This document shows, piece by piece, positions 1-64,000 of a stretch of DNA of 64,000 nucleotides (positions are counted from its first letter, which is position 1; each line of letters opens with the position of its first letter). Position numbers and translations under genes: made by a program. The notes under the pieces were generated by a model that saw nothing but the letters and a program-made list of their open reading frames with translations, was not told the origin of the DNA and ran no database searches. Source of the DNA: Cellulomonas sp. C5510 (GTDB lineage: Bacteria; Actinomycetota; Actinomycetes; Actinomycetales; Cellulomonadaceae); the NCBI RefSeq assembly GCF_019797765.1, contig NZ_CP081862.1, positions 62,001 to 126,000 on the forward strand, written 5' to 3'.

Positions 1-743
1 AGGCCATGCGGCCCGCGGGCGCGTTCGTCGCGCGCGTGCTGAGCAGCCTGCAGGACGTGGCCCGCGTGGGCATGACGCTCCGGGAGCTCGACGCGCACGC
101 GCACCGCCTGATCGACGAGGCCGGCGCGCACTCCGTGTACCTCGGGTACCACCCGTCGTTCGGCGCCATGCCCTACCCGGGCGTGCTGTGCACCAGCGTC
201 AACGACGCAGCGCTGCACGGGCTGCCGTCCGACCAGGTGCTCGCCGACGGCGACGTGCTGAGCATCGACTTCGCCGCGCAGGTCCAGGGCTGGGTGGCGG
301 ACTCCGCGGTGACGTTCCAGCTCGGGACGCCCGACCCGGACGCGCAGCGGCTCATCGAGGTCACCGAGCAGGCGCTCGCCGCCGGCATCGCCCAGGCGCG
401 GCCCGGCAACCGGATGGGGGACATCTCCGCGGCGATCGGCGAGATCGGGCGCGCCGCCGGGTTCGGCATCAACGCGGACTTCGGCGGGCACGGCGTCGGG
501 CGCACCATGCACGAGGAACCGCACGTGCCGAACCTCGGCCGGCGGCGGTCCGGGCTCAAGCTCCGCGCCGGGCTCGTCATCGCCATCGAGCCCTGGTTCA
601 TGGCCGGCGGCGACGGGTACCTGATCGACGACGACGGCTGGACCATCCGCACGGCCGACGGCTCCCGGGCGGCGCACGCGGAGCACACCGTCGCCATCAC
701 GCCGGACGGGCCGCTGGTGCTGACGGCGCGGCGCCCGCGCTGA
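1..743 (+). CDS. map: Type I methionine aminopeptidase, 5' end outside the window
   Basis: Removes the N-terminal methionine from nascent proteins in the cytosol. The visible part covers the whole pita-bread fold. The metal ligands of the M24A family can be recognised: Asp in SIDFAAQ, Asp in VADSAVTF, His in GGHGVGR, Glu in IEPWF and Glu in HAEHTVAI. The first visible methionine falls inside the motif that family members have after about 15 residues (KMRPAGRFVA-like), and the frame stays open to the window edge, so the true start lies upstream. Assignment is strong; only the extreme N-terminus is missing. Confidence 0.93.
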   Translation, partial: AMRPAGAFVARVLSSLQDVARVGMTLRELDAHAHRLIDEAGAHSVYLGYHPSFGAMPYPGVLCTSVNDAALHGLPSDQVLADGDVLSIDFAAQVQGWVADSAVTFQLGTPDPDAQRLIEVTEQALAAGIAQARPGNRMGDISAAIGEIGRAAGFGINADFGGHGVGRTMHEEPHVPNLGRRRSGLKLRAGLVIAIEPWFMAGGDGYLIDDDGWTIRTADGSRAAHAEHTVAITPDGPLVLTARRPR

Positions 744-897
744 CGCCCCGCGGACGGCCGGCGTTCACGCCCCGGTCGCCCTGCGGACACCGGCGACCCC
801 GATGCTGGGAGCCGGCCCCGGCCGGACCGGTGGGGGCGGCGGGCGCTCGGGGGAGGTCGCACGCCGCCCTCGCCCCCGGTCTCGGCCGTGTCGACGG

Positions 898-950
898 TTC
901 GGATCCGCTCGTGCGGGCGCGCCGGGCGTGTCGGGTCATCCGGATCCGAA
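898..950. terminator. Long-loop inverted repeat between convergent genes
   Basis: TTCGGATCCG (898-907) is repeated as its exact reverse complement CGGATCCGAA (941-950), with a 33-nt loop, in the 258-bp gap between the convergent map and NmrA-type genes. It could act as a bidirectional terminator. The long loop and lack of a T-run keep confidence low. I see nothing else in this gap. Confidence 0.3.
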
Positions 951-1001
951 CGGTCCGTGAGGTGCGGGTGTGTCGGGTCGTGCGGTGGCCCGCCGCAGCG
1001 G

Positions 1002-1886
1002 TCAGGCGCGCAGGTGCTCCCACGCTGCCGGGTTCAGCGTCAGCCACTCGGAGAACGACTGCGCCGGCCGGCCCGCGAGCCGCTTCACGGTGGAGGACGT
1101 CGACTCGAGCTCGCCGGCGGCGATCGCCTCGTAGGACGTCACCCAGCCCTCGACCTCCCACGGCTCCGCGCCGTACCCGGCGCGCGAGGCGTACGCCTGC
1201 TCGACGGTCTCGGCCTCGTACCGGATCGGTCGCCCGGTCGCGGCGCTCAAGGTCTGCGCAGCCTCCGCGAGCGGGTACGCCGTCGGCCCCGTGACGTCGT
1301 AGGCCTGCCCGTCGTGCGCGTGGTCGCGCTCGTCGAGCAGCACGGCCGTCGCGACGTCCGCCACGTCGTCGTGCGCCACCGCGGCGACCCGTCCCTGCCC
1401 GGCCGGCCCGCGGATCACGCCGTCCTCGCCGACGAACCGGACGATCGCGTCGTGGTACAGGCAGTCGCGCAGGAACGTGTACCGCAGGCCCGACGCCCGG
1501 ATGTGCTCCTCGGTGGCCCAGTGGTCGCGGGCGAACGTGAACGTCGCGTCCGGCGCGGCGCCCATGAACGATAGGTAGACCACCCGCTCGACGCCGGCGT
1601 CGACCGCGGCGTCCACGGCCGCGCGGTGCTCGGTGACCCGGTCGGCGGACTCGCGGCCCGAGACGAGGAACACGGTGCGGGCGCCGGCGAACGCGGCCCG
1701 CATGGACCCGACGTCCAGGTAGCCGGGGCTCAGCGCGATCTCCGTCTCGGTCCCCGGCAGGTGCGGCGCGCGGTCGGGCGACCGGACCACCAGGCGCTGC
1801 TGCGCGCCCTCCGCCGCCAGCCGGACGGCGAGCCGCCGGCCGATCCTCCCGGAGGCGCCCGTCACCACGATCAGCCCGTCGTCCAT
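1002..1886 (-). CDS. NmrA-like/SDR atypical NAD(P)-binding oxidoreductase
   Basis: A 294-residue protein of the NmrA/azoreductase-like branch of the atypical short-chain dehydrogenases. The Rossmann glycine motif VTGASGRIG is at residues 8-16, and the family landmarks FLVSGRES and VERVVYLSFMGA follow. Members act as NAD(P)H-quinone or azo reductases, or as redox sensors without catalysis, so the reaction here is not determined. The ATG at 1886 was chosen because it places the glycine motif 7 residues in; upstream in-frame sequence is unlike the family. The gene lies downstream of the CDF transporter on the same strand with a 124-bp gap, in which a TACCGT -10-like hexamer can be seen on the minus strand. 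Confidence 0.8.
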   Translation of the reverse strand: MDDGLIVVTGASGRIGRRLAVRLAAEGAQQRLVVRSPDRAPHLPGTETEIALSPGYLDVGSMRAAFAGARTVFLVSGRESADRVTEHRAAVDAAVDAGVERVVYLSFMGAAPDATFTFARDHWATEEHIRASGLRYTFLRDCLYHDAIVRFVGEDGVIRGPAGQGRVAAVAHDDVADVATAVLLDERDHAHDGQAYDVTGPTAYPLAEAAQTLSAATGRPIRYEAETVEQAYASRAGYGAEPWEVEGWVTSYEAIAAGELESTSSTVKRLAGRPAQSFSEWLTLNPAAWEHLRA

Positions 1887-2010
1887 GCCCCGCTCCCTGG
1901 TGCCGGCCGGTGCGCCGGCGTCCGCCGGCTGGCAGCGACGGTAGCCGTCGTCATCGACGTCGGCAGGGCGACCCGGCGGCACCGGGGAACCACGGCCGGC
2001 ATCGGGGTCG

Positions 2011-2928
2011 TCAGCGACCGGGGGCGCCGGGTGCCCGCTCCCCGCCGACGAGCTCCGCGATCGGCGTCCCGCACGCGTCGCCGTGCCAGGCCTCGACCCC
2101 CTCCCGGGCCGCGAAGGCCGCGATGACCAGCGCCGCGACCGGGTCGGCCCACCACCAGCCGAGCGCTGTGTGCAGCAGCAGCCCGGCGAGCAGGGCGGCC
2201 GAGAGGTACGAGCAGATGAGCGTCTGGTGGGAGTCGGCGACCGCGGACGCCGAGCCGAGCTCCCGGCCCGTGCGGCGCTCGAACCAGGACAGGCCGGGCA
2301 TCACGGCGAGGCTGACCGCGGCGAGCGCCAGGCCGACGGCGGAGCGCTCCGGCTCCGCGCCGCCGAGCAGCGTGCGCAGGGCGTCGACCGTCACGAACGC
2401 GGCCAGCCCGAGGAACGACAGGGCGATGAGCCGCATCGCGGTCCGCTCGCGCACCTCCGGGTCGGGTGCGGCGAACTGCCAGGCCACCGCGGCGGCCGAC
2501 AGCACCTCGACGACGGAGTCGAGCCCGAAGGCCACGAGGGCGGACGACGACGCGACGCTGCCCGCGGTCAGCGCGACGACCGCCTCGACGACGTTGTAGG
2601 CGATGGTCACGGCGACGACGAGGCGGATCCGGCGGCGCAGCACGGCCGCGCGGGCGGGTCCGGGGGCGCGGCCGTGCGCGGCGGGTGCGGCGTTCGCGTC
2701 GAGCGCTTCAGGCGCGTCGAGCGCGCCGGGTGCGGCGGGTGCGTCGAGCCTGCCGGATGCATCGGATGCATCGGATGCATCGGATGCATCGGATGCGCCG
2801 GATGCGCCGGATGCGCGAGATGCGCCGGATGCGCGAGATGCGCCGGATGCGCGAGATGCGCCGGATGCGCGAGATGCGCCGGGTGCGGTCGGCCGGGCGG
2901 CGTCGTCGGGGAGGGGTGCGGTGCTCAT
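2011..2928 (-). CDS. Cation diffusion facilitator (CDF) family metal efflux protein with repetitive N-terminus
   Basis: Membrane protein of 305 residues predicted to export divalent or heavy metals by proton antiport. After an N-terminal tail of about 90 residues rich in Ala/Ser/Gly/Asp come the transmembrane helices of the family; TM2 carries the hallmark FGLDSVVEV (metal-site Asp), and a later helix has ADSHQT and WADPVAAL, the second metal-site region. The large C-terminal cytosolic domain typical of ZitB-type CDFs is absent, so this is a short version. Its ATG overlaps the stop of the upstream ArsR-family sensor (ATGA), so the two are translationally coupled, and the sensor very probably controls it. 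Substrate is unproven; Cd, Pb or Zn is inferred from the CmtR-like partner. Confidence 0.85.
   Translation of the reverse strand: MSTAPLPDDAARPTAPGASRASGASRASGASRASGASRASGASGASDASDASDASDASGRLDAPAAPGALDAPEALDANAAPAAHGRAPGPARAAVLRRRIRLVVAVTIAYNVVEAVVALTAGSVASSSALVAFGLDSVVEVLSAAAVAWQFAAPDPEVRERTAMRLIALSFLGLAAFVTVDALRTLLGGAEPERSAVGLALAAVSLAVMPGLSWFERRTGRELGSASAVADSHQTLICSYLSAALLAGLLLHTALGWWWADPVAALVIAAFAAREGVEAWHGDACGTPIAELVGGERAPGAPGR
2756..2881. repeat. 14-copy 9-bp tandem repeat inside the CDF gene
   Basis: Fourteen contiguous 9-bp units starting GATGC: four GATGCATCG, then GATGCGCCG and GATGCGCGA in near-perfect alternation. On the coding strand they give repeated Gly/Asp/Arg-Ala-Ser triplets in the cytosolic N-terminal tail of the CDF protein. 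The unit is a multiple of three, so copy-number change alters tail length without breaking the frame. Confidence 0.9.
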
Positions 2929-3254
2929 GCGCACGCGCAGTCGGGGCCGCAGCAGGCCGGGTCCACGGCGAGCACCAGCGTGAGCAGGTCGCCGAGCGCG
3001 GGCCCCAGGCCGGCGTCCGCGAGCCGGTACCAGGTGCGGCGACCGTCGCGGACGGCGTCGACGAGGCCGCACCCCCGCAGGCAGGCGAGCTGGTTGGACA
3101 TGACCTGCCGGGAGACGCCGAGGGCCTCCGCGAGGTCCGACGGGCAGGCGGGTGCCTCCCGCAGGGCGAGCAGGACCCGCGTCCGCGTCTCGTCCGACAG
3201 GGCGTGCCCCAGCCGGGCGAGCGCCGCGGTGTGCGTGAGGGTGACCGTCTCCAC
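2925..3254 (-). CDS. ArsR/SmtB-family metal-sensing repressor, CmtR-like
   Basis: A 109-residue winged-helix repressor. The DNA-recognition helix contains CLRGCGLV, matching the Cys-x3-Cys site of mycobacterial CmtR (Cys57/Cys61), and the C-terminus ends in a further Cys cluster (DPACCGPDCACA) where CmtR has its third ligand Cys102. This pattern indicates Cd(II)/Pb(II) sensing. The GTG at 3254 was preferred because it leaves a family-sized protein and sits just inside a palindromic operator; longer in-frame versions would translate through that operator. It forms an ATGA-overlap operon with the CDF efflux gene and is divergent from the GNAT gene. Metal binding should release repression. Confidence 0.87.
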   Translation of the reverse strand: METVTLTHTAALARLGHALSDETRTRVLLALREAPACPSDLAEALGVSRQVMSNQLACLRGCGLVDAVRDGRRTWYRLADAGLGPALGDLLTLVLAVDPACCGPDCACA

Positions 3255-3261
3255 GAGGCCG

Positions 3262-3285
3262 ACAGTACACGGATCGCTGTACCGT
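3262..3285. promoter_or_regulatory. Imperfect palindrome, likely operator of the CmtR-like repressor
   Basis: ACAGTACA (3262-3269), 8-nt spacer, TGTACCGT (3278-3285); arms match at 7 of 8 positions. It lies 8 nt before the repressor start codon and 27 nt before the divergent GNAT start, the expected place for an autoregulatory ArsR-family operator that could also affect the GNAT/phosphatase pair. Confidence 0.6.
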
Positions 3286-3312
3286 CGACGCCGGGGGTGC
3301 GACGATGGCGGC

Positions 3313-3831
3313 GTGCCCCTGTTCGCCGTCGCCGCGCCCGACGCCCACGGCCGCCCGGACCCGGCCGTCGCCGTGCGCGCCGGCCGGGCCGCCGACGCCG
3401 GGGGGATCGCCCTCGTGGCCGCCACCCGCGGGCCCCTGCCCGACGGCTTCGCGGCACGGGTCGCCGGCTGGTCCGCCGACCGGGCGCGGCACCTGCTCGT
3501 CGCCGAGCGGGAGGGAGCCGTCGTGGGCTGGGCGATGCTGGCACGCTGGGACGGGCACGACGACGTCCCGGACGGCCTCTACGTCTCGGCGCTCACCGTG
3601 CACCCGGACCGCCGGCGCACCGGCGCGGGCACCCGGCTGCTCGCGGCGCTGCTCGAGCGCGCCGACGGCGACGTCCGCAGCGTGGTGAACGCGCGCAACA
3701 CCCCGTCGCTGGCGCTGCACGCCCGGCACGGGTTCACCGAGGCGGGCCGGGCCGCGACGTACGCGGGCATCGAGTTCGAGGGCGGCACGGGCGTGCTGCT
3801 GCACCGGCGACGACAGGAGGACGCGACGTGA
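3313..3831 (+). CDS. GNAT-family N-acetyltransferase
   Basis: A 172-residue acetyl-CoA-dependent acyltransferase. Motif A is clear: LTVHPDRRRTGAGTRLL holds the pyrophosphate-binding R/Q-x-x-G-x-G/A loop, and the C-terminal half has the NTPSLALHARHGF motif B. The acceptor is unknown. The GTG start at 3313 is one of two possible; an internal GTG at 3373 would also preserve the fold. It shares a divergent regulatory region with the metal sensor and overlaps the downstream phosphatase gene by 4 nt (GTGA), so the two are probably one operon. Confidence 0.75.
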   Translation: MPLFAVAAPDAHGRPDPAVAVRAGRAADAGGIALVAATRGPLPDGFAARVAGWSADRARHLLVAEREGAVVGWAMLARWDGHDDVPDGLYVSALTVHPDRRRTGAGTRLLAALLERADGDVRSVVNARNTPSLALHARHGFTEAGRAATYAGIEFEGGTGVLLHRRRQEDAT

Positions 3832-4367
3832 CGGACGGCGGGCGCTACCGCGCGATGACCGTGTGCACCGGCAACATCTGCCGGTCGCCGATGGCCGAGG
3901 TGGTGCTGCGCGACCGGCTGGAGGCCGCGGGGCTGGGCGACCGGGTGGTCGTCGACTCCACAGGGGTGAGCGACGAGGAGCACGGCAACCCGATCGACCG
4001 CCGGGCCCGTGCCGCGCTCGCGGCCCGGGGGTACCCGGTCCCGGCGCGGCAGGCGCGGCAGGTGCGCGGCTCCGACCTGGCCGAGCGCGACCTGGTGCTC
4101 GCCATGACGGCGTCGCACGCGCGGGCGCTGCGGCGGCTCGCCCCGGACGACGAGGCCGCGTCGCGCGTGGTGATGTTCCGGACGTTCGACCCGGCGGCCC
4201 CGGCGGTCCGGGACGTGCGCGACGAGCACGCCCTGGACGTCGACGACCCCTGGTACGGCGGGCCGCAGGAGTTCGAGCACTGCCTCGACGAGATCGAGGC
4301 GGCGGCCGACGGCGTGGTCGACGCGGTCCGGGCGGCGCTGGACGAGCGGGACGCCGCCCGGGCCTGA
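3828..4367 (+). CDS. Low molecular weight protein-tyrosine phosphatase
   Basis: A cytosolic 179-residue phosphatase. The P-loop CTGNICRS (Cys13, Arg19; CX5R) is at the N-terminus and the general-acid loop DDPW is at residues 139-142, both as in LMW-PTPs. The DPW loop and lack of the arsenate reductase cysteine triad favour phosphatase over ArsC arsenate reductase, even with a metal-resistance pair next door. The GTG start overlaps the GNAT stop and follows an AGGAGG sequence at about 3815, so translation is coupled but with its own strong ribosome binding site. Actinobacterial homologues dephosphorylate tyrosine-phosphorylated proteins; the target here is unknown. Confidence 0.9.
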   Translation: MTDGGRYRAMTVCTGNICRSPMAEVVLRDRLEAAGLGDRVVVDSTGVSDEEHGNPIDRRARAALAARGYPVPARQARQVRGSDLAERDLVLAMTASHARALRRLAPDDEAASRVVMFRTFDPAAPAVRDVRDEHALDVDDPWYGGPQEFEHCLDEIEAAADGVVDAVRAALDERDAARA

Positions 4368-4487
4368 GCCCCCGGTCTCGCCGGCGTCGTACCGGGCGAG
4401 GCGACCGGGCGGTGCGACCGCGGCCGCCGGCGGGTCGAGCGCCCCGTCGAACGGTGCACCCGAGCACCTCGGGGGCAGGATGGCGGG

Positions 4488-5672
4488 GTGAAGGTCTCGT
4501 CCCGCTCCCACGTGCCCCCGTTCGCCGTGATGGACATCGTCGCGGCCGCGAACGCCCGCCGCGCCGCCGGTCAGTCCGTGCTGAACCTCTGCGTGGGCGA
4601 GCCGTCGGCCGGCGCGTCGGACGTCGTGCGGGAGCGGGCCGTGCAGCTGCTCGCCGGCGGGGACCTCGGCTACACGGAGGCCATGGGCTCGCCCGCGCTG
4701 CGCGCGGCGATCGCCGGCCACTACCGCTCCTGGTACGACGTCGAGGTCGACCCGGCGCGCGTCGCCGTCACGACGGGGTCGTCCGGCGGGTTCCTGCTGG
4801 CCTTCCTCGCCGCGTTCGACGTCGGCGACCGCGTGGCCCTCGCGCGCCCGGGCTACCCGGCGTACAGCAACATCCTCGCCTCGCTGGGCTGCGAGGTGGT
4901 CGAGCTGCCGTGCGGGCCGGAGACCCGGTACCAGCCGACGGTCGAGCAGCTCGAGGCGCTGCCGGAGCAGGTCGACGGCCTGGTTGTCGCGGGGCCGGCG
5001 AACCCCACCGGCACGCTCGTCGACCGGGCGGCGCTCGACGCGCTCGCCGGCTGGTGCGCGGACCACGGCGTGCGGCTGGTGTCCGACGAGATCTACCACG
5101 GCATCACCTACCCGGACGCGGCGGCCGCCGAGCCCGGTCCGGCCGGCGCCCCGACCGCGGCCACCGCCCTGGGGACCGGCGCGGTGGTGGTGAACTCGTT
5201 CTCGAAGTTCTGGGCCATGACGGGCTGGCGGCTCGGGTGGCTGCTGCTCCCGGACGACCTGGTGCAGCCGGTCGACGCGCTCGCGGGCAACGTCGCGCTG
5301 TGCCCGCCGGCGCTGGCGCAGCACGCGGGCGTCGCCGCGTTCACGCCCGAGGGGTACGCCGCGGCGACCGCGAACGTCGCGCAGTACGCCGCGTCCCGCC
5401 GCACCGTCCTGGACCGCCTGCCCGAGCTCGGCTGGGCCCGCGTCGCCCCGGCGGACGGCGCGTTCTACGTGTACGCCGACATCTCCCCGTCGGGGCTCGA
5501 CTCCCGCGAGTGGTGCCGGCGGCTGCTGGACGAGGCGGGCGTGGCGCTCACGCCCGGCACCGACTTCGACCGCATCGACGGCCACGACTGGGTGCGGCTG
5601 TCGTTCGCGTCCGCGCCGGAGGTCGTCGCGGAGGCGGTGGACCGGGTCGTCGCCTGGCAGGCGCGGCTGTAG
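4488..5672 (+). CDS. PLP-dependent class I/II aminotransferase
   Basis: A 394-residue fold-type I aminotransferase of the aspartate aminotransferase superfamily. It shows the NPTG motif (GPANPTGTL) that contacts PLP, the SDEIYH aspartate region, and the Schiff-base lysine in NSFSKFWAMTGWRLGW (Lys240). Arg in RLSFA near the C-terminus should bind the substrate carboxylate. The amino donor cannot be read from sequence; aspartate, alanine or aromatic amino acids are all possible. The GTG start gives the family's usual N-terminus (SRSHVPPFAVMDI). It stands alone, 120 bp after the phosphatase gene. Confidence 0.85.
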   Translation: MKVSSRSHVPPFAVMDIVAAANARRAAGQSVLNLCVGEPSAGASDVVRERAVQLLAGGDLGYTEAMGSPALRAAIAGHYRSWYDVEVDPARVAVTTGSSGGFLLAFLAAFDVGDRVALARPGYPAYSNILASLGCEVVELPCGPETRYQPTVEQLEALPEQVDGLVVAGPANPTGTLVDRAALDALAGWCADHGVRLVSDEIYHGITYPDAAAAEPGPAGAPTAATALGTGAVVVNSFSKFWAMTGWRLGWLLLPDDLVQPVDALAGNVALCPPALAQHAGVAAFTPEGYAAATANVAQYAASRRTVLDRLPELGWARVAPADGAFYVYADISPSGLDSREWCRRLLDEAGVALTPGTDFDRIDGHDWVRLSFASAPEVVAEAVDRVVAWQARL

Positions 5673-5686
5673 GGGAGCGCGTCGCC

Positions 5687-5712
5687 GGAACCGGGCGCGG
5701 GGACCGTTCGTT
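5687..5712 (+). promoter_or_regulatory. Possible SigR/SigH-type ECF promoter
   Basis: GGAAC (5687-5691), 18 nt, GTT (5710-5712), 45 nt before the zinc-ribbon gene. This fits the GGAAY-N18/19-GTT pattern of the actinobacterial redox-stress ECF sigma factors. Such short motifs occur by chance in GC-rich DNA. Confidence 0.3.
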
Positions 5713-5757
5713 GCCCGGGCAGGACGTGCGCCGACAGGCGCGGGCGAGGAGGTCGAC

Positions 5758-6129
5758 ATGAGGTGTCCCACCGACGGGGCGGAGCTGGTGATGGCGGAGC
5801 GGCAGGGCGTCGAGATCGACTACTGCCCGTCGTGCCGCGGCATCTGGCTGGACCGCGGGGAGCTCGACAAGATCCTCGACCGCGCCGCCGGCGTGCCTGC
5901 GGGTGCTCCGCCGGCCCCCGCCGTCCCTCTGCCCCCCGAGGCCGGGTACGGCGGGTTCCCTCCCGCCCCCGCGCCCCCGGGCCACGGTGACGACCGGCGG
6001 TACGACGACCGCTACCGCGACGACCGTCGCGACCCCCGCTACCGCGACGACCGTCGCGACCCCCGCTACCCGTACGGTCGCAAGAAGCGCCGCGAGTCGT
6101 GGCTGGGCGACCTGCTCGACTTCGACTGA
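5758..6129 (+). CDS. Small TFIIB-type zinc-ribbon protein
   Basis: A 123-residue protein starting with a compact zinc ribbon: CPTD at residues 3-6 and CPSC at 24-27, followed by RGIWLDRGELDKIL, the signature of the zf-TFIIB family (PF13453). The rest is a proline-rich stretch, then Arg/Asp repeats (RDDRRDPRY twice) and a basic/aromatic tail ending WLGDLLDFD. Function in this family is unknown; nucleic-acid or protein binding is plausible. GAGGAGG lies 7 nt before the ATG. The possible redox-type ECF promoter upstream would fit a thiol-rich zinc site but is not proof. Confidence 0.8.
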   Translation: MRCPTDGAELVMAERQGVEIDYCPSCRGIWLDRGELDKILDRAAGVPAGAPPAPAVPLPPEAGYGGFPPAPAPPGHGDDRRYDDRYRDDRRDPRYRDDRRDPRYPYGRKKRRESWLGDLLDFD

Positions 6130-6216
6130 GCCGCTGGGCCGGCCCCGGGGGCCGCGGAGTGCGGCCGGACGGGCCGCGCAACGCGCCGGACACGTCGCTG
6201 ACCTAGCCTCGGCCGC

Positions 6217-7713
6217 GTGGACGTGGCGGTGCTGGGAGCGACGGGGGACGTGGGGCGGCAGGTCTGCGCCCAGCTCATCGAGCGGCGGGTGCTGCCGACG
6301 ACCTCGCGGCTGCAGCTCGTGGGCCGTCACGGCGGGGCCTCCGGGCGCGCGACGTACGGGCTGCGCGCCGACCTCGTGGACGCCTACGACGAGCACGCCC
6401 CGCTGATCGACGTGGCGCTCGACCCGGAGGACGTGGTGGCGGACGTCGTCGTGCTCACGGCGGGCCGCACCGCGCCGGCGCGCGCGGGGGCGAGCACCGA
6501 CCGGGCGGCGCTCGCGGCCGGGAACCTCGCGGTCTTCGAGTCGTACGCGCGCGCCATCGCGCGGTACGGGTCCGGTCACGAGGTCGTCGTGGTGGTGTCG
6601 AACCCGGTCGAGCTCGCGGTCGCCGTCGTCGCGCGCGAGCTCGGGCGGCACCGCGTGATCGGGATGGGCGCGTGGTTGGACACCCTGCGGTTCCGGCGGG
6701 AGACGGCTGTGTCCCTGGGCGTGCGACGGCACCGCGTCGGAGGGTTCGTGGCCGGGCAGCACGGGGACGACCTGGTGCCGCTGTGGTCGACCGTGCGGAT
6801 CAGCGGCCTCGACGTCGAGGAGCGCCGCCGGGCGGTGGCGCGGCTCCGGGGCGGGCGGACGCTCGACGGGTTCGGCGCGGAGATCGAGGCGGCGAAGCAG
6901 GAGCTCGCGGTGGTCGGCGCCCACGACGCGGGTCGGGCGTTCGCCCTCGTGGACACCTGGCCGGCGGACCTGCGTGCCGTCGCGCGGCCGTGGCTGACGC
7001 ACCAGAGCGGGGCGAAGACGGCGTCGGCCACCGCCGCCGCGACCGTCGACCTGGTGGACACGATCCTCGACGGCCGCGAGACGGTGGTGGCCGGGCAGGT
7101 GGACCTGGCGGGCGAGGTGAGCGTGGCCGGCCGGCCGGTGCACGGCGTGCTGGGCGTGCCGGTGGTGCTCGGGCCGGAGGGCTGGACGCGGGTGCTGCTG
7201 GACGAGCTTCCGCCCGACGAGGAGCGGCGGCTCGCGGCCGTCGCCGGGCGGATCGGTGCGGCGGTGGCGGGCTGGCGGGCGGAGGCGGCGCGCGCCGCGA
7301 CGTCGACGGGACCGGACGGCGCCGGGCCGGCGGAGACCGGGGCCGCTCCCGACGCGACCGCCCCGGCCGCTCCCGCCGGGACCGACCCGGATCCCGGCGC
7401 CGCGGCCGTCGCCCCCGGCACGATGCCCGCCGGGGTGGCAGCCGACGCCTCCGACCCCGACGAGACGCCGTGGACCGCCCACGTCGTGGCGGACCACCGC
7501 ACCGGGACGATCGCCGCGCTGTCGGCCGTGTTCGCGACGCGCGGGGTGAACTTCGACGCCCTGACCACGGCGTACTCGGCCGGGGACGCCGGCACGGTCG
7601 TGATCCGGTTCCGGGCGGACGCCCGCCGGTGCCGGGCCCTGGAGCGTGCGATCGCCCGCCTCGCGGTGGTGCGGTCGGTCGGCGTGGCACCCGCCGGTGA
7701 CGAGCCGTGCTGA
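6217..7713 (+). CDS. Malate/lactate dehydrogenase-like protein with C-terminal ACT domain
   Basis: A 498-residue two-part protein. Residues 1-330 are an NAD-dependent lactate/malate dehydrogenase: GATGDVG at 8-14, the SNP motif at 128-130, catalytic Asp155 and Arg158 in WLDTLRFR, and the proton-relay His182 in GQHGDDLVP. The specificity loop (about 83-95) is unlike canonical MDH or LDH, so the substrate is open. An Ala/Pro/Asp-rich linker (about 345-415) leads to residues 419-490, which read as an ACT domain ([26 protein letters not shown] in outline), a small-molecule, usually amino-acid, binding module. Family dehydrogenases usually end near 320 residues. GTG start 6217 puts the glycine motif at residue 8. 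It sits just upstream of the glycine-riboswitch/gcv operon on the same strand. Confidence 0.8.
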
Positions 7714-7794
7714 CGTCCCGCCGCCGGACGAGGGGGGCGACGCCGGCGCGCCGCGCGGTTACGCTGACCCCACAACTCAACACGCTGCTCGAAC

Positions 7795-8068
7795 CGCGGC
7801 GGGAGAGCCCTCCCGCAGGCGCCCGGTGACCCGGGTGCCGCGCGAGGCGCCGAAGGAGCAACCCTCCCCGGGAATCTCTCAGGCCCCCGTACCGCCGTGG
7901 CGAGGCAACTCTGGAAAGCGACCGCCCCTGCGCGTCCCCCGACGCGCAGCCGGTCCACCGACGGTGCAAGTCGGCGCGCCCCGGCCCTCACGGGCACGGC
8001 GGACCGGCAAAACTCTCAGGTCGCCCGATCCCGCCGCGCGCGGGACGGCGGATGACAGAGCGGGGAGG
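7795..8068 (+). promoter_or_regulatory. Tandem glycine riboswitch
   Basis: Two glycine aptamers in series. The first (about 7795-7908) has GGGAGAG, the conserved GCGCCGAAGGAGCAA and AATCTCTCAGG. The second (about 7909-8068) has AACTCTGGAAAGCGACC, CACCGACGGTGCAAG, AAACTCTCAGG and the closing GACAGAG. These are the diagnostic segments of the gcvT-type element (RF00504). A TACGCT -10-like hexamer at 7760-7765 could start the leader. It ends about 48 nt before gcvP, so it should switch the glycine-cleavage operon on when glycine is abundant. Confidence 0.93.
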
Positions 8069-8116
8069 CCGCGCCACCCGCACGTCCGTCCCCGCCCGCC
8101 GACCCGGAGCAGCCGC

Positions 8117-11115
<2,999 letters not shown>

Positions 11116-11119
<4 letters not shown>

Positions 11120-12327
11120 CCGACCCGACCACCCCGCCCGTCGTGCCGGACCTGCCCGTGGTGGAGGCCCCGGCCACGGACGCCGCCGGCGACACGGTCC
11201 TGTCGCCGCTGCACGCGGAGCACGAGGCGCTCGGCGCGACCATGACGCCCTTCGCCGGCTGGATGATGCCGCTGCGGTACGCCGGTGACCTCGCCGAGCA
11301 CCAGGCGGTGCGTACCGCGGCGGGGCTGTTCGACCTGTCGCACATGGGCGAGCTCCACGTCGACGGCCCGGGCGCGGGTGCCGGCCTGGACCGCGCACTC
11401 GTCGGGAACATCTCCGGGCTCGCGGTCGGCCGGGCGCGCTACACGATGATCACGGCGGAGGACGGCGGCATCCTCGACGACCTCATCGTCTACCGGCTCG
11501 CGGACGAGTCGTTCCTCGTCGTCGCGAACGCCGCCAACGTCGCCGTCGTGCGCGACGAGCTCGCCGGACGGCTCACCGGCGCGGACGCGTCGCTGACCGA
11601 CCGCACCCTCGAGACCGCGCTGGTCGCGGTGCAGGGTCCGCGCGCGGCCGAGATCGTCACCGGGCTCGTCGCGGACCCGGACGAGGCTGCAGCCGTGCGC
11701 GACGTCCGGTACTACGCCGCCGTGCGGGCGACGGTCGACGGCGTGCCCGCGCTCGTCGCGCGCACCGGGTACACCGGCGAGGACGGCTTCGAGCTGTTCG
11801 TCCCGGCGGACGCGGCGCCCGGCCTGTGGCGGGACCTGCTCGAGGCGGGGCGCCCCGTCGGCCTGGTGCCCGCCGGCCTCTCGGCCCGCGACAGTCTGCG
11901 GCTCGAGGCCGGCATGCCCCTGTACGGCAACGAGCTGGACCGCACGACGACCCCGCACGACGCCGGGCTGGGGCGGGTCGTGCGCCTCGACAAGACGACC
12001 CCGGACGGCGAGCCGCTGCCGTTCGTCGGGCGCGAGGCGCTCGCCGCCCGCGCCCACGCGACGCCGTCCCGGGTGCTCGTCGGGCTGATTGGCCTCGGTC
12101 GCCGCGCCGCCCGCCACGGCCACGAGGTCCTCACCGGCACCGACCCGGGCGCCGCGACGGTCGGCCGGGTGACGTCCGGCGCACCGTCGCCGACCCTCGG
12201 CACGCCCATCGCGATGGCGTACGTCACCCCGGAGGTCTCGGCCCCCGGAACCGAGCTGGCGGTCGACGTCCGCGGGCGCCGCGAGCCCGTCCGGGTGGTC
12301 GAGCTGCCGTTCTACCGTCGCTCCTGA
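11116..12327 (+). CDS. gcvT: Aminomethyltransferase, T-protein
   Basis: Tetrahydrofolate-dependent component that releases ammonia from the aminomethyl-lipoyl group of GcvH and forms 5,10-methylene-THF. Landmarks in this 403-residue protein: [21 protein letters not shown], the catalytic-Asp region [20 protein letters not shown] and [13 protein letters not shown]. About 30 Pro/Ala/Thr-rich residues precede the folate domain, a typical actinobacterial extension. The GTG start overlaps the gcvP stop (GTGA), so translation is coupled. Confidence 0.96.
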
Positions 12328-12399
12328 CCACATCCGCCGGAGCACCTCCGGCCCCCGCACGTCCCGCACCGTCCCCGACACCCGACCCGGAGAGCACCC

Positions 12400-12771
12400 A
12401 TGAGCGACGTCCCCGCGACCCTGCAGTACACCGCCGAGCACGAGTGGATCGACGGCGAGGCCCCGGCCACGGTCGGCATCACGAAGAACGCCGCGGACGC
12501 GCTCGGCGACATCGTGTACCTGGAGCTGCCGACGGTCGGCAGCGAGATCGCGGCCGGCGCCGTCGTGGGCGAGGTCGAGTCCACCAAGTCGGTGTCGGAG
12601 CTGTTCTCCCCCGTGTCCGGGACCGTGGTCGAGGTGAACCAGGCGGCGGTGGACGAGCCCTCGGTCGTCAACGCCGACCCGTACGGTGAGGGGTGGCTGT
12701 TCCGGGTGGACGTCACGGGCACCGGGGCGCTGCTGTCGGCCGAGGAGTACGCCGCCTCGATCACGGACTGA
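12400..12771 (+). CDS. gcvH: Glycine cleavage system H protein
   Basis: Lipoyl carrier that shuttles the aminomethyl group between the P and T proteins and is reoxidised by lipoamide dehydrogenase. At 123 residues it has family length. The lipoylation lysine is Lys63 in VESTKSVSE, preceded by [10 protein letters not shown] and followed by [21 protein letters not shown] precedes the ATG at 12400. It is third in the gcvP-T-H operon, 72 bp after gcvT. No L-protein gene is in the window; in most bacteria it is shared with other dehydrogenase complexes. Confidence 0.97.
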
Positions 12772-12824
12772 GACGGGGCCAGGAGGGGCGCTAGGCCGTT
12801 CGGGTGGTTCTGGTCCGACCGGGT

Positions 12825-12838
12825 GGGAATCGTTTCCC
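12825..12838. repeat. Short hairpin GGGAA-TCGT-TTCCC
   Basis: A perfect 5-bp inverted repeat with a 4-nt loop, 54 nt after the gcvH stop. It may be a weak terminator or part of the regulatory region of the following LuxR-type gene. Confidence 0.3.
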
Positions 12839-12851
12839 GGCCGAGTGACCT

Positions 12852-12865
12852 GGGACTTCGGTCCT
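12852..12865. promoter_or_regulatory. DosR/NarL-like box
   Basis: GGGACTTCGGTCCT resembles the core of the mycobacterial DosR box (GGGACTnnnGTCCC) and could equally be a UUCG-capped hairpin in RNA. It lies 154 nt before the small LuxR-type HTH gene in a 247-bp gap. No DosR-type response regulator is in the window. Confidence 0.35.
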
Positions 12866-13018
12866 ATCACATGACCCGTTCGTACGTACATCGCCGACGC
12901 GCCGGGCCGTCGGGTGAGAACCGAACTGCGATCGCGACCGCCACACTTGCCGATCAACCGGGAGTCGGCAGCCGGGAACCCCCAGCAGCCGGTACTCGTC
13001 CCTCACCCGGAGGTCATC

Positions 13019-13258
13019 ATGGCCACTCTCGAGCTCGCCCCCACCACGGCGATCAGCATCCTCGGCGAGCCGCTCACCACCCGTGAGCGCGTCGTCCTCG
13101 CGGAGCTCAGCGAGGACGTGACCCTCGAGGACATCGCGCGCCGCCTCTTCGTCACCCGGAACACCGTGAAGTCCCAGGTGCGGTCGGTCTACCGCAAGAT
13201 CGGCGTCTCCACGCGCGCCGAGGCGGTGGCCTGGGCGCACGCCGCCGGCATCCGCTGA
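13019..13258 (+). CDS. Small orphan LuxR-type helix-turn-helix regulator
   Basis: A 79-residue protein that is almost only a LuxR/NarL-type DNA-binding domain: LTTRERVVLAELSEDVTLEDIARRLFVTRNTVKSQVRSVYRKIGV covers the four helices, with the recognition helix around TRNTVKSQVRSVYRKI. There is no receiver or ligand domain, as in GerE-like stand-alone regulators. CCCGGAGGT at 13006-13014 fixes the ATG at 13019. The 247-bp upstream gap carries a DosR-like palindrome, a short hairpin and TA-rich GTACGTACA near 12882-12890, so the gene probably has its own regulated promoter. Target genes are unknown. Confidence 0.82.
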   Translation: MATLELAPTTAISILGEPLTTRERVVLAELSEDVTLEDIARRLFVTRNTVKSQVRSVYRKIGVSTRAEAVAWAHAAGIR

Positions 13259-13281
13259 CCTCCGCGCCGCGCCGGGCCGGG

Positions 13282-14211
13282 TCAGGCGCCCGCCCGGCGG
13301 CGGGCCTCCCGGAGCACGTGCTCGGCGAGGTCCCGCGCCGCGGTCGACGGCCGCCGGGAGCGTGCCCACACGACGCGCAGGGTCCGTCGTAGGTCGACCC
13401 CCTCGACGGGCACGACCCTCAGGTCGCCGCGCGCGATCTCGTCGGCGACGGTCAGCCGGGACAGCACCGCGGCGGGGCCGCCACCTCGGACGACGTTCTT
13501 CACCGCGGACGTCGACCCGAGCTGGGCGGGCGACCCGGCGAGCGCGTGCCCCGAGGCGGCCAGCGCCCGCTCCAGCACGGCGCGGGTCCCGGAGCCCGCC
13601 TCCCGCACCGCCAGCGGCGCGGACGCGAGCTCCTCCGCGGTGAGCGGCCGACGTCGGCGCGCCCAGGGGTGCCCGGGTGCCACGACGACGACCAGCTCGT
13701 CCTCGCCCAGCGCCCGCGCCTCCAGGCCGTCCTCGACGTCCGGCCCCTCCACGAACCCGAGGTCCGCGCGGCCGTGCAGCACCGCGTCCATGACGTCCCT
13801 CGAGTTGGCCACGACGAGGTCGACGACGGGCGATCCCGCGGGCCGGGACGCCAGCCAGCCGGGCACCAGGTACTCCGCGACGCTCAGGCTCGCCGCCACC
13901 CGCACGCGACCCTGCTGCGCGGTCCGCAGGGCCACCACCTCGCGCTCGAGGGCGTCCGAGGCGGCGAGCACGTCGCGGGCGCGCGCGAGCAGCGCGACCC
14001 CCGCGGGCGTCAGCCGGGTGCCGGACGCGGAGCGGGTGAGCAGCGTCAGGCCCGTCTGCCGCTCCAGGCGGCGCAGTCCCGTGCTGACGGACGGCTGGGC
14101 GAGGCCCAGGGCGCGGGCGGCGGCCGAGAGGGAGCCGTGCGCGTCGACCGCGTCGAGCAGCTCGAGCGCGCCCAGCGGCGCACGGCGACCCGCAGCCGGA
14201 GCATCATCCAT
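13282..14211 (-). CDS. LysR-family transcriptional regulator
   Basis: A 309-residue LTTR. The N-terminal winged HTH (about 15-75) contains GSLSAAARALGLAQPSVSTGLRRLERQTGLTL in outline, followed by the linker helix and a periplasmic-binding-protein-like effector domain. It is divergent from a YeiH-family gene with only 69 bp between the starts, the classic LysR layout, so it most likely autoregulates and activates the transporter. Linkage to YeiH resembles the YeiE/YeiH and CbbR-like pairs; the effector is unknown. Confidence 0.9.
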   Translation of the reverse strand: MDDAPAAGRRAPLGALELLDAVDAHGSLSAAARALGLAQPSVSTGLRRLERQTGLTLLTRSASGTRLTPAGVALLARARDVLAASDALEREVVALRTAQQGRVRVAASLSVAEYLVPGWLASRPAGSPVVDLVVANSRDVMDAVLHGRADLGFVEGPDVEDGLEARALGEDELVVVVAPGHPWARRRRPLTAEELASAPLAVREAGSGTRAVLERALAASGHALAGSPAQLGSTSAVKNVVRGGGPAAVLSRLTVADEIARGDLRVVPVEGVDLRRTLRVVWARSRRPSTAARDLAEHVLREARRRAGA

Positions 14212-14280
14212 AGCCTCAGGCTAGAGGGTGCGAGCGAGCTCGACGTTCCGCGGGACGGCCCGGGGTCGGATCGTGGAGGC

Positions 14281-15360
14281 GTGACCCGACCGCAGCCCAC
14301 CGACCGCCCCGCGCTCGCCGATCCCCGGGCCGCCGCGTCCCCGGCGACGACCGGGGGCCCGCCCGCCTCGTCCCTCGCCGCCGCACGCCGCCTGGCGCCG
14401 GGGATCGCCGCGGCGGTGGCCGTCGCCGCGCTCTGCGTCGGCCTGACCACGGTCGTCCCCGTGCTGCCGGGCCTGCTCGTCGCGATCGCCCTCGGCGCCG
14501 TCGCCCGTTCGGCGGGTGCCGTCCCGGCATCCCTCGAGCCCGGGCTCGCCTGGACGAGCCGCCGCCTCCTGCGGGCCGGCGTGGTCCTGCTCGGCCTCCA
14601 GCTGTCCCTGGGCGATCTGCTGGGCCTCGGCGCCCGCGAGGTCGCGGTCCTGCTCGTCACCGTCGCGGCGACCTTCTCCGCGACGCTGTGGCTCGGCCCG
14701 CGCCTCGGCGTCGGCCGCGCCCTGACCCTGCTGGTGGCGACCGGCTTCTCGATCTGCGGTGCCGCTGCCGTCGCGGGCATGAGCCCCGTCGCCGATGCCG
14801 ACGAGGAGGACGTCGCGACCGCCGTCGCCCTGGTCACCGTGTACGGGAGCCTCGCGATCGTCGCGCTGCCGCTGCTCGCGGGCGTGCTGGGGCTGACCGA
14901 CCGCACCGCAGGGCTCTGGGCCGGGATGTCCGTGCACGAGGTCGCCCAGGTCGTCGCCGCCGCGGGCACCGTGTCCGCCGCCGCGCTCGCGGTCGCCGTG
15001 GTCGCGAAGCTCGCGCGCGTCCTGCTGCTCGCGCCGCTCGTCGCCGGTGTCGGCGTCGTCCGCCGCCGTGCCGGGGGTGCCGTCGCGGGACCCGGCCGTC
15101 GCGCGCCGCTCGTCCCGCTGTTCGTCGCGGGGTTCGTCGTGGCCGTGCTGGTGCGGTCCGCCGGCCTCGTCCCCGACGCGGTCCTGCCGGCGGTGAAGCC
15201 CGTGACGACCCTCGCGCTCGGCGCCGCGATGACCGCCCTCGGCACGCAGATCCACGTCGGGCGCCTGGTCCGCACCGGCGGACGGCCCCTCGCGCTCGGC
15301 GCGGCGTCGACCGTCGTCGCCGCTGCCGTCAGCCTCGGCGGCCTGCTGCTGGTGGGGTGA
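14281..15360 (+). CDS. YeiH/UPF0324 family membrane protein, putative sulfate exporter
   Basis: A 359-residue polytopic membrane protein of PF03601. Family landmarks: LLRAGVVLLGLQLSLGDLLGLG, GFSICGAAAVAGMSP, VTVYGSLAIVALPLL and MSVHEVAQVVAA. About ten hydrophobic segments are visible. The family is annotated as putative sulfate exporters, mainly from taurine/sulfonate clusters, so transport of a small anion is the reasonable guess. The GTG at 14281 follows GTGGAGGC. The divergent LysR gene is the probable regulator. Confidence 0.85.
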   Translation: MTRPQPTDRPALADPRAAASPATTGGPPASSLAAARRLAPGIAAAVAVAALCVGLTTVVPVLPGLLVAIALGAVARSAGAVPASLEPGLAWTSRRLLRAGVVLLGLQLSLGDLLGLGAREVAVLLVTVAATFSATLWLGPRLGVGRALTLLVATGFSICGAAAVAGMSPVADADEEDVATAVALVTVYGSLAIVALPLLAGVLGLTDRTAGLWAGMSVHEVAQVVAAAGTVSAAALAVAVVAKLARVLLLAPLVAGVGVVRRRAGGAVAGPGRRAPLVPLFVAGFVVAVLVRSAGLVPDAVLPAVKPVTTLALGAAMTALGTQIHVGRLVRTGGRPLALGAASTVVAAAVSLGGLLLVG

Positions 15361-15454
15361 TCGGGGGCACCTCCGGCTCGCGGAGGGCAGCCGCGGCTCC
15401 GACCACGTCCGTGCCACCGCGGGTCCGTCGACCCGGGCCTGGCAGGATCGGCGC

Positions 15455-15898
15455 ATGACCCCGCCCGTGCTCGTCGTCGCCGCGGCGCTCGTCGACGACC
15501 TCGACGACCCGCGCGCGCTGCTGGCCGCCCGGCGCCGGTCGCCCGTGAGCCTGGCGGGGCGCTGGGAGTTCCCGGGCGGCAAGGTGGAGCCGGGCGAGGA
15601 GCCCGAGGCGGCGCTGCACCGGGAGCTGCGCGAGGAGCTCGGCGTGACGGTCGAGCTGGGGACGGAGCTGGCCGGGCCGGACGAGGGGTGCTGGCGGCTG
15701 ACCGACCGGTACACGATGCGGCTGTGGCTGGCACGGGTCGACGCGGGCGAGCCGGAGCCGCTGGTGGAGCACGACGAGCTCCGGTGGCTGCGCCGCGGGG
15801 AGTGGCTGACGGTGCCGTGGCTGGACGCCGACGTGCGGATCGTGTCTGCGCTGGCGGCGGCCACCGAGGGGGCCGGTCGCCTCCCGACCGTGCCCTGA
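15455..15898 (+). CDS. mutT: Nudix hydrolase, MutT-like (8-oxo-dGTP diphosphatase type)
   Basis: A 147-residue Nudix protein. The Nudix box GX5EX7REUXEEXGU is complete from GGKVEPGEEPEAAL to RELREELGV at about residues 47-69, and WEFPGGKVE is the MutT/NUDT1 form. Such enzymes hydrolyse oxidised nucleoside triphosphates and prevent transversions; other Nudix substrates cannot be excluded. It is a single gene between the YeiH gene and the hsp20 promoter. Confidence 0.85.
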   Translation: MTPPVLVVAAALVDDLDDPRALLAARRRSPVSLAGRWEFPGGKVEPGEEPEAALHRELREELGVTVELGTELAGPDEGCWRLTDRYTMRLWLARVDAGEPEPLVEHDELRWLRRGEWLTVPWLDADVRIVSALAAATEGAGRLPTVP

Positions 15899-15914
15899 CC
15901 TGGGAGTTCATCTG

Positions 15915-15943
15915 TTGGCGAACGAGCCGCGACAGGGTTAGCA
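15915..15943 (+). promoter_or_regulatory. Putative housekeeping promoter of hsp20
   Basis: TTGGCG (15915-15920), 17 nt, TTAGCA (15938-15943). The -10 hexamer is also the start of the CIRCE left arm, so a bound repressor would block polymerase. The hexamers are imperfect; position and spacing are the main support. Confidence 0.5.
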
Positions 15944-15964
15944 CTCCCGGTGCCCGAGTGCTAG
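15938..15964. promoter_or_regulatory. CIRCE operator (HrcA binding site)
   Basis: TTAGCACTC (15938-15946), 9-nt spacer, GAGTGCTAG (15956-15964): the CIRCE consensus TTAGCACTC-N9-GAGTGCTAA with one mismatch. It lies about 100 nt before the hsp20 start, so heat induction through HrcA is expected. Confidence 0.93.
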
Positions 15965-16062
15965 AACAGGAGCTGTAGCCCCTTCCGGCGGGTGTGCCCG
16001 CCGGAGCAGCGCGATGGCCCCGGACCGGCCGGGGCCCGTCGGAGACGAGGAGGTGACGGGCT

Positions 16063-16512
16063 GTGGCTACGCGATTCGACCCGTTCCAGGAGATGGACCG
16101 GCTCATGGGCCAGGTGCTCGGCTCGCAGCGCGCGGCGGCGTCGATGCCGATGGACCTGTACCGCGCCGGTGACCACTACGTCCTGCACGTCGACCTGCCG
16201 GGCGCCGACCCGGGCTCGATCGACGTGAGCGTGGACGACCGCACCCTGACCATCCGCGCGCAGCGCACGGCACGCACGGAGGACGGCGTGCAGTGGCTCG
16301 CCAAGGAGCGCCCGGTCGGCACCTACGCCCGCCAGCTGACGGTCGGCCGCGGGCTCGACCTGGACGCCATCCACGCGTCGTACGCCGACGGCGTCCTGAC
16401 GCTGACCATCCCGGTGGCCGAGGAGGCCAAGCCGCGGCGCATCGAGGTCCGGACCGGTGAGACACCGGCGACCATCGAGGCCACGGCCGACGCCCAGCAC
16501 GCGGACGCCTGA
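16063..16512 (+). CDS. Hsp20/alpha-crystallin family small heat-shock protein
   Basis: ATP-independent holdase chaperone of 149 residues. It starts with the actinobacterial FDPFQEMDRL motif, followed by the alpha-crystallin domain (DLPGADPGSIDVSVDDRTLTI in outline) and the GVLTLTIPV motif of the last beta-strands. The C-terminal I-x-I/V oligomerisation motif appears as RRIEV. GAGGAGGTG precedes the GTG start at 16063. It is controlled by the CIRCE operator and ends before a strong hairpin terminator. Confidence 0.95.
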   Translation: MATRFDPFQEMDRLMGQVLGSQRAAASMPMDLYRAGDHYVLHVDLPGADPGSIDVSVDDRTLTIRAQRTARTEDGVQWLAKERPVGTYARQLTVGRGLDLDAIHASYADGVLTLTIPVAEEAKPRRIEVRTGETPATIEATADAQHADA

Positions 16513-16523
16513 CGCCCGCACAC

Positions 16524-16558
16524 CGGCGCCCCGGTCCCGTCACGGGACCGGGGCGCCG
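16524..16558. terminator. Strong bidirectional hairpin terminator
   Basis: A perfect 16-bp stem with a 3-nt loop: 16524-16539 pairs with 16543-16558. It lies between the convergent hsp20 and metE genes. No T-tract is present, as is common for GC-rich actinobacterial terminators. Confidence 0.85.
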
Positions 16559-16579
16559 TGCTGCGGGGGCGCCCGCGGA

Positions 16580-18931
16580 TCAGGCCGTCGTCGGCACGGA
16601 CAGCGCGGCGCGCACAGCGCGGGTGGCCGCCAGCACGTGCTCGAGCGACGGCGTGACCTCGGCGTAGCCCCGGGTCTTGAGGCCGCAGTCGGGGTTCACC
16701 CAGAGCTGCGCGGGGTCGATCGCCCGGACCGCCTCGGTGAGCAGCTCGGTGACCTCGGCCTCGCTCGGCACCCGCGGGGAGTGGATGTCCCAGACGCCCG
16801 GGCCGATCCCGCGGGGGTAGCCCTCCGCGGCGATGTCCCCGAGGATCTCCATCTTCGAGCGCGCGGCCTCGATGGACGTGACGTCCGCGTCGAGCCCGTC
16901 GATCGCCCCGATGACCTCGCCGAACTCCGAGTAGCACAGGTGGGTGTGGATCTGGGTGTCCGGGCGGACGCCCGACGTGGCGAGGCGGAACGACCGCACC
17001 GACCAGTCGAGGTACGCCGCGTGGTCCGCCGCCCGCAGGGGGAGCAGCTCCCGCAGCGCCGGCTCGTCGACCTGCACGACCGCGGTGCCGGCGGCCTCCA
17101 GGTCGGCGATCTCGTCCCGCAGCGCCAGCGCCACCTGGTTCGCAGTGTCGGCCAGCGGCTGGTCGTCCCGCACGAACGACCACGCGAGGATCGTGACCGG
17201 CCCGGTGAGCATGCCCTTGACCGGCTTCGCGGTCAGGGACTGCGCGTACGTCGTCCACGGCACCGTGATGGGCGCCGGGCGGGCGACGTCGCCCCACAGG
17301 ACGGACGGGCGCGTGCAGCGGGAGCCGTACGACTGCACCCAGCCGTTCTGCGTGACGGCGAACCCGTCGAGGTTCTCGGCGAAGTACTGCACCATGTCGT
17401 TCCGCTCGGCCTCGCCGTGCACGAGGACGTCCAGGCCGATCTGCTCCTGGAGCTCGACGACGTGGCGGATCTCCGCCCGCATGGCGTCCTCGTACTGCGC
17501 GGCCGTCAGCTCCCCGCGGGCGGACGCGGCGCGCGCCACCCGGATCTCCGGCGTCTGCGGGAACGAGCCGATGGTGGTCGTCGGCAGCACGGGCAGGCGC
17601 AGGCGCGCGGTCTGGGCGGCCTGCCGCTCCGCGAAGTCGCCGCGGCGGAACGCGTCCTCCGGCAGCGCCGCGAGCCGGTCCCGCACGTCGCGGCGCACCA
17701 CGCCCGGCGCCTGGGCGCGGCTGCGGCGCGCGTCAGCGGCGGCGAGCAGCTCGGCGTGCACGGCCTCACGGCCCTCGCGCAGCCCGGTCGCGAGCGTGAC
17801 GACCTCGCCGACCTTCTGGTCGGCGAACGCCAGCCAGGACCGCAGCGTCGGGTCGAGCGCCGGCTCGTCGTCGACGTCGTGCGGCACGTGGAACAGCGAG
17901 GTGGACGTCGCGACGGAGACCTGCGCGGCGCCCAGCGTCTCGAGTCCCTCCAGCGTCGCCAGCGCGGCGTCGAGGTCGGCGCGCCAGATGTTGTGCCCGT
18001 CGACCACGCCGCCGACCAGCAGCTTCGACCCGAGCCCGGGGACGTCGCCCGCCGGGGCCGCGCCGCGCACCAGGTCGAGCGCGAGGCCGTCGACGTCGGA
18101 CGCGGCGAGCACGGGCAGCGCGTCGCCGAGGTCGCCGTAGGGCGCCGCCACGAGCAGGGCGGGGCGCTCGGACGCGGGGAGGTCCGTGGCGAGGGCGCGG
18201 TACGCGTCCGCCGCGGCGGCGAGCAGCCGGTCCGCGGGCACCCCCGTCGAGTCCGACACCAGCGCGGGCTCGTCCAGCTGCACCCACGTCGCCCCCGCCG
18301 CGGCGAGGTCCCGCAGCAGCGCCGCGTAGACGGGCAGCACGTCCGGCAGCCGGTCGATCGGCAGGAAGTCCTCCGGGGAGCCCTCCGCCGGCTTCGACAG
18401 CGCCAGGAACGTGACCGGGCCGACGAGGACCGGCCGGGTCAGGACGCCCTCCTCGAGGCCCTCCGCGAGCTCGCGGACCGGGCGGTCACCCGCGTAGCGG
18501 AACGCCGTCGTCGGGCCGATCTCCGGCACCAGGTAGTGGTAGTTCGAGTCGAACCACTTCGTCATCTCGAGCGGCAGGTCGGCGCCGCGGCCGCGCGCGA
18601 CCGTCGAGTACCCCGCGAGGTCCAGGCCGCCGTCGGCGGTGAGCAGGTCCGCGAACCGCTCCGGCACGGCGCCGAGCACCGCGGCGGTGTCGAGCACGTG
18701 GTCGTAGAACGAGAACGCGCTCGGGATGGCCGGCAGCCGGGTGTCGAGCCCGAGGCCCGCGAGCCGCTCGCGGGTGCGGCGGCGCAGCCCGGCGGCGGTC
18801 GCCTCCAGCTCGTCGGCGGTCGTGCGGCCGGCCCAGAACGCCTCGATGGCCTTCTTGAGCTCGCGGCGCGGCCCGATCCGGGGGTAGCCCAGGACGGTGC
18901 CGGCGGGGAACGGGTGGGTCAGGTGGGTCAT
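16580..18931 (-). CDS. metE: Cobalamin-independent methionine synthase
   Basis: Transfers the methyl group of 5-methyl-tetrahydropteroyltri-L-glutamate to homocysteine. The 783-residue protein has both TIM-barrel halves. The N-terminus starts [21 protein letters not shown] in outline, typical of MetE. The catalytic zinc site is intact: His664 and Cys666 in HTHLCYSEF and Cys749 in [10 protein letters not shown], the same 83-residue Cys-Cys spacing as in E. coli MetE. It starts 8 nt after the metF stop behind GAGGCGAGAG, so metF-metE is one operon controlled by the upstream SAM riboswitch. Confidence 0.96.
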
Positions 18932-18939
18932 CTCTCGCC

Positions 18940-19989
18940 TCAGGTGGTCGGGACGGGGGTCGGGGTCGAGGGCGCGCCGGTCGCGACCCGGCTGTGCGCC
19001 CGGGGTGCGTCGCCGCCCAGGCCCGCGCCCTCGAGCAGGTCGAGCGCCGGGCCGTGCTGGTTGAACGTGTAGAGGTGGACGCCGGGCGCGCCGCCGTCGA
19101 GCACCCGGGCGACCAGGTCCACGCCGAGGCGCGTGCCCGCCCGGTGCCGCCGGGCGACCTCCGCGGGGTCGTCCGGGTCGAAGGCGTCGAGCACCTCGAG
19201 GACGGACGCGGGCACGGCCACGCCGGTGAGCTGCTGCACGCGCCGCAGCCGGGCGGGGTCGGTCGTGGGGATGATCCCCGGGACCACCGGGATCGTGACG
19301 CCGGCGTCCCGCGCCAGGGCGACCAGCTCCGCGTACGACTCGGCGTCGTAGAACACCTGGGTGATCGCGAAGTCCGCGCCGGCCTGCTGCTTGGCGAGCA
19401 GCGCCGCGACGTCCTGCTCGCGGGTGCTTCCGGACCCGGCGTTGCCGCGCGGGAACGCCGCGACCGCGACGGACAGCGGCCGGGTCGCGGCACGGACCGC
19501 CTGCGCCGGGCTGGACGCGCACCGCCGCGCCTCGACCTCCCGCAGCAGCGCCACCAGGGCGCTCGCGGTCGGCAGCCCGTCGGGGTGCGGCGCCCACGAC
19601 CCGTCGGCGGGCGGGTCGCCGCGCAGGGCCAGGAACGCGCGCACGCCCTCGTCGAGGAACTCCTCGACCGTCCGCTCCAGCTCGTCGCGGGACGTCGCGA
19701 CGCAGGTCAGGTGCGCGATCGGGGTCAGGGACGTCTCGCGGAGCAGGCGCCGCACCAGCGCGCGCGTGGTCTGCCGGGTGCTGCCCGACGCCCCGTAGGT
19801 CACCGACACGAAGTCGGGCCGCGCGCCGGCGAGGTGGCGGACGGTCTCCCACAGCCGCGGGGCGGCGTCGGGGTTCCGCGGCGGGAACAGCTCGAACGAC
19901 ACCGTGGGCCGGTCGACGGCACCCAGGCCGTCGGACACGACGTCGTCGCCGGCCGGCGGGACGGGTGCGGGTGCAGGGGTGCCGCTCAT
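18940..19989 (-). CDS. metF: Methylenetetrahydrofolate reductase
   Basis: FAD enzyme that makes 5-methyl-THF, the methyl donor for MetE. The 349-residue protein has the family features FELFPPRN (flavin and folate-binding Glu), [25 protein letters not shown] and the QxFYD-like QVFYDAESY. The C-terminus has an extra Pro/Thr-rich tail of about 25 residues. The ATG lies 9 nt downstream of the riboswitch closing helix, and its Shine-Dalgarno GGAG overlaps that helix. First gene of the metF-metE operon. Confidence 0.95.
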
Positions 19990-19998
19990 CGCTTCGCT

Positions 19999-20087
19999 CC
20001 ATCGATCCTGGCGGAAGCACCCTCACCCTCTCGCGAGGGGGGTTGCTGCGACGTCGACGAGCCAGGTCTCTCGGTCGCTCTGGATGG
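19999..20087 (-). promoter_or_regulatory. SAM-I (S-box) riboswitch
   Basis: On the minus strand the leader reads CCATCCAGAG, GAGAGACCTGGCTCG, GCAGCAACC, GGTGCTTCCGCCAGGA and GATGG, which are the conserved S-box segments (RF00162). P1 forms from CCATC (20083-20087) and GATGG (19999-20003). No separate terminator fits between the aptamer and metF. The GG of the metF Shine-Dalgarno GGAG (19997-20000) is part of P1, so SAM binding should directly block initiation. Confidence 0.88.
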
Positions 20088-20094
20088 TGCCGCC

Positions 20095-20123
20095 ACGATA
20101 GGACGCGCCGGGCCCGCCGTCCA
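20095..20123 (-). promoter_or_regulatory. Promoter of the metF-metE leader
   Basis: On the minus strand TGGACG (20118-20123), 17 nt, TATCGT (20095-20100), each 4 of 6 to the housekeeping consensus. The start site would fall a few nucleotides before the SAM aptamer. Confidence 0.5.
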
Positions 20124-20163
20124 CTGCCCCTGACGCGTCACCGACCGGGTCGGCGCCGGGCCG

Positions 20164-20193
20164 TTGACACCCTCTCCGGGACGGTCCTACGTT
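20164..20193 (+). promoter_or_regulatory. Promoter of the beta-helix protein gene
   Basis: A perfect -35 TTGACA (20164-20169), 18 nt, TACGTT (20188-20193). The sequence GTTCGG at 20191-20196 equals one arm of the IclR-type palindrome seen further downstream, but the second arm is missing. Confidence 0.55.
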
Positions 20194-20323
20194 CGGCTGG
20201 TCGCGGCGCCCACCGGCACGAAGCCGCGGCTGCCCGGAACGGGCGCTCCGCCACCGCACCACCCGCACGCCTCCCGGCACCTCCCACGGACAGTCCGCAC
20301 CGACTCGTCCTGGAGGTCCTCGC

Positions 20324-22593
20324 ATGCGCACCACCCCCGACGACACCGTCGCTCCCGACCCGTCCGCCACCGACCCGGGCGCTACCGACCCGGGCGCCGA
20401 CCCGGGCCCGGCGCCCGCGCCCGCCCGCGCGTCCCGCCGCGCGCTCCTGCGCACCGGAGGGGCCGGCCTCCTGGCGTCGGCCGTCGCGCTCGGCGCGGCC
20501 CGGACGGCGTCCGCCGCCTCCCCGGTCGCCGCGGGCCCGCGCCGGCCGGCGCGGGCGCCCGCACCACCGGCACCGTGGCCACGGTCGCCGACCTGAAGCG
20601 TCTCCAGCCCACCGCGGGCGCCGTCGTCCTCGTCGCGGGGTACGCCGCGCCGGGCGACGGCGGCGGGATGGTGACCCGGTGGGACGCCGCCGCCACCGCG
20701 GACGCGAACGGTGGCACGGTGATCGCCTCGGAGCGACGGTCGCGCGGCCGCTGGCTGCTCGTCCACGACGGCGTGCTCGACTTCCGGCAGCTCGGCGTCC
20801 TGGACGCGAGCACGCCGGCGGACGACGCGCTCGACGCGATGGTCGGCGACCCGGCGGTGCACCGCATCGAGGCGCACACGGACCTCACCTTCACCCGCCG
20901 GCACCGGTTCACCCGGTCCGACCTCGTGCTCGACTTCGGCGGGCACCTGGTGACGACCGAGGGAATCGAGCCCGCCGCGGCCAACGACCCGTTCGCGGCG
21001 GTGATGTTCTTCCGGGGGACCGTGACCGACCACGTCGTGACCTCGACGCTGCCGGATGCGCTGCCGGAGCTCGTCGACATCGTGCCGGTGCCCGACTCCG
21101 GGGCGTTCGCGGTGGGGGACTGGTACGCCGTGCAGACGGACACCCGGCCCGGGGGCGGCAGCGCCGAGCGCGAGCTGATGTACCTGGTGCAGGTGACGCA
21201 GGTGGTCGACGCCACGCACGTGCGGCTCGGCTACAAGACGGGCTGGCCGCTGGCGGCGGGCCGGGTGCTGACGTTCACGCGCGTCGAGCCGGTCCAGCGC
21301 GTGACGGTGCAGCGGATGCGGTTCCGCGGGACCGGGACGGACCAGGTGTCGGGCTCGCACCCGGTGGCCTTCGAGTACGCGACGCACTGCGACGTGCACC
21401 AGGTCGCCGCGGAGCGCACGTTCTGGCCCGTGGTGATGCGGCGGTGGAACACGTCGTACGTGACGTCGCAGTGCTCCCTGGCCAACCCGGTGAGCGTGAC
21501 GCTCGGCGGCGCGGGCTACCTCACCCAGCAGATCTCCTGCCTGTACGCGCACGTGGTGGACTGCCGGACCTCGAACGCCCGGCACCTCAACGACTTCACC
21601 TGCGCGGCGTACTCGACCGTGGAGAACTGCCACGGCGACGGCGACGTGCAGGGTCCCTTCGTCACGCACGGGCAGTACGAGCACGACCTGACCTACATCG
21701 GGAACTCCGGGCTGATGACCTTCGCCAACTCGGGCGCGACCTGGGGCGGGCGCGCCAAGCGGGTGACGGTGCGGCAGCAGGTGGCCGCGCTGTTCTTCGC
21801 CCGGGTCGGCGTCGTCGACCTGACGCTGGAGGACTGCCAGGTGGTGCGCGACCCGAGCATGCCGGACTACCCGTCGTGGATGTGGGTGAACGCGGACGGC
21901 CTCCAGATGCGCGGGTGCCGGGTCGACGGGCGGTTCCAGCTCTCGCAGGCCACGGACCTGTCCGCACGCCCCACGGTGATCGAGGACTGCGTGATCGGCC
22001 TGGCGGACCAGCTGGCGTCGATGCCGTTCGTGGCCGCGAACGTCTCCACGCCGGTGCACCTGGTGCGGACGACGATCACGGGCCTGGACGGCGGCACGAC
22101 CCTGTTCTCCGGGACCGGCCCGCTCATCCTGACGGGCTGCACGCTCCAGGGCTCCGAGGGTGGCGCGGCGCTCACCGTGGCGTCGTCCCGCCTGGTGCTG
22201 GACGGGACCGAGCTGGCCGGCACCGGGGTCCTGCTGGCCGGGACCGGGGATCAGGCGCTCGAGGTGACCGGCGGCACGCGGGCGACGGGGGCCCCGGCGT
22301 CGGGTGTGGTGTTCGGGCGGGCCGCGACCGGCGGGACCCTGTCGTGGTCGTTCGACGGGTACACCGGGGTCGCCGGCGGGGACGCGGTCGCGCACGTCGC
22401 GCTCACGGGCGGGAGCAACCACTACCGCGCGACCGGCTCGACGTTCGAGGGAGGTCGGCTGGAGCTCGCCGACGCGGCGTTCGGGCCCGGGTCGTCGCTG
22501 CTGCACACGGCCAACGTGGAGCGCGGCGTGACCCGGACGGCGCTCCCGGCGACGGGGGACCGCGTCCTGTCGGACGGCAACCTGGTGGCCTGA
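20324..22593 (+). CDS. Secreted right-handed beta-helix protein with Tat signal; reading frame broken near its N-terminus
   Basis: The N-terminal part (ATG 20324) encodes a Tat-type signal: SRRALLRTGGAGLLASAVAL, then a TASAA cleavage site. This frame stops at 20594-20596, while the mature domain (from TVATVADLKRL, about 20570 on) continues in the neighbouring frame to 22593. A one-base loss in the GC-rich stretch 20520-20590 would explain it, either as a sequencing error or a real mutation. The mature part of about 670 residues has serial beta-strand coils with short DCxV/ENC-type repeats, as in pectate-lyase-fold proteins and tailspikes (Pectate_lyase_3 type). A polysaccharide-cleaving role is inferred; no catalytic residues were assigned. 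It neighbours the IclR/sugar locus. Confidence 0.7.
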
Positions 22594-22601
22594 TGCTCTA
22601 C

Positions 22602-22618
22602 GTTCGGCAATGCCGAAC
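22602..22618. promoter_or_regulatory. IclR-type palindrome, copy 1
   Basis: GTTCGG-CAATG-CCGAAC, a perfect palindrome, followed by AGCGG. A TACGTT -10-like hexamer (22600-22605) overlaps the left arm. It starts 9 nt after the beta-helix stop, where no gene start is apparent. Confidence 0.7.
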
Positions 22619-22691
22619 AGCGGCAGGCTTTACAGAACCGTAACGCCCAGGCCTTGCCGCCGACCCGGTCGCGCGCTTCAATGAACTGTCC

Positions 22692-22708
22692 GTTCGGTTG
22701 TGCCGAAT
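22692..22708. promoter_or_regulatory. IclR-type palindrome, copy 2
   Basis: GTTCGG-TTGTG-CCGAAT. Its reverse complement agrees with copy 3 at 15 of 17 positions. Copies 1 and 2 are 90 bp apart centre to centre, nearly the same as copies 3 and 4. Confidence 0.65.
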
Positions 22709-22780
22709 GGCGTTTGGAAAGTGCTCGTGGCGGAGCGCAAGGCAGCACGTGGGGCCGCGGCCGGGCTGGACCGCACCCCT

Positions 22781-22813
22781 GGAGGGCAGCACCCCGACCG
22801 GGTGCTGCCCTCC
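22781..22813. terminator. Bidirectional hairpin terminator
   Basis: A perfect 14-bp stem, GGAGGGCAGCACCC (22781-22794) and its complement (22800-22813), with a 5-nt loop. It lies 20 bp after the stop of the minus-strand Gfo/Idh gene, and would also end any plus-strand transcript from the region with palindromes 1 and 2. Confidence 0.85.
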
Positions 22814-22833
22814 GCCGCGCCCGGGCCGGTCGG

Positions 22834-23706
22834 TCACGCGCACAGCGCGGCGAGGACGCGGACGGCGTCGACCAGTGCGGCACCCGACGGCGCCACGGTG
22901 CCGCTGCGCACGCCCGCGAGGAACCGGGACAGCACCGGCCGCAGGTAGTCGGCGCCCAGCTCGACCCGCACGTCCTCCCGCCCGTCGGCCCCGGTGACCG
23001 CCACCTGGTACGGCGTGCCGGCGCTATCGGCACCGCGACCGGGGGTCGCGACCGTCACCACCCCCACGTCCCGCCCGGCGGGGACCAGCGCCGTCCGGGT
23101 GCCGGCGCCGGCGACCACCGCGACCGGCCCGGACACCGGGTCGCGCAGCACCCCGAGGGCGGCCTCGACCACGTGCACGGCGGTGAACGCCAGGCCGCCG
23201 TGCGGGGACGCGGGGTCGGCCGGCCCGGAGGCCGTGACGGTCAGGCCGGACGGCGACGGGCGCCAGCGCGCGGCGAGGGCGCGCACGTCCGGGTGCAGGC
23301 GCAGGGCCGAGGCGCTGCTCAGCGGGAGCCCGTGCGCCGCGGCCAGCTCCACCAGCCGCGCCGCGTCCTCGGGGTCGGCGGTGAACGGCTTGTCGACGAG
23401 CAGCGGCAGGCCCGCCCGCAGCAGCGGCTCGGCCAGCGCGCGGTGCCCGCGGGCGTCCCGGGTGGCCAGCAGCACGGCCTGCACGCCGGAGCGCGCGAGC
23501 AGGGCCGCCGTGCGCTCCGGTGTGCCCGACCGCGTGGCCGCGGCGCCCGCGCGGCGGAGCGTGGCGAGACGGTCGTCCCCCGCCGGTTCGGCGTCCGGGA
23601 CGGCGACGACGGCGACGTCGACACCCGGGCCGAGTGCGCCCGCCCGGGCGAGCCGCAGCACCTGGTCGACGTGCGTCGACTCGGCCCCGACGATCCCCAG
23701 TCGCAT
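22834..23706 (-). CDS. Gfo/Idh/MocA family NAD(P)-dependent dehydrogenase
   Basis: A 290-residue oxidoreductase. The Rossmann motif is GIVGAESTHVDQ at residues 4-15, and the family hallmark EKP appears as VDKPFTADP near residue 106. It is shorter than the usual 330-380 residues. Such enzymes oxidise or epimerise sugars, inositols and their derivatives. AGGAGGACAGG before the ATG supports the start at 23706; palindrome copy 3 lies 16 nt upstream, so the IclR regulator likely controls it. It is divergent from iclR. Confidence 0.85.
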   Translation of the reverse strand: MRLGIVGAESTHVDQVLRLARAGALGPGVDVAVVAVPDAEPAGDDRLATLRRAGAAATRSGTPERTAALLARSGVQAVLLATRDARGHRALAEPLLRAGLPLLVDKPFTADPEDAARLVELAAAHGLPLSSASALRLHPDVRALAARWRPSPSGLTVTASGPADPASPHGGLAFTAVHVVEAALGVLRDPVSGPVAVVAGAGTRTALVPAGRDVGVVTVATPGRGADSAGTPYQVAVTGADGREDVRVELGADYLRPVLSRFLAGVRSGTVAPSGAALVDAVRVLAALCA

Positions 23707-23721
23707 CCTGTCCTCCTGTGC

Positions 23722-23738
23722 GTTCGGCACGACCGAAC
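23722..23738. promoter_or_regulatory. IclR-type palindrome, copy 3
   Basis: GTTCGG-CACGA-CCGAAC, followed by AGCGG as in copies 1 and 4. It sits 16 nt upstream of the minus-strand Gfo/Idh start codon, within the leader. Confidence 0.75.
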
Positions 23739-23810
23739 AGCGGCGGAGCGCGGCGCGGGCGGGACCGGCTCGGCCTCGACGGGCGCGATCGGCCGTCCGC
23801 CTCGGACACT

Positions 23811-23827
23811 AGTCGGCGGTACCGAAC
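23811..23827. promoter_or_regulatory. IclR-type palindrome, copy 4
   Basis: AGTCGG-CGGTA-CCGAAC, followed by AGCGG. It overlaps the spacer of a weak promoter with -10 TAGCCT (23834-23839) in front of the IclR gene, consistent with autoregulation. Confidence 0.65.
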
Positions 23828-23885
23828 AGCGGCTAGCCTGGCAGCACGGCGCCGGCGCGGCGCCCCGGCCTGCAGGGGAGACCAC

Positions 23886-24752
23886 ATGGAGCCGAGCCCG
23901 CCCGAGTCCGAGGACTCCCGGTACTGGGTGCGCTCGGTGGCCCGTGCCGTCGACGTGCTGGAGCTCCTGGCGGCTCGACCACCCGGTGACGGCATGTCCG
24001 TGACCGAGATCGGTCAGGCGCTCGGGCTGTCCAAGAGCGCGGCCTTCGCGACGCTGTACACGCTCACCCGTCGCGGGCTGGTGGCCGACGACGGCGCGGG
24101 CATGTCCCGGCGCTACCGGCTCGGCATGGCCCTCGCACGCCTGGGCTCGCAGGCGCTGGCGCAGACGTCGTTGCGCGACGTGGCGCGGCCGCACCTCGTC
24201 GCGCTGGCCCGCACCACCTCGGCGACGGCGCGGCTCGCGACGCTGGTCCAGGACCAGGCGGTCGTCATCGACCAGGTCGGCGGCAACGAGCGCATCCGGC
24301 TCGACCTGCGGATGGGCAGCCACGAGCTGCCGCACTCCACCGGCCTCGGCAAGGCGATCCTGTCGTGGCTGCCGCCCGACCAGGTGCGCGAGCTGGTGGG
24401 GCGCGTGGGGCTCATGCGCCGGACGTCGCGCACCATCACGGACGTCGACACGCTGGTCGCGCACCTGGCCGAGAGCCGCGCGCAGGGCTACGCCATCGAC
24501 GACGAGGAGGACGCCGAGGGGGTGTTCTGCATCGGCTCGCCGCTGCTCGGGCACGACGGCGCGTGCGTCGGCGCGATCTCCATCACGGGCCTCAAGCTCG
24601 ACCAGCCGGCGTGGCACTACCAGGAGCTCGGGCGCACCGTGCGCGACTCCGCCCGGCACATCTCCCGGGACCTCGGGTACGACCCGGACGCCCCCGCGGT
24701 GACGACGGTCGGCGGCCCCGAGGTGGTTGACGGGGCGGTCGCCCCGGACTAG
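23886..24752 (+). CDS. IclR-family transcriptional regulator of the sugar-acid locus
   Basis: A 288-residue regulator with the IclR layout: N-terminal winged HTH (SVTEIGQALGLSKSAAFATLYTL in outline, about 35-57) and the C-terminal GAF-like effector domain, recognisable by HSTGLGKAILSWLP, AIDDEEDAEGVFCIGSPL and VGAISITG. The effector is usually a pathway intermediate, here perhaps a sugar acid. AGGGGAG (23873-23879) precedes the ATG. Four copies of a GTTCGG-N5-CCGAAC palindrome lie within 1.3 kb, two of them in its own divergent promoter region, making it the likely binder. Confidence 0.9.
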   Translation: MEPSPPESEDSRYWVRSVARAVDVLELLAARPPGDGMSVTEIGQALGLSKSAAFATLYTLTRRGLVADDGAGMSRRYRLGMALARLGSQALAQTSLRDVARPHLVALARTTSATARLATLVQDQAVVIDQVGGNERIRLDLRMGSHELPHSTGLGKAILSWLPPDQVRELVGRVGLMRRTSRTITDVDTLVAHLAESRAQGYAIDDEEDAEGVFCIGSPLLGHDGACVGAISITGLKLDQPAWHYQELGRTVRDSARHISRDLGYDPDAPAVTTVGGPEVVDGAVAPD

Positions 24753-24755
24753 CGT
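24727..24755 (+). promoter_or_regulatory. Promoter at the end of the IclR gene
   Basis: TTGACG (24727-24732), 17 nt, TAGCGT (24750-24755). It would drive the second Gfo/Idh gene and possibly the transporter, with a leader of about 145 nt in which I see no recognisable element or IclR palindrome. Confidence 0.5.
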
Positions 24756-24908
24756 CCCGTCCCACTGCACGACCCGCCCCAGCCCGGGAGGGTCGTCGCG
24801 ACGCAGGCCAGCCCCCTGCGCTCCGCCAGACGGTCGCCCTCGACGGGGAGGACGACCGCCAGCACGGCCCCGACGCCACGACGCGCACCGCGCGGACGAG
24901 TCCACGAC

Positions 24909-26336
24909 GTGACGAGTCCCCAGGCGGTCGGCATGGCAACGAGCAGCGAGACGTCCCCGCGCACGACGGGCGCGCCCACCGGCGTCCCGGCGGCCGCGGC
25001 GACGCGGTCGCCGACGGCACCGGCCGCCCCCGCCCCGCGGTCGTGGGAGCACGCGCCGCGCCGCAGCACCGCCGACGCCGTCGCCGGACTGCCGCCGGTC
25101 ACCGTCGCCCTGGTCGGCGCCGGCAACCGCGGCCAGACCTACCTGGCGTGGGCGCGGGCGAACCCGGGACGCGCCCGGCTGGTCGCCGTCGCCGACCCGC
25201 AGCCGCACCGGCGCGAGCTCGTCGCCGCGGGCGACCCGGGCGTCACGCACTACGACGACTGGCGGGACCTCGCCGCGCAGGGCCGGGTCGCGGACATGGT
25301 CGTGATCTCCACCCAGGACCGCGACCACGCCGAGCCGGCGGAGGCGTTCGCGGCGCTCGGCTACGCGGTGCTCCTGGAGAAGCCGATCGCCCCGACCGAG
25401 GCGGAGTGCCGCCGGATCGTCGCGGCGGTCGAGCGGGCGGGCGTGCTGTTCGGCGTCTGCCACGTCCTGCGGTACACGCCGTACACCGACCTGGTGAAGG
25501 AGGTCGTCGACTCCGGGGTCCTCGGCCGGGTGGTCGACGTGCAGCACCTCGAGCCGGTCGGCTGGTGGCACATGGCGCACTCCTACGTGCGCGGCCCGTG
25601 GCGGCGCGAGGACGAGTCGGCGCCGATGCTGCTGGCCAAGTCCTGCCACGACGTCGACTGGATCCGGTACGTGACCGGCCTGCGGGTCGAGAGGGTGTCG
25701 TCCTTCGGGTCGCTCACCGAGTTCCGCCCCGAGCACCGGCCCGCCGGCGCCGCGGACCGGTGCCTCGACTGCGCGCTCGAGCCCGGGTGCCCGTACTCCG
25801 CCCCGCGCCTGTACCTCGGCACGCTGCGCGCGGACGGCCCGGTCTGGCCGGTCACGGTCATCACGTCGCGCACGGACGAGCAGGGGGTCGTCGACGCGCT
25901 CCGCACCGGCCCGTACGGCCGCTGCGTGTGGGACTGCGACAACGACGTGGTCGACCACCAGGTCGTCGCGATGCGGCTCGAGGGCGGTGCCGCGGCGACG
26001 TTCACCATGACGGCGTTCTCCGAGCAGACCCACCGGCAGACGCGGGTGTTCGGCACGCACGGGTCGCTCGAGGGCGACGGCGAGCGGGTCCGCGTCGTCG
26101 ACTTCCGGGACAACACCGTGCGCGTCCTCGACACCGGCGCGGCCGGCTCGAACGCCGCGGACGGCCACGGCGGCGGCGACGCCGGCCTCATGGACGCCTT
26201 CACCGCCGCGGTCGCCACCGGTGACCGCACCTGGGTCCGGTCCGGAGCGGCCGAGTCCCTCGACAGCCACCTCGTCGTGTTCGCCGCCGAGCAGGCGCGC
26301 CGGACCGGCGAGGTCCGGGAGGTGGGCGCCGCGTGA
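24909..26336 (+). CDS. Gfo/Idh/MocA family oxidoreductase
   Basis: A 475-residue dehydrogenase. After about 60 residues of Ala/Pro/Thr-rich leader comes the Rossmann motif VALVGAGNRGQTY (about 64-76), then LLEKPIAPTEAEC with the EKP lysine and CHVLRYTPYTDLVK in the substrate region. A C-terminal section holds CLDCALEPGCPYSAPRLYLG, a Cys-rich segment typical of one large subfamily. The domain pair binds NAD(P) and a sugar-like substrate. The GTG start at 24909 is uncertain; a later start (ATG 24933) would shorten the disordered leader. It is the first gene after the promoter at 24727 and precedes the ABC importer. Confidence 0.85.
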   Translation: MTSPQAVGMATSSETSPRTTGAPTGVPAAAATRSPTAPAAPAPRSWEHAPRRSTADAVAGLPPVTVALVGAGNRGQTYLAWARANPGRARLVAVADPQPHRRELVAAGDPGVTHYDDWRDLAAQGRVADMVVISTQDRDHAEPAEAFAALGYAVLLEKPIAPTEAECRRIVAAVERAGVLFGVCHVLRYTPYTDLVKEVVDSGVLGRVVDVQHLEPVGWWHMAHSYVRGPWRREDESAPMLLAKSCHDVDWIRYVTGLRVERVSSFGSLTEFRPEHRPAGAADRCLDCALEPGCPYSAPRLYLGTLRADGPVWPVTVITSRTDEQGVVDALRTGPYGRCVWDCDNDVVDHQVVAMRLEGGAAATFTMTAFSEQTHRQTRVFGTHGSLEGDGERVRVVDFRDNTVRVLDTGAAGSNAADGHGGGDAGLMDAFTAAVATGDRTWVRSGAAESLDSHLVVFAAEQARRTGEVREVGAA

Positions 26337-26427
26337 CGGCCGCCGCCCGGGGCACCACGCACCACCCGCACGTCCCCCAGCAGTCCCTGCCTTCCCCCGA
26401 CCCCAGGGTCCTGATCAAGGAGATGCG

Positions 26428-27690
26428 ATGAGACTCGCGACGAAGTCGCTGGTGGCGGCCGGAGCCGCCTGCACGGTCCTGCTCGCCGGCTGTTCCTCCT
26501 CGTCCGACGGCGACGCCGCCGGCAGCGGCGAGGACGGAGCCCTGTCCGGCGAGGTCACGATGTGGATCTACCCGATCATCGCGGACGAGACCGCGCACCA
26601 GGACTTCTGGGACGCGCAGGTCGAGGCGTTCACCGCGGAGAACCCCGACGTCGACGTCACCGTCCAGGTGTACCCGTGGGCGGGCCGCGACGAGTCGCTG
26701 ACCACCGCGATCGCGTCCGGCACCGGCCCGGACGTCGTGTACCTGATCCCCGACCAGCTCGCGACGTACCAGTCGTCGATCGAGCCGGTCGACGGCTACC
26801 TGTCCGAGGAGCACGTCGCCGACATCCTCCCGAACGTCGCCGAGTCGATCACCGTCGACGGCCAGATGCTCGGCGCGCCGCTGCTCACCAGCTCCAACCC
26901 GCTGGTGTGCGACAAGGCGGCGTTCGACGCGATCGGTGCCACCGAGTACCCGGAGACCTGGGACGACCTGCTGGACATCGCCCCGGACCTGGCCGAGCAG
27001 GGCATCTACGCCACGAACTACTGGGGCTCGCCCGAGGTCACGCTGAACATGACGTTCTACCCGCTGCTGTGGCAGGCGGGGGGCGACGTGTTCAGCGAGG
27101 ACGGCACGTCGGTGGCGTTCAACTCGGACGCGGGCGTCGAGGCGCTCGAGTTCCTCGTCGAGCTGAACGAGGGCGGCTACCTCGAGCCCGACCTCATCAC
27201 CACCACGCCGAGCATCGAGCAGACGGCGCTCGCGCAGAACAAGGTCGCCTGCACCTGGCAGTCCGGCCCGGCTGACGTCGAGGCGTACTGGGGCACCGAG
27301 AACATCGTCATCCAGCCGCCGCTGACCCACGAGGAGACGGTCGGCTACGGCACCGTCGGCTCGCTGTCGATGCTCAAGGGCTCGGAGAACAAGGACGCGG
27401 CCGGCGCGTGGATCGACTTCGTGACCTCGGCGGACCCGGTCACCGAGTTCGTCACCACCGCGAAGATGTTCTCCCCGCTGTCCTCGACCGGCGAGCTCTA
27501 CGCGGACGACCCGGTGTACGGCGCGATCGAGAAGACGATCCCCGACACCACGGTCGGCCCGGTCAACGAGCACGCCCGCGAGGTGATGGGCGTCCTCGCC
27601 CCGGAGATCCAGGCCGCGCTGCTCGGGCAGAAGTCCGCGCAGCAGGCCCTCGACGACGCCGCGGCCTCGGCCGACGCCATGCTGGGCTGA
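26428..27690 (+). CDS. ABC sugar transporter solute-binding lipoprotein (family 1)
   Basis: Extracellular receptor of 420 residues. The signal peptide ends with lipobox LLAGC (Cys22 is lipidated), then an Ala/Ser/Gly/Asp linker and the family 1 binding fold (VTMWIYP, ENPDVDVTVQVYPW, GTGPDVVYLIPDQ). AAGGAGA at 26417-26423 supports the ATG. It precedes two permease genes, completing the membrane part of a carbohydrate-uptake-1 importer. No ATPase gene is nearby; such importers usually share an MsiK-type ATPase encoded elsewhere. The ligand is probably a mono- or oligosaccharide related to the adjacent catabolic genes. Confidence 0.93.
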   Translation: MRLATKSLVAAGAACTVLLAGCSSSSDGDAAGSGEDGALSGEVTMWIYPIIADETAHQDFWDAQVEAFTAENPDVDVTVQVYPWAGRDESLTTAIASGTGPDVVYLIPDQLATYQSSIEPVDGYLSEEHVADILPNVAESITVDGQMLGAPLLTSSNPLVCDKAAFDAIGATEYPETWDDLLDIAPDLAEQGIYATNYWGSPEVTLNMTFYPLLWQAGGDVFSEDGTSVAFNSDAGVEALEFLVELNEGGYLEPDLITTTPSIEQTALAQNKVACTWQSGPADVEAYWGTENIVIQPPLTHEETVGYGTVGSLSMLKGSENKDAAGAWIDFVTSADPVTEFVTTAKMFSPLSSTGELYADDPVYGAIEKTIPDTTVGPVNEHAREVMGVLAPEIQAALLGQKSAQQALDDAAASADAMLG

Positions 27691-27697
27691 CCAGGCG

Positions 27698-28633
27698 ATG
27701 ACCTCTGCACTCCGCGAGCCCGCCGCGGCGCCCACGCGCCGCGGCGGGCCCGGCCGGGCCGGTGGCCGGTCGGTGATGGCGCGCTGGGACGCGCGGACCG
27801 GCCTGCTGTTCGCCCTGCCGACGTTCCTGCTGTTCCTGGCGTTCCGGTTCGGTCCGGCGATCGCCGGCGTCGGCCTGTCGTTCTTCGACTACGACATCTC
27901 CGGCAGCCTCGAGTGGGAGGGGCTGGCGAACTTCGAGCGCATGGTCGGCGACCCGGTGTTCTGGCAGGCCCTGCGCGTGACCGTGCTCTACACGCTGCTC
28001 GCCGTGCCGCTGTCCCTGGGGCTGTCCCTGGTGATGGCGCTCGCGGTGCGACGCCGGTTCCGCGGGGTGGGGTTCTTCCGGTCGGTGTTCTTCCTGCCGG
28101 TCATCACCTCGCTGGTGCTGGCGGGCACGGTGTTCGTCTGGGTGTTCTCGACCGACGGCCCGGTGTCGACGGTCTCGCAGTGGCTGGGCGGCAGCGGGCA
28201 GTCGTGGCTGTCCTCGTCGCTGCTGGTGGTCCCGGCGCTCGTGCTCGTGGGCGTCTGGTCGCGGTTCGGCTACGGGATGCTCATCCTGCTGGCCGGCCTC
28301 CAGGAGGTGCCGCGCGAGCTGGAGGAGGCCGCGCTGACCGACGGCGCCGGCCCCCTCGCTCGGTTCCGGTACATCGTGCTGCCGCACCTGAAGCCGTCGC
28401 TGTTCTTCCTCGCGGTCATCGAGACGACGGCGTCGTTCCAGGTCTTCGACCTGATCTTCGTCATGACCCAGGGCGGTCCCGCCCGCGGCAGCTACACCCT
28501 CGTCTACATGCTCTACGACCAGGGCTTCAAGTACGTCGACTACGGCTACGCCGCGGCGATCGGCGTCGCGCTGTTCGCCATGACGCTCGTCGTGGCCGTG
28601 GTCCAGCGACGCTTCCTCGGGAGGGAATCGTGA
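27698..28633 (+). CDS. ABC sugar transporter permease, MalF-type
   Basis: A 311-residue inner-membrane permease with about six transmembrane segments and the EAA loop EEAALTDGAGPLARFRYIVLP, which docks on the ATPase. About 30 basic/Ala-rich residues precede the first helix. It follows the binding-protein gene by 7 nt and overlaps the next permease by 4 nt. Confidence 0.93.
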   Translation: MTSALREPAAAPTRRGGPGRAGGRSVMARWDARTGLLFALPTFLLFLAFRFGPAIAGVGLSFFDYDISGSLEWEGLANFERMVGDPVFWQALRVTVLYTLLAVPLSLGLSLVMALAVRRRFRGVGFFRSVFFLPVITSLVLAGTVFVWVFSTDGPVSTVSQWLGGSGQSWLSSSLLVVPALVLVGVWSRFGYGMLILLAGLQEVPRELEEAALTDGAGPLARFRYIVLPHLKPSLFFLAVIETTASFQVFDLIFVMTQGGPARGSYTLVYMLYDQGFKYVDYGYAAAIGVALFAMTLVVAVVQRRFLGRES

Positions 28634-29532
28634 GCGCCCCCACCGCACAGGTCACGGCCCCGCCCGCCGTCCCGACGACCTCGGCCGGCCCGCACCGCCG
28701 CCCGTACCGCGCCCTCGAGCCCACGCGCCGGGGGAAGGTGCTGCGCGGGCTGCTGCTCGCGGCGGGCTCGCTGCTGACGATCTTCCCGTTCTACGCGATG
28801 GTCGTCATCGCGCTGCGGCCCGAGACGGCCATCGACTTCCCGTCGTCGCTGCTGCCGTGGAACCTCGACACCTCCGCGTTCCGCGACGTGCTCGCGGGGC
28901 AGGACATGCTGCGCTGGACGCTCAACAGCGTCATCTACTCCGTGGTGTCCGTGGTGGCGGTGCTCGTGATGGCGTCAATGGCCGGCTACGCGTTCGCCAA
29001 GAAGCGGTTCCCCGGGCGCGAGGCCATGTTCTGGTCGTTCCTCGCGATGGTGATGGTGCCGTACCACGTCACCCTCATCCCGACCTTCATCGTCATGGCG
29101 AAGCTCGGCGGCGTCGACACGTACTGGGGTCTGATCCTGCCGTCGCTGGCGAACGCCCAGGCGGTGTTCCTCATGCGGCAGTTCATCAAGGGGCTGCCGG
29201 ACGAGCTGTTCGAGGCCGCGAAGATCGACGGCGCCGGGGAGTGGCGCACGTTCGCCACGATCGTGCTGCCGCTGTGCAAGCCGGTGCTCGCGACGCTCGG
29301 CACGTTCGTGTTCCTGTGGCACTGGAACGACTTCCTGTGGCCGCTCATCATCGGCAAGAGCGCGGACATGTGGACGCTCACCGTGGGCATCGCGTCGCTG
29401 CGCCAGCAGCAGGTGCCGCTGTCGGTGGTGCTGGCCGGGTCCGTCGTCGCCCTCGTCCCGATCTTCGCCGCGTACGCCGTCGCGCAGCGCTCGTTCCAGG
29501 AGGGCGTGGCGCAGACCGGCATCAAGGGCTGA
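28630..29532 (+). CDS. ABC sugar transporter permease, MalG-type
   Basis: A 300-residue permease with six hydrophobic segments, the MalG-like FEAAKIDGAGEWRTFATIVLP EAA loop and the terminal ERSFQ-like QRSFQEGVAQTGIKG. The GTG start overlaps the stop of the first permease (GTGA), ensuring 1:1 synthesis. Last transporter gene before the catabolic run. Confidence 0.93.
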   Translation: MSAPTAQVTAPPAVPTTSAGPHRRPYRALEPTRRGKVLRGLLLAAGSLLTIFPFYAMVVIALRPETAIDFPSSLLPWNLDTSAFRDVLAGQDMLRWTLNSVIYSVVSVVAVLVMASMAGYAFAKKRFPGREAMFWSFLAMVMVPYHVTLIPTFIVMAKLGGVDTYWGLILPSLANAQAVFLMRQFIKGLPDELFEAAKIDGAGEWRTFATIVLPLCKPVLATLGTFVFLWHWNDFLWPLIIGKSADMWTLTVGIASLRQQQVPLSVVLAGSVVALVPIFAAYAVAQRSFQEGVAQTGIKG

Positions 29533-29594
29533 GCCGCCGCGGCGACCGCCGCGCCCCCGGCCCCCCGTCCCGCAGACCCCACGGAAGGACCCGC

Positions 29595-30617
29595 ATGTTC
29601 ACCTCGGAGCAGGAGCTCGAGGACCTCCTCACCACCCCGTCGCCCGCGCTGGTCGCCGATCTGGCCCGTGGCGCCGGCGACCTGGTGATCCTCGGCGCCG
29701 GCGGCAAGATGGGCCCGACGCTCGCCGTGCTGGCGCGGCGTGCGCTGGACGCCGCGGGCCGCGACGGCGACGCGGTGCACGCCGTGTCCCGGTGGTCCGA
29801 CGCCGCGCAGGCCGACCGGCTGCGCGCGGCGGGAGTCCGGGTGGTGACGGCCGACCTGCTCGGCGACGACGACCTGGCGGGGCTGCCCGACGGCGCGGAC
29901 GTGCTGTTCATGGTGGGGGCGAAGTTCGGCTCCGCGTCGGCCCCGTCGTGGGCCTGGGCGGTGAACGCCGCGCTGCCGGACCGGGTCGCGCGGCGGTACC
30001 GGGACAGCCGGATCACGGCGTTCTCGACCGGGAACGTCTACCCGCTGGTGCCCGTCGGCAGCCAGGGCGCCGCGGAGGACCACCCCGTGGGCCCGGTCGG
30101 CGAGTACGCGATGTCGTGCCTCGGGCGGGAGCGGGTGTTCGCGCACGGCGCGCTGACCCGGGGGACGCCGGTGTCGCTGATCCGGCTCAACTACGCCGTC
30201 GACCTGCGGTACGGGGTGCTGTACGACATCGCCTCGACGATCCTCGCGGGCGAGCCGGTCGACCTCACCACCGGGCACGTCAACGTGGTGTGGCAGGGGT
30301 ACGCGAACGAGGTCACGCTGCGCGCCACGGCGCACGCGTCGCCCGACGTCTTCACGCTCAACGTCACCGGGCCCGAGGTGCTGCCCGTCGAGCGGATCGC
30401 CCGGCGCCTGGCCACGGGGCTGGACCGCGACGTCGCGTTCACGGGCACGCCGTCGGGCACCGCGCTGCTCAACGACGCGACCCGGTGCCTCGACCTGTTC
30501 GGCTACCCCGACGTCACCGCGGGCACGCTCGTGGACTGGCAGGCGGCGTGGCTGGCGGCCGGGCTGCCGACCAGCGGGAAGCCCACCAAGTGGGCCGTCC
30601 GGGACGGGCGGTTCTGA
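29595..30617 (+). CDS. NAD-dependent epimerase/dehydratase-like protein
   Basis: A 340-residue extended-SDR-like protein. The dinucleotide motif is LGAGGKMG at about residues 33-40. STGNVYP is at the position of the catalytic Ser region, and GEYAMSCLGRE holds a Tyr but Cys-Leu-Gly-Arg instead of the usual YxxxK, so the catalytic Lys may be absent or shifted. It may oxidise or epimerise a sugar nucleotide-free substrate; this is inference. GGAAGGAC precedes the ATG. Its stop overlaps the next start (TGATG). Confidence 0.8.
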   Translation: MFTSEQELEDLLTTPSPALVADLARGAGDLVILGAGGKMGPTLAVLARRALDAAGRDGDAVHAVSRWSDAAQADRLRAAGVRVVTADLLGDDDLAGLPDGADVLFMVGAKFGSASAPSWAWAVNAALPDRVARRYRDSRITAFSTGNVYPLVPVGSQGAAEDHPVGPVGEYAMSCLGRERVFAHGALTRGTPVSLIRLNYAVDLRYGVLYDIASTILAGEPVDLTTGHVNVVWQGYANEVTLRATAHASPDVFTLNVTGPEVLPVERIARRLATGLDRDVAFTGTPSGTALLNDATRCLDLFGYPDVTAGTLVDWQAAWLAAGLPTSGKPTKWAVRDGRF

Positions 30618-31741
30618 TGGCCGGCCCCACCGCCCCGGCCGCGCCCGCCACCCCCGCCCTGCCGCGCGAGGTCGGCGAGCTGCTGCGCGCCGGCACCGTC
30701 ATCCCCGCGCACCCGCTCGCGCTCACGGAGGACCGCCGCCTCGACGAGCGGCACCAGCGCGCGCTGACCCGGTACTACGCCGCGGCCGGCGCCGGGGGCG
30801 TCGCGGTCGGGGTGCACACCACGCAGTTCGAGATCCGCGACGTCGGCCTGTACGAGCCGGTGCTGGCGCTCGCGGCCGACACCCTCGACGGCGCGCTGGG
30901 GGCCGGCCCGCGCCCGTTCGTCCGCGTCGCCGGGGTGGCCGGACCGACGGCGCAGGCCGTGGCGGAGGCCGAGGTCGCCGCGGGCCTCGGGTACCACGCG
31001 GTGCTGCTCAGCCCGCCGCGCCCCGCGCCCGGGGACCCGGTGCTCGCCGACCCCGCCCGGCTGGAGGACCACGCGATCGAGCGCGCGGCCGCCGTCGGGG
31101 AGGTGCTGCCGGTCATCGGGTTCTACCTGCAGGCCGCGATCCGCGGTCCGCGGCTGTCGCTCGACTTCTGGCGGCGGTTCGCGGAGCTGGAGGCGGTCGT
31201 CGCGGTCAAGGCCGCGCCGTTCGACCGGTACCGGACCCTCGACGTCGCGCGCGCGGTGGCCGGGTCGTCCCGGGGCGCCGACATCGCGCTGTACACCGGC
31301 AACGACGACGCGATCGTGGCGGACCTGCTGTCCGACCTGGTGTTCGACGGCCCGGACGGCGAGCCGGTCACGCGCCGCGTGGTGGGCGGGCTGCTCGGCC
31401 ACTGGTCGGTCTGGACGCGGCGCGCGGTCGAGCTGCACGCGCAGGTCGGCCGGGCCCGTGCCGGCGACCGGGAGGCGCTGGCCGACCTGGTCGCACGGTC
31501 GGCTGCGGTGACCGACGCGAACGCCGCGCTGTTCGACCCGCAGCACGGGTTCGCCGGCTGCATCGCCGGGGTGCACGAGGTGCTGCGCAGGCAGGGGCTG
31601 CTCGCGGGCACGTGGTGCCTCGACCCGGACGAGACGCTGTCGCCGGGCCAGGCCGAGGAGATCGACCGCGTGCTCCGGCTGCACCCGTGGCTGTCCGACG
31701 ACGACTTCGTCGCGGAGCACCTCGACGGGTGGCTGGCGTGA
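30617..31741 (+). CDS. Dihydrodipicolinate synthase/N-acetylneuraminate lyase superfamily protein (long type)
   Basis: A 374-residue class I aldolase-like TIM barrel. Lys198 in AVVAVKAAPF is in the position of the Schiff-base lysine, and Tyr170 in IGFYLQ in that of the catalytic Tyr. It is about 70 residues longer than DapA, with a distinctive C-terminal extension ending HPWLSDDDFVAEHLDGWL. Housekeeping lysine synthesis is unlikely given the catabolic context; cleavage or dehydration of a keto-acid derived from a sugar is more likely. Start overlaps the preceding stop by 1 nt and stop overlaps the next start by 4. Confidence 0.82.
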   Translation: MAGPTAPAAPATPALPREVGELLRAGTVIPAHPLALTEDRRLDERHQRALTRYYAAAGAGGVAVGVHTTQFEIRDVGLYEPVLALAADTLDGALGAGPRPFVRVAGVAGPTAQAVAEAEVAAGLGYHAVLLSPPRPAPGDPVLADPARLEDHAIERAAAVGEVLPVIGFYLQAAIRGPRLSLDFWRRFAELEAVVAVKAAPFDRYRTLDVARAVAGSSRGADIALYTGNDDAIVADLLSDLVFDGPDGEPVTRRVVGGLLGHWSVWTRRAVELHAQVGRARAGDREALADLVARSAAVTDANAALFDPQHGFAGCIAGVHEVLRRQGLLAGTWCLDPDETLSPGQAEEIDRVLRLHPWLSDDDFVAEHLDGWLA

Positions 31742-32748
31742 CGGCCGTGCTGGTGGCGGTGCCCGCCGCGCTCCGGGCGGAGTTCTTCGACGTCGCGGCC
31801 GAGCGCGCCCTCGGCGAGGCCGCCGCGGCGCTCGGCGGCGGGGTGGCGTGGGTCGAGGGCGGGCCCGCGCTGCTCGCGCCGGGTGCCGCCTGGCCGCGGG
31901 CGCGCGTCCTGGTGACGACATGGGGTCAGCCGCTGCTCGACGCCGCGCTGCTCGACCGGCTGCCCGCGCTCGGGCTGGTCGCGCACACCGGCGCGACCGT
32001 GCGGCCGTTCCTGACCCCCGAGGTCGCGGCCCGCGGCGTCGCCGTCACCCAGGCCGGCCAGGGCATGGCCCGGTCGGTCGCCGAGGTGGCGCTCGCGTTC
32101 ACGCTGGCGCTGCTGCACCGGGTGCCGCGGTTCGACCACGCGCTGCACGCCGGCGCGCCCTGGGCCGAGGCGGAGGCGGCCCCCGCGCGGCACGAGGTGC
32201 TCGGCGCGACGATCGGCGTGGTCGGCGCCTCCCGGACCGGCCGGGCGAACATCGCGCTGCTCCGGGCGCTCGGCGCGCACGTGCTGGTCAGCGACCCGTA
32301 CCTCACCGTGGAGGACGCCGCGGCGCTCGGGGTGGAGCGGGCCGAGCTCGACGACCTGCTGCGGCGCTCCCGCGTCGTCGTGCTGCACGCGCCGTCGCTG
32401 CCGGAGACCCGGCACCTGATCGACGCGCGGCGGCTGGCGCTGCTGCCGGACGGCGCCGGGCTGGTGAACACCGCGCGGTCGTGGCTCGTCGACGAGGCGG
32501 CGCTGGTCGCCGAGCTCCGGACCGGGCGGATCGACGCGGCGCTGGACGTGTTCGACGAGGAGCCGCTGCCCGCCGGCCACCCGCTGCGGTCCCTGCCCAA
32601 CGTGCTGCTGACACCGCACCACGCGGCGGGCACGGTGGAGGGGCGGCTCCGGCAGGGCGGGATCGTGGTGGACGAGGTGGCGCGGTTCGCGCGCGGGGAC
32701 GCGCTGCGGCACGCGGTGACGGCGGAGGACCTGGAGCGGATGGCATGA
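31738..32748 (+). CDS. D-isomer-specific 2-hydroxyacid dehydrogenase family protein
   Basis: A 336-residue NAD-dependent dehydrogenase. The NAD motif is GVVGASRTGRANI (about 160-172), deviating from GxGxxG at the second and third glycines. The catalytic triad region is visible: Arg in NTARSWLVDE, Glu in VFDEEPLP, His in LTPHHAAGT. It could reduce a 2-keto-acid or oxidise a 2-hydroxy acid from the pathway. It overlaps neighbours on both sides by 4 nt. Confidence 0.88.
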   Translation: MTAVLVAVPAALRAEFFDVAAERALGEAAAALGGGVAWVEGGPALLAPGAAWPRARVLVTTWGQPLLDAALLDRLPALGLVAHTGATVRPFLTPEVAARGVAVTQAGQGMARSVAEVALAFTLALLHRVPRFDHALHAGAPWAEAEAAPARHEVLGATIGVVGASRTGRANIALLRALGAHVLVSDPYLTVEDAAALGVERAELDDLLRRSRVVVLHAPSLPETRHLIDARRLALLPDGAGLVNTARSWLVDEAALVAELRTGRIDAALDVFDEEPLPAGHPLRSLPNVLLTPHHAAGTVEGRLRQGGIVVDEVARFARGDALRHAVTAEDLERMA

Positions 32749-33617
32749 GCGGGGACGGCGACGTGGTGCGGGAGGCGCGGGGCGCGGCGCGGGTGCGCGG
32801 GCGGTGGGCCGCCGGGGAGCCGGCACGCGGGGTGTGGAGCACCCTGCCGGACCCGGTGGTGGCGGAGCTGCTCGGCCGCGCGGGCTACGACTACGTGTGC
32901 GTCGACCTCCAGCACGGGATGACGGGCCCCGGCACGGTGCTGCCCGTCCTGCAGGCGCTGCGGCACACCCCGGCGACGACGCTGGTCCGCGTGCCGGGAC
33001 CGGACCCCGAGCTGATGATGCGCGCGCTCGACCTCGGCGCCGACGGGGTCGTCGTCCCGATGGTCGACACCCCCGAGCAGGCGGCGGCCGCGGTGGCGGC
33101 GTGCACCTACCCGCCGGGCGGTGTGCGGTCCTGGGGGCCGATGTGGGGCGACGTGGACGGCGCGGCGCCCGCCCCCGCGGAGGCCGACGCCGCGCGGCTG
33201 GTCGTCGTCATGGTCGAGACCGCCGCCGGCCTGCGGAACGCCGCGGCGATCGCGGCGGTGCCGGGCGTCGACGCCGTCTACGTCGGCCCGAACGACCTCG
33301 CGCTCTCCCTCGGGCACGGGCGGGCCACGTACGCGACGTCCCCCGCGGTGCACGCCGCCCTGGACGGGCTGGTGGCGGCGGCGTCCGGCGCCGGCACCGC
33401 GGTGGGCCTGCACTGCGCGACGCCGGAGATGGCGGCGTACTGGCAGGCGCGCGGGGTGCGGATGCTGACGGTCGCCACCGACACGACGCTGCTGCGCGCC
33501 GGGTCGGCGGACGCGCTCGCCCGGGCGGGTGGCGACCCGGCGGCGGGCGCGCCGCCCGCCCGGCACCCCGGGGGCGGCCCGGGCGCCGTCGCGGCACCCG
33601 CGGAGATCGCATCGTGA
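32745..33617 (+). CDS. HpcH/HpaI family class II aldolase
   Basis: A 290-residue metal-dependent pyruvate-type aldolase. Landmarks: YVCVDLQHGM (catalytic His), VRVPGPDPELMMRALDLGADGVVVPMV in outline (Arg and barrel core), VVMVETAAGL (metal Glu) and VDAVYVGPNDLALSLG (metal Asp). Characterised relatives cleave 2-keto-3-deoxy-L-rhamnonate, 2-keto-3-deoxy-glucarate or related acids to pyruvate and an aldehyde, which fits the dehydratase downstream. A Pro/Gly/Ala-rich tail of about 25 residues ends the protein. ATGA/GTGA overlaps link it to both neighbours. Confidence 0.9.
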   Translation: MSGDGDVVREARGAARVRGRWAAGEPARGVWSTLPDPVVAELLGRAGYDYVCVDLQHGMTGPGTVLPVLQALRHTPATTLVRVPGPDPELMMRALDLGADGVVVPMVDTPEQAAAAVAACTYPPGGVRSWGPMWGDVDGAAPAPAEADAARLVVVMVETAAGLRNAAAIAAVPGVDAVYVGPNDLALSLGHGRATYATSPAVHAALDGLVAAASGAGTAVGLHCATPEMAAYWQARGVRMLTVATDTTLLRAGSADALARAGGDPAAGAPPARHPGGGPGAVAAPAEIAS

Positions 33618-35038
33618 GCGAGGCACCCGTGCTGCGGGACGCGACACCCGCGGTCACCACGTGGACCCCGCGGGAGTCCCGGCTGCACGCCGGCGTCGGA
33701 CGGGCGGACATCACGCCGCCCGTCGGCGTCCGCGCGCACAACTGGGGCGCGTCCCGCACCGAGGTCGCCACGGGCGTGCACCGGCCGCTCACGGCGACGG
33801 CGCTCGCGTTCCACGACCCCGGCGCGGGCCGGTGGCGGTACCTGCTGACGCTCGACCTCGGGTGGTGGCGGGACGCGGCGTCGTTCGAGCGGCTCCGGGA
33901 CCCGCTGCTGGGCGCCCTGGGTGCCGAGCCGGACGACCTGCTGCTGCACCTCGTGCACACCCATGCCGGCCCGTCGGTGTCGGACCGCGGCCTCGACCTG
34001 CCCGGGGCCGACCTGCTGGACGACTACCACCGCACGCTCGACGCGGGGGTGCTGGCGGCGTGCCGGCGGGCCCGCGACGCCGCGGTCGACGCCGTCGTCA
34101 CGTGGGGGACGGGCTGGTCCGACCTGGCCGTCACCCGCAACCTGCCGTGCGGGGACCGGGACGTCGTCGCGTTCGACCCCGGGACGCCCGCCGACGGCAC
34201 GCTCCTGGTCGGCCGGGTGTCGCCGGCGGGGGGAGGCGCGCCGCTGGGCGTGCTGCTCAACTACGCGTGCCACCCCACGACCCTCGCGCACCACAACAGC
34301 CTGCTGTCGCCCGACCTCGTCGGGGCCGCCCGCGAGGTGGTCGAGGCGGCTGCGGGAGCGCCGTGCCTGTTCCTGCAGGGCGCGTCCGGCGAGCTGTCGC
34401 CGCGCGAGCAGTACGGGCCCGGCACCGAGCAGGCCGACCGCAACGGCCGGGCCCTCGGGCACGCGGCGGTGGCCGTGCTGGAGCAGCTCGGGGAGCCGGG
34501 CACCCGCCTGCGGTTCGACGGGGTCGTCGAGTCCGGCGCACCGCTGGGGCTCTGGGTCCGGGAGCCCGCGCCCGCCCCCGCCGACGTGCGGTGCACGGCG
34601 CACACCGTCCCGCTTGCCGCGCGACCGGTGCCGACCGCCGAGCAGGTCGCGGAGCAGTGGGCCGGGATCGACCCCGTGGCCGCCGCCGAGCGGCTGCGCC
34701 GCGCCACCCGGCTCGCCGACGGCTACGTCTCCGGCGGGGTCGCCGGGCACCCGCTGTGGGTGTGGGGCCTCGGCGACGCCGTGCTCGTCGCGCACCCGGG
34801 CGAGGCGTTCTCGGCCCTGCAGACCGAGCTGCGCCGCCGGCACCCCGACCGCGCGGTGCTCGTGCTCAACCTCACCAACGGCCCGGGGTTCGTCTACCTG
34901 CCGGACCGCGCCTCCTACGACCGCGACCGGTACCAGGTGTGGCAGACGCTCCTGGCCCCGGGCGGCCTGGAGGACCTGACCGCCGCGGCGGACGCCGCGG
35001 TCGCCGCCCTGCCCCGACCCCGCGAGGTGACCGCATGA
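33614..35038 (+). CDS. Neutral/alkaline ceramidase-like metallohydrolase without signal peptide
   Basis: A 474-residue protein with the N-terminal-domain pattern of neutral ceramidases (PF04734): GVGRADITPPVG at the start, HTHAGP (zinc His) at about residue 116, and NYACHPTTLAHHNSLLSPDLVGAAREVVE in outline, the second zinc region and active-site Ser area. No signal peptide or hydrophobic N-terminus is present, so it should be cytosolic, unlike true ceramidases. In this operon a sphingolipid substrate is unlikely; an amide or ester hydrolase for a modified sugar is possible. Overlaps on both sides bind it to the operon. Confidence 0.8.
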   Translation: MSEAPVLRDATPAVTTWTPRESRLHAGVGRADITPPVGVRAHNWGASRTEVATGVHRPLTATALAFHDPGAGRWRYLLTLDLGWWRDAASFERLRDPLLGALGAEPDDLLLHLVHTHAGPSVSDRGLDLPGADLLDDYHRTLDAGVLAACRRARDAAVDAVVTWGTGWSDLAVTRNLPCGDRDVVAFDPGTPADGTLLVGRVSPAGGGAPLGVLLNYACHPTTLAHHNSLLSPDLVGAAREVVEAAAGAPCLFLQGASGELSPREQYGPGTEQADRNGRALGHAAVAVLEQLGEPGTRLRFDGVVESGAPLGLWVREPAPAPADVRCTAHTVPLAARPVPTAEQVAEQWAGIDPVAAAERLRRATRLADGYVSGGVAGHPLWVWGLGDAVLVAHPGEAFSALQTELRRRHPDRAVLVLNLTNGPGFVYLPDRASYDRDRYQVWQTLLAPGGLEDLTAAADAAVAALPRPREVTA

Positions 35039-35901
35039 CCGCCCCCGCCGCCCCGTCCGCCGTGCCCACGCCCTCCGTCCCGACCGCCCCGCCTCGCCCC
35101 GGGCGCTCGGTGGTCGTCACGGGCTCGTCCTCCGGCATCGGCCGGTCCATCGCGCTCCGGCTGGCCGCGGACGGCTGGGCCGTCGTGGTCGTCGGCCGGG
35201 ACGCGGGGCGGGTGGACGCGGTCGTGGCCGAGGTCCGCGCGGCCGGGGGGACCGCCGCCGGCTGCGTGGGCGACGTCGCCGACCGCGACCTGCACGCGCG
35301 GCTGCTCGCCGCGGCGCTCGACCTGGCGCCGCTCGGCGGCTGGGTCAACTGCGCCGGCACCACGGTCCGCAACGGCCTGACCGAGCTGTCCGAGCAGGTG
35401 ACGCTCGACATGGTCCGCGGGAACCAGCTCGGCTCGCTGTGGGGCTGCGAGACGGCCGTGGCGCACTGGGCCGGCGCCGGCGCCGGCGGCGCCGTGGTGA
35501 ACATGTCCTCCGTGCACGGCCGCGCGGCCTACCCGGAGCACACGGTCTACGAGATGACCAAGGCCGCGGTCGAGGCCCTGACCCGGTCGGTGGCCGTGAC
35601 GTACGCGGCGCACGGCATCCGGGCCAACGCCGTCGCGCCGGGCGCCGTGCGCTCGCCCGCCCTGGAGGCGTCGTTCGACAGCGCCCCCGACCCGGCCGCC
35701 GCGCGGGAGTTCCTCGCCCGGCGGTCCCCCGCGCTGCGCATCGCCGAGCCGGAGGAGGTCGCGGCGGTCGTCGCGTTCCTGCTCTCCGACGACGCGTCGT
35801 ACGTCTCGGGCCAGACGGTCGCGATCGACGGCGGCTGGACCGCGGCGCTGGGTGCCGACCCGGAGGAGCCGGGCGCGCGCCGGTCGGGGGTGGGCGCGTG
35901 A
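35035..35901 (+). CDS. Short-chain dehydrogenase/reductase
   Basis: A classical SDR of 288 residues. Cofactor motif TGSSSGIG at 29-36, NCAG at 105-108, catalytic Ser159, Tyr172 and Lys176 (YEMTK), and the C-terminal VSGQTVAIDGGW. Arg in GRDAGR after the second strand suggests NADP. In the operon it is a candidate for oxidising an aldose to its lactone or a 2-keto-3-deoxy acid. An extra 24-residue Pro/Ala-rich N-terminus precedes the fold. ATG overlaps the preceding stop (ATGA). Confidence 0.92.
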   Translation: MTAPAAPSAVPTPSVPTAPPRPGRSVVVTGSSSGIGRSIALRLAADGWAVVVVGRDAGRVDAVVAEVRAAGGTAAGCVGDVADRDLHARLLAAALDLAPLGGWVNCAGTTVRNGLTELSEQVTLDMVRGNQLGSLWGCETAVAHWAGAGAGGAVVNMSSVHGRAAYPEHTVYEMTKAAVEALTRSVAVTYAAHGIRANAVAPGAVRSPALEASFDSAPDPAAAREFLARRSPALRIAEPEEVAAVVAFLLSDDASYVSGQTVAIDGGWTAALGADPEEPGARRSGVGA

Positions 35902-37637
35902 CGCTGCGCAGCGCCGGCTGGTTCGCCGGGGACGACGAGGTGGCGGTGCTGCACCGCGTCGCCCTGCGGCTCGGGCCCGAGGACGCCGGACGTCCGGTCA
36001 TCGGCATCGCGGACACGGCGTCGGACCTCAACCCCTGCAACGCCGGGTTCACCGCGCTCGCCGAGCACGTGGCGGCCGGTGTCCGTGCCGCGGGCGGTGT
36101 GCCGGTGCGGTTCCCGGTGATGTCGCTGGGCGAGGACCTCATGAAGCCGTCCGCGATGCTCTACCGCAACCTCGTCGCGATGGAGCTCGAGGAGACCGTC
36201 CGGGCCTACCCGCTGGACGGCGTGGTGCACCTGGCGAACTGCGACAAGACCGTCCCCGCCGCCCTCATGGCCGCCGCCAGCGCCGACGTCCCGGCCCTGC
36301 TGCTGCTCGGCGGCGCCCGGTCGGCGCCCGAGTTCCGCGGCCGGCCGCTCGGCGCGGGCACCGACCTGTGGCGGGCGCTCGACGACCGGCGCGCGGGCGT
36401 GCTGGACGACGCCGGCTGGCGCGGGCTGGAGCAGTGCCTCGCGTGCGCCGGGCCGGGCGCGTGCAACGTCATGGGCACCGCGTCCACGCTCGCGATGCTG
36501 ACCGAGGCGATGGGCATGGCCCTGCCCGGCACCGCCCTGCTGGACGCCGTCGGTCCCGCCATCGAGGCCGCGGCGCGCGCCACCGGCGAGCGGGTGGTCG
36601 CGATGGTCCGCGCGCAGGAGCGCCCCTCCGCCCGCCTGACGCAGGCGGCGCTCGACACCGCCGCGCGCGTGCTCGCGGCGGTGGGCGGGTCGACGAACGC
36701 GGTGATCCACCTCGCGGCCGTGGCCGGGCGGCTCGGGCTCGACGCCTCGCTCGCCCGGTTCGACGCGCTGTGGCGGGACGTCCCGCTGCTCGCCGACGTC
36801 GAGCCCTGCGGGTCCGGCCTGGTGCACCGCCTGCGCGCGGACGGCGGGCTGCCGACGGTGCTGGCCGCGCTCGCGGCGGGCGGGCTCGTGGACCTCGACG
36901 CCGCGGCCGGCGACGGGCGGCCGTGGCGGGACGTGCTGCCGGCGTACCCGGAGCCGGGCGCCCCGGGCTCGCTGGTGCGCACGCCCGACGACCCCGTCCT
37001 GCCCGCGCCGACGCTCGCCGCCGTCTCCGGGTCCCTCGCGCCGTCCGGGGCCGTCATCAAGGTCGCCGCGGCGAGCCCGGAGCTGCTCGCCCACACGGGC
37101 CGCGCGGTCGTCTTCGACTCGTACGACGACATGCGCACGCGGCTGGACGACCCCGCGCTCGAGGTCGACCCCGGCGACGTCCTCGTCGTGCGCGGGTGCG
37201 GCCCCGTCGGCGTGCCCGGCATGCCGGAGTGGGGCATGGCGCCGATCCCGCAGCGGCTCGTCGAGCGGGGGGTGCGCGACATGGTCCGCGTCAGCGACGG
37301 GCGGATGAGCGGCACGTCGTTCGGCACCGTCGTGCTGCACGTCGCCCCCGAGGCCGCCGTGGGCGGTCCCCTCGGGCTGGTCGAGGACGGCGACCCCGTG
37401 CGGCTCGACGTCCCGGCGCGCCGGCTCGACCTGCTCGTCCCCGACGCCGAGCTGGACCGCCGCCGGGCCGCCCGCTCCGGTGCGACGCCGCGGGCCGGCG
37501 CGACGCACCTGCGCGGCTGGCCGCGGCTGTACGCCGACCACGTGCTCCAGGCCGACCGGGGCGCCGACCTCGACTTCCTGACCGCGCCGACCCCGGCGCA
37601 CCGCACCTTCGTCGAACCCGTCGTGGGCCGCTCGTGA
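35898..37637 (+). CDS. IlvD/Edd-family sugar-acid dehydratase
   Basis: A 579-residue Fe-S dehydratase, the length of L-arabinonate and D-xylonate dehydratases. Cluster cysteines: Cys47 (DLNPCNAG), Cys115 (HLANCDKTVP), Cys189 (GPGACNVMGTAST). DGRMSGTSFG near the C-terminus carries the catalytic serine region. The NPCN and CNxMGTAST forms are those of the sugar-acid dehydratase subgroup rather than 6-phosphogluconate dehydratase. It likely converts an aldonate to its 2-keto-3-deoxy derivative. The GTG start overlaps the SDR stop; the next gene starts 53 nt later with its own ribosome binding site. Confidence 0.92.
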   Translation: MTLRSAGWFAGDDEVAVLHRVALRLGPEDAGRPVIGIADTASDLNPCNAGFTALAEHVAAGVRAAGGVPVRFPVMSLGEDLMKPSAMLYRNLVAMELEETVRAYPLDGVVHLANCDKTVPAALMAAASADVPALLLLGGARSAPEFRGRPLGAGTDLWRALDDRRAGVLDDAGWRGLEQCLACAGPGACNVMGTASTLAMLTEAMGMALPGTALLDAVGPAIEAAARATGERVVAMVRAQERPSARLTQAALDTAARVLAAVGGSTNAVIHLAAVAGRLGLDASLARFDALWRDVPLLADVEPCGSGLVHRLRADGGLPTVLAALAAGGLVDLDAAAGDGRPWRDVLPAYPEPGAPGSLVRTPDDPVLPAPTLAAVSGSLAPSGAVIKVAAASPELLAHTGRAVVFDSYDDMRTRLDDPALEVDPGDVLVVRGCGPVGVPGMPEWGMAPIPQRLVERGVRDMVRVSDGRMSGTSFGTVVLHVAPEAAVGGPLGLVEDGDPVRLDVPARRLDLLVPDAELDRRRAARSGATPRAGATHLRGWPRLYADHVLQADRGADLDFLTAPTPAHRTFVEPVVGRS

Positions 37638-37690
37638 CCGCGCCCCGCGACCCCCACCCGACCGCACGACCCACTCACCGAGGAGACCCG

Positions 37691-38614
37691 ATGTCCGCAC
37701 CGCGGCCCCTGGCCGGCGTCCTGCCGGTCGTCCAGACACCGTTCGCCGCCGACGGGACCGTCGACGATGCCGCGCTGCGCCGCGAGGTCGACTGGGTGAT
37801 CGACCAGGGCGCCCACGGCGTCACCACCGGGATGGTCAGCGAGATCCTGCGCATGACGTCCACCGAGTGCGCGCGGCTCGCCGAGGTCGTGGCCGAGCAG
37901 GCGCGCGCCCGCGGGGCGCTCTCCGTGGTGAGCTGCGGCGCCGAGTCGACGTTCGGCGCGGTGGCCGCCGCGCGGCACGCCGAGTCGGTCGGCGCCGACG
38001 CCGTCATGGCCATCCCGCCGATCACCGTGCAGCTCGGCGACGACGCGCTGTTCGGCTACTACTCGGCGATCGTCGAGGCCACCGGGCTGGGCGTCGTGGT
38101 GCAGGACGCGTCCGGGTACGTGGGCCGGTCCCTGTCGATCGAGCTGCAGATGCGGCTGCTCGACCGGTACGGCGACCGCGTGTACTTCAAGCCCGAGGCG
38201 GCGCCGATCGGGCAGCGGCTGACCCTGCTGCGGGAGGCGACCGGCGGGCAGGCGCGGGTGTTCGAGGGCACCGGCGGCGCCGCCCTGGTCGACTCCTACC
38301 GCCGCGGGATCGTCGGCACCATGCCGGGGTCCGAGGTGACGTGGGCGATCGTCCGGCTCTGGGAGCTCGTCGAGGCGGGCCGCTGGGACGCCGCGTACGA
38401 GATCAGCGGGCCGCTGTCCGCCCTCGTCGCGCTGCAGACCTCCATCGACGTGTTCGTGGCGGTCGAGAAGCACCTCCTGGTGCGGCAGGGCGTGCTCGAG
38501 CGCACCGACGCGCGGGCGCCGCACGGGTTCGTGCTCGACCCCGAGACCCGCGACGAGGTGGACCGGCTGTTCGACCTGCTGCGCACCCGGACGCTGACGG
38601 ACCGGGTGGCGTGA
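37691..38614 (+). CDS. DHDPS-family aldolase/dehydratase (short type)
   Basis: A 307-residue TIM-barrel enzyme. Schiff-base Lys167 is in YFKPEA. The YNxP-type catalytic tyrosine motif is replaced by VVVQDASGYVG, so chemistry may differ from DapA; the size is like that of L-2-keto-3-deoxyarabonate dehydratase and 5-dehydro-4-deoxyglucarate dehydratase, which are in this family. It should act after the IlvD-type dehydratase. GAGGAGA precedes the ATG at 37691. Confidence 0.87.
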   Translation: MSAPRPLAGVLPVVQTPFAADGTVDDAALRREVDWVIDQGAHGVTTGMVSEILRMTSTECARLAEVVAEQARARGALSVVSCGAESTFGAVAAARHAESVGADAVMAIPPITVQLGDDALFGYYSAIVEATGLGVVVQDASGYVGRSLSIELQMRLLDRYGDRVYFKPEAAPIGQRLTLLREATGGQARVFEGTGGAALVDSYRRGIVGTMPGSEVTWAIVRLWELVEAGRWDAAYEISGPLSALVALQTSIDVFVAVEKHLLVRQGVLERTDARAPHGFVLDPETRDEVDRLFDLLRTRTLTDRVA

Positions 38615-38680
38615 GGCGCGCGGCGGCGGCAGGGTCCGCGGGACGCGCGGGGGCTCCCGCGTCGTGCGAGGCTGCGTGAG

Positions 38681-39610
38681 GTGACCGACCTGCGCACCGT
38701 GCCCCTGCCCGACCGCCGGATCGACGCCGCGGAGCTGGTCCCGCCGGACGCGCCGGAGGCGGTGGTGCTCGGCGAGGTCCGCGCCCGGCTCGGCGAGCGC
38801 CCCCTGCTGGACGCGCGTGACGGCTCCCTGGTCTGGGTCGACATCGACGCGCGCAGCGTGCACCGCTGGGCCGGCGGCGACCACGCGCGCGACGAGGTGG
38901 TCAGCGTGCCGTCGCAGGTCTCGCTCGCGTGGCCGACCGGGGGCGGGCTCCTGCTCGCGACGGCCGACGGGATCGGCGTGCACGACGGGACGACGCTCGG
39001 CCCGCTCACCCGGCCGGGGACCATGCCGGGGGACTACCGGTTCAACGACGGTGCCTGCGACGGCGCGGGGCGGCTGTGGGTCGCCACGATGCCGCGCGAC
39101 GGCTCCACGGGCGAGGGGACGGTCTACCGCGTCGCGGCGGTCGCCGACGGGGCGCTCGACGTCACCGCGGTCGTCACCGGCGTCGGGTGCGGCAACGGCG
39201 TCGCGTGGAGCCCCGACGGCTCGACGCTGTACCTCACGGACTCGGCGACCCGGACGGTCTACCGGGCCCCGTTCGACGTGGCGGCGGGCACGGTCGGCGC
39301 GTGGGAGCCGTTCCTGGCGTTCGCGTCGGACGGCCCGATGCCGGACGGCACCACCGTCGACGCGGACGGGTGCCTGTGGGTGGCGCTGTACGGCGGGGGC
39401 GCGGTGCTGCGGTTCGGGCCGGACGGCACGCCCCGCGGGGCGGTGCGGGTGCCGACGGCGCGGGTGACGTGCCTCGGCTTCGGGGCGCCGGGCACGGGGC
39501 GGGCGTACGTGACGACCGCTCACGCGGACGGCGACCCGCTCGCGGGGGCGGTGTTCGGCGTCGACGTGGCGGTGGACGGGCTCCCGGTGCGGGAGTTCGG
39601 GGAGGGCTGA
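38681..39610 (+). CDS. SMP-30/gluconolactonase family lactonase
   Basis: A 309-residue six-bladed beta-propeller lactonase. Family landmarks: LGERPLLDARDGSLVWVDI in outline (metal Glu in the first strand), FNDGACDGAGRLWVATM (Asn metal ligand), GNGVAWSPDGSTLYLTDS (Asn and Asp ligands). It would hydrolyse the sugar lactone from the dehydrogenase step to the aldonate. GTG start 38681 gives a family-sized N-terminus. It closes the locus, 66 bp after the DHDPS-family gene. Confidence 0.92.
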   Translation: MTDLRTVPLPDRRIDAAELVPPDAPEAVVLGEVRARLGERPLLDARDGSLVWVDIDARSVHRWAGGDHARDEVVSVPSQVSLAWPTGGGLLLATADGIGVHDGTTLGPLTRPGTMPGDYRFNDGACDGAGRLWVATMPRDGSTGEGTVYRVAAVADGALDVTAVVTGVGCGNGVAWSPDGSTLYLTDSATRTVYRAPFDVAAGTVGAWEPFLAFASDGPMPDGTTVDADGCLWVALYGGGAVLRFGPDGTPRGAVRVPTARVTCLGFGAPGTGRAYVTTAHADGDPLAGAVFGVDVAVDGLPVREFGEG

Positions 39611-39622
39611 GGCGGCGCGTCC

Positions 39623-39913
39623 TCACTCCGCGGTGTCGGCTCGGGGCTCCAGGGTGAGGCGCGCCCCGAGGGCGTCCGCGAGACGGACGAGCGTGTCGCG
39701 CGTCGGGTTGCCGAGGCCGCGCTCGATGCGGCTGACGTCGGCCTGCTGGACCGAGGCGCGCTCCGCGAGGGCGGACTGGCTGAGGCCCCGGGCGTGCCGC
39801 AGCTCGGCGCCGAGGCGCTGCTCGGCGCCGAGCCGGGTCCGGAGCTCCTCCCCGGCGCGCGGCGCGGCCTCCGGTCCCGGCGACCAGGTCCCACCGTCGG
39901 CGCCCCGGGACAC
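39623..39913 (-). CDS. Small XRE-family HTH regulator
   Basis: A 96-residue protein with one Cro/C1-type HTH: LGAELRHARGLSQSALAERASVQQADVSRIERGLGNPTRDTL in outline, about residues 34-75. It resembles HigA-like antitoxin-type regulators, but no toxin gene is adjacent. The GTG start at 39913 lies 4 nt after the tag stop, suggesting cotranscription with tag. About 30 unstructured residues precede the HTH, so a later start is possible. Confidence 0.72.
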   Translation of the reverse strand: MSRGADGGTWSPGPEAAPRAGEELRTRLGAEQRLGAELRHARGLSQSALAERASVQQADVSRIERGLGNPTRDTLVRLADALGARLTLEPRADTAE

Positions 39914-39917
39914 GTCC

Positions 39918-40535
39918 TCACCCCACGGTGCGGGCGAGCGCGACGGGGCAGTCGGCCAGGTGGTCGTCGACGATCCCGCACGCCTGCATCGCGGCGTACG
40001 CCGTCGTCGGCCCGATGAACCGGAACCCCTGCCGCTTGAGCTCCTTGGCCAGCGCCGCGGACTCCGCGGTGGACGCCGGCACGTCGGCGAACGTGCGCGG
40101 GCGGGGCCGGGTGCCGGCGAGCGGAGCCGCGGACCAGAACAGCTCGTCGAGGCCCAGCCCGCGGTCGTGCAGGTCCAGCAGCGCCTGGGCGTTGGCGACG
40201 GCCGCGGTGATCTTCGCGCGGTTCCGGATGATGCCGGTGTCGGTCATGAGCCGCTCGACGTCGTGCTCGTCGTAGCCCGCGACGACGGCCGGGTCGAACC
40301 CCGCGAACGCCTCCCGGAACCCCTCGCGTCGTCGCAGGATCGTGATCCACGACAGGCCCGACTGGAACGCCTCGAGCGTCATCCGCTCGAACAGCTCGCG
40401 CTCGCCGTGCACGGGGACGCCCCACTCCTCGTCGTGGTAGCGCTCGTACAGGGGGTCGCCGTCGCCGAAGCAGCGGCGGCCGACCGGGCCGGTGGTCGTC
40501 GTGGCGGGGTCGTCGGTGGCGTCGCTGCTCGTCAT
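39918..40535 (-). CDS. tag: DNA-3-methyladenine glycosylase I
   Basis: Base-excision-repair enzyme that removes 3-methyladenine. The 205-residue protein has the Tag zinc site: Cys in RRCFGDGD and His in YERYHDEEWGVP near the N-terminus, His and Cys in DDHLADCPV near the C-terminus. The catalytic region FERMTLEAFQSGLSWITIL is intact. ATG at 40535 was chosen over an upstream start because earlier residues are unlike the family. The downstream XRE gene follows by 4 nt. Confidence 0.95.
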   Translation of the reverse strand: MTSSDATDDPATTTTGPVGRRCFGDGDPLYERYHDEEWGVPVHGERELFERMTLEAFQSGLSWITILRRREGFREAFAGFDPAVVAGYDEHDVERLMTDTGIIRNRAKITAAVANAQALLDLHDRGLGLDELFWSAAPLAGTRPRPRTFADVPASTAESAALAKELKRQGFRFIGPTTAYAAMQACGIVDDHLADCPVALARTVG

Positions 40536-40644
40536 GCCGCCACTCTGCCGCAACGGCCCGACACCCCGCGGTGGTGGTCCCCAGCCCGCACCTCCGCGCG
40601 GCCTGTGGACGGTCGGACGACCTCCCACCACGATGTGGACACGG

Positions 40645-40657
40645 CTTGTCTGACAAG
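40645..40657. promoter_or_regulatory. GntR/FadR-like operator
   Basis: CTTGTC-T-GACAAG, a perfect 13-bp palindrome matching the TNGTNNNACNA core bound by FadR-subfamily GntR regulators. It overlaps a possible -35 TTGTCT (40646-40651) of the MHS transporter; TAAGGT (40668-40673) is a candidate -10. No GntR gene is in the window. Confidence 0.6.
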
Positions 40658-40776
40658 TGAGACGGCGTAAGGTCGCTCGGGCGCTGGAGCACCGACCGTC
40701 CCGCGAGCCGACCCCGGAGCGCCCCGACGACCGCCGGTGGTCCGCGCCACCCGGACCGTCGAGGAGTCGTCACCGC

Positions 40777-42165
40777 ATGTCTGCCACCACCGCCGCCACC
40801 AGCACGCCGCCGGGCGCGTCCCGGCCGCTCAACTCGCCCTCCCGCGTCATCGCGGCGAGCCTCGTGGGCACCACGATCGAGTTCTACGACTTCTACGTCT
40901 ACGCGACGGCCGCGGTCCTCGTGTTCCCGAAGCTGTTCTTCCCGACCGGCAACGACACCACCGCGCTGCTCGCGTCGTTCGCGGTGTTCGGCGCCGCGAT
41001 GGTCGCCCGCCCGGTCGGCGCCGTGTTCTTCGGCCACCTCGGGGACCGCCGCGGGCGCAAGACCACGCTGGTCTACTCGCTGCTGACGATGGGCATCGCG
41101 ACCTTCCTCATCGGCGTGCTCCCCACGTTCGGCCACATCGGCATCGGCGCCACCGTCGCGCTGCTGGTGCTGCGGCTCGCCCAGGGCTTCGCGCTCGGCG
41201 GCGAGTGGTCCGGCGCCGCCCTGGTGGCCACCGAGAACGCGCCCGCCGGCAAGCGCGCCTGGTACGGGACGTTCCCGCAGCTCGGGGCGCCGCTCGGCTT
41301 CATCATCGCGAACGGCCTGTTCCTCGCGATCAACGGCCTGCTGGGCGAGGGGTCCGAGGCGTTCATGGCCTGGGGCTGGCGGATCCCGTTCCTGTTCTCG
41401 GCCGTCATGGTCGTCATCGGCCTGTGGGTGCGGCTGCGCCTGGTGGAGTCCGAGGCGTTCACGACCGCCGAGAAGAAGGGCCGGCTCACCAAGCTGCCCC
41501 TCGGCACGACGCTGCGGTTCCACTGGCGCGAGACCCTGCTCGGCACGTTCATCATGCTGGCGACCTACGTGCTGTTCTACCTGATGACGAACTTCACGCT
41601 GACCTACGGCACCCGCGCCGTCGCCCCGGAGGACGGCGAGCCCGGCGGCCTGGGCATCCCGTACGTGCACTTCGTGCTCATGCAGATCCTGGGAGTCGTG
41701 TTCTTCGGCCTCTTCACGCTGCTCTCCGGGCCGCTCGCCGACCGGATCGGACGCCGGCGGCTGTTGATCTGGGTGACCTCCGGGATCATCGCGTTCGGGA
41801 TGACGTTCGCGTTGTTCCTGCCGCTGCGCGAGGACCAGGTCTTCACCGGGGCGCTCGTGCAGGCGTTCCTCGTCCTCGGCTTCACCCTGATGGGCGCGAC
41901 GTTCGGGCCGATGGGCGCGCTGCTGCCCGAGCTGTTCCCCACGAACGTCCGGTACACGGGCTCCGCGGTGGCCTACAACGTGTCGTCGATCCTCGGCGCC
42001 GCGCTCGCGCCGATCGTCGCGCTCGCCCTGTGGGGCCTGGCGGACGGCGGCACGTGGCTGGTCGGCCTGTACCTGTCGGGCGCCGCGGTGCTGACGCTCG
42101 TGGCGCTGCTCCTCACGCGGGAGACGAAGGACCAGGACTACACGCGGGCGTCGCACGAGGGCTGA
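40777..42165 (+). CDS. MFS transporter, metabolite:H+ symporter (MHS) family
   Basis: A 462-residue, 12-TM symporter. MHS landmarks: GTTIEFYDFYVYATAAVLVFP in outline (TM1), GHLGDRRGRKTTLV (loop 2-3 signature), RLAQGFALGGEWSGAAL and LFPTNVRYTGSAVAYN. Relatives import shikimate, alpha-ketoglutarate, proline/betaine or dicarboxylates; the substrate cannot be set here. GAGGAG at 40761-40766 fixes the ATG at 40777. A GntR-type operator lies in the promoter and a hairpin terminator follows the stop. Confidence 0.9.
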   Translation: MSATTAATSTPPGASRPLNSPSRVIAASLVGTTIEFYDFYVYATAAVLVFPKLFFPTGNDTTALLASFAVFGAAMVARPVGAVFFGHLGDRRGRKTTLVYSLLTMGIATFLIGVLPTFGHIGIGATVALLVLRLAQGFALGGEWSGAALVATENAPAGKRAWYGTFPQLGAPLGFIIANGLFLAINGLLGEGSEAFMAWGWRIPFLFSAVMVVIGLWVRLRLVESEAFTTAEKKGRLTKLPLGTTLRFHWRETLLGTFIMLATYVLFYLMTNFTLTYGTRAVAPEDGEPGGLGIPYVHFVLMQILGVVFFGLFTLLSGPLADRIGRRRLLIWVTSGIIAFGMTFALFLPLREDQVFTGALVQAFLVLGFTLMGATFGPMGALLPELFPTNVRYTGSAVAYNVSSILGAALAPIVALALWGLADGGTWLVGLYLSGAAVLTLVALLLTRETKDQDYTRASHEG

Positions 42166-42183
42166 CGCGGGCGCCGGACGGGC

Positions 42184-42221
42184 GGGCATGGCCTCGTCGC
42201 ACCAGCGAGGAGGCCATGCCC
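42184..42221. terminator. Hairpin terminator after the MHS transporter
   Basis: GGGCATGGCCTC (42184-42195) pairs perfectly with GAGGCCATGCCC (42210-42221), 14-nt loop, 18 nt after the transporter stop. No T-run. Confidence 0.7.
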
Positions 42222-42600
42222 GGCACGCCGGCGCTCTCCGGCAGCTGATGGTCCGTGAAGTCCGCAGCACCGACACCGCGCCACCAGTGCCGGCCCACGC
42301 CGTCGTCGGGGTGCCCCCGGAGGTCGCCGGCGACGCGCCCGCCGCGAGGATTCACCAAGCCGACGGGTACGCGCGATCGAGCCAGCTGCACCGGGAACCG
42401 GAGGTCGGAGTCGTTGCTGACGACGACGGCCGCGTCGACGGCTCCCGTGAGCGGACGAGTGTCGGTGCCGCGCCAGGAGTCGCGCCCTTCACGGCCAGGG
42501 GTCGCTGGCGGACACCCGTGACGTACTTGCCGTACTCGATGTGGTCGACGCTGCCCGACGCCAGGAGGGCCTGAGCGGCCTCCCGTCGGGTGGTGGTCCT
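42190..42600 (-). pseudogene. Remnant of an NYN-domain protein gene
   Basis: On the minus strand one frame encodes REAAQALLASGSVDHIEYGK and YVTGVRQRPLAVKG, and another encodes GAVDAAVVVSNDSDL, FPVQLARSRVPVGLVNP and DDGVGRHWWRGVGAADFTDH. Together they match the middle and C-terminal parts of actinobacterial NYN (PIN-like nuclease) proteins; DAAVVVSNDSDL holds the conserved acidic active-site Asp. The start, and the segment between the two pieces, are missing, and the frame changes near 42440-42485. It is a truncated, frameshifted relic; neither piece has a start codon with a ribosome binding site. Confidence 0.75.
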
Positions 42601-42612
42601 CCCACACGGAGT

Positions 42613-42629
42613 GCGTTCGACAGGCTCAG
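42613..42629. repeat. REP-like fragment overlapping the hrpA stop codon
   Basis: GCGTTCGACAGGCTCAG (reverse complement CTGAGCCTGTCGAACGC) resembles one arm of a repeat I have seen in many high-GC genomes (TTCGACAGGCTCAGG type). The hrpA TGA lies within it. One arm only; the partner is missing. Confidence 0.3.
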
Positions 42630-45600
42630 CCCAGCGCCGCGAGGGCCTTCCGGATCCGCTTCTCGCTCACCGGCACCGGCGTGCCGAGCTGCTGCGCGAA
42701 CAGGCTGACCCGCAGCTCCTCGACCAGCCACCGGGCGTCGTCCAGCGCCGCGAGGGCTGCGGGCACCGGGGTCCGGGAGGTCACGCGGGCGCGGGTCTGG
42801 CCGAGCAGCTGCTCGAGGTCGCGCACCTGCCAGGCGAGCTGCTCGTCGCGCGCGGGGTTGGCGCCCGCCTTGTCGAGCCGGTGGGCGGCGGCGCGCAGGT
42901 AGCGGGTGAGGTGCGGCAGCCGGTCGGCGCCGGTCTCGGCGACGAACCCGTCGTGCACGAGCGCCTCGGCCTGGGCCTGCACGTCCCGGACCGTGCCGAG
43001 CAGGGCGAGCGACCGGGTGCCCCGGACCGCCGCGTCGAGGTCCCGTGCCGCGCCGAGCACGGCGACGACGTCCCCGACGACGCGGTGGGTGGCGTCCTCC
43101 AGACGGTCCCGGACGACCGCGCGGGCCTCGGCGTACGCCGCCGCGGTGCGGACGGACGTCGCGGGCCGGCCGGCGAGGTGCTCGGTGAGCAGGCGGTCGA
43201 CCGCCGCGAGCTGCACGTCGGAGACGAGGGCCTCGGTGCTCGGGTACGGGCTGGCGGCGAGCGCGAGCGCCTGCGCGCCGGTCCACCGGCTGGTGATCCG
43301 GGCGGTCGCGAGGCCGACGTCGCGCAGCAGCAGGCGGCGCAGCCCGGCGCGGTGCCGCAGCGCCTGCTCGCCGGCGTCGGCGAGCACCTCGACGCGGACG
43401 GTGGCCGCCGGGCCGCGGCCGTGCTCGACGAGCGCCGGGTAGCCGCGGACGGTGAGGCCGCTGGGGTCGGTGGTCTCGACGCGCTCGGGCAGCTCGCCGC
43501 CGGGCAGGCCGTCGGGCCAGGTGGACAGGTCCCCGGCGTCGAACCCGGGCAGCGCGGCGGGGGCGGGGCGTCCGGCGGGGGCGGCGCCGGGTACGGGTGC
43601 GGCCGGCCGGGGCGCCGTCCGCTCCCCACGGCCCCGGTCGCCGTCGCCGCGTGCCGCGTCGGCCATCGCGTCGCGCACCGCCGACCGCACCGCCGTGCTG
43701 ACGGCGTCCTGCGTCCGGGCCGCGAGCCGGCGCTGCAGCACCGCGAGGTCCTTGCCCTCGTCGACGACCCGCCCCCGGTCGTCGACCACGCGGAACGTCA
43801 TGCGCAGGTGCGGCGGCAGCCGGTCCTCGTCGACGGCGTCCTCGGGCACCTCGACGTCCCGCAGCGCCCGGACGGCCTGCCGGAACGTCGCGCGGAACGA
43901 CGGCGCGGCGTCCCCGGCGCGGACCGTGTCCGCCCAGGACGCGGTGTGCGCGTCGAACCACGCGACGACGTCCCGCGCCACGTCCGGTGCGGGGACCAGC
44001 TGGACGCGCACCGGCTTGGGCAGCGCGCGGATCGTGGCGGTCACGAGCTCCTCGCGCAGGCCGGGCACCATCCAGTCGAACCCGTCGGGCTGCACGCGCG
44101 CGAGGGCCACGAGCGGCACGTGGACGGTCACGCCGTCCGCGTCGGTGCCCGGCTGGAACTGGTAGGTCAGCGGCAGCTCCAGGTCGCCCTGCGGCCACGT
44201 CGACGGGAACGCCCCCTCGATGCCGGCGTCGGCGGCGTCCTCGGTGACCAGCAGCTCGCGCGTGAACGTCAGCAGGTCGGGGTCCTGCCGGCGGGCGCCC
44301 TTCCACCACTGGTCGAAGTGGCGCGCGGACACCACGTCGTCGGGGATCCGCTCGTCGTAGAAGTCGAACAGCGCGTCGTCGTCCACCACGAGCCCGCGCC
44401 GCCGGGACCGCGCCTCCAGGTCCTCCGCCTCGTCGAGCAGGCGGCGGTTCTCCGCGAAGAACGCGTGGTGCGTCGTCCAGTCGCCCTCGACGAGGGCGTG
44501 CCGGATGAACAGCTCGCGCGCGTGCTCGGCGTCCACCTTCCCGAACAGCACCCGCCGACCCGTGACGATCGGGACGCCGTAGAGCATGACGCGCTCCAGG
44601 GCCATGGCGGCGCCCTGCTTGGAGGACCACGACGGCTCCGAGTACGACCGCTTCACCAGGTGCCCGGCGAGCTCCTCGGCCCACTCGGGCTGGATCCGCG
44701 CGGCGTCCCGCCCCCACAGCCGGGAGGTCTCGACGAGCTCGCCGGCCATCACCCACGCCGGCGGCTTCTTGGCGAGCGCCGAGCCCGGGAAGATCGCGAA
44801 CCGCGCACCCCGCGCGCCGAGGTACTCGTTGCGCCCGCGCCGGTCGGGTGCGCGCCCGCCGTCCCGGCCCCGGCCGCGCTGCGGGGCGCCGCCCGACAGG
44901 TCGGACGCCTCCTGCATCCCGATCTGCGACAGCAGGCCCGACAGCAGCGCCACGTGGATGCGGTCCGCGTCCCACTCGAGCCGCAGCGAGCCGCGCGCGG
45001 CCGTCGCCGGGTCCTCGTGGTCGGCCGAGCCGGCGGACAGGTCGCGGTCGGTGCGGCGCGGGGGGTTCACGGTGATGCCGAGCGGCTTCGCGAGCTCCTT
45101 GAGCTGCGTCACCACGTCCTGCCACTCGCGCAGCCGCAGCCAGTTGAGGTACTCCGACCGGCACAGCCGCCGGAACGCCGAGCCCGACAGGTCGCGCTGC
45201 GCGTCGCGGACGTACTGCCACAGATTGAGGTAGGTGAGGAAGTCCGAGGTCGGGTCGGCGAAGCGGGCGTGCGCCTGGTCGGCCTGGGCGCGCTGCTCGA
45301 CGGGGCGCTCGCGCGGGTCCTGGATCGACAGCGCGGCGGCCACGACCATCACCTCGCGCGCGACACCCCGGCGGCCGCCCTCGACGATCATCCGCGCCAG
45401 CCGCGGGTCCATCGGGAGCTGGGCGAGCGCCCGCCCGGTGTCCGTGAGGCGGGTGCCCGACGGCCCGGCCTCGAGCGCGCCGAGCTCGGTGAGCAGCTGC
45501 ACGCCGTCGCGGACGGCCCGCACGTCCGGCGGGTCGACGAACGGGAACGACGCCACGTCGTCCGGCCCCGCGGCGACGCCGACCGCGATCATCTGGAGGA

Positions 45601-47074
45601 TCACGGACGCCAGGGACGTCCGCAGGATCTCCGGCTCGGTGAACCGCGGGCGGGAGGCGTAGTCCTCCTCGGAGTACAGCCGGATCGCGATGCCGTCGGC
45701 GACGCGCCCGCAGCGCCCGGACCGCTGGTTCGCGGACGCCTGCGAGATCGGCTCGATCGGCAGCCGCTGCACCTTCGTGGCCTTGGAGTACCGCGAGATG
45801 CGGGCGGTCCCCGGGTCGACGACGTAGCGGATGCCGGGCACCGTCAACGACGTCTCGGCGACGTTGGTGGCGAGCACGACGCGGCGGGTGCCGTGCGCCT
45901 GGAACACGCGGTGCTGCTCGGCGGCGGACAGCCGGCCGTACAGCGGCAGCAGCTCGACCGCGTCGGGGCGCCGCGCGTCCTGCACCCGTGGGCCCAGGTG
46001 CCCCCGCAGCGCCTCCTCGGCGTCGCGGATCTCCCGCTCGCCGGACAGGAACACCAGCACGTCGCCGGGCCCCTCGGCGGCGAGCTCGTCGACGGCCTCG
46101 CAGATCGCCGTCATGAGGTCGCGGTCCTCGTCCCTGGCGGCGTCCTTCGCCGCCGGCGCGGTACGCCGGGCCGGGGCGTCGTCCGGGTCGTCGGTGGGCC
46201 GGTCGGGGGACAGCGGCCGGTACCGGACCTCCACGGGGTAGGTGCGCCCGGTGACCTCGACGACCGGAGCGGGTGCGCCCTCGGGGTGCTCCGGCGTCGC
46301 CGGTCCGGCGAAGTGGGCCGCGAACCGCGCCGAGTCGATGGTCGCGGAGGTGATGACCACCTTGAGGTCCGGGCGTCGCGGCAGCAGCTGCGCGAGGTAC
46401 CCGAGGACGAAGTCGATGTTCAACGAGCGCTCGTGCGCCTCGTCGATGATGAGCGTGTCGTACTGGCGCAGCTCCGGGTCCCGCTGGATCTGCGCGAGCA
46501 GGATGCCGTCCGTCATCACCTTGACGAGCGTCCGGTCCGACGACTCGTCGGTGAACCGCACCTGGTAGCCGACCAGCTCGCCGATGGTCGTCCCCAGCTC
46601 GTCGGCGATGCGCTCCGCGACCGTGCGGGCGGCGATCCGCCGGGGCTGCGTGTGCCCGATCTGCCCGTCCCGGCCGCGCCCGAGCTCCAGCGCGATCTTC
46701 GGGAGCTGCGTGGTCTTCCCGGATCCGGTCTCGCCCGCGACGATGACGACCTGGTGGTCCCGGATCGCGGCGGCGATCTCCGCGCGGCGGGCCGAGACGG
46801 GGAGCTGCTCCGGGTAGGTGACCGGCGGCAGGACGGCCGCGCGGCGGGCGTCGGCCAGGGCGGCGAGGCGGCGTCCGCGGCCCGCACCGCCCCGGCGCCC
46901 GTGCGCGCCGGCGCCGCGGGGCCCGCCCGTCGGCTGCCCCTGGTCGGGGCCCCCGGGCGCGCCGGCCGCTGCGGGTGCCCCGGCTGCCGGGCGGCTCCCG
47001 CCGCGTCCCCGCCCGGGTCGCCGACCGCGCCGCCGGGGGGCGGGTGCGGGGGAGGCGGGGTCGGCGTCAGTCAC
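42626..47074 (-). CDS. hrpA: ATP-dependent RNA helicase HrpA (DEAH box)
   Basis: A 1482-residue DEAH/RHA helicase. An N-terminal Arg/Gly/Pro-rich tail of about 75 residues resembles an RGG-type RNA-binding region. Motor motifs: Walker A GETGSGKTTQ (about 114), TQPRRIAART, DEAH in IIDEAHERSLN, SATID, and QRSGRCGRV. HA2, OB-fold and the long C-terminal DUF3418-type region of bacterial HrpA follow. E. coli HrpA acts in mRNA processing and rescue of stalled ribosomes. GTG start at 47074. It is divergent from the ABC-F gene, another ribosome-linked function. Confidence 0.95.
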   Translation of the reverse strand: MTDADPASPAPAPRRRGRRPGRGRGGSRPAAGAPAAAGAPGGPDQGQPTGGPRGAGAHGRRGGAGRGRRLAALADARRAAVLPPVTYPEQLPVSARRAEIAAAIRDHQVVIVAGETGSGKTTQLPKIALELGRGRDGQIGHTQPRRIAARTVAERIADELGTTIGELVGYQVRFTDESSDRTLVKVMTDGILLAQIQRDPELRQYDTLIIDEAHERSLNIDFVLGYLAQLLPRRPDLKVVITSATIDSARFAAHFAGPATPEHPEGAPAPVVEVTGRTYPVEVRYRPLSPDRPTDDPDDAPARRTAPAAKDAARDEDRDLMTAICEAVDELAAEGPGDVLVFLSGEREIRDAEEALRGHLGPRVQDARRPDAVELLPLYGRLSAAEQHRVFQAHGTRRVVLATNVAETSLTVPGIRYVVDPGTARISRYSKATKVQRLPIEPISQASANQRSGRCGRVADGIAIRLYSEEDYASRPRFTEPEILRTSLASVILQMIAVGVAAGPDDVASFPFVDPPDVRAVRDGVQLLTELGALEAGPSGTRLTDTGRALAQLPMDPRLARMIVEGGRRGVAREVMVVAAALSIQDPRERPVEQRAQADQAHARFADPTSDFLTYLNLWQYVRDAQRDLSGSAFRRLCRSEYLNWLRLREWQDVVTQLKELAKPLGITVNPPRRTDRDLSAGSADHEDPATAARGSLRLEWDADRIHVALLSGLLSQIGMQEASDLSGGAPQRGRGRDGGRAPDRRGRNEYLGARGARFAIFPGSALAKKPPAWVMAGELVETSRLWGRDAARIQPEWAEELAGHLVKRSYSEPSWSSKQGAAMALERVMLYGVPIVTGRRVLFGKVDAEHARELFIRHALVEGDWTTHHAFFAENRRLLDEAEDLEARSRRRGLVVDDDALFDFYDERIPDDVVSARHFDQWWKGARRQDPDLLTFTRELLVTEDAADAGIEGAFPSTWPQGDLELPLTYQFQPGTDADGVTVHVPLVALARVQPDGFDWMVPGLREELVTATIRALPKPVRVQLVPAPDVARDVVAWFDAHTASWADTVRAGDAAPSFRATFRQAVRALRDVEVPEDAVDEDRLPPHLRMTFRVVDDRGRVVDEGKDLAVLQRRLAARTQDAVSTAVRSAVRDAMADAARGDGDRGRGERTAPRPAAPVPGAAPAGRPAPAALPGFDAGDLSTWPDGLPGGELPERVETTDPSGLTVRGYPALVEHGRGPAATVRVEVLADAGEQALRHRAGLRRLLLRDVGLATARITSRWTGAQALALAASPYPSTEALVSDVQLAAVDRLLTEHLAGRPATSVRTAAAYAEARAVVRDRLEDATHRVVGDVVAVLGAARDLDAAVRGTRSLALLGTVRDVQAQAEALVHDGFVAETGADRLPHLTRYLRAAAHRLDKAGANPARDEQLAWQVRDLEQLLGQTRARVTSRTPVPAALAALDDARWLVEELRVSLFAQQLGTPVPVSEKRIRKALAALG

Positions 47075-47150
47075 GGCGCACCATTGTCACCGCTCGCGGC
47101 GGCCGGGCGCGATCCGATTCGCGCAGGGCGATCGGCGGGCGCGGGGCCGC

Positions 47151-47187
47151 AAAAGGCCTCGACGCCTCGTGCCGGCGCGCCTACCGT
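47151..47187 (+). promoter_or_regulatory. Promoter of the ABC-F leader with A-tract (WhiB7-like)
   Basis: AAAA (47151-47154), 4 bp, TCGACG (-35, 47159-47164), 17 nt, TACCGT (-10, 47182-47187). An A/T tract a few bp upstream of the -35 is the hallmark of WhiB7-dependent promoters in actinobacteria and stands out in this GC-rich DNA. Confidence 0.45.
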
Positions 47188-47194
47188 CGTCGCC

Positions 47195-47206
47195 ATGTGG
47201 ATCTGA
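47195..47206 (+). CDS. Three-codon leader ORF (Met-Trp-Ile) before the ABC-F gene
   Basis: ATG TGG ATC TGA. The ATG is 7 nt after the -10 hexamer, so it would be a leaderless start at the mRNA 5' end. Between it and the ABC-F GTG (76 nt) lies a hairpin CGAGTC (47214-47219)/GACTCG (47229-47234) and the 12-nt palindrome GCGCGGCCGCGC (47254-47265). Such an arrangement is compatible with ribosome-mediated attenuation of an antibiotic-resistance gene, but may be chance. Confidence 0.35.
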   Translation: MWI

Positions 47207-47281
47207 GCGGCCCCGAGTCCCGTCCCTCGACTCGCGTCGGCCCGCGCCCGTCCGCGCGGCCGCGCCGCTGGTGGTGATCCC

Positions 47282-49504
<2,223 letters not shown>

Positions 49505-49517
49505 GCGGTGCCCGAGG

Positions 49518-49539
49518 GCCCGGGTCAAGCCCGGGTCAA
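49518..49539. repeat. Two 11-bp direct repeats
   Basis: GCCCGGGTCAA occurs twice back to back (49518-49528, 49529-49539), 14 nt after the fused gene's stop. One-turn spacing would suit a protein-binding site ahead of the STAS gene. Confidence 0.4.
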
Positions 49540-49543
49540 ACCC

Positions 49544-49559
49544 TCCCCTGCGGAGGGGA
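49544..49559 (+). terminator. Short hairpin with following T-run
   Basis: TCCCCT-GCGG-AGGGGA, 6-bp stem, followed by ACTTTCC. It is placed to end the ABC-F/YbaK transcript. Confidence 0.45.
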
Positions 49560-49691
49560 ACTTTCCGGGCCGGTGCGCGCGTTCCCCTGGACGAGGCCCG
49601 ACGAGGAGGCCGGGGCGGGCGCCAGCGGGTGCGCGACCGGCTGCACCGGTGAATGATCTCCGCGGCCCCGACGACGAGAAGACGAGGACAG

Positions 49692-50042
49692 ATGGACCTG
49701 ACCGAGGATCCCACCGGCCCCATGGGCGGCATCGGGGTGACCACCGCGCACGGGCGCACGGTGGTCCGGCTGTGGGGAGAGGTCGACGGCGCCCTGCGCG
49801 CGGAGGCCAGCGCGTCGATGGCGCAGGCGCTGGCGAGCACCGCTCCCATCGTCGTCGACGCCTCCGGGGTGACGTTCATCGACTCGTCCGGTCTGGCGTT
49901 CGTGCTGCAGCTCCACCTGGCCGCCTCCGAGACGGGTCAGCGGCTCACGCTGCGCGACCCGGGGCGCGAGGTGCTGGAGAAGCTGGAGCTGCTCGGGATG
50001 TCGGGTGAGCTCGAGATCGAGGACCAGCCCGCCGTCGCCTGA
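49692..50042 (+). CDS. STAS-domain anti-sigma factor antagonist
   Basis: A 116-residue SpoIIAA/RsbV-like protein. The conserved loop GVTFIDSSGLAFVL contains the serine that is phosphorylated by the partner anti-sigma kinase; unphosphorylated protein captures the anti-sigma factor and frees sigma. ATG 49692 follows GAGGACA; an earlier in-frame ATG at 49653 would add 13 residues without STAS similarity. No kinase or phosphatase gene is next to it, so it is an orphan member of a partner-switching network. Confidence 0.87.
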   Translation: MDLTEDPTGPMGGIGVTTAHGRTVVRLWGEVDGALRAEASASMAQALASTAPIVVDASGVTFIDSSGLAFVLQLHLAASETGQRLTLRDPGREVLEKLELLGMSGELEIEDQPAVA

Positions 50043-50145
50043 CGTGGAGGGCGGCGACTCCTCCACATCCCCCCGCCACGCCGTCCCTCCACAGGGGACG
50101 GGGTGGGTGGCGACCGGTGTGGGTGCCCGCGGCTACGTTCGACGC

Positions 50146-51333
50146 ATGCGCCTGCTCCACACCTCCGACTGGCACCTCGGGCGGACCCTGCACGGGGTCG
50201 ACCTGACGGCGCACCAGCAGGTGTTCCTCGACCACCTGGTCGAGGTGGTCCGGGACGAGCAGGTCGACGCCGTGCTCGTGGCGGGTGACGTGTACGACCG
50301 CGCGATCCCCCCGGTCGAGTCGGTCGCCCAGCTCTCCGCGGCGCTCGCGCGGCTCGCCGAGCACGCGGTCGTCGTGCTGACCCCGGGCAACCACGACTCC
50401 GCCGTCCGCCTGGGCTTCGGGTCCGACCTGCTGACCGATCGCGTCCGCGTGGTGGCGCGCGCCGACCAGGTCGGGCGGCCCGTCGTGCTGCCGTCCCCGG
50501 ACGGCGACGTGCTCGTGTACGGCCTGCCGTACCTCGACCCCGACGCCGCCCGCCACACGCTCGCGCCCGGGGAGGAGCCGCTCCCGCGGTCGCACGCTGC
50601 GGTGCTCGGCGCCGCGATGGACCGCGTGCGCGCCGACCTGGCCGCGCGGACCGCCGACGCCCTGGCCGCGGGCCGCCCGACGCCGCGCTCGGTGGTGCTG
50701 GCGCACGCCTTCGTCGTCGGGGGCGCCGCCAGCGAGTCCGAGCGGGACATCCGCGTCGGGGGCGTCGACCACGCGCCCACGGCGGTGTTCGGCGGCGTCG
50801 ACTACGTCGCGCTCGGGCACCTGCACGGCCCGCAGCGGGTCGGGGACGCAGCCGCCCGGACGGTGCTGCGGTACGCCGGCTCGCCGCTGGCGTACTCGTT
50901 CTCGGAGGCGCGCCACACCAAGTCGACCGCGCTGGTGGACCTCACGCCCGAGGGGCCGGTCCAGGTGCGCCTGGTCCCGGCACCGGTGCCGCGCCGGCTC
51001 GCGGACGTCACGGGCACGCTGGCGGAGCTGCTCGGCGAGGCGGGCGAGCCGCACGTGGACGACTGGGTGCGCGTCACGGTCACGGACGAGCTCCGACCGG
51101 CCGACCTCTACGCCCGCGTGCGCGGCCGGTTCCCGCACGCGCTCGTCGTGCAGCACCGCCCGCCCGCCCGCGCCACGGCCGGACGGACGAGTGAGGTGAC
51201 CGCCGCCCGCGACCCGCTCGAGGTGGCCGCCGAGTTCGTGGCGCACGTGACCGGCGCCCCGCCGACGGGCGCCGAGGCGGCCGTGCTGCGGCGCGCCTAC
51301 GAGGACGCGGCCGCGGCGGAGCGGAGCGCCTGA
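50146..51333 (+). CDS. sbcD: Exonuclease SbcD (Mre11-type nuclease subunit)
   Basis: Mn-dependent nuclease subunit of the SbcCD complex, which cuts DNA hairpins and protein-blocked ends. The 395-residue protein has the calcineurin-like motifs: HTSDWHLGR, VAGDVYDRA, TPGNHDSAVRLGFGS, AHAFV and ALGHLHGPQ. Start ATG 50146 places DWH at residue 9; TACGTT just upstream suggests a leaderless transcript. It overlaps sbcC by 1 nt (TGATG). Confidence 0.95.
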   Translation: MRLLHTSDWHLGRTLHGVDLTAHQQVFLDHLVEVVRDEQVDAVLVAGDVYDRAIPPVESVAQLSAALARLAEHAVVVLTPGNHDSAVRLGFGSDLLTDRVRVVARADQVGRPVVLPSPDGDVLVYGLPYLDPDAARHTLAPGEEPLPRSHAAVLGAAMDRVRADLAARTADALAAGRPTPRSVVLAHAFVVGGAASESERDIRVGGVDHAPTAVFGGVDYVALGHLHGPQRVGDAAARTVLRYAGSPLAYSFSEARHTKSTALVDLTPEGPVQVRLVPAPVPRRLADVTGTLAELLGEAGEPHVDDWVRVTVTDELRPADLYARVRGRFPHALVVQHRPPARATAGRTSEVTAARDPLEVAAEFVAHVTGAPPTGAEAAVLRRAYEDAAAAERSA

Positions 51334-54300
51334 TGCGGCTGCACACCCTCACGCTGCAGGCCGTCGGACCGTTCGCCGGGCGGCACACGGTCGACTTCGC
51401 CGCCCTGTCCGCCGGGGGGCTGTTCCTGCTGGAGGGCCCCACGGGCGCGGGCAAGTCGACCGTCATCGACGCCGTGGTGTTCGCGCTGTACGGCAAGGTC
51501 GCGTCCGCGGCCGCGAGCGAGGACCGGCTGCGCTCCGCGTTCGCGGGGGAGGACGTCGAGACGGTCGTCGACCTGGTCCTCGAGACCGGGGCGGGCGTCT
51601 ACCGCGTGCGGCGCACCCCCGCGTACGACCGGCCGAAGCGCCGGGGCTCCGGCACCGTGCGCCAGCAGGCGACGGTCAAGCTCTGGCGGCTGACCGCGGT
51701 ACCGGCCTCGGGGGAGCCGGACGACGCGGACGGCGAGCTCCTGTCGACCCGGCTGGACGAGGCCGGGGCCGAGCTCACGCGGGTGGTCGGGCTCGACCGC
51801 GCGCAGTTCGTCCAGACCATGGTGCTGCCGCAGGGTGAGTTCGCGGCGTTCCTGCGGGCCGACCCCGAGCAGCGCCGCGGCCTCCTGCAGCGGATCTTCG
51901 GCACCGAGGTCTACGACCGGCTGCAGCAGCGCCTCCAGGAGCTCGGGCGGGAGGCGTCCCGGGCCGTCGCCGAGGCCCGCGGCCGGGTCCAGGAGTGCGC
52001 CGCCCGGTTCGCCGGCGCCTCCGGCGCGGACGACGACGGGGTCGCCGAGCTGCGCGACGCGGCCACGGAGGACCCGTCCACGGTCGCCGCGCTGGTGGAG
52101 GAGCGCCTGGGCGTGCTCCGCGCCGAGGCCGCTGCCGCGGAGGAGTCCGCCCGGGCCGCCGCGCGGCGGGCCGCGACCGTCCGGGCGGCCACCGACGAGG
52201 CCGGCCGGCGGCTGCGGCTCGTCCGGCGCCGCACCTCCCTGGTGGTCGAGCGCGAGCGGCTCGCCGCCGCGGCCGATCAGCACGCGGCGGACCTCCGGCG
52301 GCTCGACCGGGCACGCCGGGCGGCGGTCGTGCGCCCGGCGCTGCGCGGCCTCGACGAGGCCCGGGCGGCGTCCGCCGGTGCCGAGAAGGAGCTGCGCGCC
52401 GCCCTCGACGCCGCGCCGGGAGGGCTGGCGCCCGCGGACACCGACGCCGCCCTGGCCGACGCCACGCTGCCGGACTCCCTCGCCGCGGAGCGTGACGCCG
52501 GGGCCGCCCTCGTCGCGACCCTGCGGCGGGTCGTCGCGCTCGAGGACGGGCTGCCCGCCCGCCGCCGGGAGCTCGACCGCCTGCGCGACCGCCAGACGGC
52601 ACGGGCGCGTGCCATCGCCGACGCGGACGAGGTGCTCGCCGCCCGCCCGACGGAGCGGCAGGCGCTGCTCGCCGAGCTCGACGACGCGACCGGCCTCGCC
52701 GCGACCGAGCCCGCGCGCGCCCGCGACGTCGCGGACGCCGAGGCGCTGCTCGCCGCCGTGCGTGACCTGCGCGCGGCCGAGGGGGAGCTCGCGGAGGCGA
52801 CCCGGCAGCGCGCGGGCGCCGCCGCCGTGGCCGGGGTCGCGGTCCAGGAGGAGGCGCGCCTGCGGACCGCCCGGCTCGAGGGCTTCGCCGGCGAGCTCGC
52901 CGCCGGGCTCACGGACGGCGAGCCGTGCCCGGTGTGCGGCGCGGCGGAGCACCCCCGACCCGCGCCGCTCGGCGCGGACCACGTGCGCGAGGAGGACGTC
53001 GCCGCCGCGGAGGAGCGCCGCCGGGCCGCGGAGGCGGACGTGCGGGAGCGCGACGCGGCCGTCGTCGCGCTGACCGAGCGCTGCGCGGCGCTGCGGGAGC
53101 GGGTCGGCGCCACGACCTCCCGACGGGACGACACCGAGCCGGAGAGCGCCGTGCAGGACAGCGCCGTGCGGGACGACGCCGCGCGGGACGGGGTCGCTCA
53201 GGGTGGGTCGGTGCGGGACGTCGCGGCGCTGCAGCGGCACGCGGAGGACGAGGTCGGGCACCGCCGGACCCTCCTCGCGGAGGCGCGCGCCGCCGCCGGG
53301 ACGCGCGACCGGCTCCGGGACGCCGTGGCCGACCACGACCGTGTCACCGAGGAGCTGCGCGCGGGCCGGTCCCGCCTCGCCGACGAGCTGGCGGAGGCGG
53401 CGCACGCGCTGACGCGGGCGCAGGAGGAGCTCGACCGGGACGCCGCCGAGGTCGCCGAGGCCCGTGCCGGCCACTCGACGGTCGTCGCACGGCAGGGCGC
53501 GGAGCAGGCACGGGTCGACGCCGCGGACGCCGTGCGCGACGCCCTGGCCCGGCACGCCCAGGCCGGCCGGGTCGCCGCGGACCGCGAGGCGGAGCTGCGC
53601 CTGCTGCTCGTCGAGCACGGGTTCGCGGCCGGGGCCGAGGAGGACGCCGGCACGACCGCGGAGGACGCGGCCCGCGCCGCCGTCGCGGCGTCGGGGGACG
53701 TGGCCGCCGTCGAGCGGGCGGTCGAGGCGCACCGCACGGCCGTCGCCCTCGTCGAGGAGGGACTGCGTGACCCCGAGCTCGCCGACCTCGGCGACGAGGG
53801 GCCCGACGCCCTCGCGATCCGGCTCGCGGAGCTCGAGTCCGCCCTCGCCGAGGCCACCGCGACGGCCGACGCCGCCGGTGCCGCCCACGGCTCGGTCCGC
53901 GACCGCCTCGGCCGCGCGGCCGACGCGGCGCGGCACGTCGTCGAGGGCGTCTCGGGCCTGTCGGCCGCCGAGCGCGACGCCGGCCCCGTGCTGCGGATGG
54001 CCCGCCTCGCGGGCGGCACCGACGCCGACAACGCCGCCGCGCTGTCGCTCGCCACGTACGTGCTGGTCCGCCGGTTCGAGGACGTCGTCGCCGCCGCCAA
54101 CGAGCGGCTCCGCGAGATGTCCGACGGGCGCTACGAGCTCGAGCGGTCGGACGAGCGCGAGGACGTGCGCAGCCGGCGCACCGGGCTCGCGATGCGGGTG
54201 CTCGACCACACCACGGGGTCGGCCCGTGACCCGCGGACGCTGTCCGGTGGCGAGACGTTCTACGTGTCGCTGTGCCTCGCGCTGGGGATGGCCGACGTCG

Positions 54301-54536
54301 TCATGGCGGAAGCCGGCGGGGTCGAGCTCGGCACCCTGTTCATCGACGAGGGCTTCGGCACCCTCGACCCGCACACGCTCGACGCCGTCCTCGCCGAGCT
54401 CGGCAGGCTGCGTGCCGGCGGCCGGGTCGTCGGCGTCGTGTCGCACGTGGAGACCCTCAAGCAGGCGGTGGCCGAGCGGATCGAGGTGCGCCGCCGACCC
54501 GACGGGTCGAGCACGCTCACGGTCGTCGCGGGCTGA
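51333..54536 (+). CDS. sbcC: SbcC-type SMC ATPase
   Basis: The 1067-residue Rad50-like partner of SbcD. Walker A GPTGAGKSTVIDAV at the N-terminus, two long Ala/Arg/Glu-rich coiled-coil arms, the zinc hook CPVC at Cys532/Cys535 in the middle, and at the C-terminus the signature LSGGETFYVSL and Walker B LFIDEGFGTLDPHTL. A short degenerate repeat (SAVQDSAVRDDAARDGVA in outline) interrupts the second coiled-coil start, about residues 606-625. Confidence 0.95.
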   Translation: MRLHTLTLQAVGPFAGRHTVDFAALSAGGLFLLEGPTGAGKSTVIDAVVFALYGKVASAAASEDRLRSAFAGEDVETVVDLVLETGAGVYRVRRTPAYDRPKRRGSGTVRQQATVKLWRLTAVPASGEPDDADGELLSTRLDEAGAELTRVVGLDRAQFVQTMVLPQGEFAAFLRADPEQRRGLLQRIFGTEVYDRLQQRLQELGREASRAVAEARGRVQECAARFAGASGADDDGVAELRDAATEDPSTVAALVEERLGVLRAEAAAAEESARAAARRAATVRAATDEAGRRLRLVRRRTSLVVERERLAAAADQHAADLRRLDRARRAAVVRPALRGLDEARAASAGAEKELRAALDAAPGGLAPADTDAALADATLPDSLAAERDAGAALVATLRRVVALEDGLPARRRELDRLRDRQTARARAIADADEVLAARPTERQALLAELDDATGLAATEPARARDVADAEALLAAVRDLRAAEGELAEATRQRAGAAAVAGVAVQEEARLRTARLEGFAGELAAGLTDGEPCPVCGAAEHPRPAPLGADHVREEDVAAAEERRRAAEADVRERDAAVVALTERCAALRERVGATTSRRDDTEPESAVQDSAVRDDAARDGVAQGGSVRDVAALQRHAEDEVGHRRTLLAEARAAAGTRDRLRDAVADHDRVTEELRAGRSRLADELAEAAHALTRAQEELDRDAAEVAEARAGHSTVVARQGAEQARVDAADAVRDALARHAQAGRVAADREAELRLLLVEHGFAAGAEEDAGTTAEDAARAAVAASGDVAAVERAVEAHRTAVALVEEGLRDPELADLGDEGPDALAIRLAELESALAEATATADAAGAAHGSVRDRLGRAADAARHVVEGVSGLSAAERDAGPVLRMARLAGGTDADNAAALSLATYVLVRRFEDVVAAANERLREMSDGRYELERSDEREDVRSRRTGLAMRVLDHTTGSARDPRTLSGGETFYVSLCLALGMADVVMAEAGGVELGTLFIDEGFGTLDPHTLDAVLAELGRLRAGGRVVGVVSHVETLKQAVAERIEVRRRPDGSSTLTVVAG

Positions 54537-54607
54537 GCCGGCCCGGGACGCCGTCGGAGCCCGGGGTGGCGCCCGGGGGTGCACGGCCCTGCTGCACGGG
54601 TCGTCGG

Positions 54608-55045
54608 TCACCACGTCCAGCCGCGCGCCGCGAGCTCGACCTCCTCGCGCATCCGCTCCCACGGGTCGCCCTTCGCGCGCGGGAACACCTCGACGCCCGC
54701 CAGGCGGCACGCGTCCGCCAGCAGCGCGTCGTACGCGAGCTGGCTCGCGATGATCCGCTCCGCACGCGCCCAGGCGTGCGGATCGGCCTCCAGCTGCTGC
54801 AGGTGCTGCGTCACGATCCCGAGCCTCAGCTGCACGTGCAGCGCGTCGAACGGGTCGGGCGGGGGCACGGAGCGCCCGTGCCGGACCCGCGCGGCGACGC
54901 GGTCGAGCTGACCGGCGACGCCCGCCCGCAGGCGCGCCTGCACCGCCCGCCGCCGGGGGGACGGCTCACCGCCGGGCACGAGCGCGAGCACGACGACGAA
55001 CGCCAGCGACGGCGCGAGCAACCAGAACAGCAGGGACCACGGCAT
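54608..55045 (-). CDS. Hypothetical single-pass membrane protein
   Basis: A 145-residue protein with one N-terminal hydrophobic helix (about 3-24, LLFWLLAPSLAFVVVLALV) and a soluble, mainly helical domain rich in Arg/Leu/Ala. No known motif recognised. The C-terminal domain would face the cytosol or outside depending on insertion. It is convergent with sbcC and divergent from the ABC exporter operon, sharing the 271-bp region with the CRP/GlxR-like site. Confidence 0.65.
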   Translation of the reverse strand: MPWSLLFWLLAPSLAFVVVLALVPGGEPSPRRRAVQARLRAGVAGQLDRVAARVRHGRSVPPPDPFDALHVQLRLGIVTQHLQQLEADPHAWARAERIIASQLAYDALLADACRLAGVEVFPRAKGDPWERMREEVELAARGWTW

Positions 55046-55078
55046 CGGAGCACCCCGCCCACCAGCCTAGGCGCCAGC

Positions 55079-55094
55079 TGTGACGTGCGCCACA
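55079..55094. promoter_or_regulatory. CRP/GlxR-like binding site
   Basis: TGTGA-CGTGCG-CCACA differs at one position from the CRP-family consensus TGTGA-N6-TCACA. It lies 34 bp before the minus-strand hypothetical gene and 223 bp before the ABC ATPase gene; TGTATC follows at 55096-55101. Otherwise I see nothing in 55046-55316. Confidence 0.45.
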
Positions 55095-55316
55095 CTGTAT
55101 CCGGGGCGGTCGCGCCCGCGGAGCCGGGCCACCGCGGCACGCGGCGCGGGCCCTCCGACCCAGTCCCCGCACCCTCGTGACCTGCACACTCAGGGTCGCG
55201 GCCCCGATCTCCCGGGGGTCGGTCAGGGGCGGACCAGGGTGGTCCCGGATGCCCCCCGCACCACCACCCGGGCCACGATCGTCCTGCTGACATCCGACGC
55301 ACAGGAACTGGAGACC

Positions 55317-56093
55317 ATGACTTCCACCGACGCCACCCCGATCGCGAGTGCACGCGGTCTGGTGAAGACCTACGGATCGGGCGACACCGCCGTGCACGCC
55401 CTCGCGGGCGTCGACGTGGACTTCGCCCGGGGCGGGCTCACGGCGATCATGGGGCCGTCCGGCTCCGGCAAGTCCACCCTCATGCACTGCATGGCCGGCC
55501 TGGACCGCGCGAACGCCGGCTCGGTCGTCGTCGACGGCCTCGAGGTCAGCGCGATGAACGAGCGACAGCTCACCCGCCTGCGCCGCGACCGGCTCGGGTT
55601 CGTGTTCCAGGCGTTCAACCTGGTGCCGACCCTCACGGCCCTCGAGAACATCACCCTGCCGCTCGACATCGCGCGCCGCCCGGTCGATCGCGCGCACCTC
55701 GACGCGGTCGTGCAGGCCGTCGGGCTCGCGGACCGCCTGGACCACAAGCCCACCGAGCTGTCGGGCGGCCAGCAGCAGCGCGTCGCGTGCGCCCGCGCCC
55801 TGGTGTCCCGCCCGGCGGTGGTGTTCGCGGACGAGCCGACCGGCAACCTCGACTCCACGTCCTCCGGCGAGGTCCTCGGGTTCCTGCGCCGCTCGGTCGA
55901 CGGCCTGGGGCAGTCCGTCGTCATGGTGACGCACGACCCGACGGCCGCGTCCTACGCGCACCGGGTGCTGTTCCTCGCGGACGGCCGGCTCGTCGGGGAG
56001 CTCACCGACCCGACCCCGGAGACCGTCCTCGCGACCCTCACGTCGCTGCGGCCGTCCCCCGTCGCCGCGGGTGTCGCCGACGGGGTGCGCTGA
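55317..56093 (+). CDS. ABC exporter ATP-binding protein, MacB/LolD-type
   Basis: A 258-residue ATPase: Walker A GPSGSGKST, Q-loop FVFQAFNLVPTLTALENI in outline, signature LSGGQQQRVACARAL, Walker B VVFADEPTGNLDS, H-loop VTHD. The NLVPTLT and ADEPTGNLDS forms are typical of the LolD/MacB/FtsE group that works with FtsX-fold permeases. GGAACTGGAGACC precedes the ATG at 55317. Stop overlaps the permease start (TGATG). The transported substrate is unknown; lipid, peptide or antibiotic export are the usual options. Confidence 0.93.
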   Translation: MTSTDATPIASARGLVKTYGSGDTAVHALAGVDVDFARGGLTAIMGPSGSGKSTLMHCMAGLDRANAGSVVVDGLEVSAMNERQLTRLRRDRLGFVFQAFNLVPTLTALENITLPLDIARRPVDRAHLDAVVQAVGLADRLDHKPTELSGGQQQRVACARALVSRPAVVFADEPTGNLDSTSSGEVLGFLRRSVDGLGQSVVMVTHDPTAASYAHRVLFLADGRLVGELTDPTPETVLATLTSLRPSPVAAGVADGVR

Positions 56094-58639
56094 TGGGCCG
56101 GGTCGCGCTCCGGGGCATCCGCGCGCACCTGGTCCGGTTCCTGCTGTCGCTGCTCGCGGTGGCGCTCGGCGTGGCCTTCGTCGCGGGGACGTTCTCGCTC
56201 CGCGAGATGATGTCCTCCACCTTCGACGGCATCGTCGACGCGGCGGCCCCCGGCGACGTGTACGTGCGCGTGCCCCCGGCGGAGGGGGCCTCGGTGACGA
56301 ACGGGTCGTCCGTCGGGGCGGGCGTCCCCCGCGACCTCGCGGCCCAGGTCGCCGACCTCGACGGCGTCGCGCACGCCATCCCCGAGATCCAGGGCTCGAT
56401 CGTCCTGGTCGGCGCGGACGGCACCGCGGTGCAGAGCACGCAGGCGCCGAGCTTCGCGTTCCCCTACGTCACCGACGACCCGTCGATCGACATGGTCGAG
56501 GGGCGGGGGCCGGAGCGGGCCGGCGAGGTCGCCCTGGAGTCCAACACCCTGGAGTCCTCGGGCTTCGACGTGGGCGACACGACCACCGCCGTCATCGCCG
56601 GGCAGGTCACCGACGTGACGATCGTCGGGTCGTTCGACCTCGGCGGCCCGATGGCCGGCGCGACGATCGTCGTCGTGGACCCCGACACCGGCTACGGGCT
56701 GTTCGCCCCGGACGGCAACGTCAACGACATCGCCGTCTACGCGGCGGACGGCACCACGCCGGAGGACCTCGTGGCCGAGGTGGCGCAGGTCGTCCCGTCG
56801 GGGCTCGAGGCCGTGTCCGGCCAGGAGCTGCGCGACGAGAACAAGGCCGAGATCGGGGAGATGCTCGGCTTCGTCACGACGTTCCTGCTCGTGTTCGCCG
56901 GCATCGCGCTGTTCGTCGGCGCGTTCATCATCTCCAACACGTTCGCGATGTCCGTCCGCCAGCGCATGCGGGAGTTCGCGCTGCTGCGGGCGGTCGGCGC
57001 CTCGCCCCTGCAGGTGTTCGCGTCGATCCTGGTGCAGGCGGCCGTCGTCGGCCTGCTCGGGTCCGCGGTCGGCGTCGCCGGCGGTCTGGGGCTCGTCCAG
57101 GTGCTCAAGGTCGGCCTCGAGGCGGTCGGCATGGACCTCGCGGGCGAGATCCCGGTCGACGGCGCCACCATCGGCGTCTCGCTGGTGGTCGGCACGGTGG
57201 TCAGCGTGCTGGCCGCGGCGGTCCCGGCCCGACGGGCGGCGCTCGTGCCGCCCGTGGAGGCGATGCGCGACGACGTGACGGTGCCCGAGCGCTCCATGCG
57301 GGTCCGCGCGGTGATCGGCACCGTGCTCACGGCGCTCGGCGTGGCCGGGGTCGTCACCGCCATGGTGCGGCCGGAGTCCGAGGCCGCGGGCACCGTGCTC
57401 GGGGTCGGTGCCGGCGCGGTGCTCCTCGGGGTGCTCATGCTCGCGCCGTCCCTCGCCCGCTGGGTCGTCGGTGCGCTGGCCTGGCCGTTCGTCCGCCTGC
57501 TGCGGCCCGTGGGCCGGCTCGCCCGCGGGAACGTCGTCCGCAACCCGCGGCGCACCGCCAACACCGCGGGCGCGCTCATGGTCGGCATGGCGCTCGTCGG
57601 CGGGGTGTCGGTGATCGCGGTGTCGACGCAGGAGTCCGTCGCCGGCGTGGTCGAGTCGCAGCTCCACGGCGACCTGGTGCTGCAGTCGGCGACGCGCGAG
57701 GTGCCGGCGGGCGCGGTCGCGGACGTCGGGGCGCTGCCTGAGGTCGGGACCGCCGACCCGTTCGCGTTCGCCCCGCTGCCCGTCGCGGAGCAGGGCGGCG
57801 ACGACCAGGCCGTCGTGTACGTCGCCGGCCTCGCAGCCGACCTGTTCGACCGCGCCATCGATGTCGAGACCGTGGACGGGGACGTCTCCGCCGCGCTCGC
57901 GGACGGCGGCGCGATCGTCAAGGAGTCCGACGCCGAGACGCACGGCTGGCAGGTGGGCGACACGCTCACGGTCCAGGGGCTCACCGGCGACCGCGACGTG
58001 CGCGTCGGCGCCGTGTTCTCCAGCAACGTCATCGGGGCCCCGGTGGTCGTGCCGACCGCCGTGCTCGACGGCCTCGTGCCGGCGGAGCAGCAGAGCATCG
58101 ACACGGTGCTCGTCGACGCGGCGCCCGGCGTCGGTGTCGACGAGCTGCAGGACGCGGTCGCCGCCGCCGTCTCGCCCTACGTGGTCGTCTCGGTGATGAC
58201 GCAGGACGAGTTCGTGTCGACCCTCGCCGACCAGGTGAACCAGGTGCTGGTCATCCTGTACGCGCTGCTCGGCCTGTCGGTCGTGATCGCGGTGCTCGGC
58301 ATCGTCAACACGCTCGCCCTGTCGGTCATCGAGCGGACGCGGGAGATCGGCCTGCTCCGCGCGGTCGGGCTCGGGCGGCTGCAGCTCGCCGGGACGGTGA
58401 CCGTCGAGTCGGTGCTCACGGCGGTGTTCGGGACGGTCGTCGGGCTCGGCGTGGGGGTCGCCCTGGCCTCCGCGCTGCCGACCGTGTACGCGAGCGACGG
58501 GCTCTCGGAGCTCGTCATCCCGTGGGGCAACCTGCTGGGGATGCTCGCGCTGGCCGTGGTGGTCGGGGTGCTGGCCGCGCTGTGGCCGGCGACCCGCGCC
58601 GCCCGGATGAAGGTGCTGGACGCCGTCAGCTACGAGTGA
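56093..58639 (+). CDS. FtsX-like ABC exporter permease
   Basis: An 848-residue permease with two FtsX cores. An N-terminal helix (LVRFLLSLLAVALGVAFVAG) and a large extracellular MacB-PCD-like domain are followed by three helices (about 270-400); a second extracellular domain and three helices (about 710-840) follow. IVNTLALSVIERTREIGLLRAVG is the FtsX loop near the C-terminus and ISNTFAMSVRQRMREFALLRAVGA its first-half equivalent. Its 3' end overlaps the convergent zwf-like gene by 14 bp. Confidence 0.92.
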   Translation: MGRVALRGIRAHLVRFLLSLLAVALGVAFVAGTFSLREMMSSTFDGIVDAAAPGDVYVRVPPAEGASVTNGSSVGAGVPRDLAAQVADLDGVAHAIPEIQGSIVLVGADGTAVQSTQAPSFAFPYVTDDPSIDMVEGRGPERAGEVALESNTLESSGFDVGDTTTAVIAGQVTDVTIVGSFDLGGPMAGATIVVVDPDTGYGLFAPDGNVNDIAVYAADGTTPEDLVAEVAQVVPSGLEAVSGQELRDENKAEIGEMLGFVTTFLLVFAGIALFVGAFIISNTFAMSVRQRMREFALLRAVGASPLQVFASILVQAAVVGLLGSAVGVAGGLGLVQVLKVGLEAVGMDLAGEIPVDGATIGVSLVVGTVVSVLAAAVPARRAALVPPVEAMRDDVTVPERSMRVRAVIGTVLTALGVAGVVTAMVRPESEAAGTVLGVGAGAVLLGVLMLAPSLARWVVGALAWPFVRLLRPVGRLARGNVVRNPRRTANTAGALMVGMALVGGVSVIAVSTQESVAGVVESQLHGDLVLQSATREVPAGAVADVGALPEVGTADPFAFAPLPVAEQGGDDQAVVYVAGLAADLFDRAIDVETVDGDVSAALADGGAIVKESDAETHGWQVGDTLTVQGLTGDRDVRVGAVFSSNVIGAPVVVPTAVLDGLVPAEQQSIDTVLVDAAPGVGVDELQDAVAAAVSPYVVVSVMTQDEFVSTLADQVNQVLVILYALLGLSVVIAVLGIVNTLALSVIERTREIGLLRAVGLGRLQLAGTVTVESVLTAVFGTVVGLGVGVALASALPTVYASDGLSELVIPWGNLLGMLALAVVVGVLAALWPATRAARMKVLDAVSYE

Positions 58640-60032
58640 GGACCCACCCGTCCGGGCCGGCCAGCGCGTCGGCCCGGGCGGGCCCCCACGTGCCCGGGGC
58701 GTACGGCTCCGGCTCCGGCCGGTCCGGGCCCAGCAGCGGCGCGAACGCCTCCCACGCCGAGCGCAGCCCCTGCGGCGTCGTGAACAGCGTGCGGTCGCCC
58801 GCCAGGACGTCGTGCAGCAGCGACGCGTACGGCGGCAGCGGCTCGCCCGGCGAGACGTCGTCCAGCAACAGCGACGCGGTGCCGGTGGCGAGGCGCAGCT
58901 CGGCGCCCGGCTGCTTCACCGTGGTCGTGACGTCGATCGCCCCGTCGCCCGACAGGGACAGGCTGATGCGGCCCGGCCCCGTGGGTTCGCCGAACAGCTC
59001 GTCCGGGGTGCGCAGCACCAGCGTGACCCGCTGCGCCGACACCGCCATCCGCTTGCCCGTGCGCAGCAGGAACGGCACCCCGCGCCAGCGGTCGTTGTCG
59101 ACCCACAGCCGCGCCGCCACGAACGTGTCGGTCTGCGAGCCCTCCGCCACGCCCTCGATGTCCCGGTAGCCCGCGAACTGCCCGAGCACGACGTCCTCGG
59201 CCGGGTCGAGCGGCCGGAAGCAGCCGATCACGTGCTCGCGTGCCGTCGCCAGGTGCGCGGCGTCCATCCGTGCGGGCGGCTCCATCGCGACCTCCGCGGC
59301 GACCTGGAACAGGTGCGTCACGAGCATGTCGAGCGCAGCGCCCGTCGAGTCGTAGAAGTCCACGCGATCCGTGACGTCCAGCGTCTCCGGCACGTCGACC
59401 TGCACCTCCGCGACGTGCTCGCGGCTCCACACCCCGCCGAACAGCTCGTTCGCGAACCGCAGCACGTGCAGGTTCTGCGTCGCCTCCTTGCCGAGGAAGT
59501 GGTCGATCCGGAACACCTGGTCCTCGTCGAGCACCTCGTGCACCAGGGAGTCCAGCTCGGCGAACGACTCCGGAGACGTGCCGTAGGGCTTCTCGTACAC
59601 CACGCGCGCGCCGTCGACGAGTCCGTGCTGCCGCAGCGCCCGCGTGATCGGGGCGAACGACGACGGCGGGACGGCGAGGTAGTGCACGACGACCACGTCG
59701 GCGGCGTCGCCGTCGGCGGTGAGCTCGCGGCGGGCGTCGTCGACAGCCCCCACCAGGTCCCCCGGGTCGTCGCCGTGGAACGTGGTGGCGTACCGCACGT
59801 GCCCGTCGAGCAGGCCGGCGTGGTCGTCGTCGCCGTGCTCCGCGAGCGACTGGTGCACCAGGTCGGGCAGGTCCACCTCGTCGGTCGGGCGGCGGCCGGT
59901 CCCGAGCAGCAGCCACCGCTCGGGGAGCAGCCCGCGCTGCGCGAGCTCGGCGAGGCCGGGGTAGACCATCCGGCGCGCCAGGTCGCCCCGCGCGCCGTGG
60001 AGGACCAGGAGCACCGGGGTCTGCGACGTCAC
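58626..60032 (-). CDS. zwf: Glucose-6-phosphate dehydrogenase, divergent type
   Basis: A 468-residue G6PDH family protein, first step of the oxidative pentose phosphate or Entner-Doudoroff route. Active-site RIDHFLGKEATQNL (catalytic His and Lys) and VVYEKPYGTS are intact. The cofactor motif reads LHGARGDLARR instead of GASGDLAxRK, and several usually conserved residues around it differ, so it may be a second, specialised isoenzyme. GTG start at 60032. It follows the small antitoxin-like gene by 10 nt and overlaps the FtsX-like gene tail-to-tail. Confidence 0.87.
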   Translation of the reverse strand: MTSQTPVLLVLHGARGDLARRMVYPGLAELAQRGLLPERWLLLGTGRRPTDEVDLPDLVHQSLAEHGDDDHAGLLDGHVRYATTFHGDDPGDLVGAVDDARRELTADGDAADVVVVHYLAVPPSSFAPITRALRQHGLVDGARVVYEKPYGTSPESFAELDSLVHEVLDEDQVFRIDHFLGKEATQNLHVLRFANELFGGVWSREHVAEVQVDVPETLDVTDRVDFYDSTGAALDMLVTHLFQVAAEVAMEPPARMDAAHLATAREHVIGCFRPLDPAEDVVLGQFAGYRDIEGVAEGSQTDTFVAARLWVDNDRWRGVPFLLRTGKRMAVSAQRVTLVLRTPDELFGEPTGPGRISLSLSGDGAIDVTTTVKQPGAELRLATGTASLLLDDVSPGEPLPPYASLLHDVLAGDRTLFTTPQGLRSAWEAFAPLLGPDRPEPEPYAPGTWGPARADALAGPDGWVLTRS

Positions 60033-60042
60033 GCGGGCCGCC

Positions 60043-60282
60043 TCAGAGCGCCGGCGGGTCGGGCCGCTCGGAGTGGTGCCGGGGAGGCTCCTCGCCGGTG
60101 TCGCGCCGCTGCTTCTCGAGCAGCTCCCGCGCCTTCCCGGTCGCCCGGTCGATCTTCGCGTCGGTCGAGTCCGACGTCCGCGACTTCACCGCGTCGGCCG
60201 CCTTGTCGAGCGCGCCCGCGATCTTGTCCTCGTTCCCGGCCACGGCCCGCTTGGCCCTGTCCACGAAGTCCCCGATGCCCAT
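60043..60282 (-). CDS. MT0933/Rv0909-type antitoxin-like small protein
   Basis: A 79-residue hydrophilic helical protein beginning MGIGDFVDRAKRAVAGNEDK, the pattern of the PF14013 MT0933-like antitoxin family: amphipathic helices with KI-D/KA heptads and a disordered Pro/Glu tail. No ribonuclease-type toxin gene is nearby; instead zwf follows by 10 nt. Members without toxin are common in actinobacteria and their role is unknown. Confidence 0.75.
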   Translation of the reverse strand: MGIGDFVDRAKRAVAGNEDKIAGALDKAADAVKSRTSDSTDAKIDRATGKARELLEKQRRDTGEEPPRHHSERPDPPAL

Positions 60283-60550
60283 GTGTCCGCTCCCGTCGCT
60301 CCGCTGCCCCTGCCCCTGCCCCACCGAGTCAAGGCGGGGGTGCCGGTGCCCGCAACCGGACGGGACGGCGGGGCCGCGCGGGGCGGGCCGGGAGCGGTGA
60401 CGGGTCTCGGAGCCAGACGGCCGCGAGCGCATCCCCGCGGAGATGGAGGAGCACCGCGCCGCCTCCGACCGACGACGAGCTCGCCCGGCCCGTGGGACCT
60501 GGTGCCGGACTCCCCGCGCGCACGCAGCACGGCCTCGTAGGCTCGGGGCC

Positions 60551-61261
60551 GTGCAGACCACTTCCGTCCGGCGCCGTCGGCGCACCGGCTGCGTCGTCGG
60601 CCTGGTCCTCGCCGTGGCGCTGCTCGTCGGCGGCACCCTGCTCGCGGACCGCGTGACGCGGGGCGTCGCGGAGGACGTGGCGGCGGACGCGGTGCGGCAG
60701 AAGACGTCCGCCACCGCCGTGCGCGTCACCGTCGAGGGCTTCCCGTTCCTCACCCAGCTGGCCCGTGGCACGCTCGACGACGTGCGCGTGCGCGCCACCT
60801 CGGCGACGCTGCGGGGGCTCGACGTGACGGACCTGCGGATCGCCGCGACGGGCGTCGCCGTACGGGAGCCGCGCGGCGCCGAGCACGTGCGCGCCACCGC
60901 CACCGTCCCGACCGCGGCGCTCGAGGACCTGCTGCGCGAGCGCACCGGCTGGGACCTGGCGCTGCGCGTCGACGGGGACCGGCTCGTCGCGGAGGGCGTG
61001 GCGGCGGGCGTGCCCGCGGCGCTCACGCTGACGCTCGCCGCCGCCGGCGCCGACGGAGTGACCGCCGCGATCGAGTCGGCGACGCTCGGCGGGCTGACGA
61101 TCGACGCGGGCGTACTGCCCGACGGGCTGGCCTCCCGGATCACCGAGCTGCGCCTCACGGACCGGCTCCCGGCCGGCGCCCGGGTCACGGCCGCGACCGT
61201 GGAGGCCGACGGCGTCCACCTCGCGGTCGAGCTGGACGACCTCACGCTCGACGACCTGTGA
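60551..61261 (+). CDS. LmeA-like phospholipid-binding protein (DUF2993)
   Basis: A 236-residue protein with a basic N-terminus, one TM or signal-anchor helix (TGCVVGLVLAVALLVGGTLL) and the DUF2993 domain: VTVEGFPFLTQLARGTLDDVRV in outline is diagnostic. Mycobacterial LmeA is periplasmic, binds phosphoinositides and helps lipomannan elongation. GTG start 60551; stop overlaps the M50 gene start (GTGA). Confidence 0.87.
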   Translation: MQTTSVRRRRRTGCVVGLVLAVALLVGGTLLADRVTRGVAEDVAADAVRQKTSATAVRVTVEGFPFLTQLARGTLDDVRVRATSATLRGLDVTDLRIAATGVAVREPRGAEHVRATATVPTAALEDLLRERTGWDLALRVDGDRLVAEGVAAGVPAALTLTLAAAGADGVTAAIESATLGGLTIDAGVLPDGLASRITELRLTDRLPAGARVTAATVEADGVHLAVELDDLTLDDL

Positions 61262-62001
61262 CCGTCGTGCTCGACGACCTCGGGGCGCTGCCCGGCGAGA
61301 TCTGGGACCGTGCGACGACCGTGCAGCCGGCGCCGGGGCTGCCGGTGCTGCTCGGCACGCTCGGCGCGGCGCTGCTGTGCCTGGCGGTGCCGACCCTGTG
61401 GCACCTGTCGCGGCACCTGCTGACGATCGTGCACGAGGCCGCGCACGCCCTGGTCGCCGTGCTGTCCGGGCGACGGCTCTCCGGTGTGCGCGTGCACTCC
61501 GACACCTCCGGGCTGACGGTCTCCGTGGGGCGTCCGCGCGGCCCGGGGATGGTCGCCACGGCCTTCGCGGGGTACGTCGGGCCCGCGGTGCTCGGGCTGG
61601 CGGCCGCGTGGGTGCTCGGGCGGGGCTACGCCGTCGGGCTGCTGTGGGGCCTGGTGGTGGCGCTCGCGCTCGTGCTGGTGCAGATCCGCAACTGGTACGG
61701 CCTGTGGGCGGTGCTGGTCACGGGCGTGGTCCTGGTCGTCGTGACGTGGTGGGGGTCGGCGGCGGTGCAGGTCGCCGTCGCCTACGCCGTGACGTGGTTC
61801 CTGCTGCTCGGCGCGCCGCGGGCCGTGCTGGAGATGCAGGCGCAGCGGCGGCGCGGACGCGGGCGGGGGACGTCCGACGCGGACGCGCTGGCCCGGCTCA
61901 CGCCGCTGCCCGGTGGGTTCTGGGTGGCCGCGTTCCTGCTCGTGTGCGTCGGCGCCCTGGTGCTCGGGGGGTCCTGGATCCTGCAGCGGCCGCTGCTCTG
62001 A
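61258..62001 (+). CDS. M50-family-like membrane zinc metallopeptidase
   Basis: A 247-residue polytopic membrane protein. HEAAH at about residues 59-63 is the zinc-binding HExxH, inside a hydrophobic segment as in site-2 proteases. The Asp of an NxxPxxD-type second motif is not evident, so activity is uncertain. Five or six hydrophobic segments. Translationally coupled to the LmeA-like gene. Confidence 0.83.
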   Translation: MTVVLDDLGALPGEIWDRATTVQPAPGLPVLLGTLGAALLCLAVPTLWHLSRHLLTIVHEAAHALVAVLSGRRLSGVRVHSDTSGLTVSVGRPRGPGMVATAFAGYVGPAVLGLAAAWVLGRGYAVGLLWGLVVALALVLVQIRNWYGLWAVLVTGVVLVVVTWWGSAAVQVAVAYAVTWFLLLGAPRAVLEMQAQRRRGRGRGTSDADALARLTPLPGGFWVAAFLLVCVGALVLGGSWILQRPLL

Positions 62002-62008
62002 GCCCCGC

Positions 62009-62776
62009 TCAGTCCGCGACCACGCAGCCGTCGAGGGTGCGGTCGATCGCGTCACGCTCGGCCCGTGTGACCCACAGCCCGTACGCCGCCTTGACCCGCA
62101 CCTGCCGGGCGACGTACGCGCAGCGGTAGCCGGTGCTCGGCGGCAACCACGTCGCGGCGTCACCGTCCCCCTTGGCGCCGTTGGTCGGACCGTCGACCGC
62201 CAGCAGGTTCGCGGGGTCGTTCGCGAACTGCCGGCGACGCTCGGCGTCCCACTGCTGGGCGCCCTTCTGCCAGGCGTCCGAGAGGGCGACGACGTGGTCG
62301 ACCTGCACGTCCGCGCTGCGGGGCCCGCGCTCGAACACCACGGTCACACCGCTGTACGGGTCGGCGAGCGTCCCGGACAGCACCACGCAGCCGTGCGTCC
62401 CGGGCTCGACGGTCACGTCCGTCAGGTCCCGTGCCAGGACGTCGTTGCGGGTGTCGCAGCCGTTGCTGTCCACGTCCGCCCACGCGGGCCCGAACTGGTC
62501 ACGGTCGTAGCCGGTGCGGGGCGCGCGACCCTTCACCGGGAGCGCGTCGAGCTCCGTCCGGGCGCGGTCGAGGTCCTGCTGCGTGACCGGGAACCGACCG
62601 GCGTCCTGGGCCTGCGACCACGCCGGGACGCCCGCGCCGAGGGCCACCGCGACGACGAGGACGAGCCAGGCCCAGCCGAGGCGCGTGCCGCCGCGAGGTC
62701 CGTGTCCGTGTCCGCGTCGTGCGCGCGGCGAGCGGGGCGCCGGGGGCCGCGAGGTCCGCGCAGGGGAGGGTGTCAC
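62009..62776 (-). CDS. Secreted HNH (DUF1524-type) nuclease
   Basis: A 255-residue protein. A basic N-terminus and hydrophobic helix (LGWAWLVLVVAVALGAGVPAW) suggest secretion or membrane anchoring. The nuclease core has VQVDHVVALSDAWQKGAQQW in outline (catalytic DHV), FANDPANLLAVDGPTNGAKGDGDAATWLP in outline (Asn and Lys of the beta-beta-alpha metal site) and YRCAYVARQV. Four Cys, one pair around NGCDTRND. The role may be nutrient scavenging or competition. GTG start 62776 is the best but lacks a strong ribosome binding site. Confidence 0.85.
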   Translation of the reverse strand: MTPSPARTSRPPAPRSPRARRGHGHGPRGGTRLGWAWLVLVVAVALGAGVPAWSQAQDAGRFPVTQQDLDRARTELDALPVKGRAPRTGYDRDQFGPAWADVDSNGCDTRNDVLARDLTDVTVEPGTHGCVVLSGTLADPYSGVTVVFERGPRSADVQVDHVVALSDAWQKGAQQWDAERRRQFANDPANLLAVDGPTNGAKGDGDAATWLPPSTGYRCAYVARQVRVKAAYGLWVTRAERDAIDRTLDGCVVAD

Positions 62777-62881
62777 GGCGGAACGGTCGCACACCGCACC
62801 CACACGGCACCCGCCCGCGACCTGCCCTCGCGAGACGCCCGCGACGGCGGCGGGTTGCCTAGCGTGACCCGCGGAGGTGCC

Positions 62882-63409
62882 ATGACCCGCCCCGATGCCC
62901 GCGACGTGCCCGTCGCCACCGGTGGACCTGCCGCGCCCGCCGGACCTGCCGCGCCGCCCGCCGGGACTGCCGCGCACGCCGCGCCCGCCGCGCCGCACGT
63001 CCCCGATCGGGTCCACCGGCGCGGCGTCGCGCTCGCCGTCGGGCCCGTGGTCGCCGCGGGCCTCGTCACGGCCCGGGTGGGAGCCGGCGCCGCGGCCGAC
63101 GTGCTCGGCGACGCCCTGTACGCGGTGCTCGTGCTGCTGCTGGTGTCGCTCGCGGCGCCCCGGTGGTCCCTGCGGCGCCGTGCCGTCGCGGCGGTCGTGC
63201 TCTGCTGGGTCGTCGAGGTGGCGCAGGCGACGGGCGGCCCGGCGCTGCTCGTCGACCGGTGGCGGCCGGCGGCGTTCGTCCTGGGGACGACGTTCGCGTG
63301 GCAGGACCTGGCGGCGTACGCCGCGGGCGTGGGGCTGGCGGTGCTCGTCATGGCGGCGTGCTCCCGGGTCGGTAGCGGTCCCGTGCGGACCGCCGTCCCC
63401 CGACCCTGA
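62882..63409 (+). CDS. DUF2809 family membrane protein
   Basis: A 175-residue protein with a Pro/Ala-rich N-terminal tail of about 45 residues and four hydrophobic segments. WVVEVAQATG and GTTFAWQDLAAYAAGV fit the DUF2809 pattern (WxxExxQ and F-W-D-L-Y). Function unknown. CGGAGGTG precedes the ATG at 62882. The remaining gap to the next gene (132 bp) shows nothing clear. Confidence 0.75.
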   Translation: MTRPDARDVPVATGGPAAPAGPAAPPAGTAAHAAPAAPHVPDRVHRRGVALAVGPVVAAGLVTARVGAGAAADVLGDALYAVLVLLLVSLAAPRWSLRRRAVAAVVLCWVVEVAQATGGPALLVDRWRPAAFVLGTTFAWQDLAAYAAGVGLAVLVMAACSRVGSGPVRTAVPRP

Positions 63410-63541
63410 CAGCGGCGGGCGCGTCGCGGAGTCGGGAGCCCGCGTGCCTGGGGACGGCACGCACCTGCCCGCCCTGGGGAGGGGTGGGGCGGCGCTCCCC
63501 GTCCGGCGCTCGCCGCCCCGACGCCCCCGGGTGGATGGGGG

Positions 63542-64000
63542 CTACTCGCAGCCCACCCCGTCCCCGTCCCGGTCCAGCGCGGCGCGGTAGCCCGGCTGGC
63601 CGGCCAGCACCGGGGCGGCGCCGGCGGCACGGGCGGCGTCGCAGTTCGCGTAGTACGTGGACGTCCTGCCGCCTGTGCTGCCGGCCGCCGTCGACGTACC
63701 GGCGGCGGACGTCGTGACCGCCGCCTCCCGTGCCGCCACCTCGGCCTCCCGTGCCGCGAGCGCGGCCGCCGTCGCGTCGAGGTCCGCGCTGCGCTGGTCG
63801 AGCGTCGCGGCCTGGTCGGCGAGCTCGTCGGCCCGGGTGGCGTTGCGGTCCGCGTCCGCGTCCGCCTGCTGCTGGGCGTCGGCGGCGGCCTGGGCGGCCT
63901 CGGCGTTCGCCTCCTCGGCGTCGTCCGCGGCGTCCTCCCGCTCGACGACCTGCGTCTCCCGCTCGTCGAGCACCGCGCTGCGCTCGTCGGCCGCGCTCTG
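63542..64000 (-). CDS. Excalibur calcium-binding domain protein, 5' end outside the window
   Basis: The C-terminus is an excalibur domain: NCDAARAAG and DRDGDGVGCE, where Asp residues bind calcium and two Cys form a disulfide. It is preceded by an Ala/Asp/Glu/Gln-rich coiled coil with near-repeats such as DERSAVLDERE and AAREAEVAARE, and a Ser/Thr/Gly linker. The frame stays open to the window end, so the signal peptide or anchor lies upstream of this gene's visible part. Excalibur proteins are usually secreted or cell-wall attached. Confidence 0.82.
   Translation of the reverse strand, partial: QSAADERSAVLDERETQVVEREDAADDAEEANAEAAQAAADAQQQADADADRNATRADELADQAATLDQRSADLDATAAALAAREAEVAAREAAVTTSAAGTSTAAGSTGGRTSTYYANCDAARAAGAAPVLAGQPGYRAALDRDGDGVGCE

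Follow-up and report, generated by a model that had tools for sequence, protein, structure and literature searches.

A sugar-acid breakdown locus in Cellulomonas combines two gene sets that also live apart in other bacteria, seemingly under one switch

A conserved 16-gene locus

Within the window, by which we mean the whole 64,000-nucleotide stretch of DNA analyzed here from Cellulomonas sp. C5510, a soil-type bacterium, positions 20324-39610 hold a 19-kb sugar-acid breakdown locus of 16 genes. Genes were called by codon usage and families were assigned with Pfam and NCBIfam; all lie on the forward strand unless stated otherwise. The locus begins with a beta-helix protein (bhelix, 20324..22593), followed by a short Gfo/Idh oxidoreductase of 290 aa on the reverse strand (gfoA, 22834..23706), an IclR-family regulator (iclR, 23886..24752), a second Gfo/Idh oxidoreductase of 467 aa (gfoB, 24933..26336), the extracellular solute-binding protein of a sugar-type ABC importer (sbp, 26428..27690) and two ABC permeases (perm1, 27773..28633; perm2, 28630..29532). 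No ATPase family was found among the 16 locus proteins. Downstream lie a pair of divergent enzymes (epim and dhdpsO), a D-2-hydroxyacid dehydrogenase (hadh, 31729..32748), and the six genes hpaI, ceram, sdr, ilvD, dhdps2 and sgl. An earlier note on this DNA had named these families, and gene calling together with the profile matches bears it out. The same note described the genes from 28630 to 37637 as mostly overlapping, and five of the seven junctions do overlap (by 1, 4, 4, 4 and 13 nt, the last reduced to 4 nt if a later start codon is used), the remaining two being gaps of 62 and 11 nt.

All 16 genes recur in identical arrangement in two further Cellulomonas genomes (L096/L097 and L177), so the combination is not a product of chance, and the conserved co-occurrence that the note had proposed looking for is found within the genus. 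Its description of the enzyme combination as unusual also holds, in that no characterized equivalent of the whole gene order was found in the literature that could be searched.

The first gene encodes a signal peptide, starting at ATG 20324 and judged by eye to be of the RR, Tat-like type, and a pectin-lyase-like body (20575-22593). In this assembly the two are encoded in different frames, whereas in another genome (G009) they share one frame; the note's exported protein is corrected in this respect. The body has no Pfam or NCBIfam match. Comparison of its AlphaFold model with PDB structures identifies a right-handed beta-helix, near alginate epimerases and polysaccharide lyases; the fold is shared with AlgE4, K1 capsule lyase and tailspikes at an identity of only 8-13%. 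An invariant His/Asp/Glu/Arg patch around residues 336-371 is suggestive, and only that, of a predicted polysaccharide catalysis. Some sources label the family ‘peptidase C14’.

Module B resembles a non-phosphorylative aldonate route

We refer to the last six genes as module B. The HpcH/HpaI class II aldolase hpaI (32745..33617) falls far below the cut-offs of all four NCBIfam aldolases that it matched. The 469-aa neutral-ceramidase-like hydrolase ceram (33629..35038) scores 31.1 bits in Pfam against a cut-off of 32.1, and is similar to neutral ceramidase 2zws across residues 21-271 (E 1.6e-7). It differs from that enzyme in being encoded in a sugar-acid operon and in its motifs: GDVSPN, which PMC5874051 calls crucial to ceramidase activity, occurs in 0/16 ceram sequences. 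The motif Ser is replaced by Ala in 10 of the 16, so the assignment as a hydrolase is a loose one. His112, His215, Glu392, Tyr423 and Tyr435 are invariant in all 16, a set that may correspond to the ceramidase zinc site. No obvious signal peptide was seen by eye.

The classical SDR sdr (35035..35901) is glucose-1-dehydrogenase-like, its best NCBIfam match being NF005559 ‘glucose 1-dehydrogenase’ (181 bits, cut-off 215). The product of ilvD (35898..37637) belongs to the IlvD/EDD sugar-acid dehydratases (NF004784/PRK06131, 661 bits, cut-off 539); it scores 593 bits with the L-arabinonate dehydratase model, below the cut-off of 882, and 477 bits with the L-arabinonate dehydratase in the PDB. The DHDPS/NAL enzyme dhdps2 (37691..38614) aligns over residues 3-290, with only 70.7 bits, to L-2-keto-3-deoxyarabonate dehydratase of Azospirillum brasilense (3FKK, 7C0C). 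By hand-counted positions it has the equivalents of Gln143, Lys171 and Glu173 of 3FKK and a Gly at the position of Glu200; residues of the Gln143/Glu173 type are reported for this dehydratase in PMC9795676. The sgl product (38681..39610) is an SMP-30/gluconolactonase-like protein (PF08450, 207 bits, cut-off 26) with predicted lactonase activity.

Module B thus reads as a putative non-phosphorylative aldonate route accompanied by a hydrolase that lacks the ceramidase motif. As in Weimberg/Dahms-type routes, an SDR, an SMP-30 protein, an IlvD/EDD dehydratase, a DHDPS-family enzyme resembling a 2-keto-3-deoxy dehydratase and a member of a keto-acid aldolase family are united in one operon, and these matches support the sugar-acid catabolism and the SDR-lactonase-dehydratase set proposed in the note. 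Unlike those routes, module B adds ceram, contains an HpaI as well as a DHDPS enzyme and adjoins a further gene set. The note had further held that the extra enzymes have no place in known routes. This probably fails for at least one of them, dhdps2, since it carries residues described for L-2-keto-3-deoxyarabonate dehydratase in PMC9795676.

Could the locus be an ordinary aldose route of the Weimberg/Dahms or rhamnose/fucose type, with the genes of module A, described below, as hitchhikers? HpaI-type aldolases occur in rhamnose routes. The SDR, SMP-30, IlvD and DHDPS families are those of such routes (PMC9795676). Against this, and in line with the note, the alpha-ketoglutarate semialdehyde (KGSA) dehydrogenase of the Weimberg branch was not matched among the 16 locus proteins; neither aldehyde-dehydrogenase nor sugar-kinase families were found in this set (for sdr, among the 25 top-scoring NCBIfam matches out of 227). 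The low scores of hpaI, the recurrence of ceram with an adjacent SDR in 9 of 13 fetched ceram loci, and the conservation of module A as a unit in its own right also argue against it, and we consider an ordinary aldose route improbable.

A widespread enzyme pair in module A

Module A comprises bhelix, the Gfo/Idh and ABC importer genes, epim, dhdpsO and hadh. The SDR/NAD-epimerase-like protein epim (29595..30617) has no NCBIfam match and scores below the cut-off of PF13460 (23.4 against 27.2 bits). SDRs are recognized by a glycine-rich nucleotide-binding motif and by Ser-Tyr-Lys catalytic residues, the latter two in a YxxxK pattern. The former is present in epim as GxGGKxG (G34, G37, K38 and G40 in 81/81 sequences, G36 in 74/81), as are Ser144 (80/81, one gap) and Tyr171 (81/81). 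The SDR catalytic lysine is missing, its position being C, T, V or S in 81/81.

Its neighbor dhdpsO (30617..31741) is a divergent class I DHDPS/NAL-fold enzyme (PF00701, 17.7 bits, below the cut-off of 22.1) whose predicted structure is the (alpha/beta)8 DHDPS fold. The Schiff-base Lys198 and catalytic Tyr170 are kept in 52/52 sequences, and in an hhalign alignment (probability 84.5) they fall on the corresponding Lys and Tyr in the same genome's DapA-like protein. In contrast to the DHDPS/N-acetylneuraminate lyase superfamily, dhdpsO lacks GXXG, the substrate-recognition motif of these aldolases according to PMC9795676, and it exceeds 3pb2_A in length by ~75 residues. In the window its loop has the sequence GVHTTQ and aligns, with a gap, to GTTG of the DapA-like protein; V66, H67, T69 and Q70 are invariant in 52/52, and position 68 is T or S.

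Homologs of dhdpsO are found in many phyla, usually with epim adjoining, and the pair appears to be common yet unstudied. Neighbors were counted in 87 dhdpsO loci. The genome loci among these, 80 in number, were the top-ranked of at least 591, with Paenibacillus and actinobacteria over-represented, which biases the counts. The order sbp-perm-perm-epim-dhdpsO-hadh is contiguous in 12/87 loci, the window included, and the gfoA cluster is present in 16/87. Two clusters of L-serine ammonia-lyase subunits, whose representatives exceed NCBIfam cut-offs, occur in 13 and 14 loci, DegT aminotransferases in 12, class III aminotransferases in 6 and hadh in 15. At least one of these (serine ammonia-lyase, aminotransferases, hadh) is found in 40/87 loci and none in 47/87. 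From this neighbor association only, our best guess is that module A would yield a C3 product, by oxidation followed by retro-aldol cleavage. More tentatively, epim and dhdpsO may constitute an unrecognized, widespread two-enzyme step in which the lysine-free SDR-fold protein introduces a ketone into a sugar or sugar acid that carries no phosphate, after which the DHDPS-fold aldolase, its carboxylate loop remodeled, cleaves the product and so releases a C3 unit at the hydroxypyruvate/serine level for hadh, an aminotransferase or L-serine ammonia-lyase; such a step might serve a common environmental compound that lacks a described catabolic route. The job of the pair is now open to testing.

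Oxidative uronate routes proceed through a uronate dehydrogenase, a lactone-handling enzyme and a keto-deoxy-glucarate dehydratase. Module A could be an unrecognized route of this kind, in which epim, of SDR type, would take the place of the dehydrogenase and dhdpsO, of DHDPS type, that of the dehydratase: the family types are the same, the bhelix fold has its alginate- and polysaccharide-acting relatives, and two neighbor clusters (10/87 and 6/87 loci) have Amidohydro_2 representatives. We give this reading little credence given the unmatched, lysine-free epim, the aldolase tyrosine retained in dhdpsO and the failure to match a KGSA dehydrogenase at the locus.

Modules A and B are separable

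Other actinobacteria carry module A without module B. Among five same-family relatives whose surroundings were fetched, four have A alone (L178-L181) and only the Cellulomonas member has B; B directly 3' of A was seen in Cellulomonas only. Conversely, a B-like operon, ceram-sdr-ilvD-dhdps2-...-sgl, stands alone at locus L132, in a genome (G306) without a dhdpsO match. As each set occurs alone, neither seems to need the enzymes of the other, and by its gene content the locus is two separable modules and probably not one linear pathway.

A single series of enzymes acting on one modified sugar would account for the gene overlaps, including the 4 nt shared by hadh and hpaI at the A-B boundary, for the integrity of the 16 genes in three Cellulomonas genomes, and for the fact that in two loci of family f19 ceram and sdr lie close to module A. 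In that family, one locus (L135) reads epim-dhdpsO-hadh-...-bhelix-...-ceram-sdr, with enolase-family and FAH-family proteins in addition, and another (L134) contains dhdpsO, hadh, two bhelix genes, ceram and sdr. A and ceram/sdr thus meet in f19 too, arranged otherwise than in Cellulomonas. Because A is found without B and a B-like set without dhdpsO, we regard one chain as a doubtful proposition. The single coordinated pathway of the note is accordingly upheld as probable co-regulation and given up as a single enzyme chain.

A probable shared IclR regulator and predicted operator pattern

Predicted IclR operator sites lie downstream of bhelix (site 1, GTTCGG-N5-CCGAAC, 22602..22618; site 2, 22692-22707) and in the divergent region between gfoA and iclR (site 3, 23722..23738). 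The pattern GTT-11 bases-AAC is found at 22602 and 23722, and the last base of site 2 deviates from it. Five oriented motif matches occur in the window, a number reached in 0/100 shuffles. At least two TTCGG-N5-CCGAA sites were found in 7/120 stretches, all seven with an IclR match of at least 60 bits, and two sites in 0/110 stretches without such a match; at three loci (L035, L091 and L130) an IclR match is accompanied by fewer than two sites. The regulator itself scores 186 bits with the BhcR model (cut-off 350). In G306 the best IclR match scored 264 bits and the next one 84, in G568 the best scored 313 and the next 44, and an IclR ortholog with sites of the GTTCGG-N5-CCGAAC class accompanies A alone, B alone (G306) and A with B.

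The common regulator and site pattern may point to one inducer for A and B, although the motif class is widespread. By their spacing and ends the sites fit GTT-11-AAC, a published class of IclR motifs shared by 54 orthologous groups, and the regulons of this class often contain genes for sugars and sugar acids (PMC8222616). A motif common to so many groups is weak evidence for a shared inducer. In family f44, IclR is only 33-41% identical in the four match-bearing genomes seen (G262, G167 and G253 among them), the exact full-palindrome site is missing from 4/6 genomes, and the sites in G167 adjoin IclR paralogs, away from the ceram array.

These data bear on whether A and B are unrelated operons, joined by chance or lateral transfer in Cellulomonas, with B merely expressed from the promoter of A. 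The restriction of B to Cellulomonas among the five relatives would fit, and the hadh-hpaI overlap would allow read-through. The ortholog and same operator class beside B alone in G306 speak against it, as does the co-occurrence of bhelix, dhdpsO and ceram-sdr, differently arranged, in f19, and we judge it unlikely. The modules are joined by the regulator with its sites and by recurrent proximity rather than by demonstrated common chemistry.

Proposed working of the locus

We put at about 50% the reading that the locus serves the catabolism of a sugar or sugar acid derived from plants or polymers, with one IclR repressor probably acting on GTTCGG-N5-CCGAAC and modules A and B as two branches. 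The analysis established the protein families and their order, the limits of the modules, the orthology of the IclR proteins and the pattern of their sites, the active-site residue patterns and the predicted folds of dhdpsO and bhelix; the substrate, the operator binding, the flow and all reactions are inferred. Exported bhelix would act upon a polysaccharide, and the ABC importer, with an ATPase encoded elsewhere, would take up the product. In module B, sdr would oxidize C1, sgl would open the lactone and ilvD would dehydrate the acid to a 2-keto-3-deoxy acid, which might be further dehydrated by dhdps2 or cleaved by hpaI; ceram may strip an amide or ester substituent or open a lactone. Module A would form a second branch, working on the same substrate or on one related to it: after the Gfo/Idh enzymes and epim have produced a carbonyl, dhdpsO would cleave the chain by way of a Schiff base, leaving a 2-keto product, for instance hydroxypyruvate, to be reduced by hadh.

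A candidate short transcript

Compared by eye among the window, L096 and L177, the forward-strand region 22640..22820 is a conserved promoter-like element, TTGCC[G/C]-N17-TT[C/G]AAT, followed by site 2 and a strong hairpin. Rfam gave two sub-threshold matches, neither of them within 22640..22820. The hairpin has folding z scores of -3.10 in the window and -2.75 in L177, and the element is a candidate short IclR-controlled transcript.

A composite locus in which two modules meet

Codon-based gene calling together with Pfam and NCBIfam scans places 16 genes over 20324-39610, and the family list that an earlier note had drawn up for this sugar-acid region holds for all 16. One set, module A, comprises a beta-helix protein, two Gfo/Idh dehydrogenases (gfoA, gfoB), a substrate-binding protein (SBP), two permeases (perm1, perm2), an epimerase-like SDR (epim), a divergent DHDPS/NAL-fold protein (dhdpsO) and a D-2-hydroxyacid dehydrogenase (hadh). 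The other, module B, comprises an HpaI-type aldolase (hpaI), a neutral-ceramidase-like protein (ceram), an SDR (sdr), an IlvD-type dehydratase (ilvD), a second DHDPS-family protein (dhdps2) and an SMP-30 lactonase (sgl); an IclR protein is the putative regulator of both. The same scans found no aldehyde dehydrogenase, sugar kinase or ABC ATPase family among the 16 proteins, and we assume that an ATPase shared with other importers serves the ABC importer.

All 16 genes recur in unchanged arrangement in genome G009 (L096/L097) and in the stretch L177, in which gfoA and sgl are 41% and 46% identical to the window proteins; window, L096 and L177 belong to a single genus and are not independent. 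A 7.8-kb contig of Cellulomonas sp. RIT-PI-Y (L016) carries perm2 to ilvD, and genome G001 retains a fragment from dhdpsO through ceram. The named best relatives of dhdpsO, at 83-99% identity, are also from Cellulomonas (P0001, P0007 and P0013, the last from Cellulomonas taurus). Since dhdpsO is present in 3 of 36 same-genus genomes, including the 4.15-Mb source genome of the window, and in one of three further ones (G612), the locus is accessory within Cellulomonas. The locus is real and conserved, a composite for sugar-acid catabolism. What stands out is not the combination itself: under apparently one regulator, a near-classical aldonate route is joined with epim-dhdpsO, an enzyme pair that is widespread and uncharacterised. 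A search of openly licensed full texts returned no paper on this gene combination or on the pair, which is weak evidence of absence.

The 16 window proteins were searched for in 80 genome loci retrieved with dhdpsO, the best 80 of at least 591, and in 6 plasmid loci. Counting the window, SBP-permease-permease-epim-dhdpsO-hadh is contiguous in 12 of these 87 loci, spread over several actinobacterial genera, and the beta-helix gene is found in 8. Matches to hpaI and ceram occurred in a single one of the 86 fetched loci, L016. Among eleven additional stretches, the five from same-family relatives all carry module A, joined by module B in L177 and with no module B match within the stretch in L178-L181; the other six (L182-L187) hold the epim-dhdpsO pair without the rest of module A, save for gfoB in L182 and SBP and permeases in L186. 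The two gene sets thus split from each other across the fetched loci. Read as a single enzyme chain, the earlier proposal of one coordinated pathway is not supported in view of this separability, seen in L178-L181 and, from the side of module B, in L132, whose genome (G306) has no dhdpsO match.

The ceramidase-like gene was matched in 40 of 394 class-level genomes, a count that takes in the source genome and weak matches, and an SDR gene adjoins it in 9 of the 13 genomes whose surroundings were fetched (L130, L132, L134-L140). In L132 the order is ceram-sdr-ilvD-dhdps2, with sgl farther along. No dhdpsO match was found in any of the six genomes of family f44; all six of family f38 have one. 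Two stretches from family f19, L134 and L135, place beta-helix, dhdpsO and hadh genes close to ceram and SDR. L135 additionally encodes an enolase-family protein and a FAH-family protein, the latter related to 2,4-didehydro-3-deoxy-L-rhamnonate hydrolase at 258 bits, below the cut-off of 500, and by eye L134 is similar. We read these arrangements as showing that ceram-SDR, whose partner enzymes are interchangeable, is a recurrent neighbor of module A. Lone matches to module B families near dhdpsO (ilvD in L006, L045 and L048; sgl in L032 and L083; sdr in several loci) were not taken as evidence of module B, being too weak or too isolated.

A candidate operator shared by both modules

The sequence GTTCGG-N5-CCGAA lies at window positions 22602, 22692 and 23722 and at 7 places genome-wide; the window's 5 oriented operator matches were reached by none of 100 shuffles. 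At least two TTCGG-N5-CCGAA sites were present in 7 of 120 stretches, a count leaving out short or duplicate loci (L001-L004, L011-L015, L099-L129, L149-L176, L188-L195). All seven have an IclR match of at least 60 bits, and among the 110 stretches lacking one, none has two sites. L035, L091 and L130 have the IclR match yet fewer than two sites; L035 does carry, overlapping the iclR start, a site with a single half-site mismatch. Operator-type sites precede iclR in the A-only loci L017 and L178. They also stand before iclR and before an ABC-epimerase-ceram operon in the B-only L132; in L131 of family f44 they are found in the dhdps2-iclR interval as well as upstream of an MFS gene and the ceram array. 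Genomes G306 and G568 have a clear IclR orthologue.

Judged from sequence, a common inducer for modules A and B is likely. We grade it no higher because the motif class is widely shared and because of exceptions: the exact full palindrome, GTTCGG-N5-CCGAAC, is absent from 4 of 6 f44 genomes, and in G167 operator-type sites sit next to paralogues of IclR and apart from the ceram array. The window operator belongs to the GTT-11-AAC motif class, which PMC8222616 describes as common to 54 orthologous groups.

Between two convergent genes, the stretch 22640-22820 combines a promoter-like element, a candidate IclR operator and a strong hairpin, and is conserved in three Cellulomonas. The hairpin stem differs in sequence between the window and L177 and folds in both, making this a candidate small RNA or short terminated transcript. 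A small ORF following the second operator, seen by eye in the window and L096, was rejected, as its frame is not kept in the matching stretch of L177. Elsewhere in the window, a SAM riboswitch (19996-20090, minus strand) lies upstream of genes for MTHFR and cobalamin-independent methionine synthase, and a glycine riboswitch (7790-7904, plus strand) upstream of an ORF at 8117-11119.

Module B resembles an aldonate route with a putative hydrolase

Module B reads as an almost classical aldonate route. The ilvD product passes a curated IlvD/EDD model; in the PDB it is matched best by 8EJ0, which is named dihydroxyacid dehydratase, and by L-arabinonate dehydratase. The dhdps2 protein aligns with L-2-keto-3-deoxyarabonate dehydratase and has equivalents of its Gln143 and Glu173 (positions counted by hand), but glycine at the position of Glu200. 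According to the review PMC9795676, Gln143 takes the place of the aldolase tyrosine in that enzyme, Glu173 is a residue that other DHDPS/NAL enzymes do not conserve, and Glu200 is the third reported residue. The Gln and the Lys-x-Glu of dhdps2 are retained in all five sequences compared, window included. The hpaI product fits no curated specificity. Outside the window, the source genome has a second IlvD-family match directly beside a DHDPS-family match, both on the minus strand (G000:C1:717380-719451), perhaps another aldonate route.

Two His, one Glu and two Tyr are kept in 16 of 16 sequences of the ceramidase-like protein, and none of the 16 has the GDVSPN motif. Residue conservation makes a metal-dependent hydrolase plausible; ceramidase activity is not supported, and ceramide hydrolysis was set aside because GDVSPN is missing. 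A search of the plasmid collection with this protein gave no match. The Cellulomonas locus gives the family a likely metabolic setting outside sphingolipids. Four f44 stretches from small genomes (L131, L133, L141, L142) each have three to five ceramidase-like matches; two similar genes sit beside them in L131, and the one scanned encodes an AstE/AspA-type deacylase.

The epim-dhdpsO pair is widespread

The species-level genome collection yielded confirmed dhdpsO relatives in at least 591 stretches; 8000 protein candidates were scored against it, and every one matches at 1e-10 or better. The epim gene is the immediate neighbor of dhdpsO on the same strand in 74 of 87 loci; the median gap between them is 6 nt. 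Pfam and NCBIfam scans assigned neither protein to a curated family specific to it, and PDB sequence searches with each gave no match. The predicted structure of dhdpsO suggests a DHDPS fold. Lys198 and Tyr170 are present in 52 of 52 sequences and GXXG is absent; in the hhalign alignment to the DapA-like protein of the source genome (probability 84.5, E 7e-06), both residues pair with its Lys and Tyr and the loop at GXXG is altered. In epim, Ser144 and Tyr171 are kept and the SDR lysine is missing in 81 of 81 sequences.

Judging from annotated neighbors, the pair's importers vary by lineage, among sugar ABC, MFS, tripartite and other ABC types. Partner clusters across the 87 loci, each annotated from one scanned representative, include the alpha and beta subunits of L-serine ammonia-lyase (Sda; 13 and 14 loci, representatives above curated cut-offs), DegT and class III aminotransferases (12 and 6) and an M20 hydrolase (13); hadh relatives occur in 15. 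An annotated L-serine ammonia-lyase is also carried by L147. At least one of Sda, the aminotransferases and hadh is present in 40 loci and none was found in 47. The recurrence of these partners points to, but does not prove, a product at the hydroxypyruvate or serine level. Because the pair is so frequent, it probably handles a common compound. In the Cellulomonas locus it is linked with a regulator, a candidate operator, an importer and an aldonate route that is better understood, so its substrate can be tested directly. Close to the pair, 34 of the 87 loci (e.g. L061:7503-8816) encode a putative regulator family. Its members, most of them 390-470 aa long, show a weak GGDEF-like match and, by eye, a probable C-terminal helix-turn-helix.

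The beta-helix protein

In its predicted structure the beta-helix protein shares its fold with alginate epimerases, capsule lyases and tailspikes; identities to these are low and allow no substrate call. Its signal peptide and body lie in different frames at 20324-20575 and in one frame in G009; the break may be an assembly error or a real change. Many public records name homologues of 20575-22593 'peptidase C14'; as the model is a pectin-lyase-like beta-helix, this is probably a propagated misannotation.
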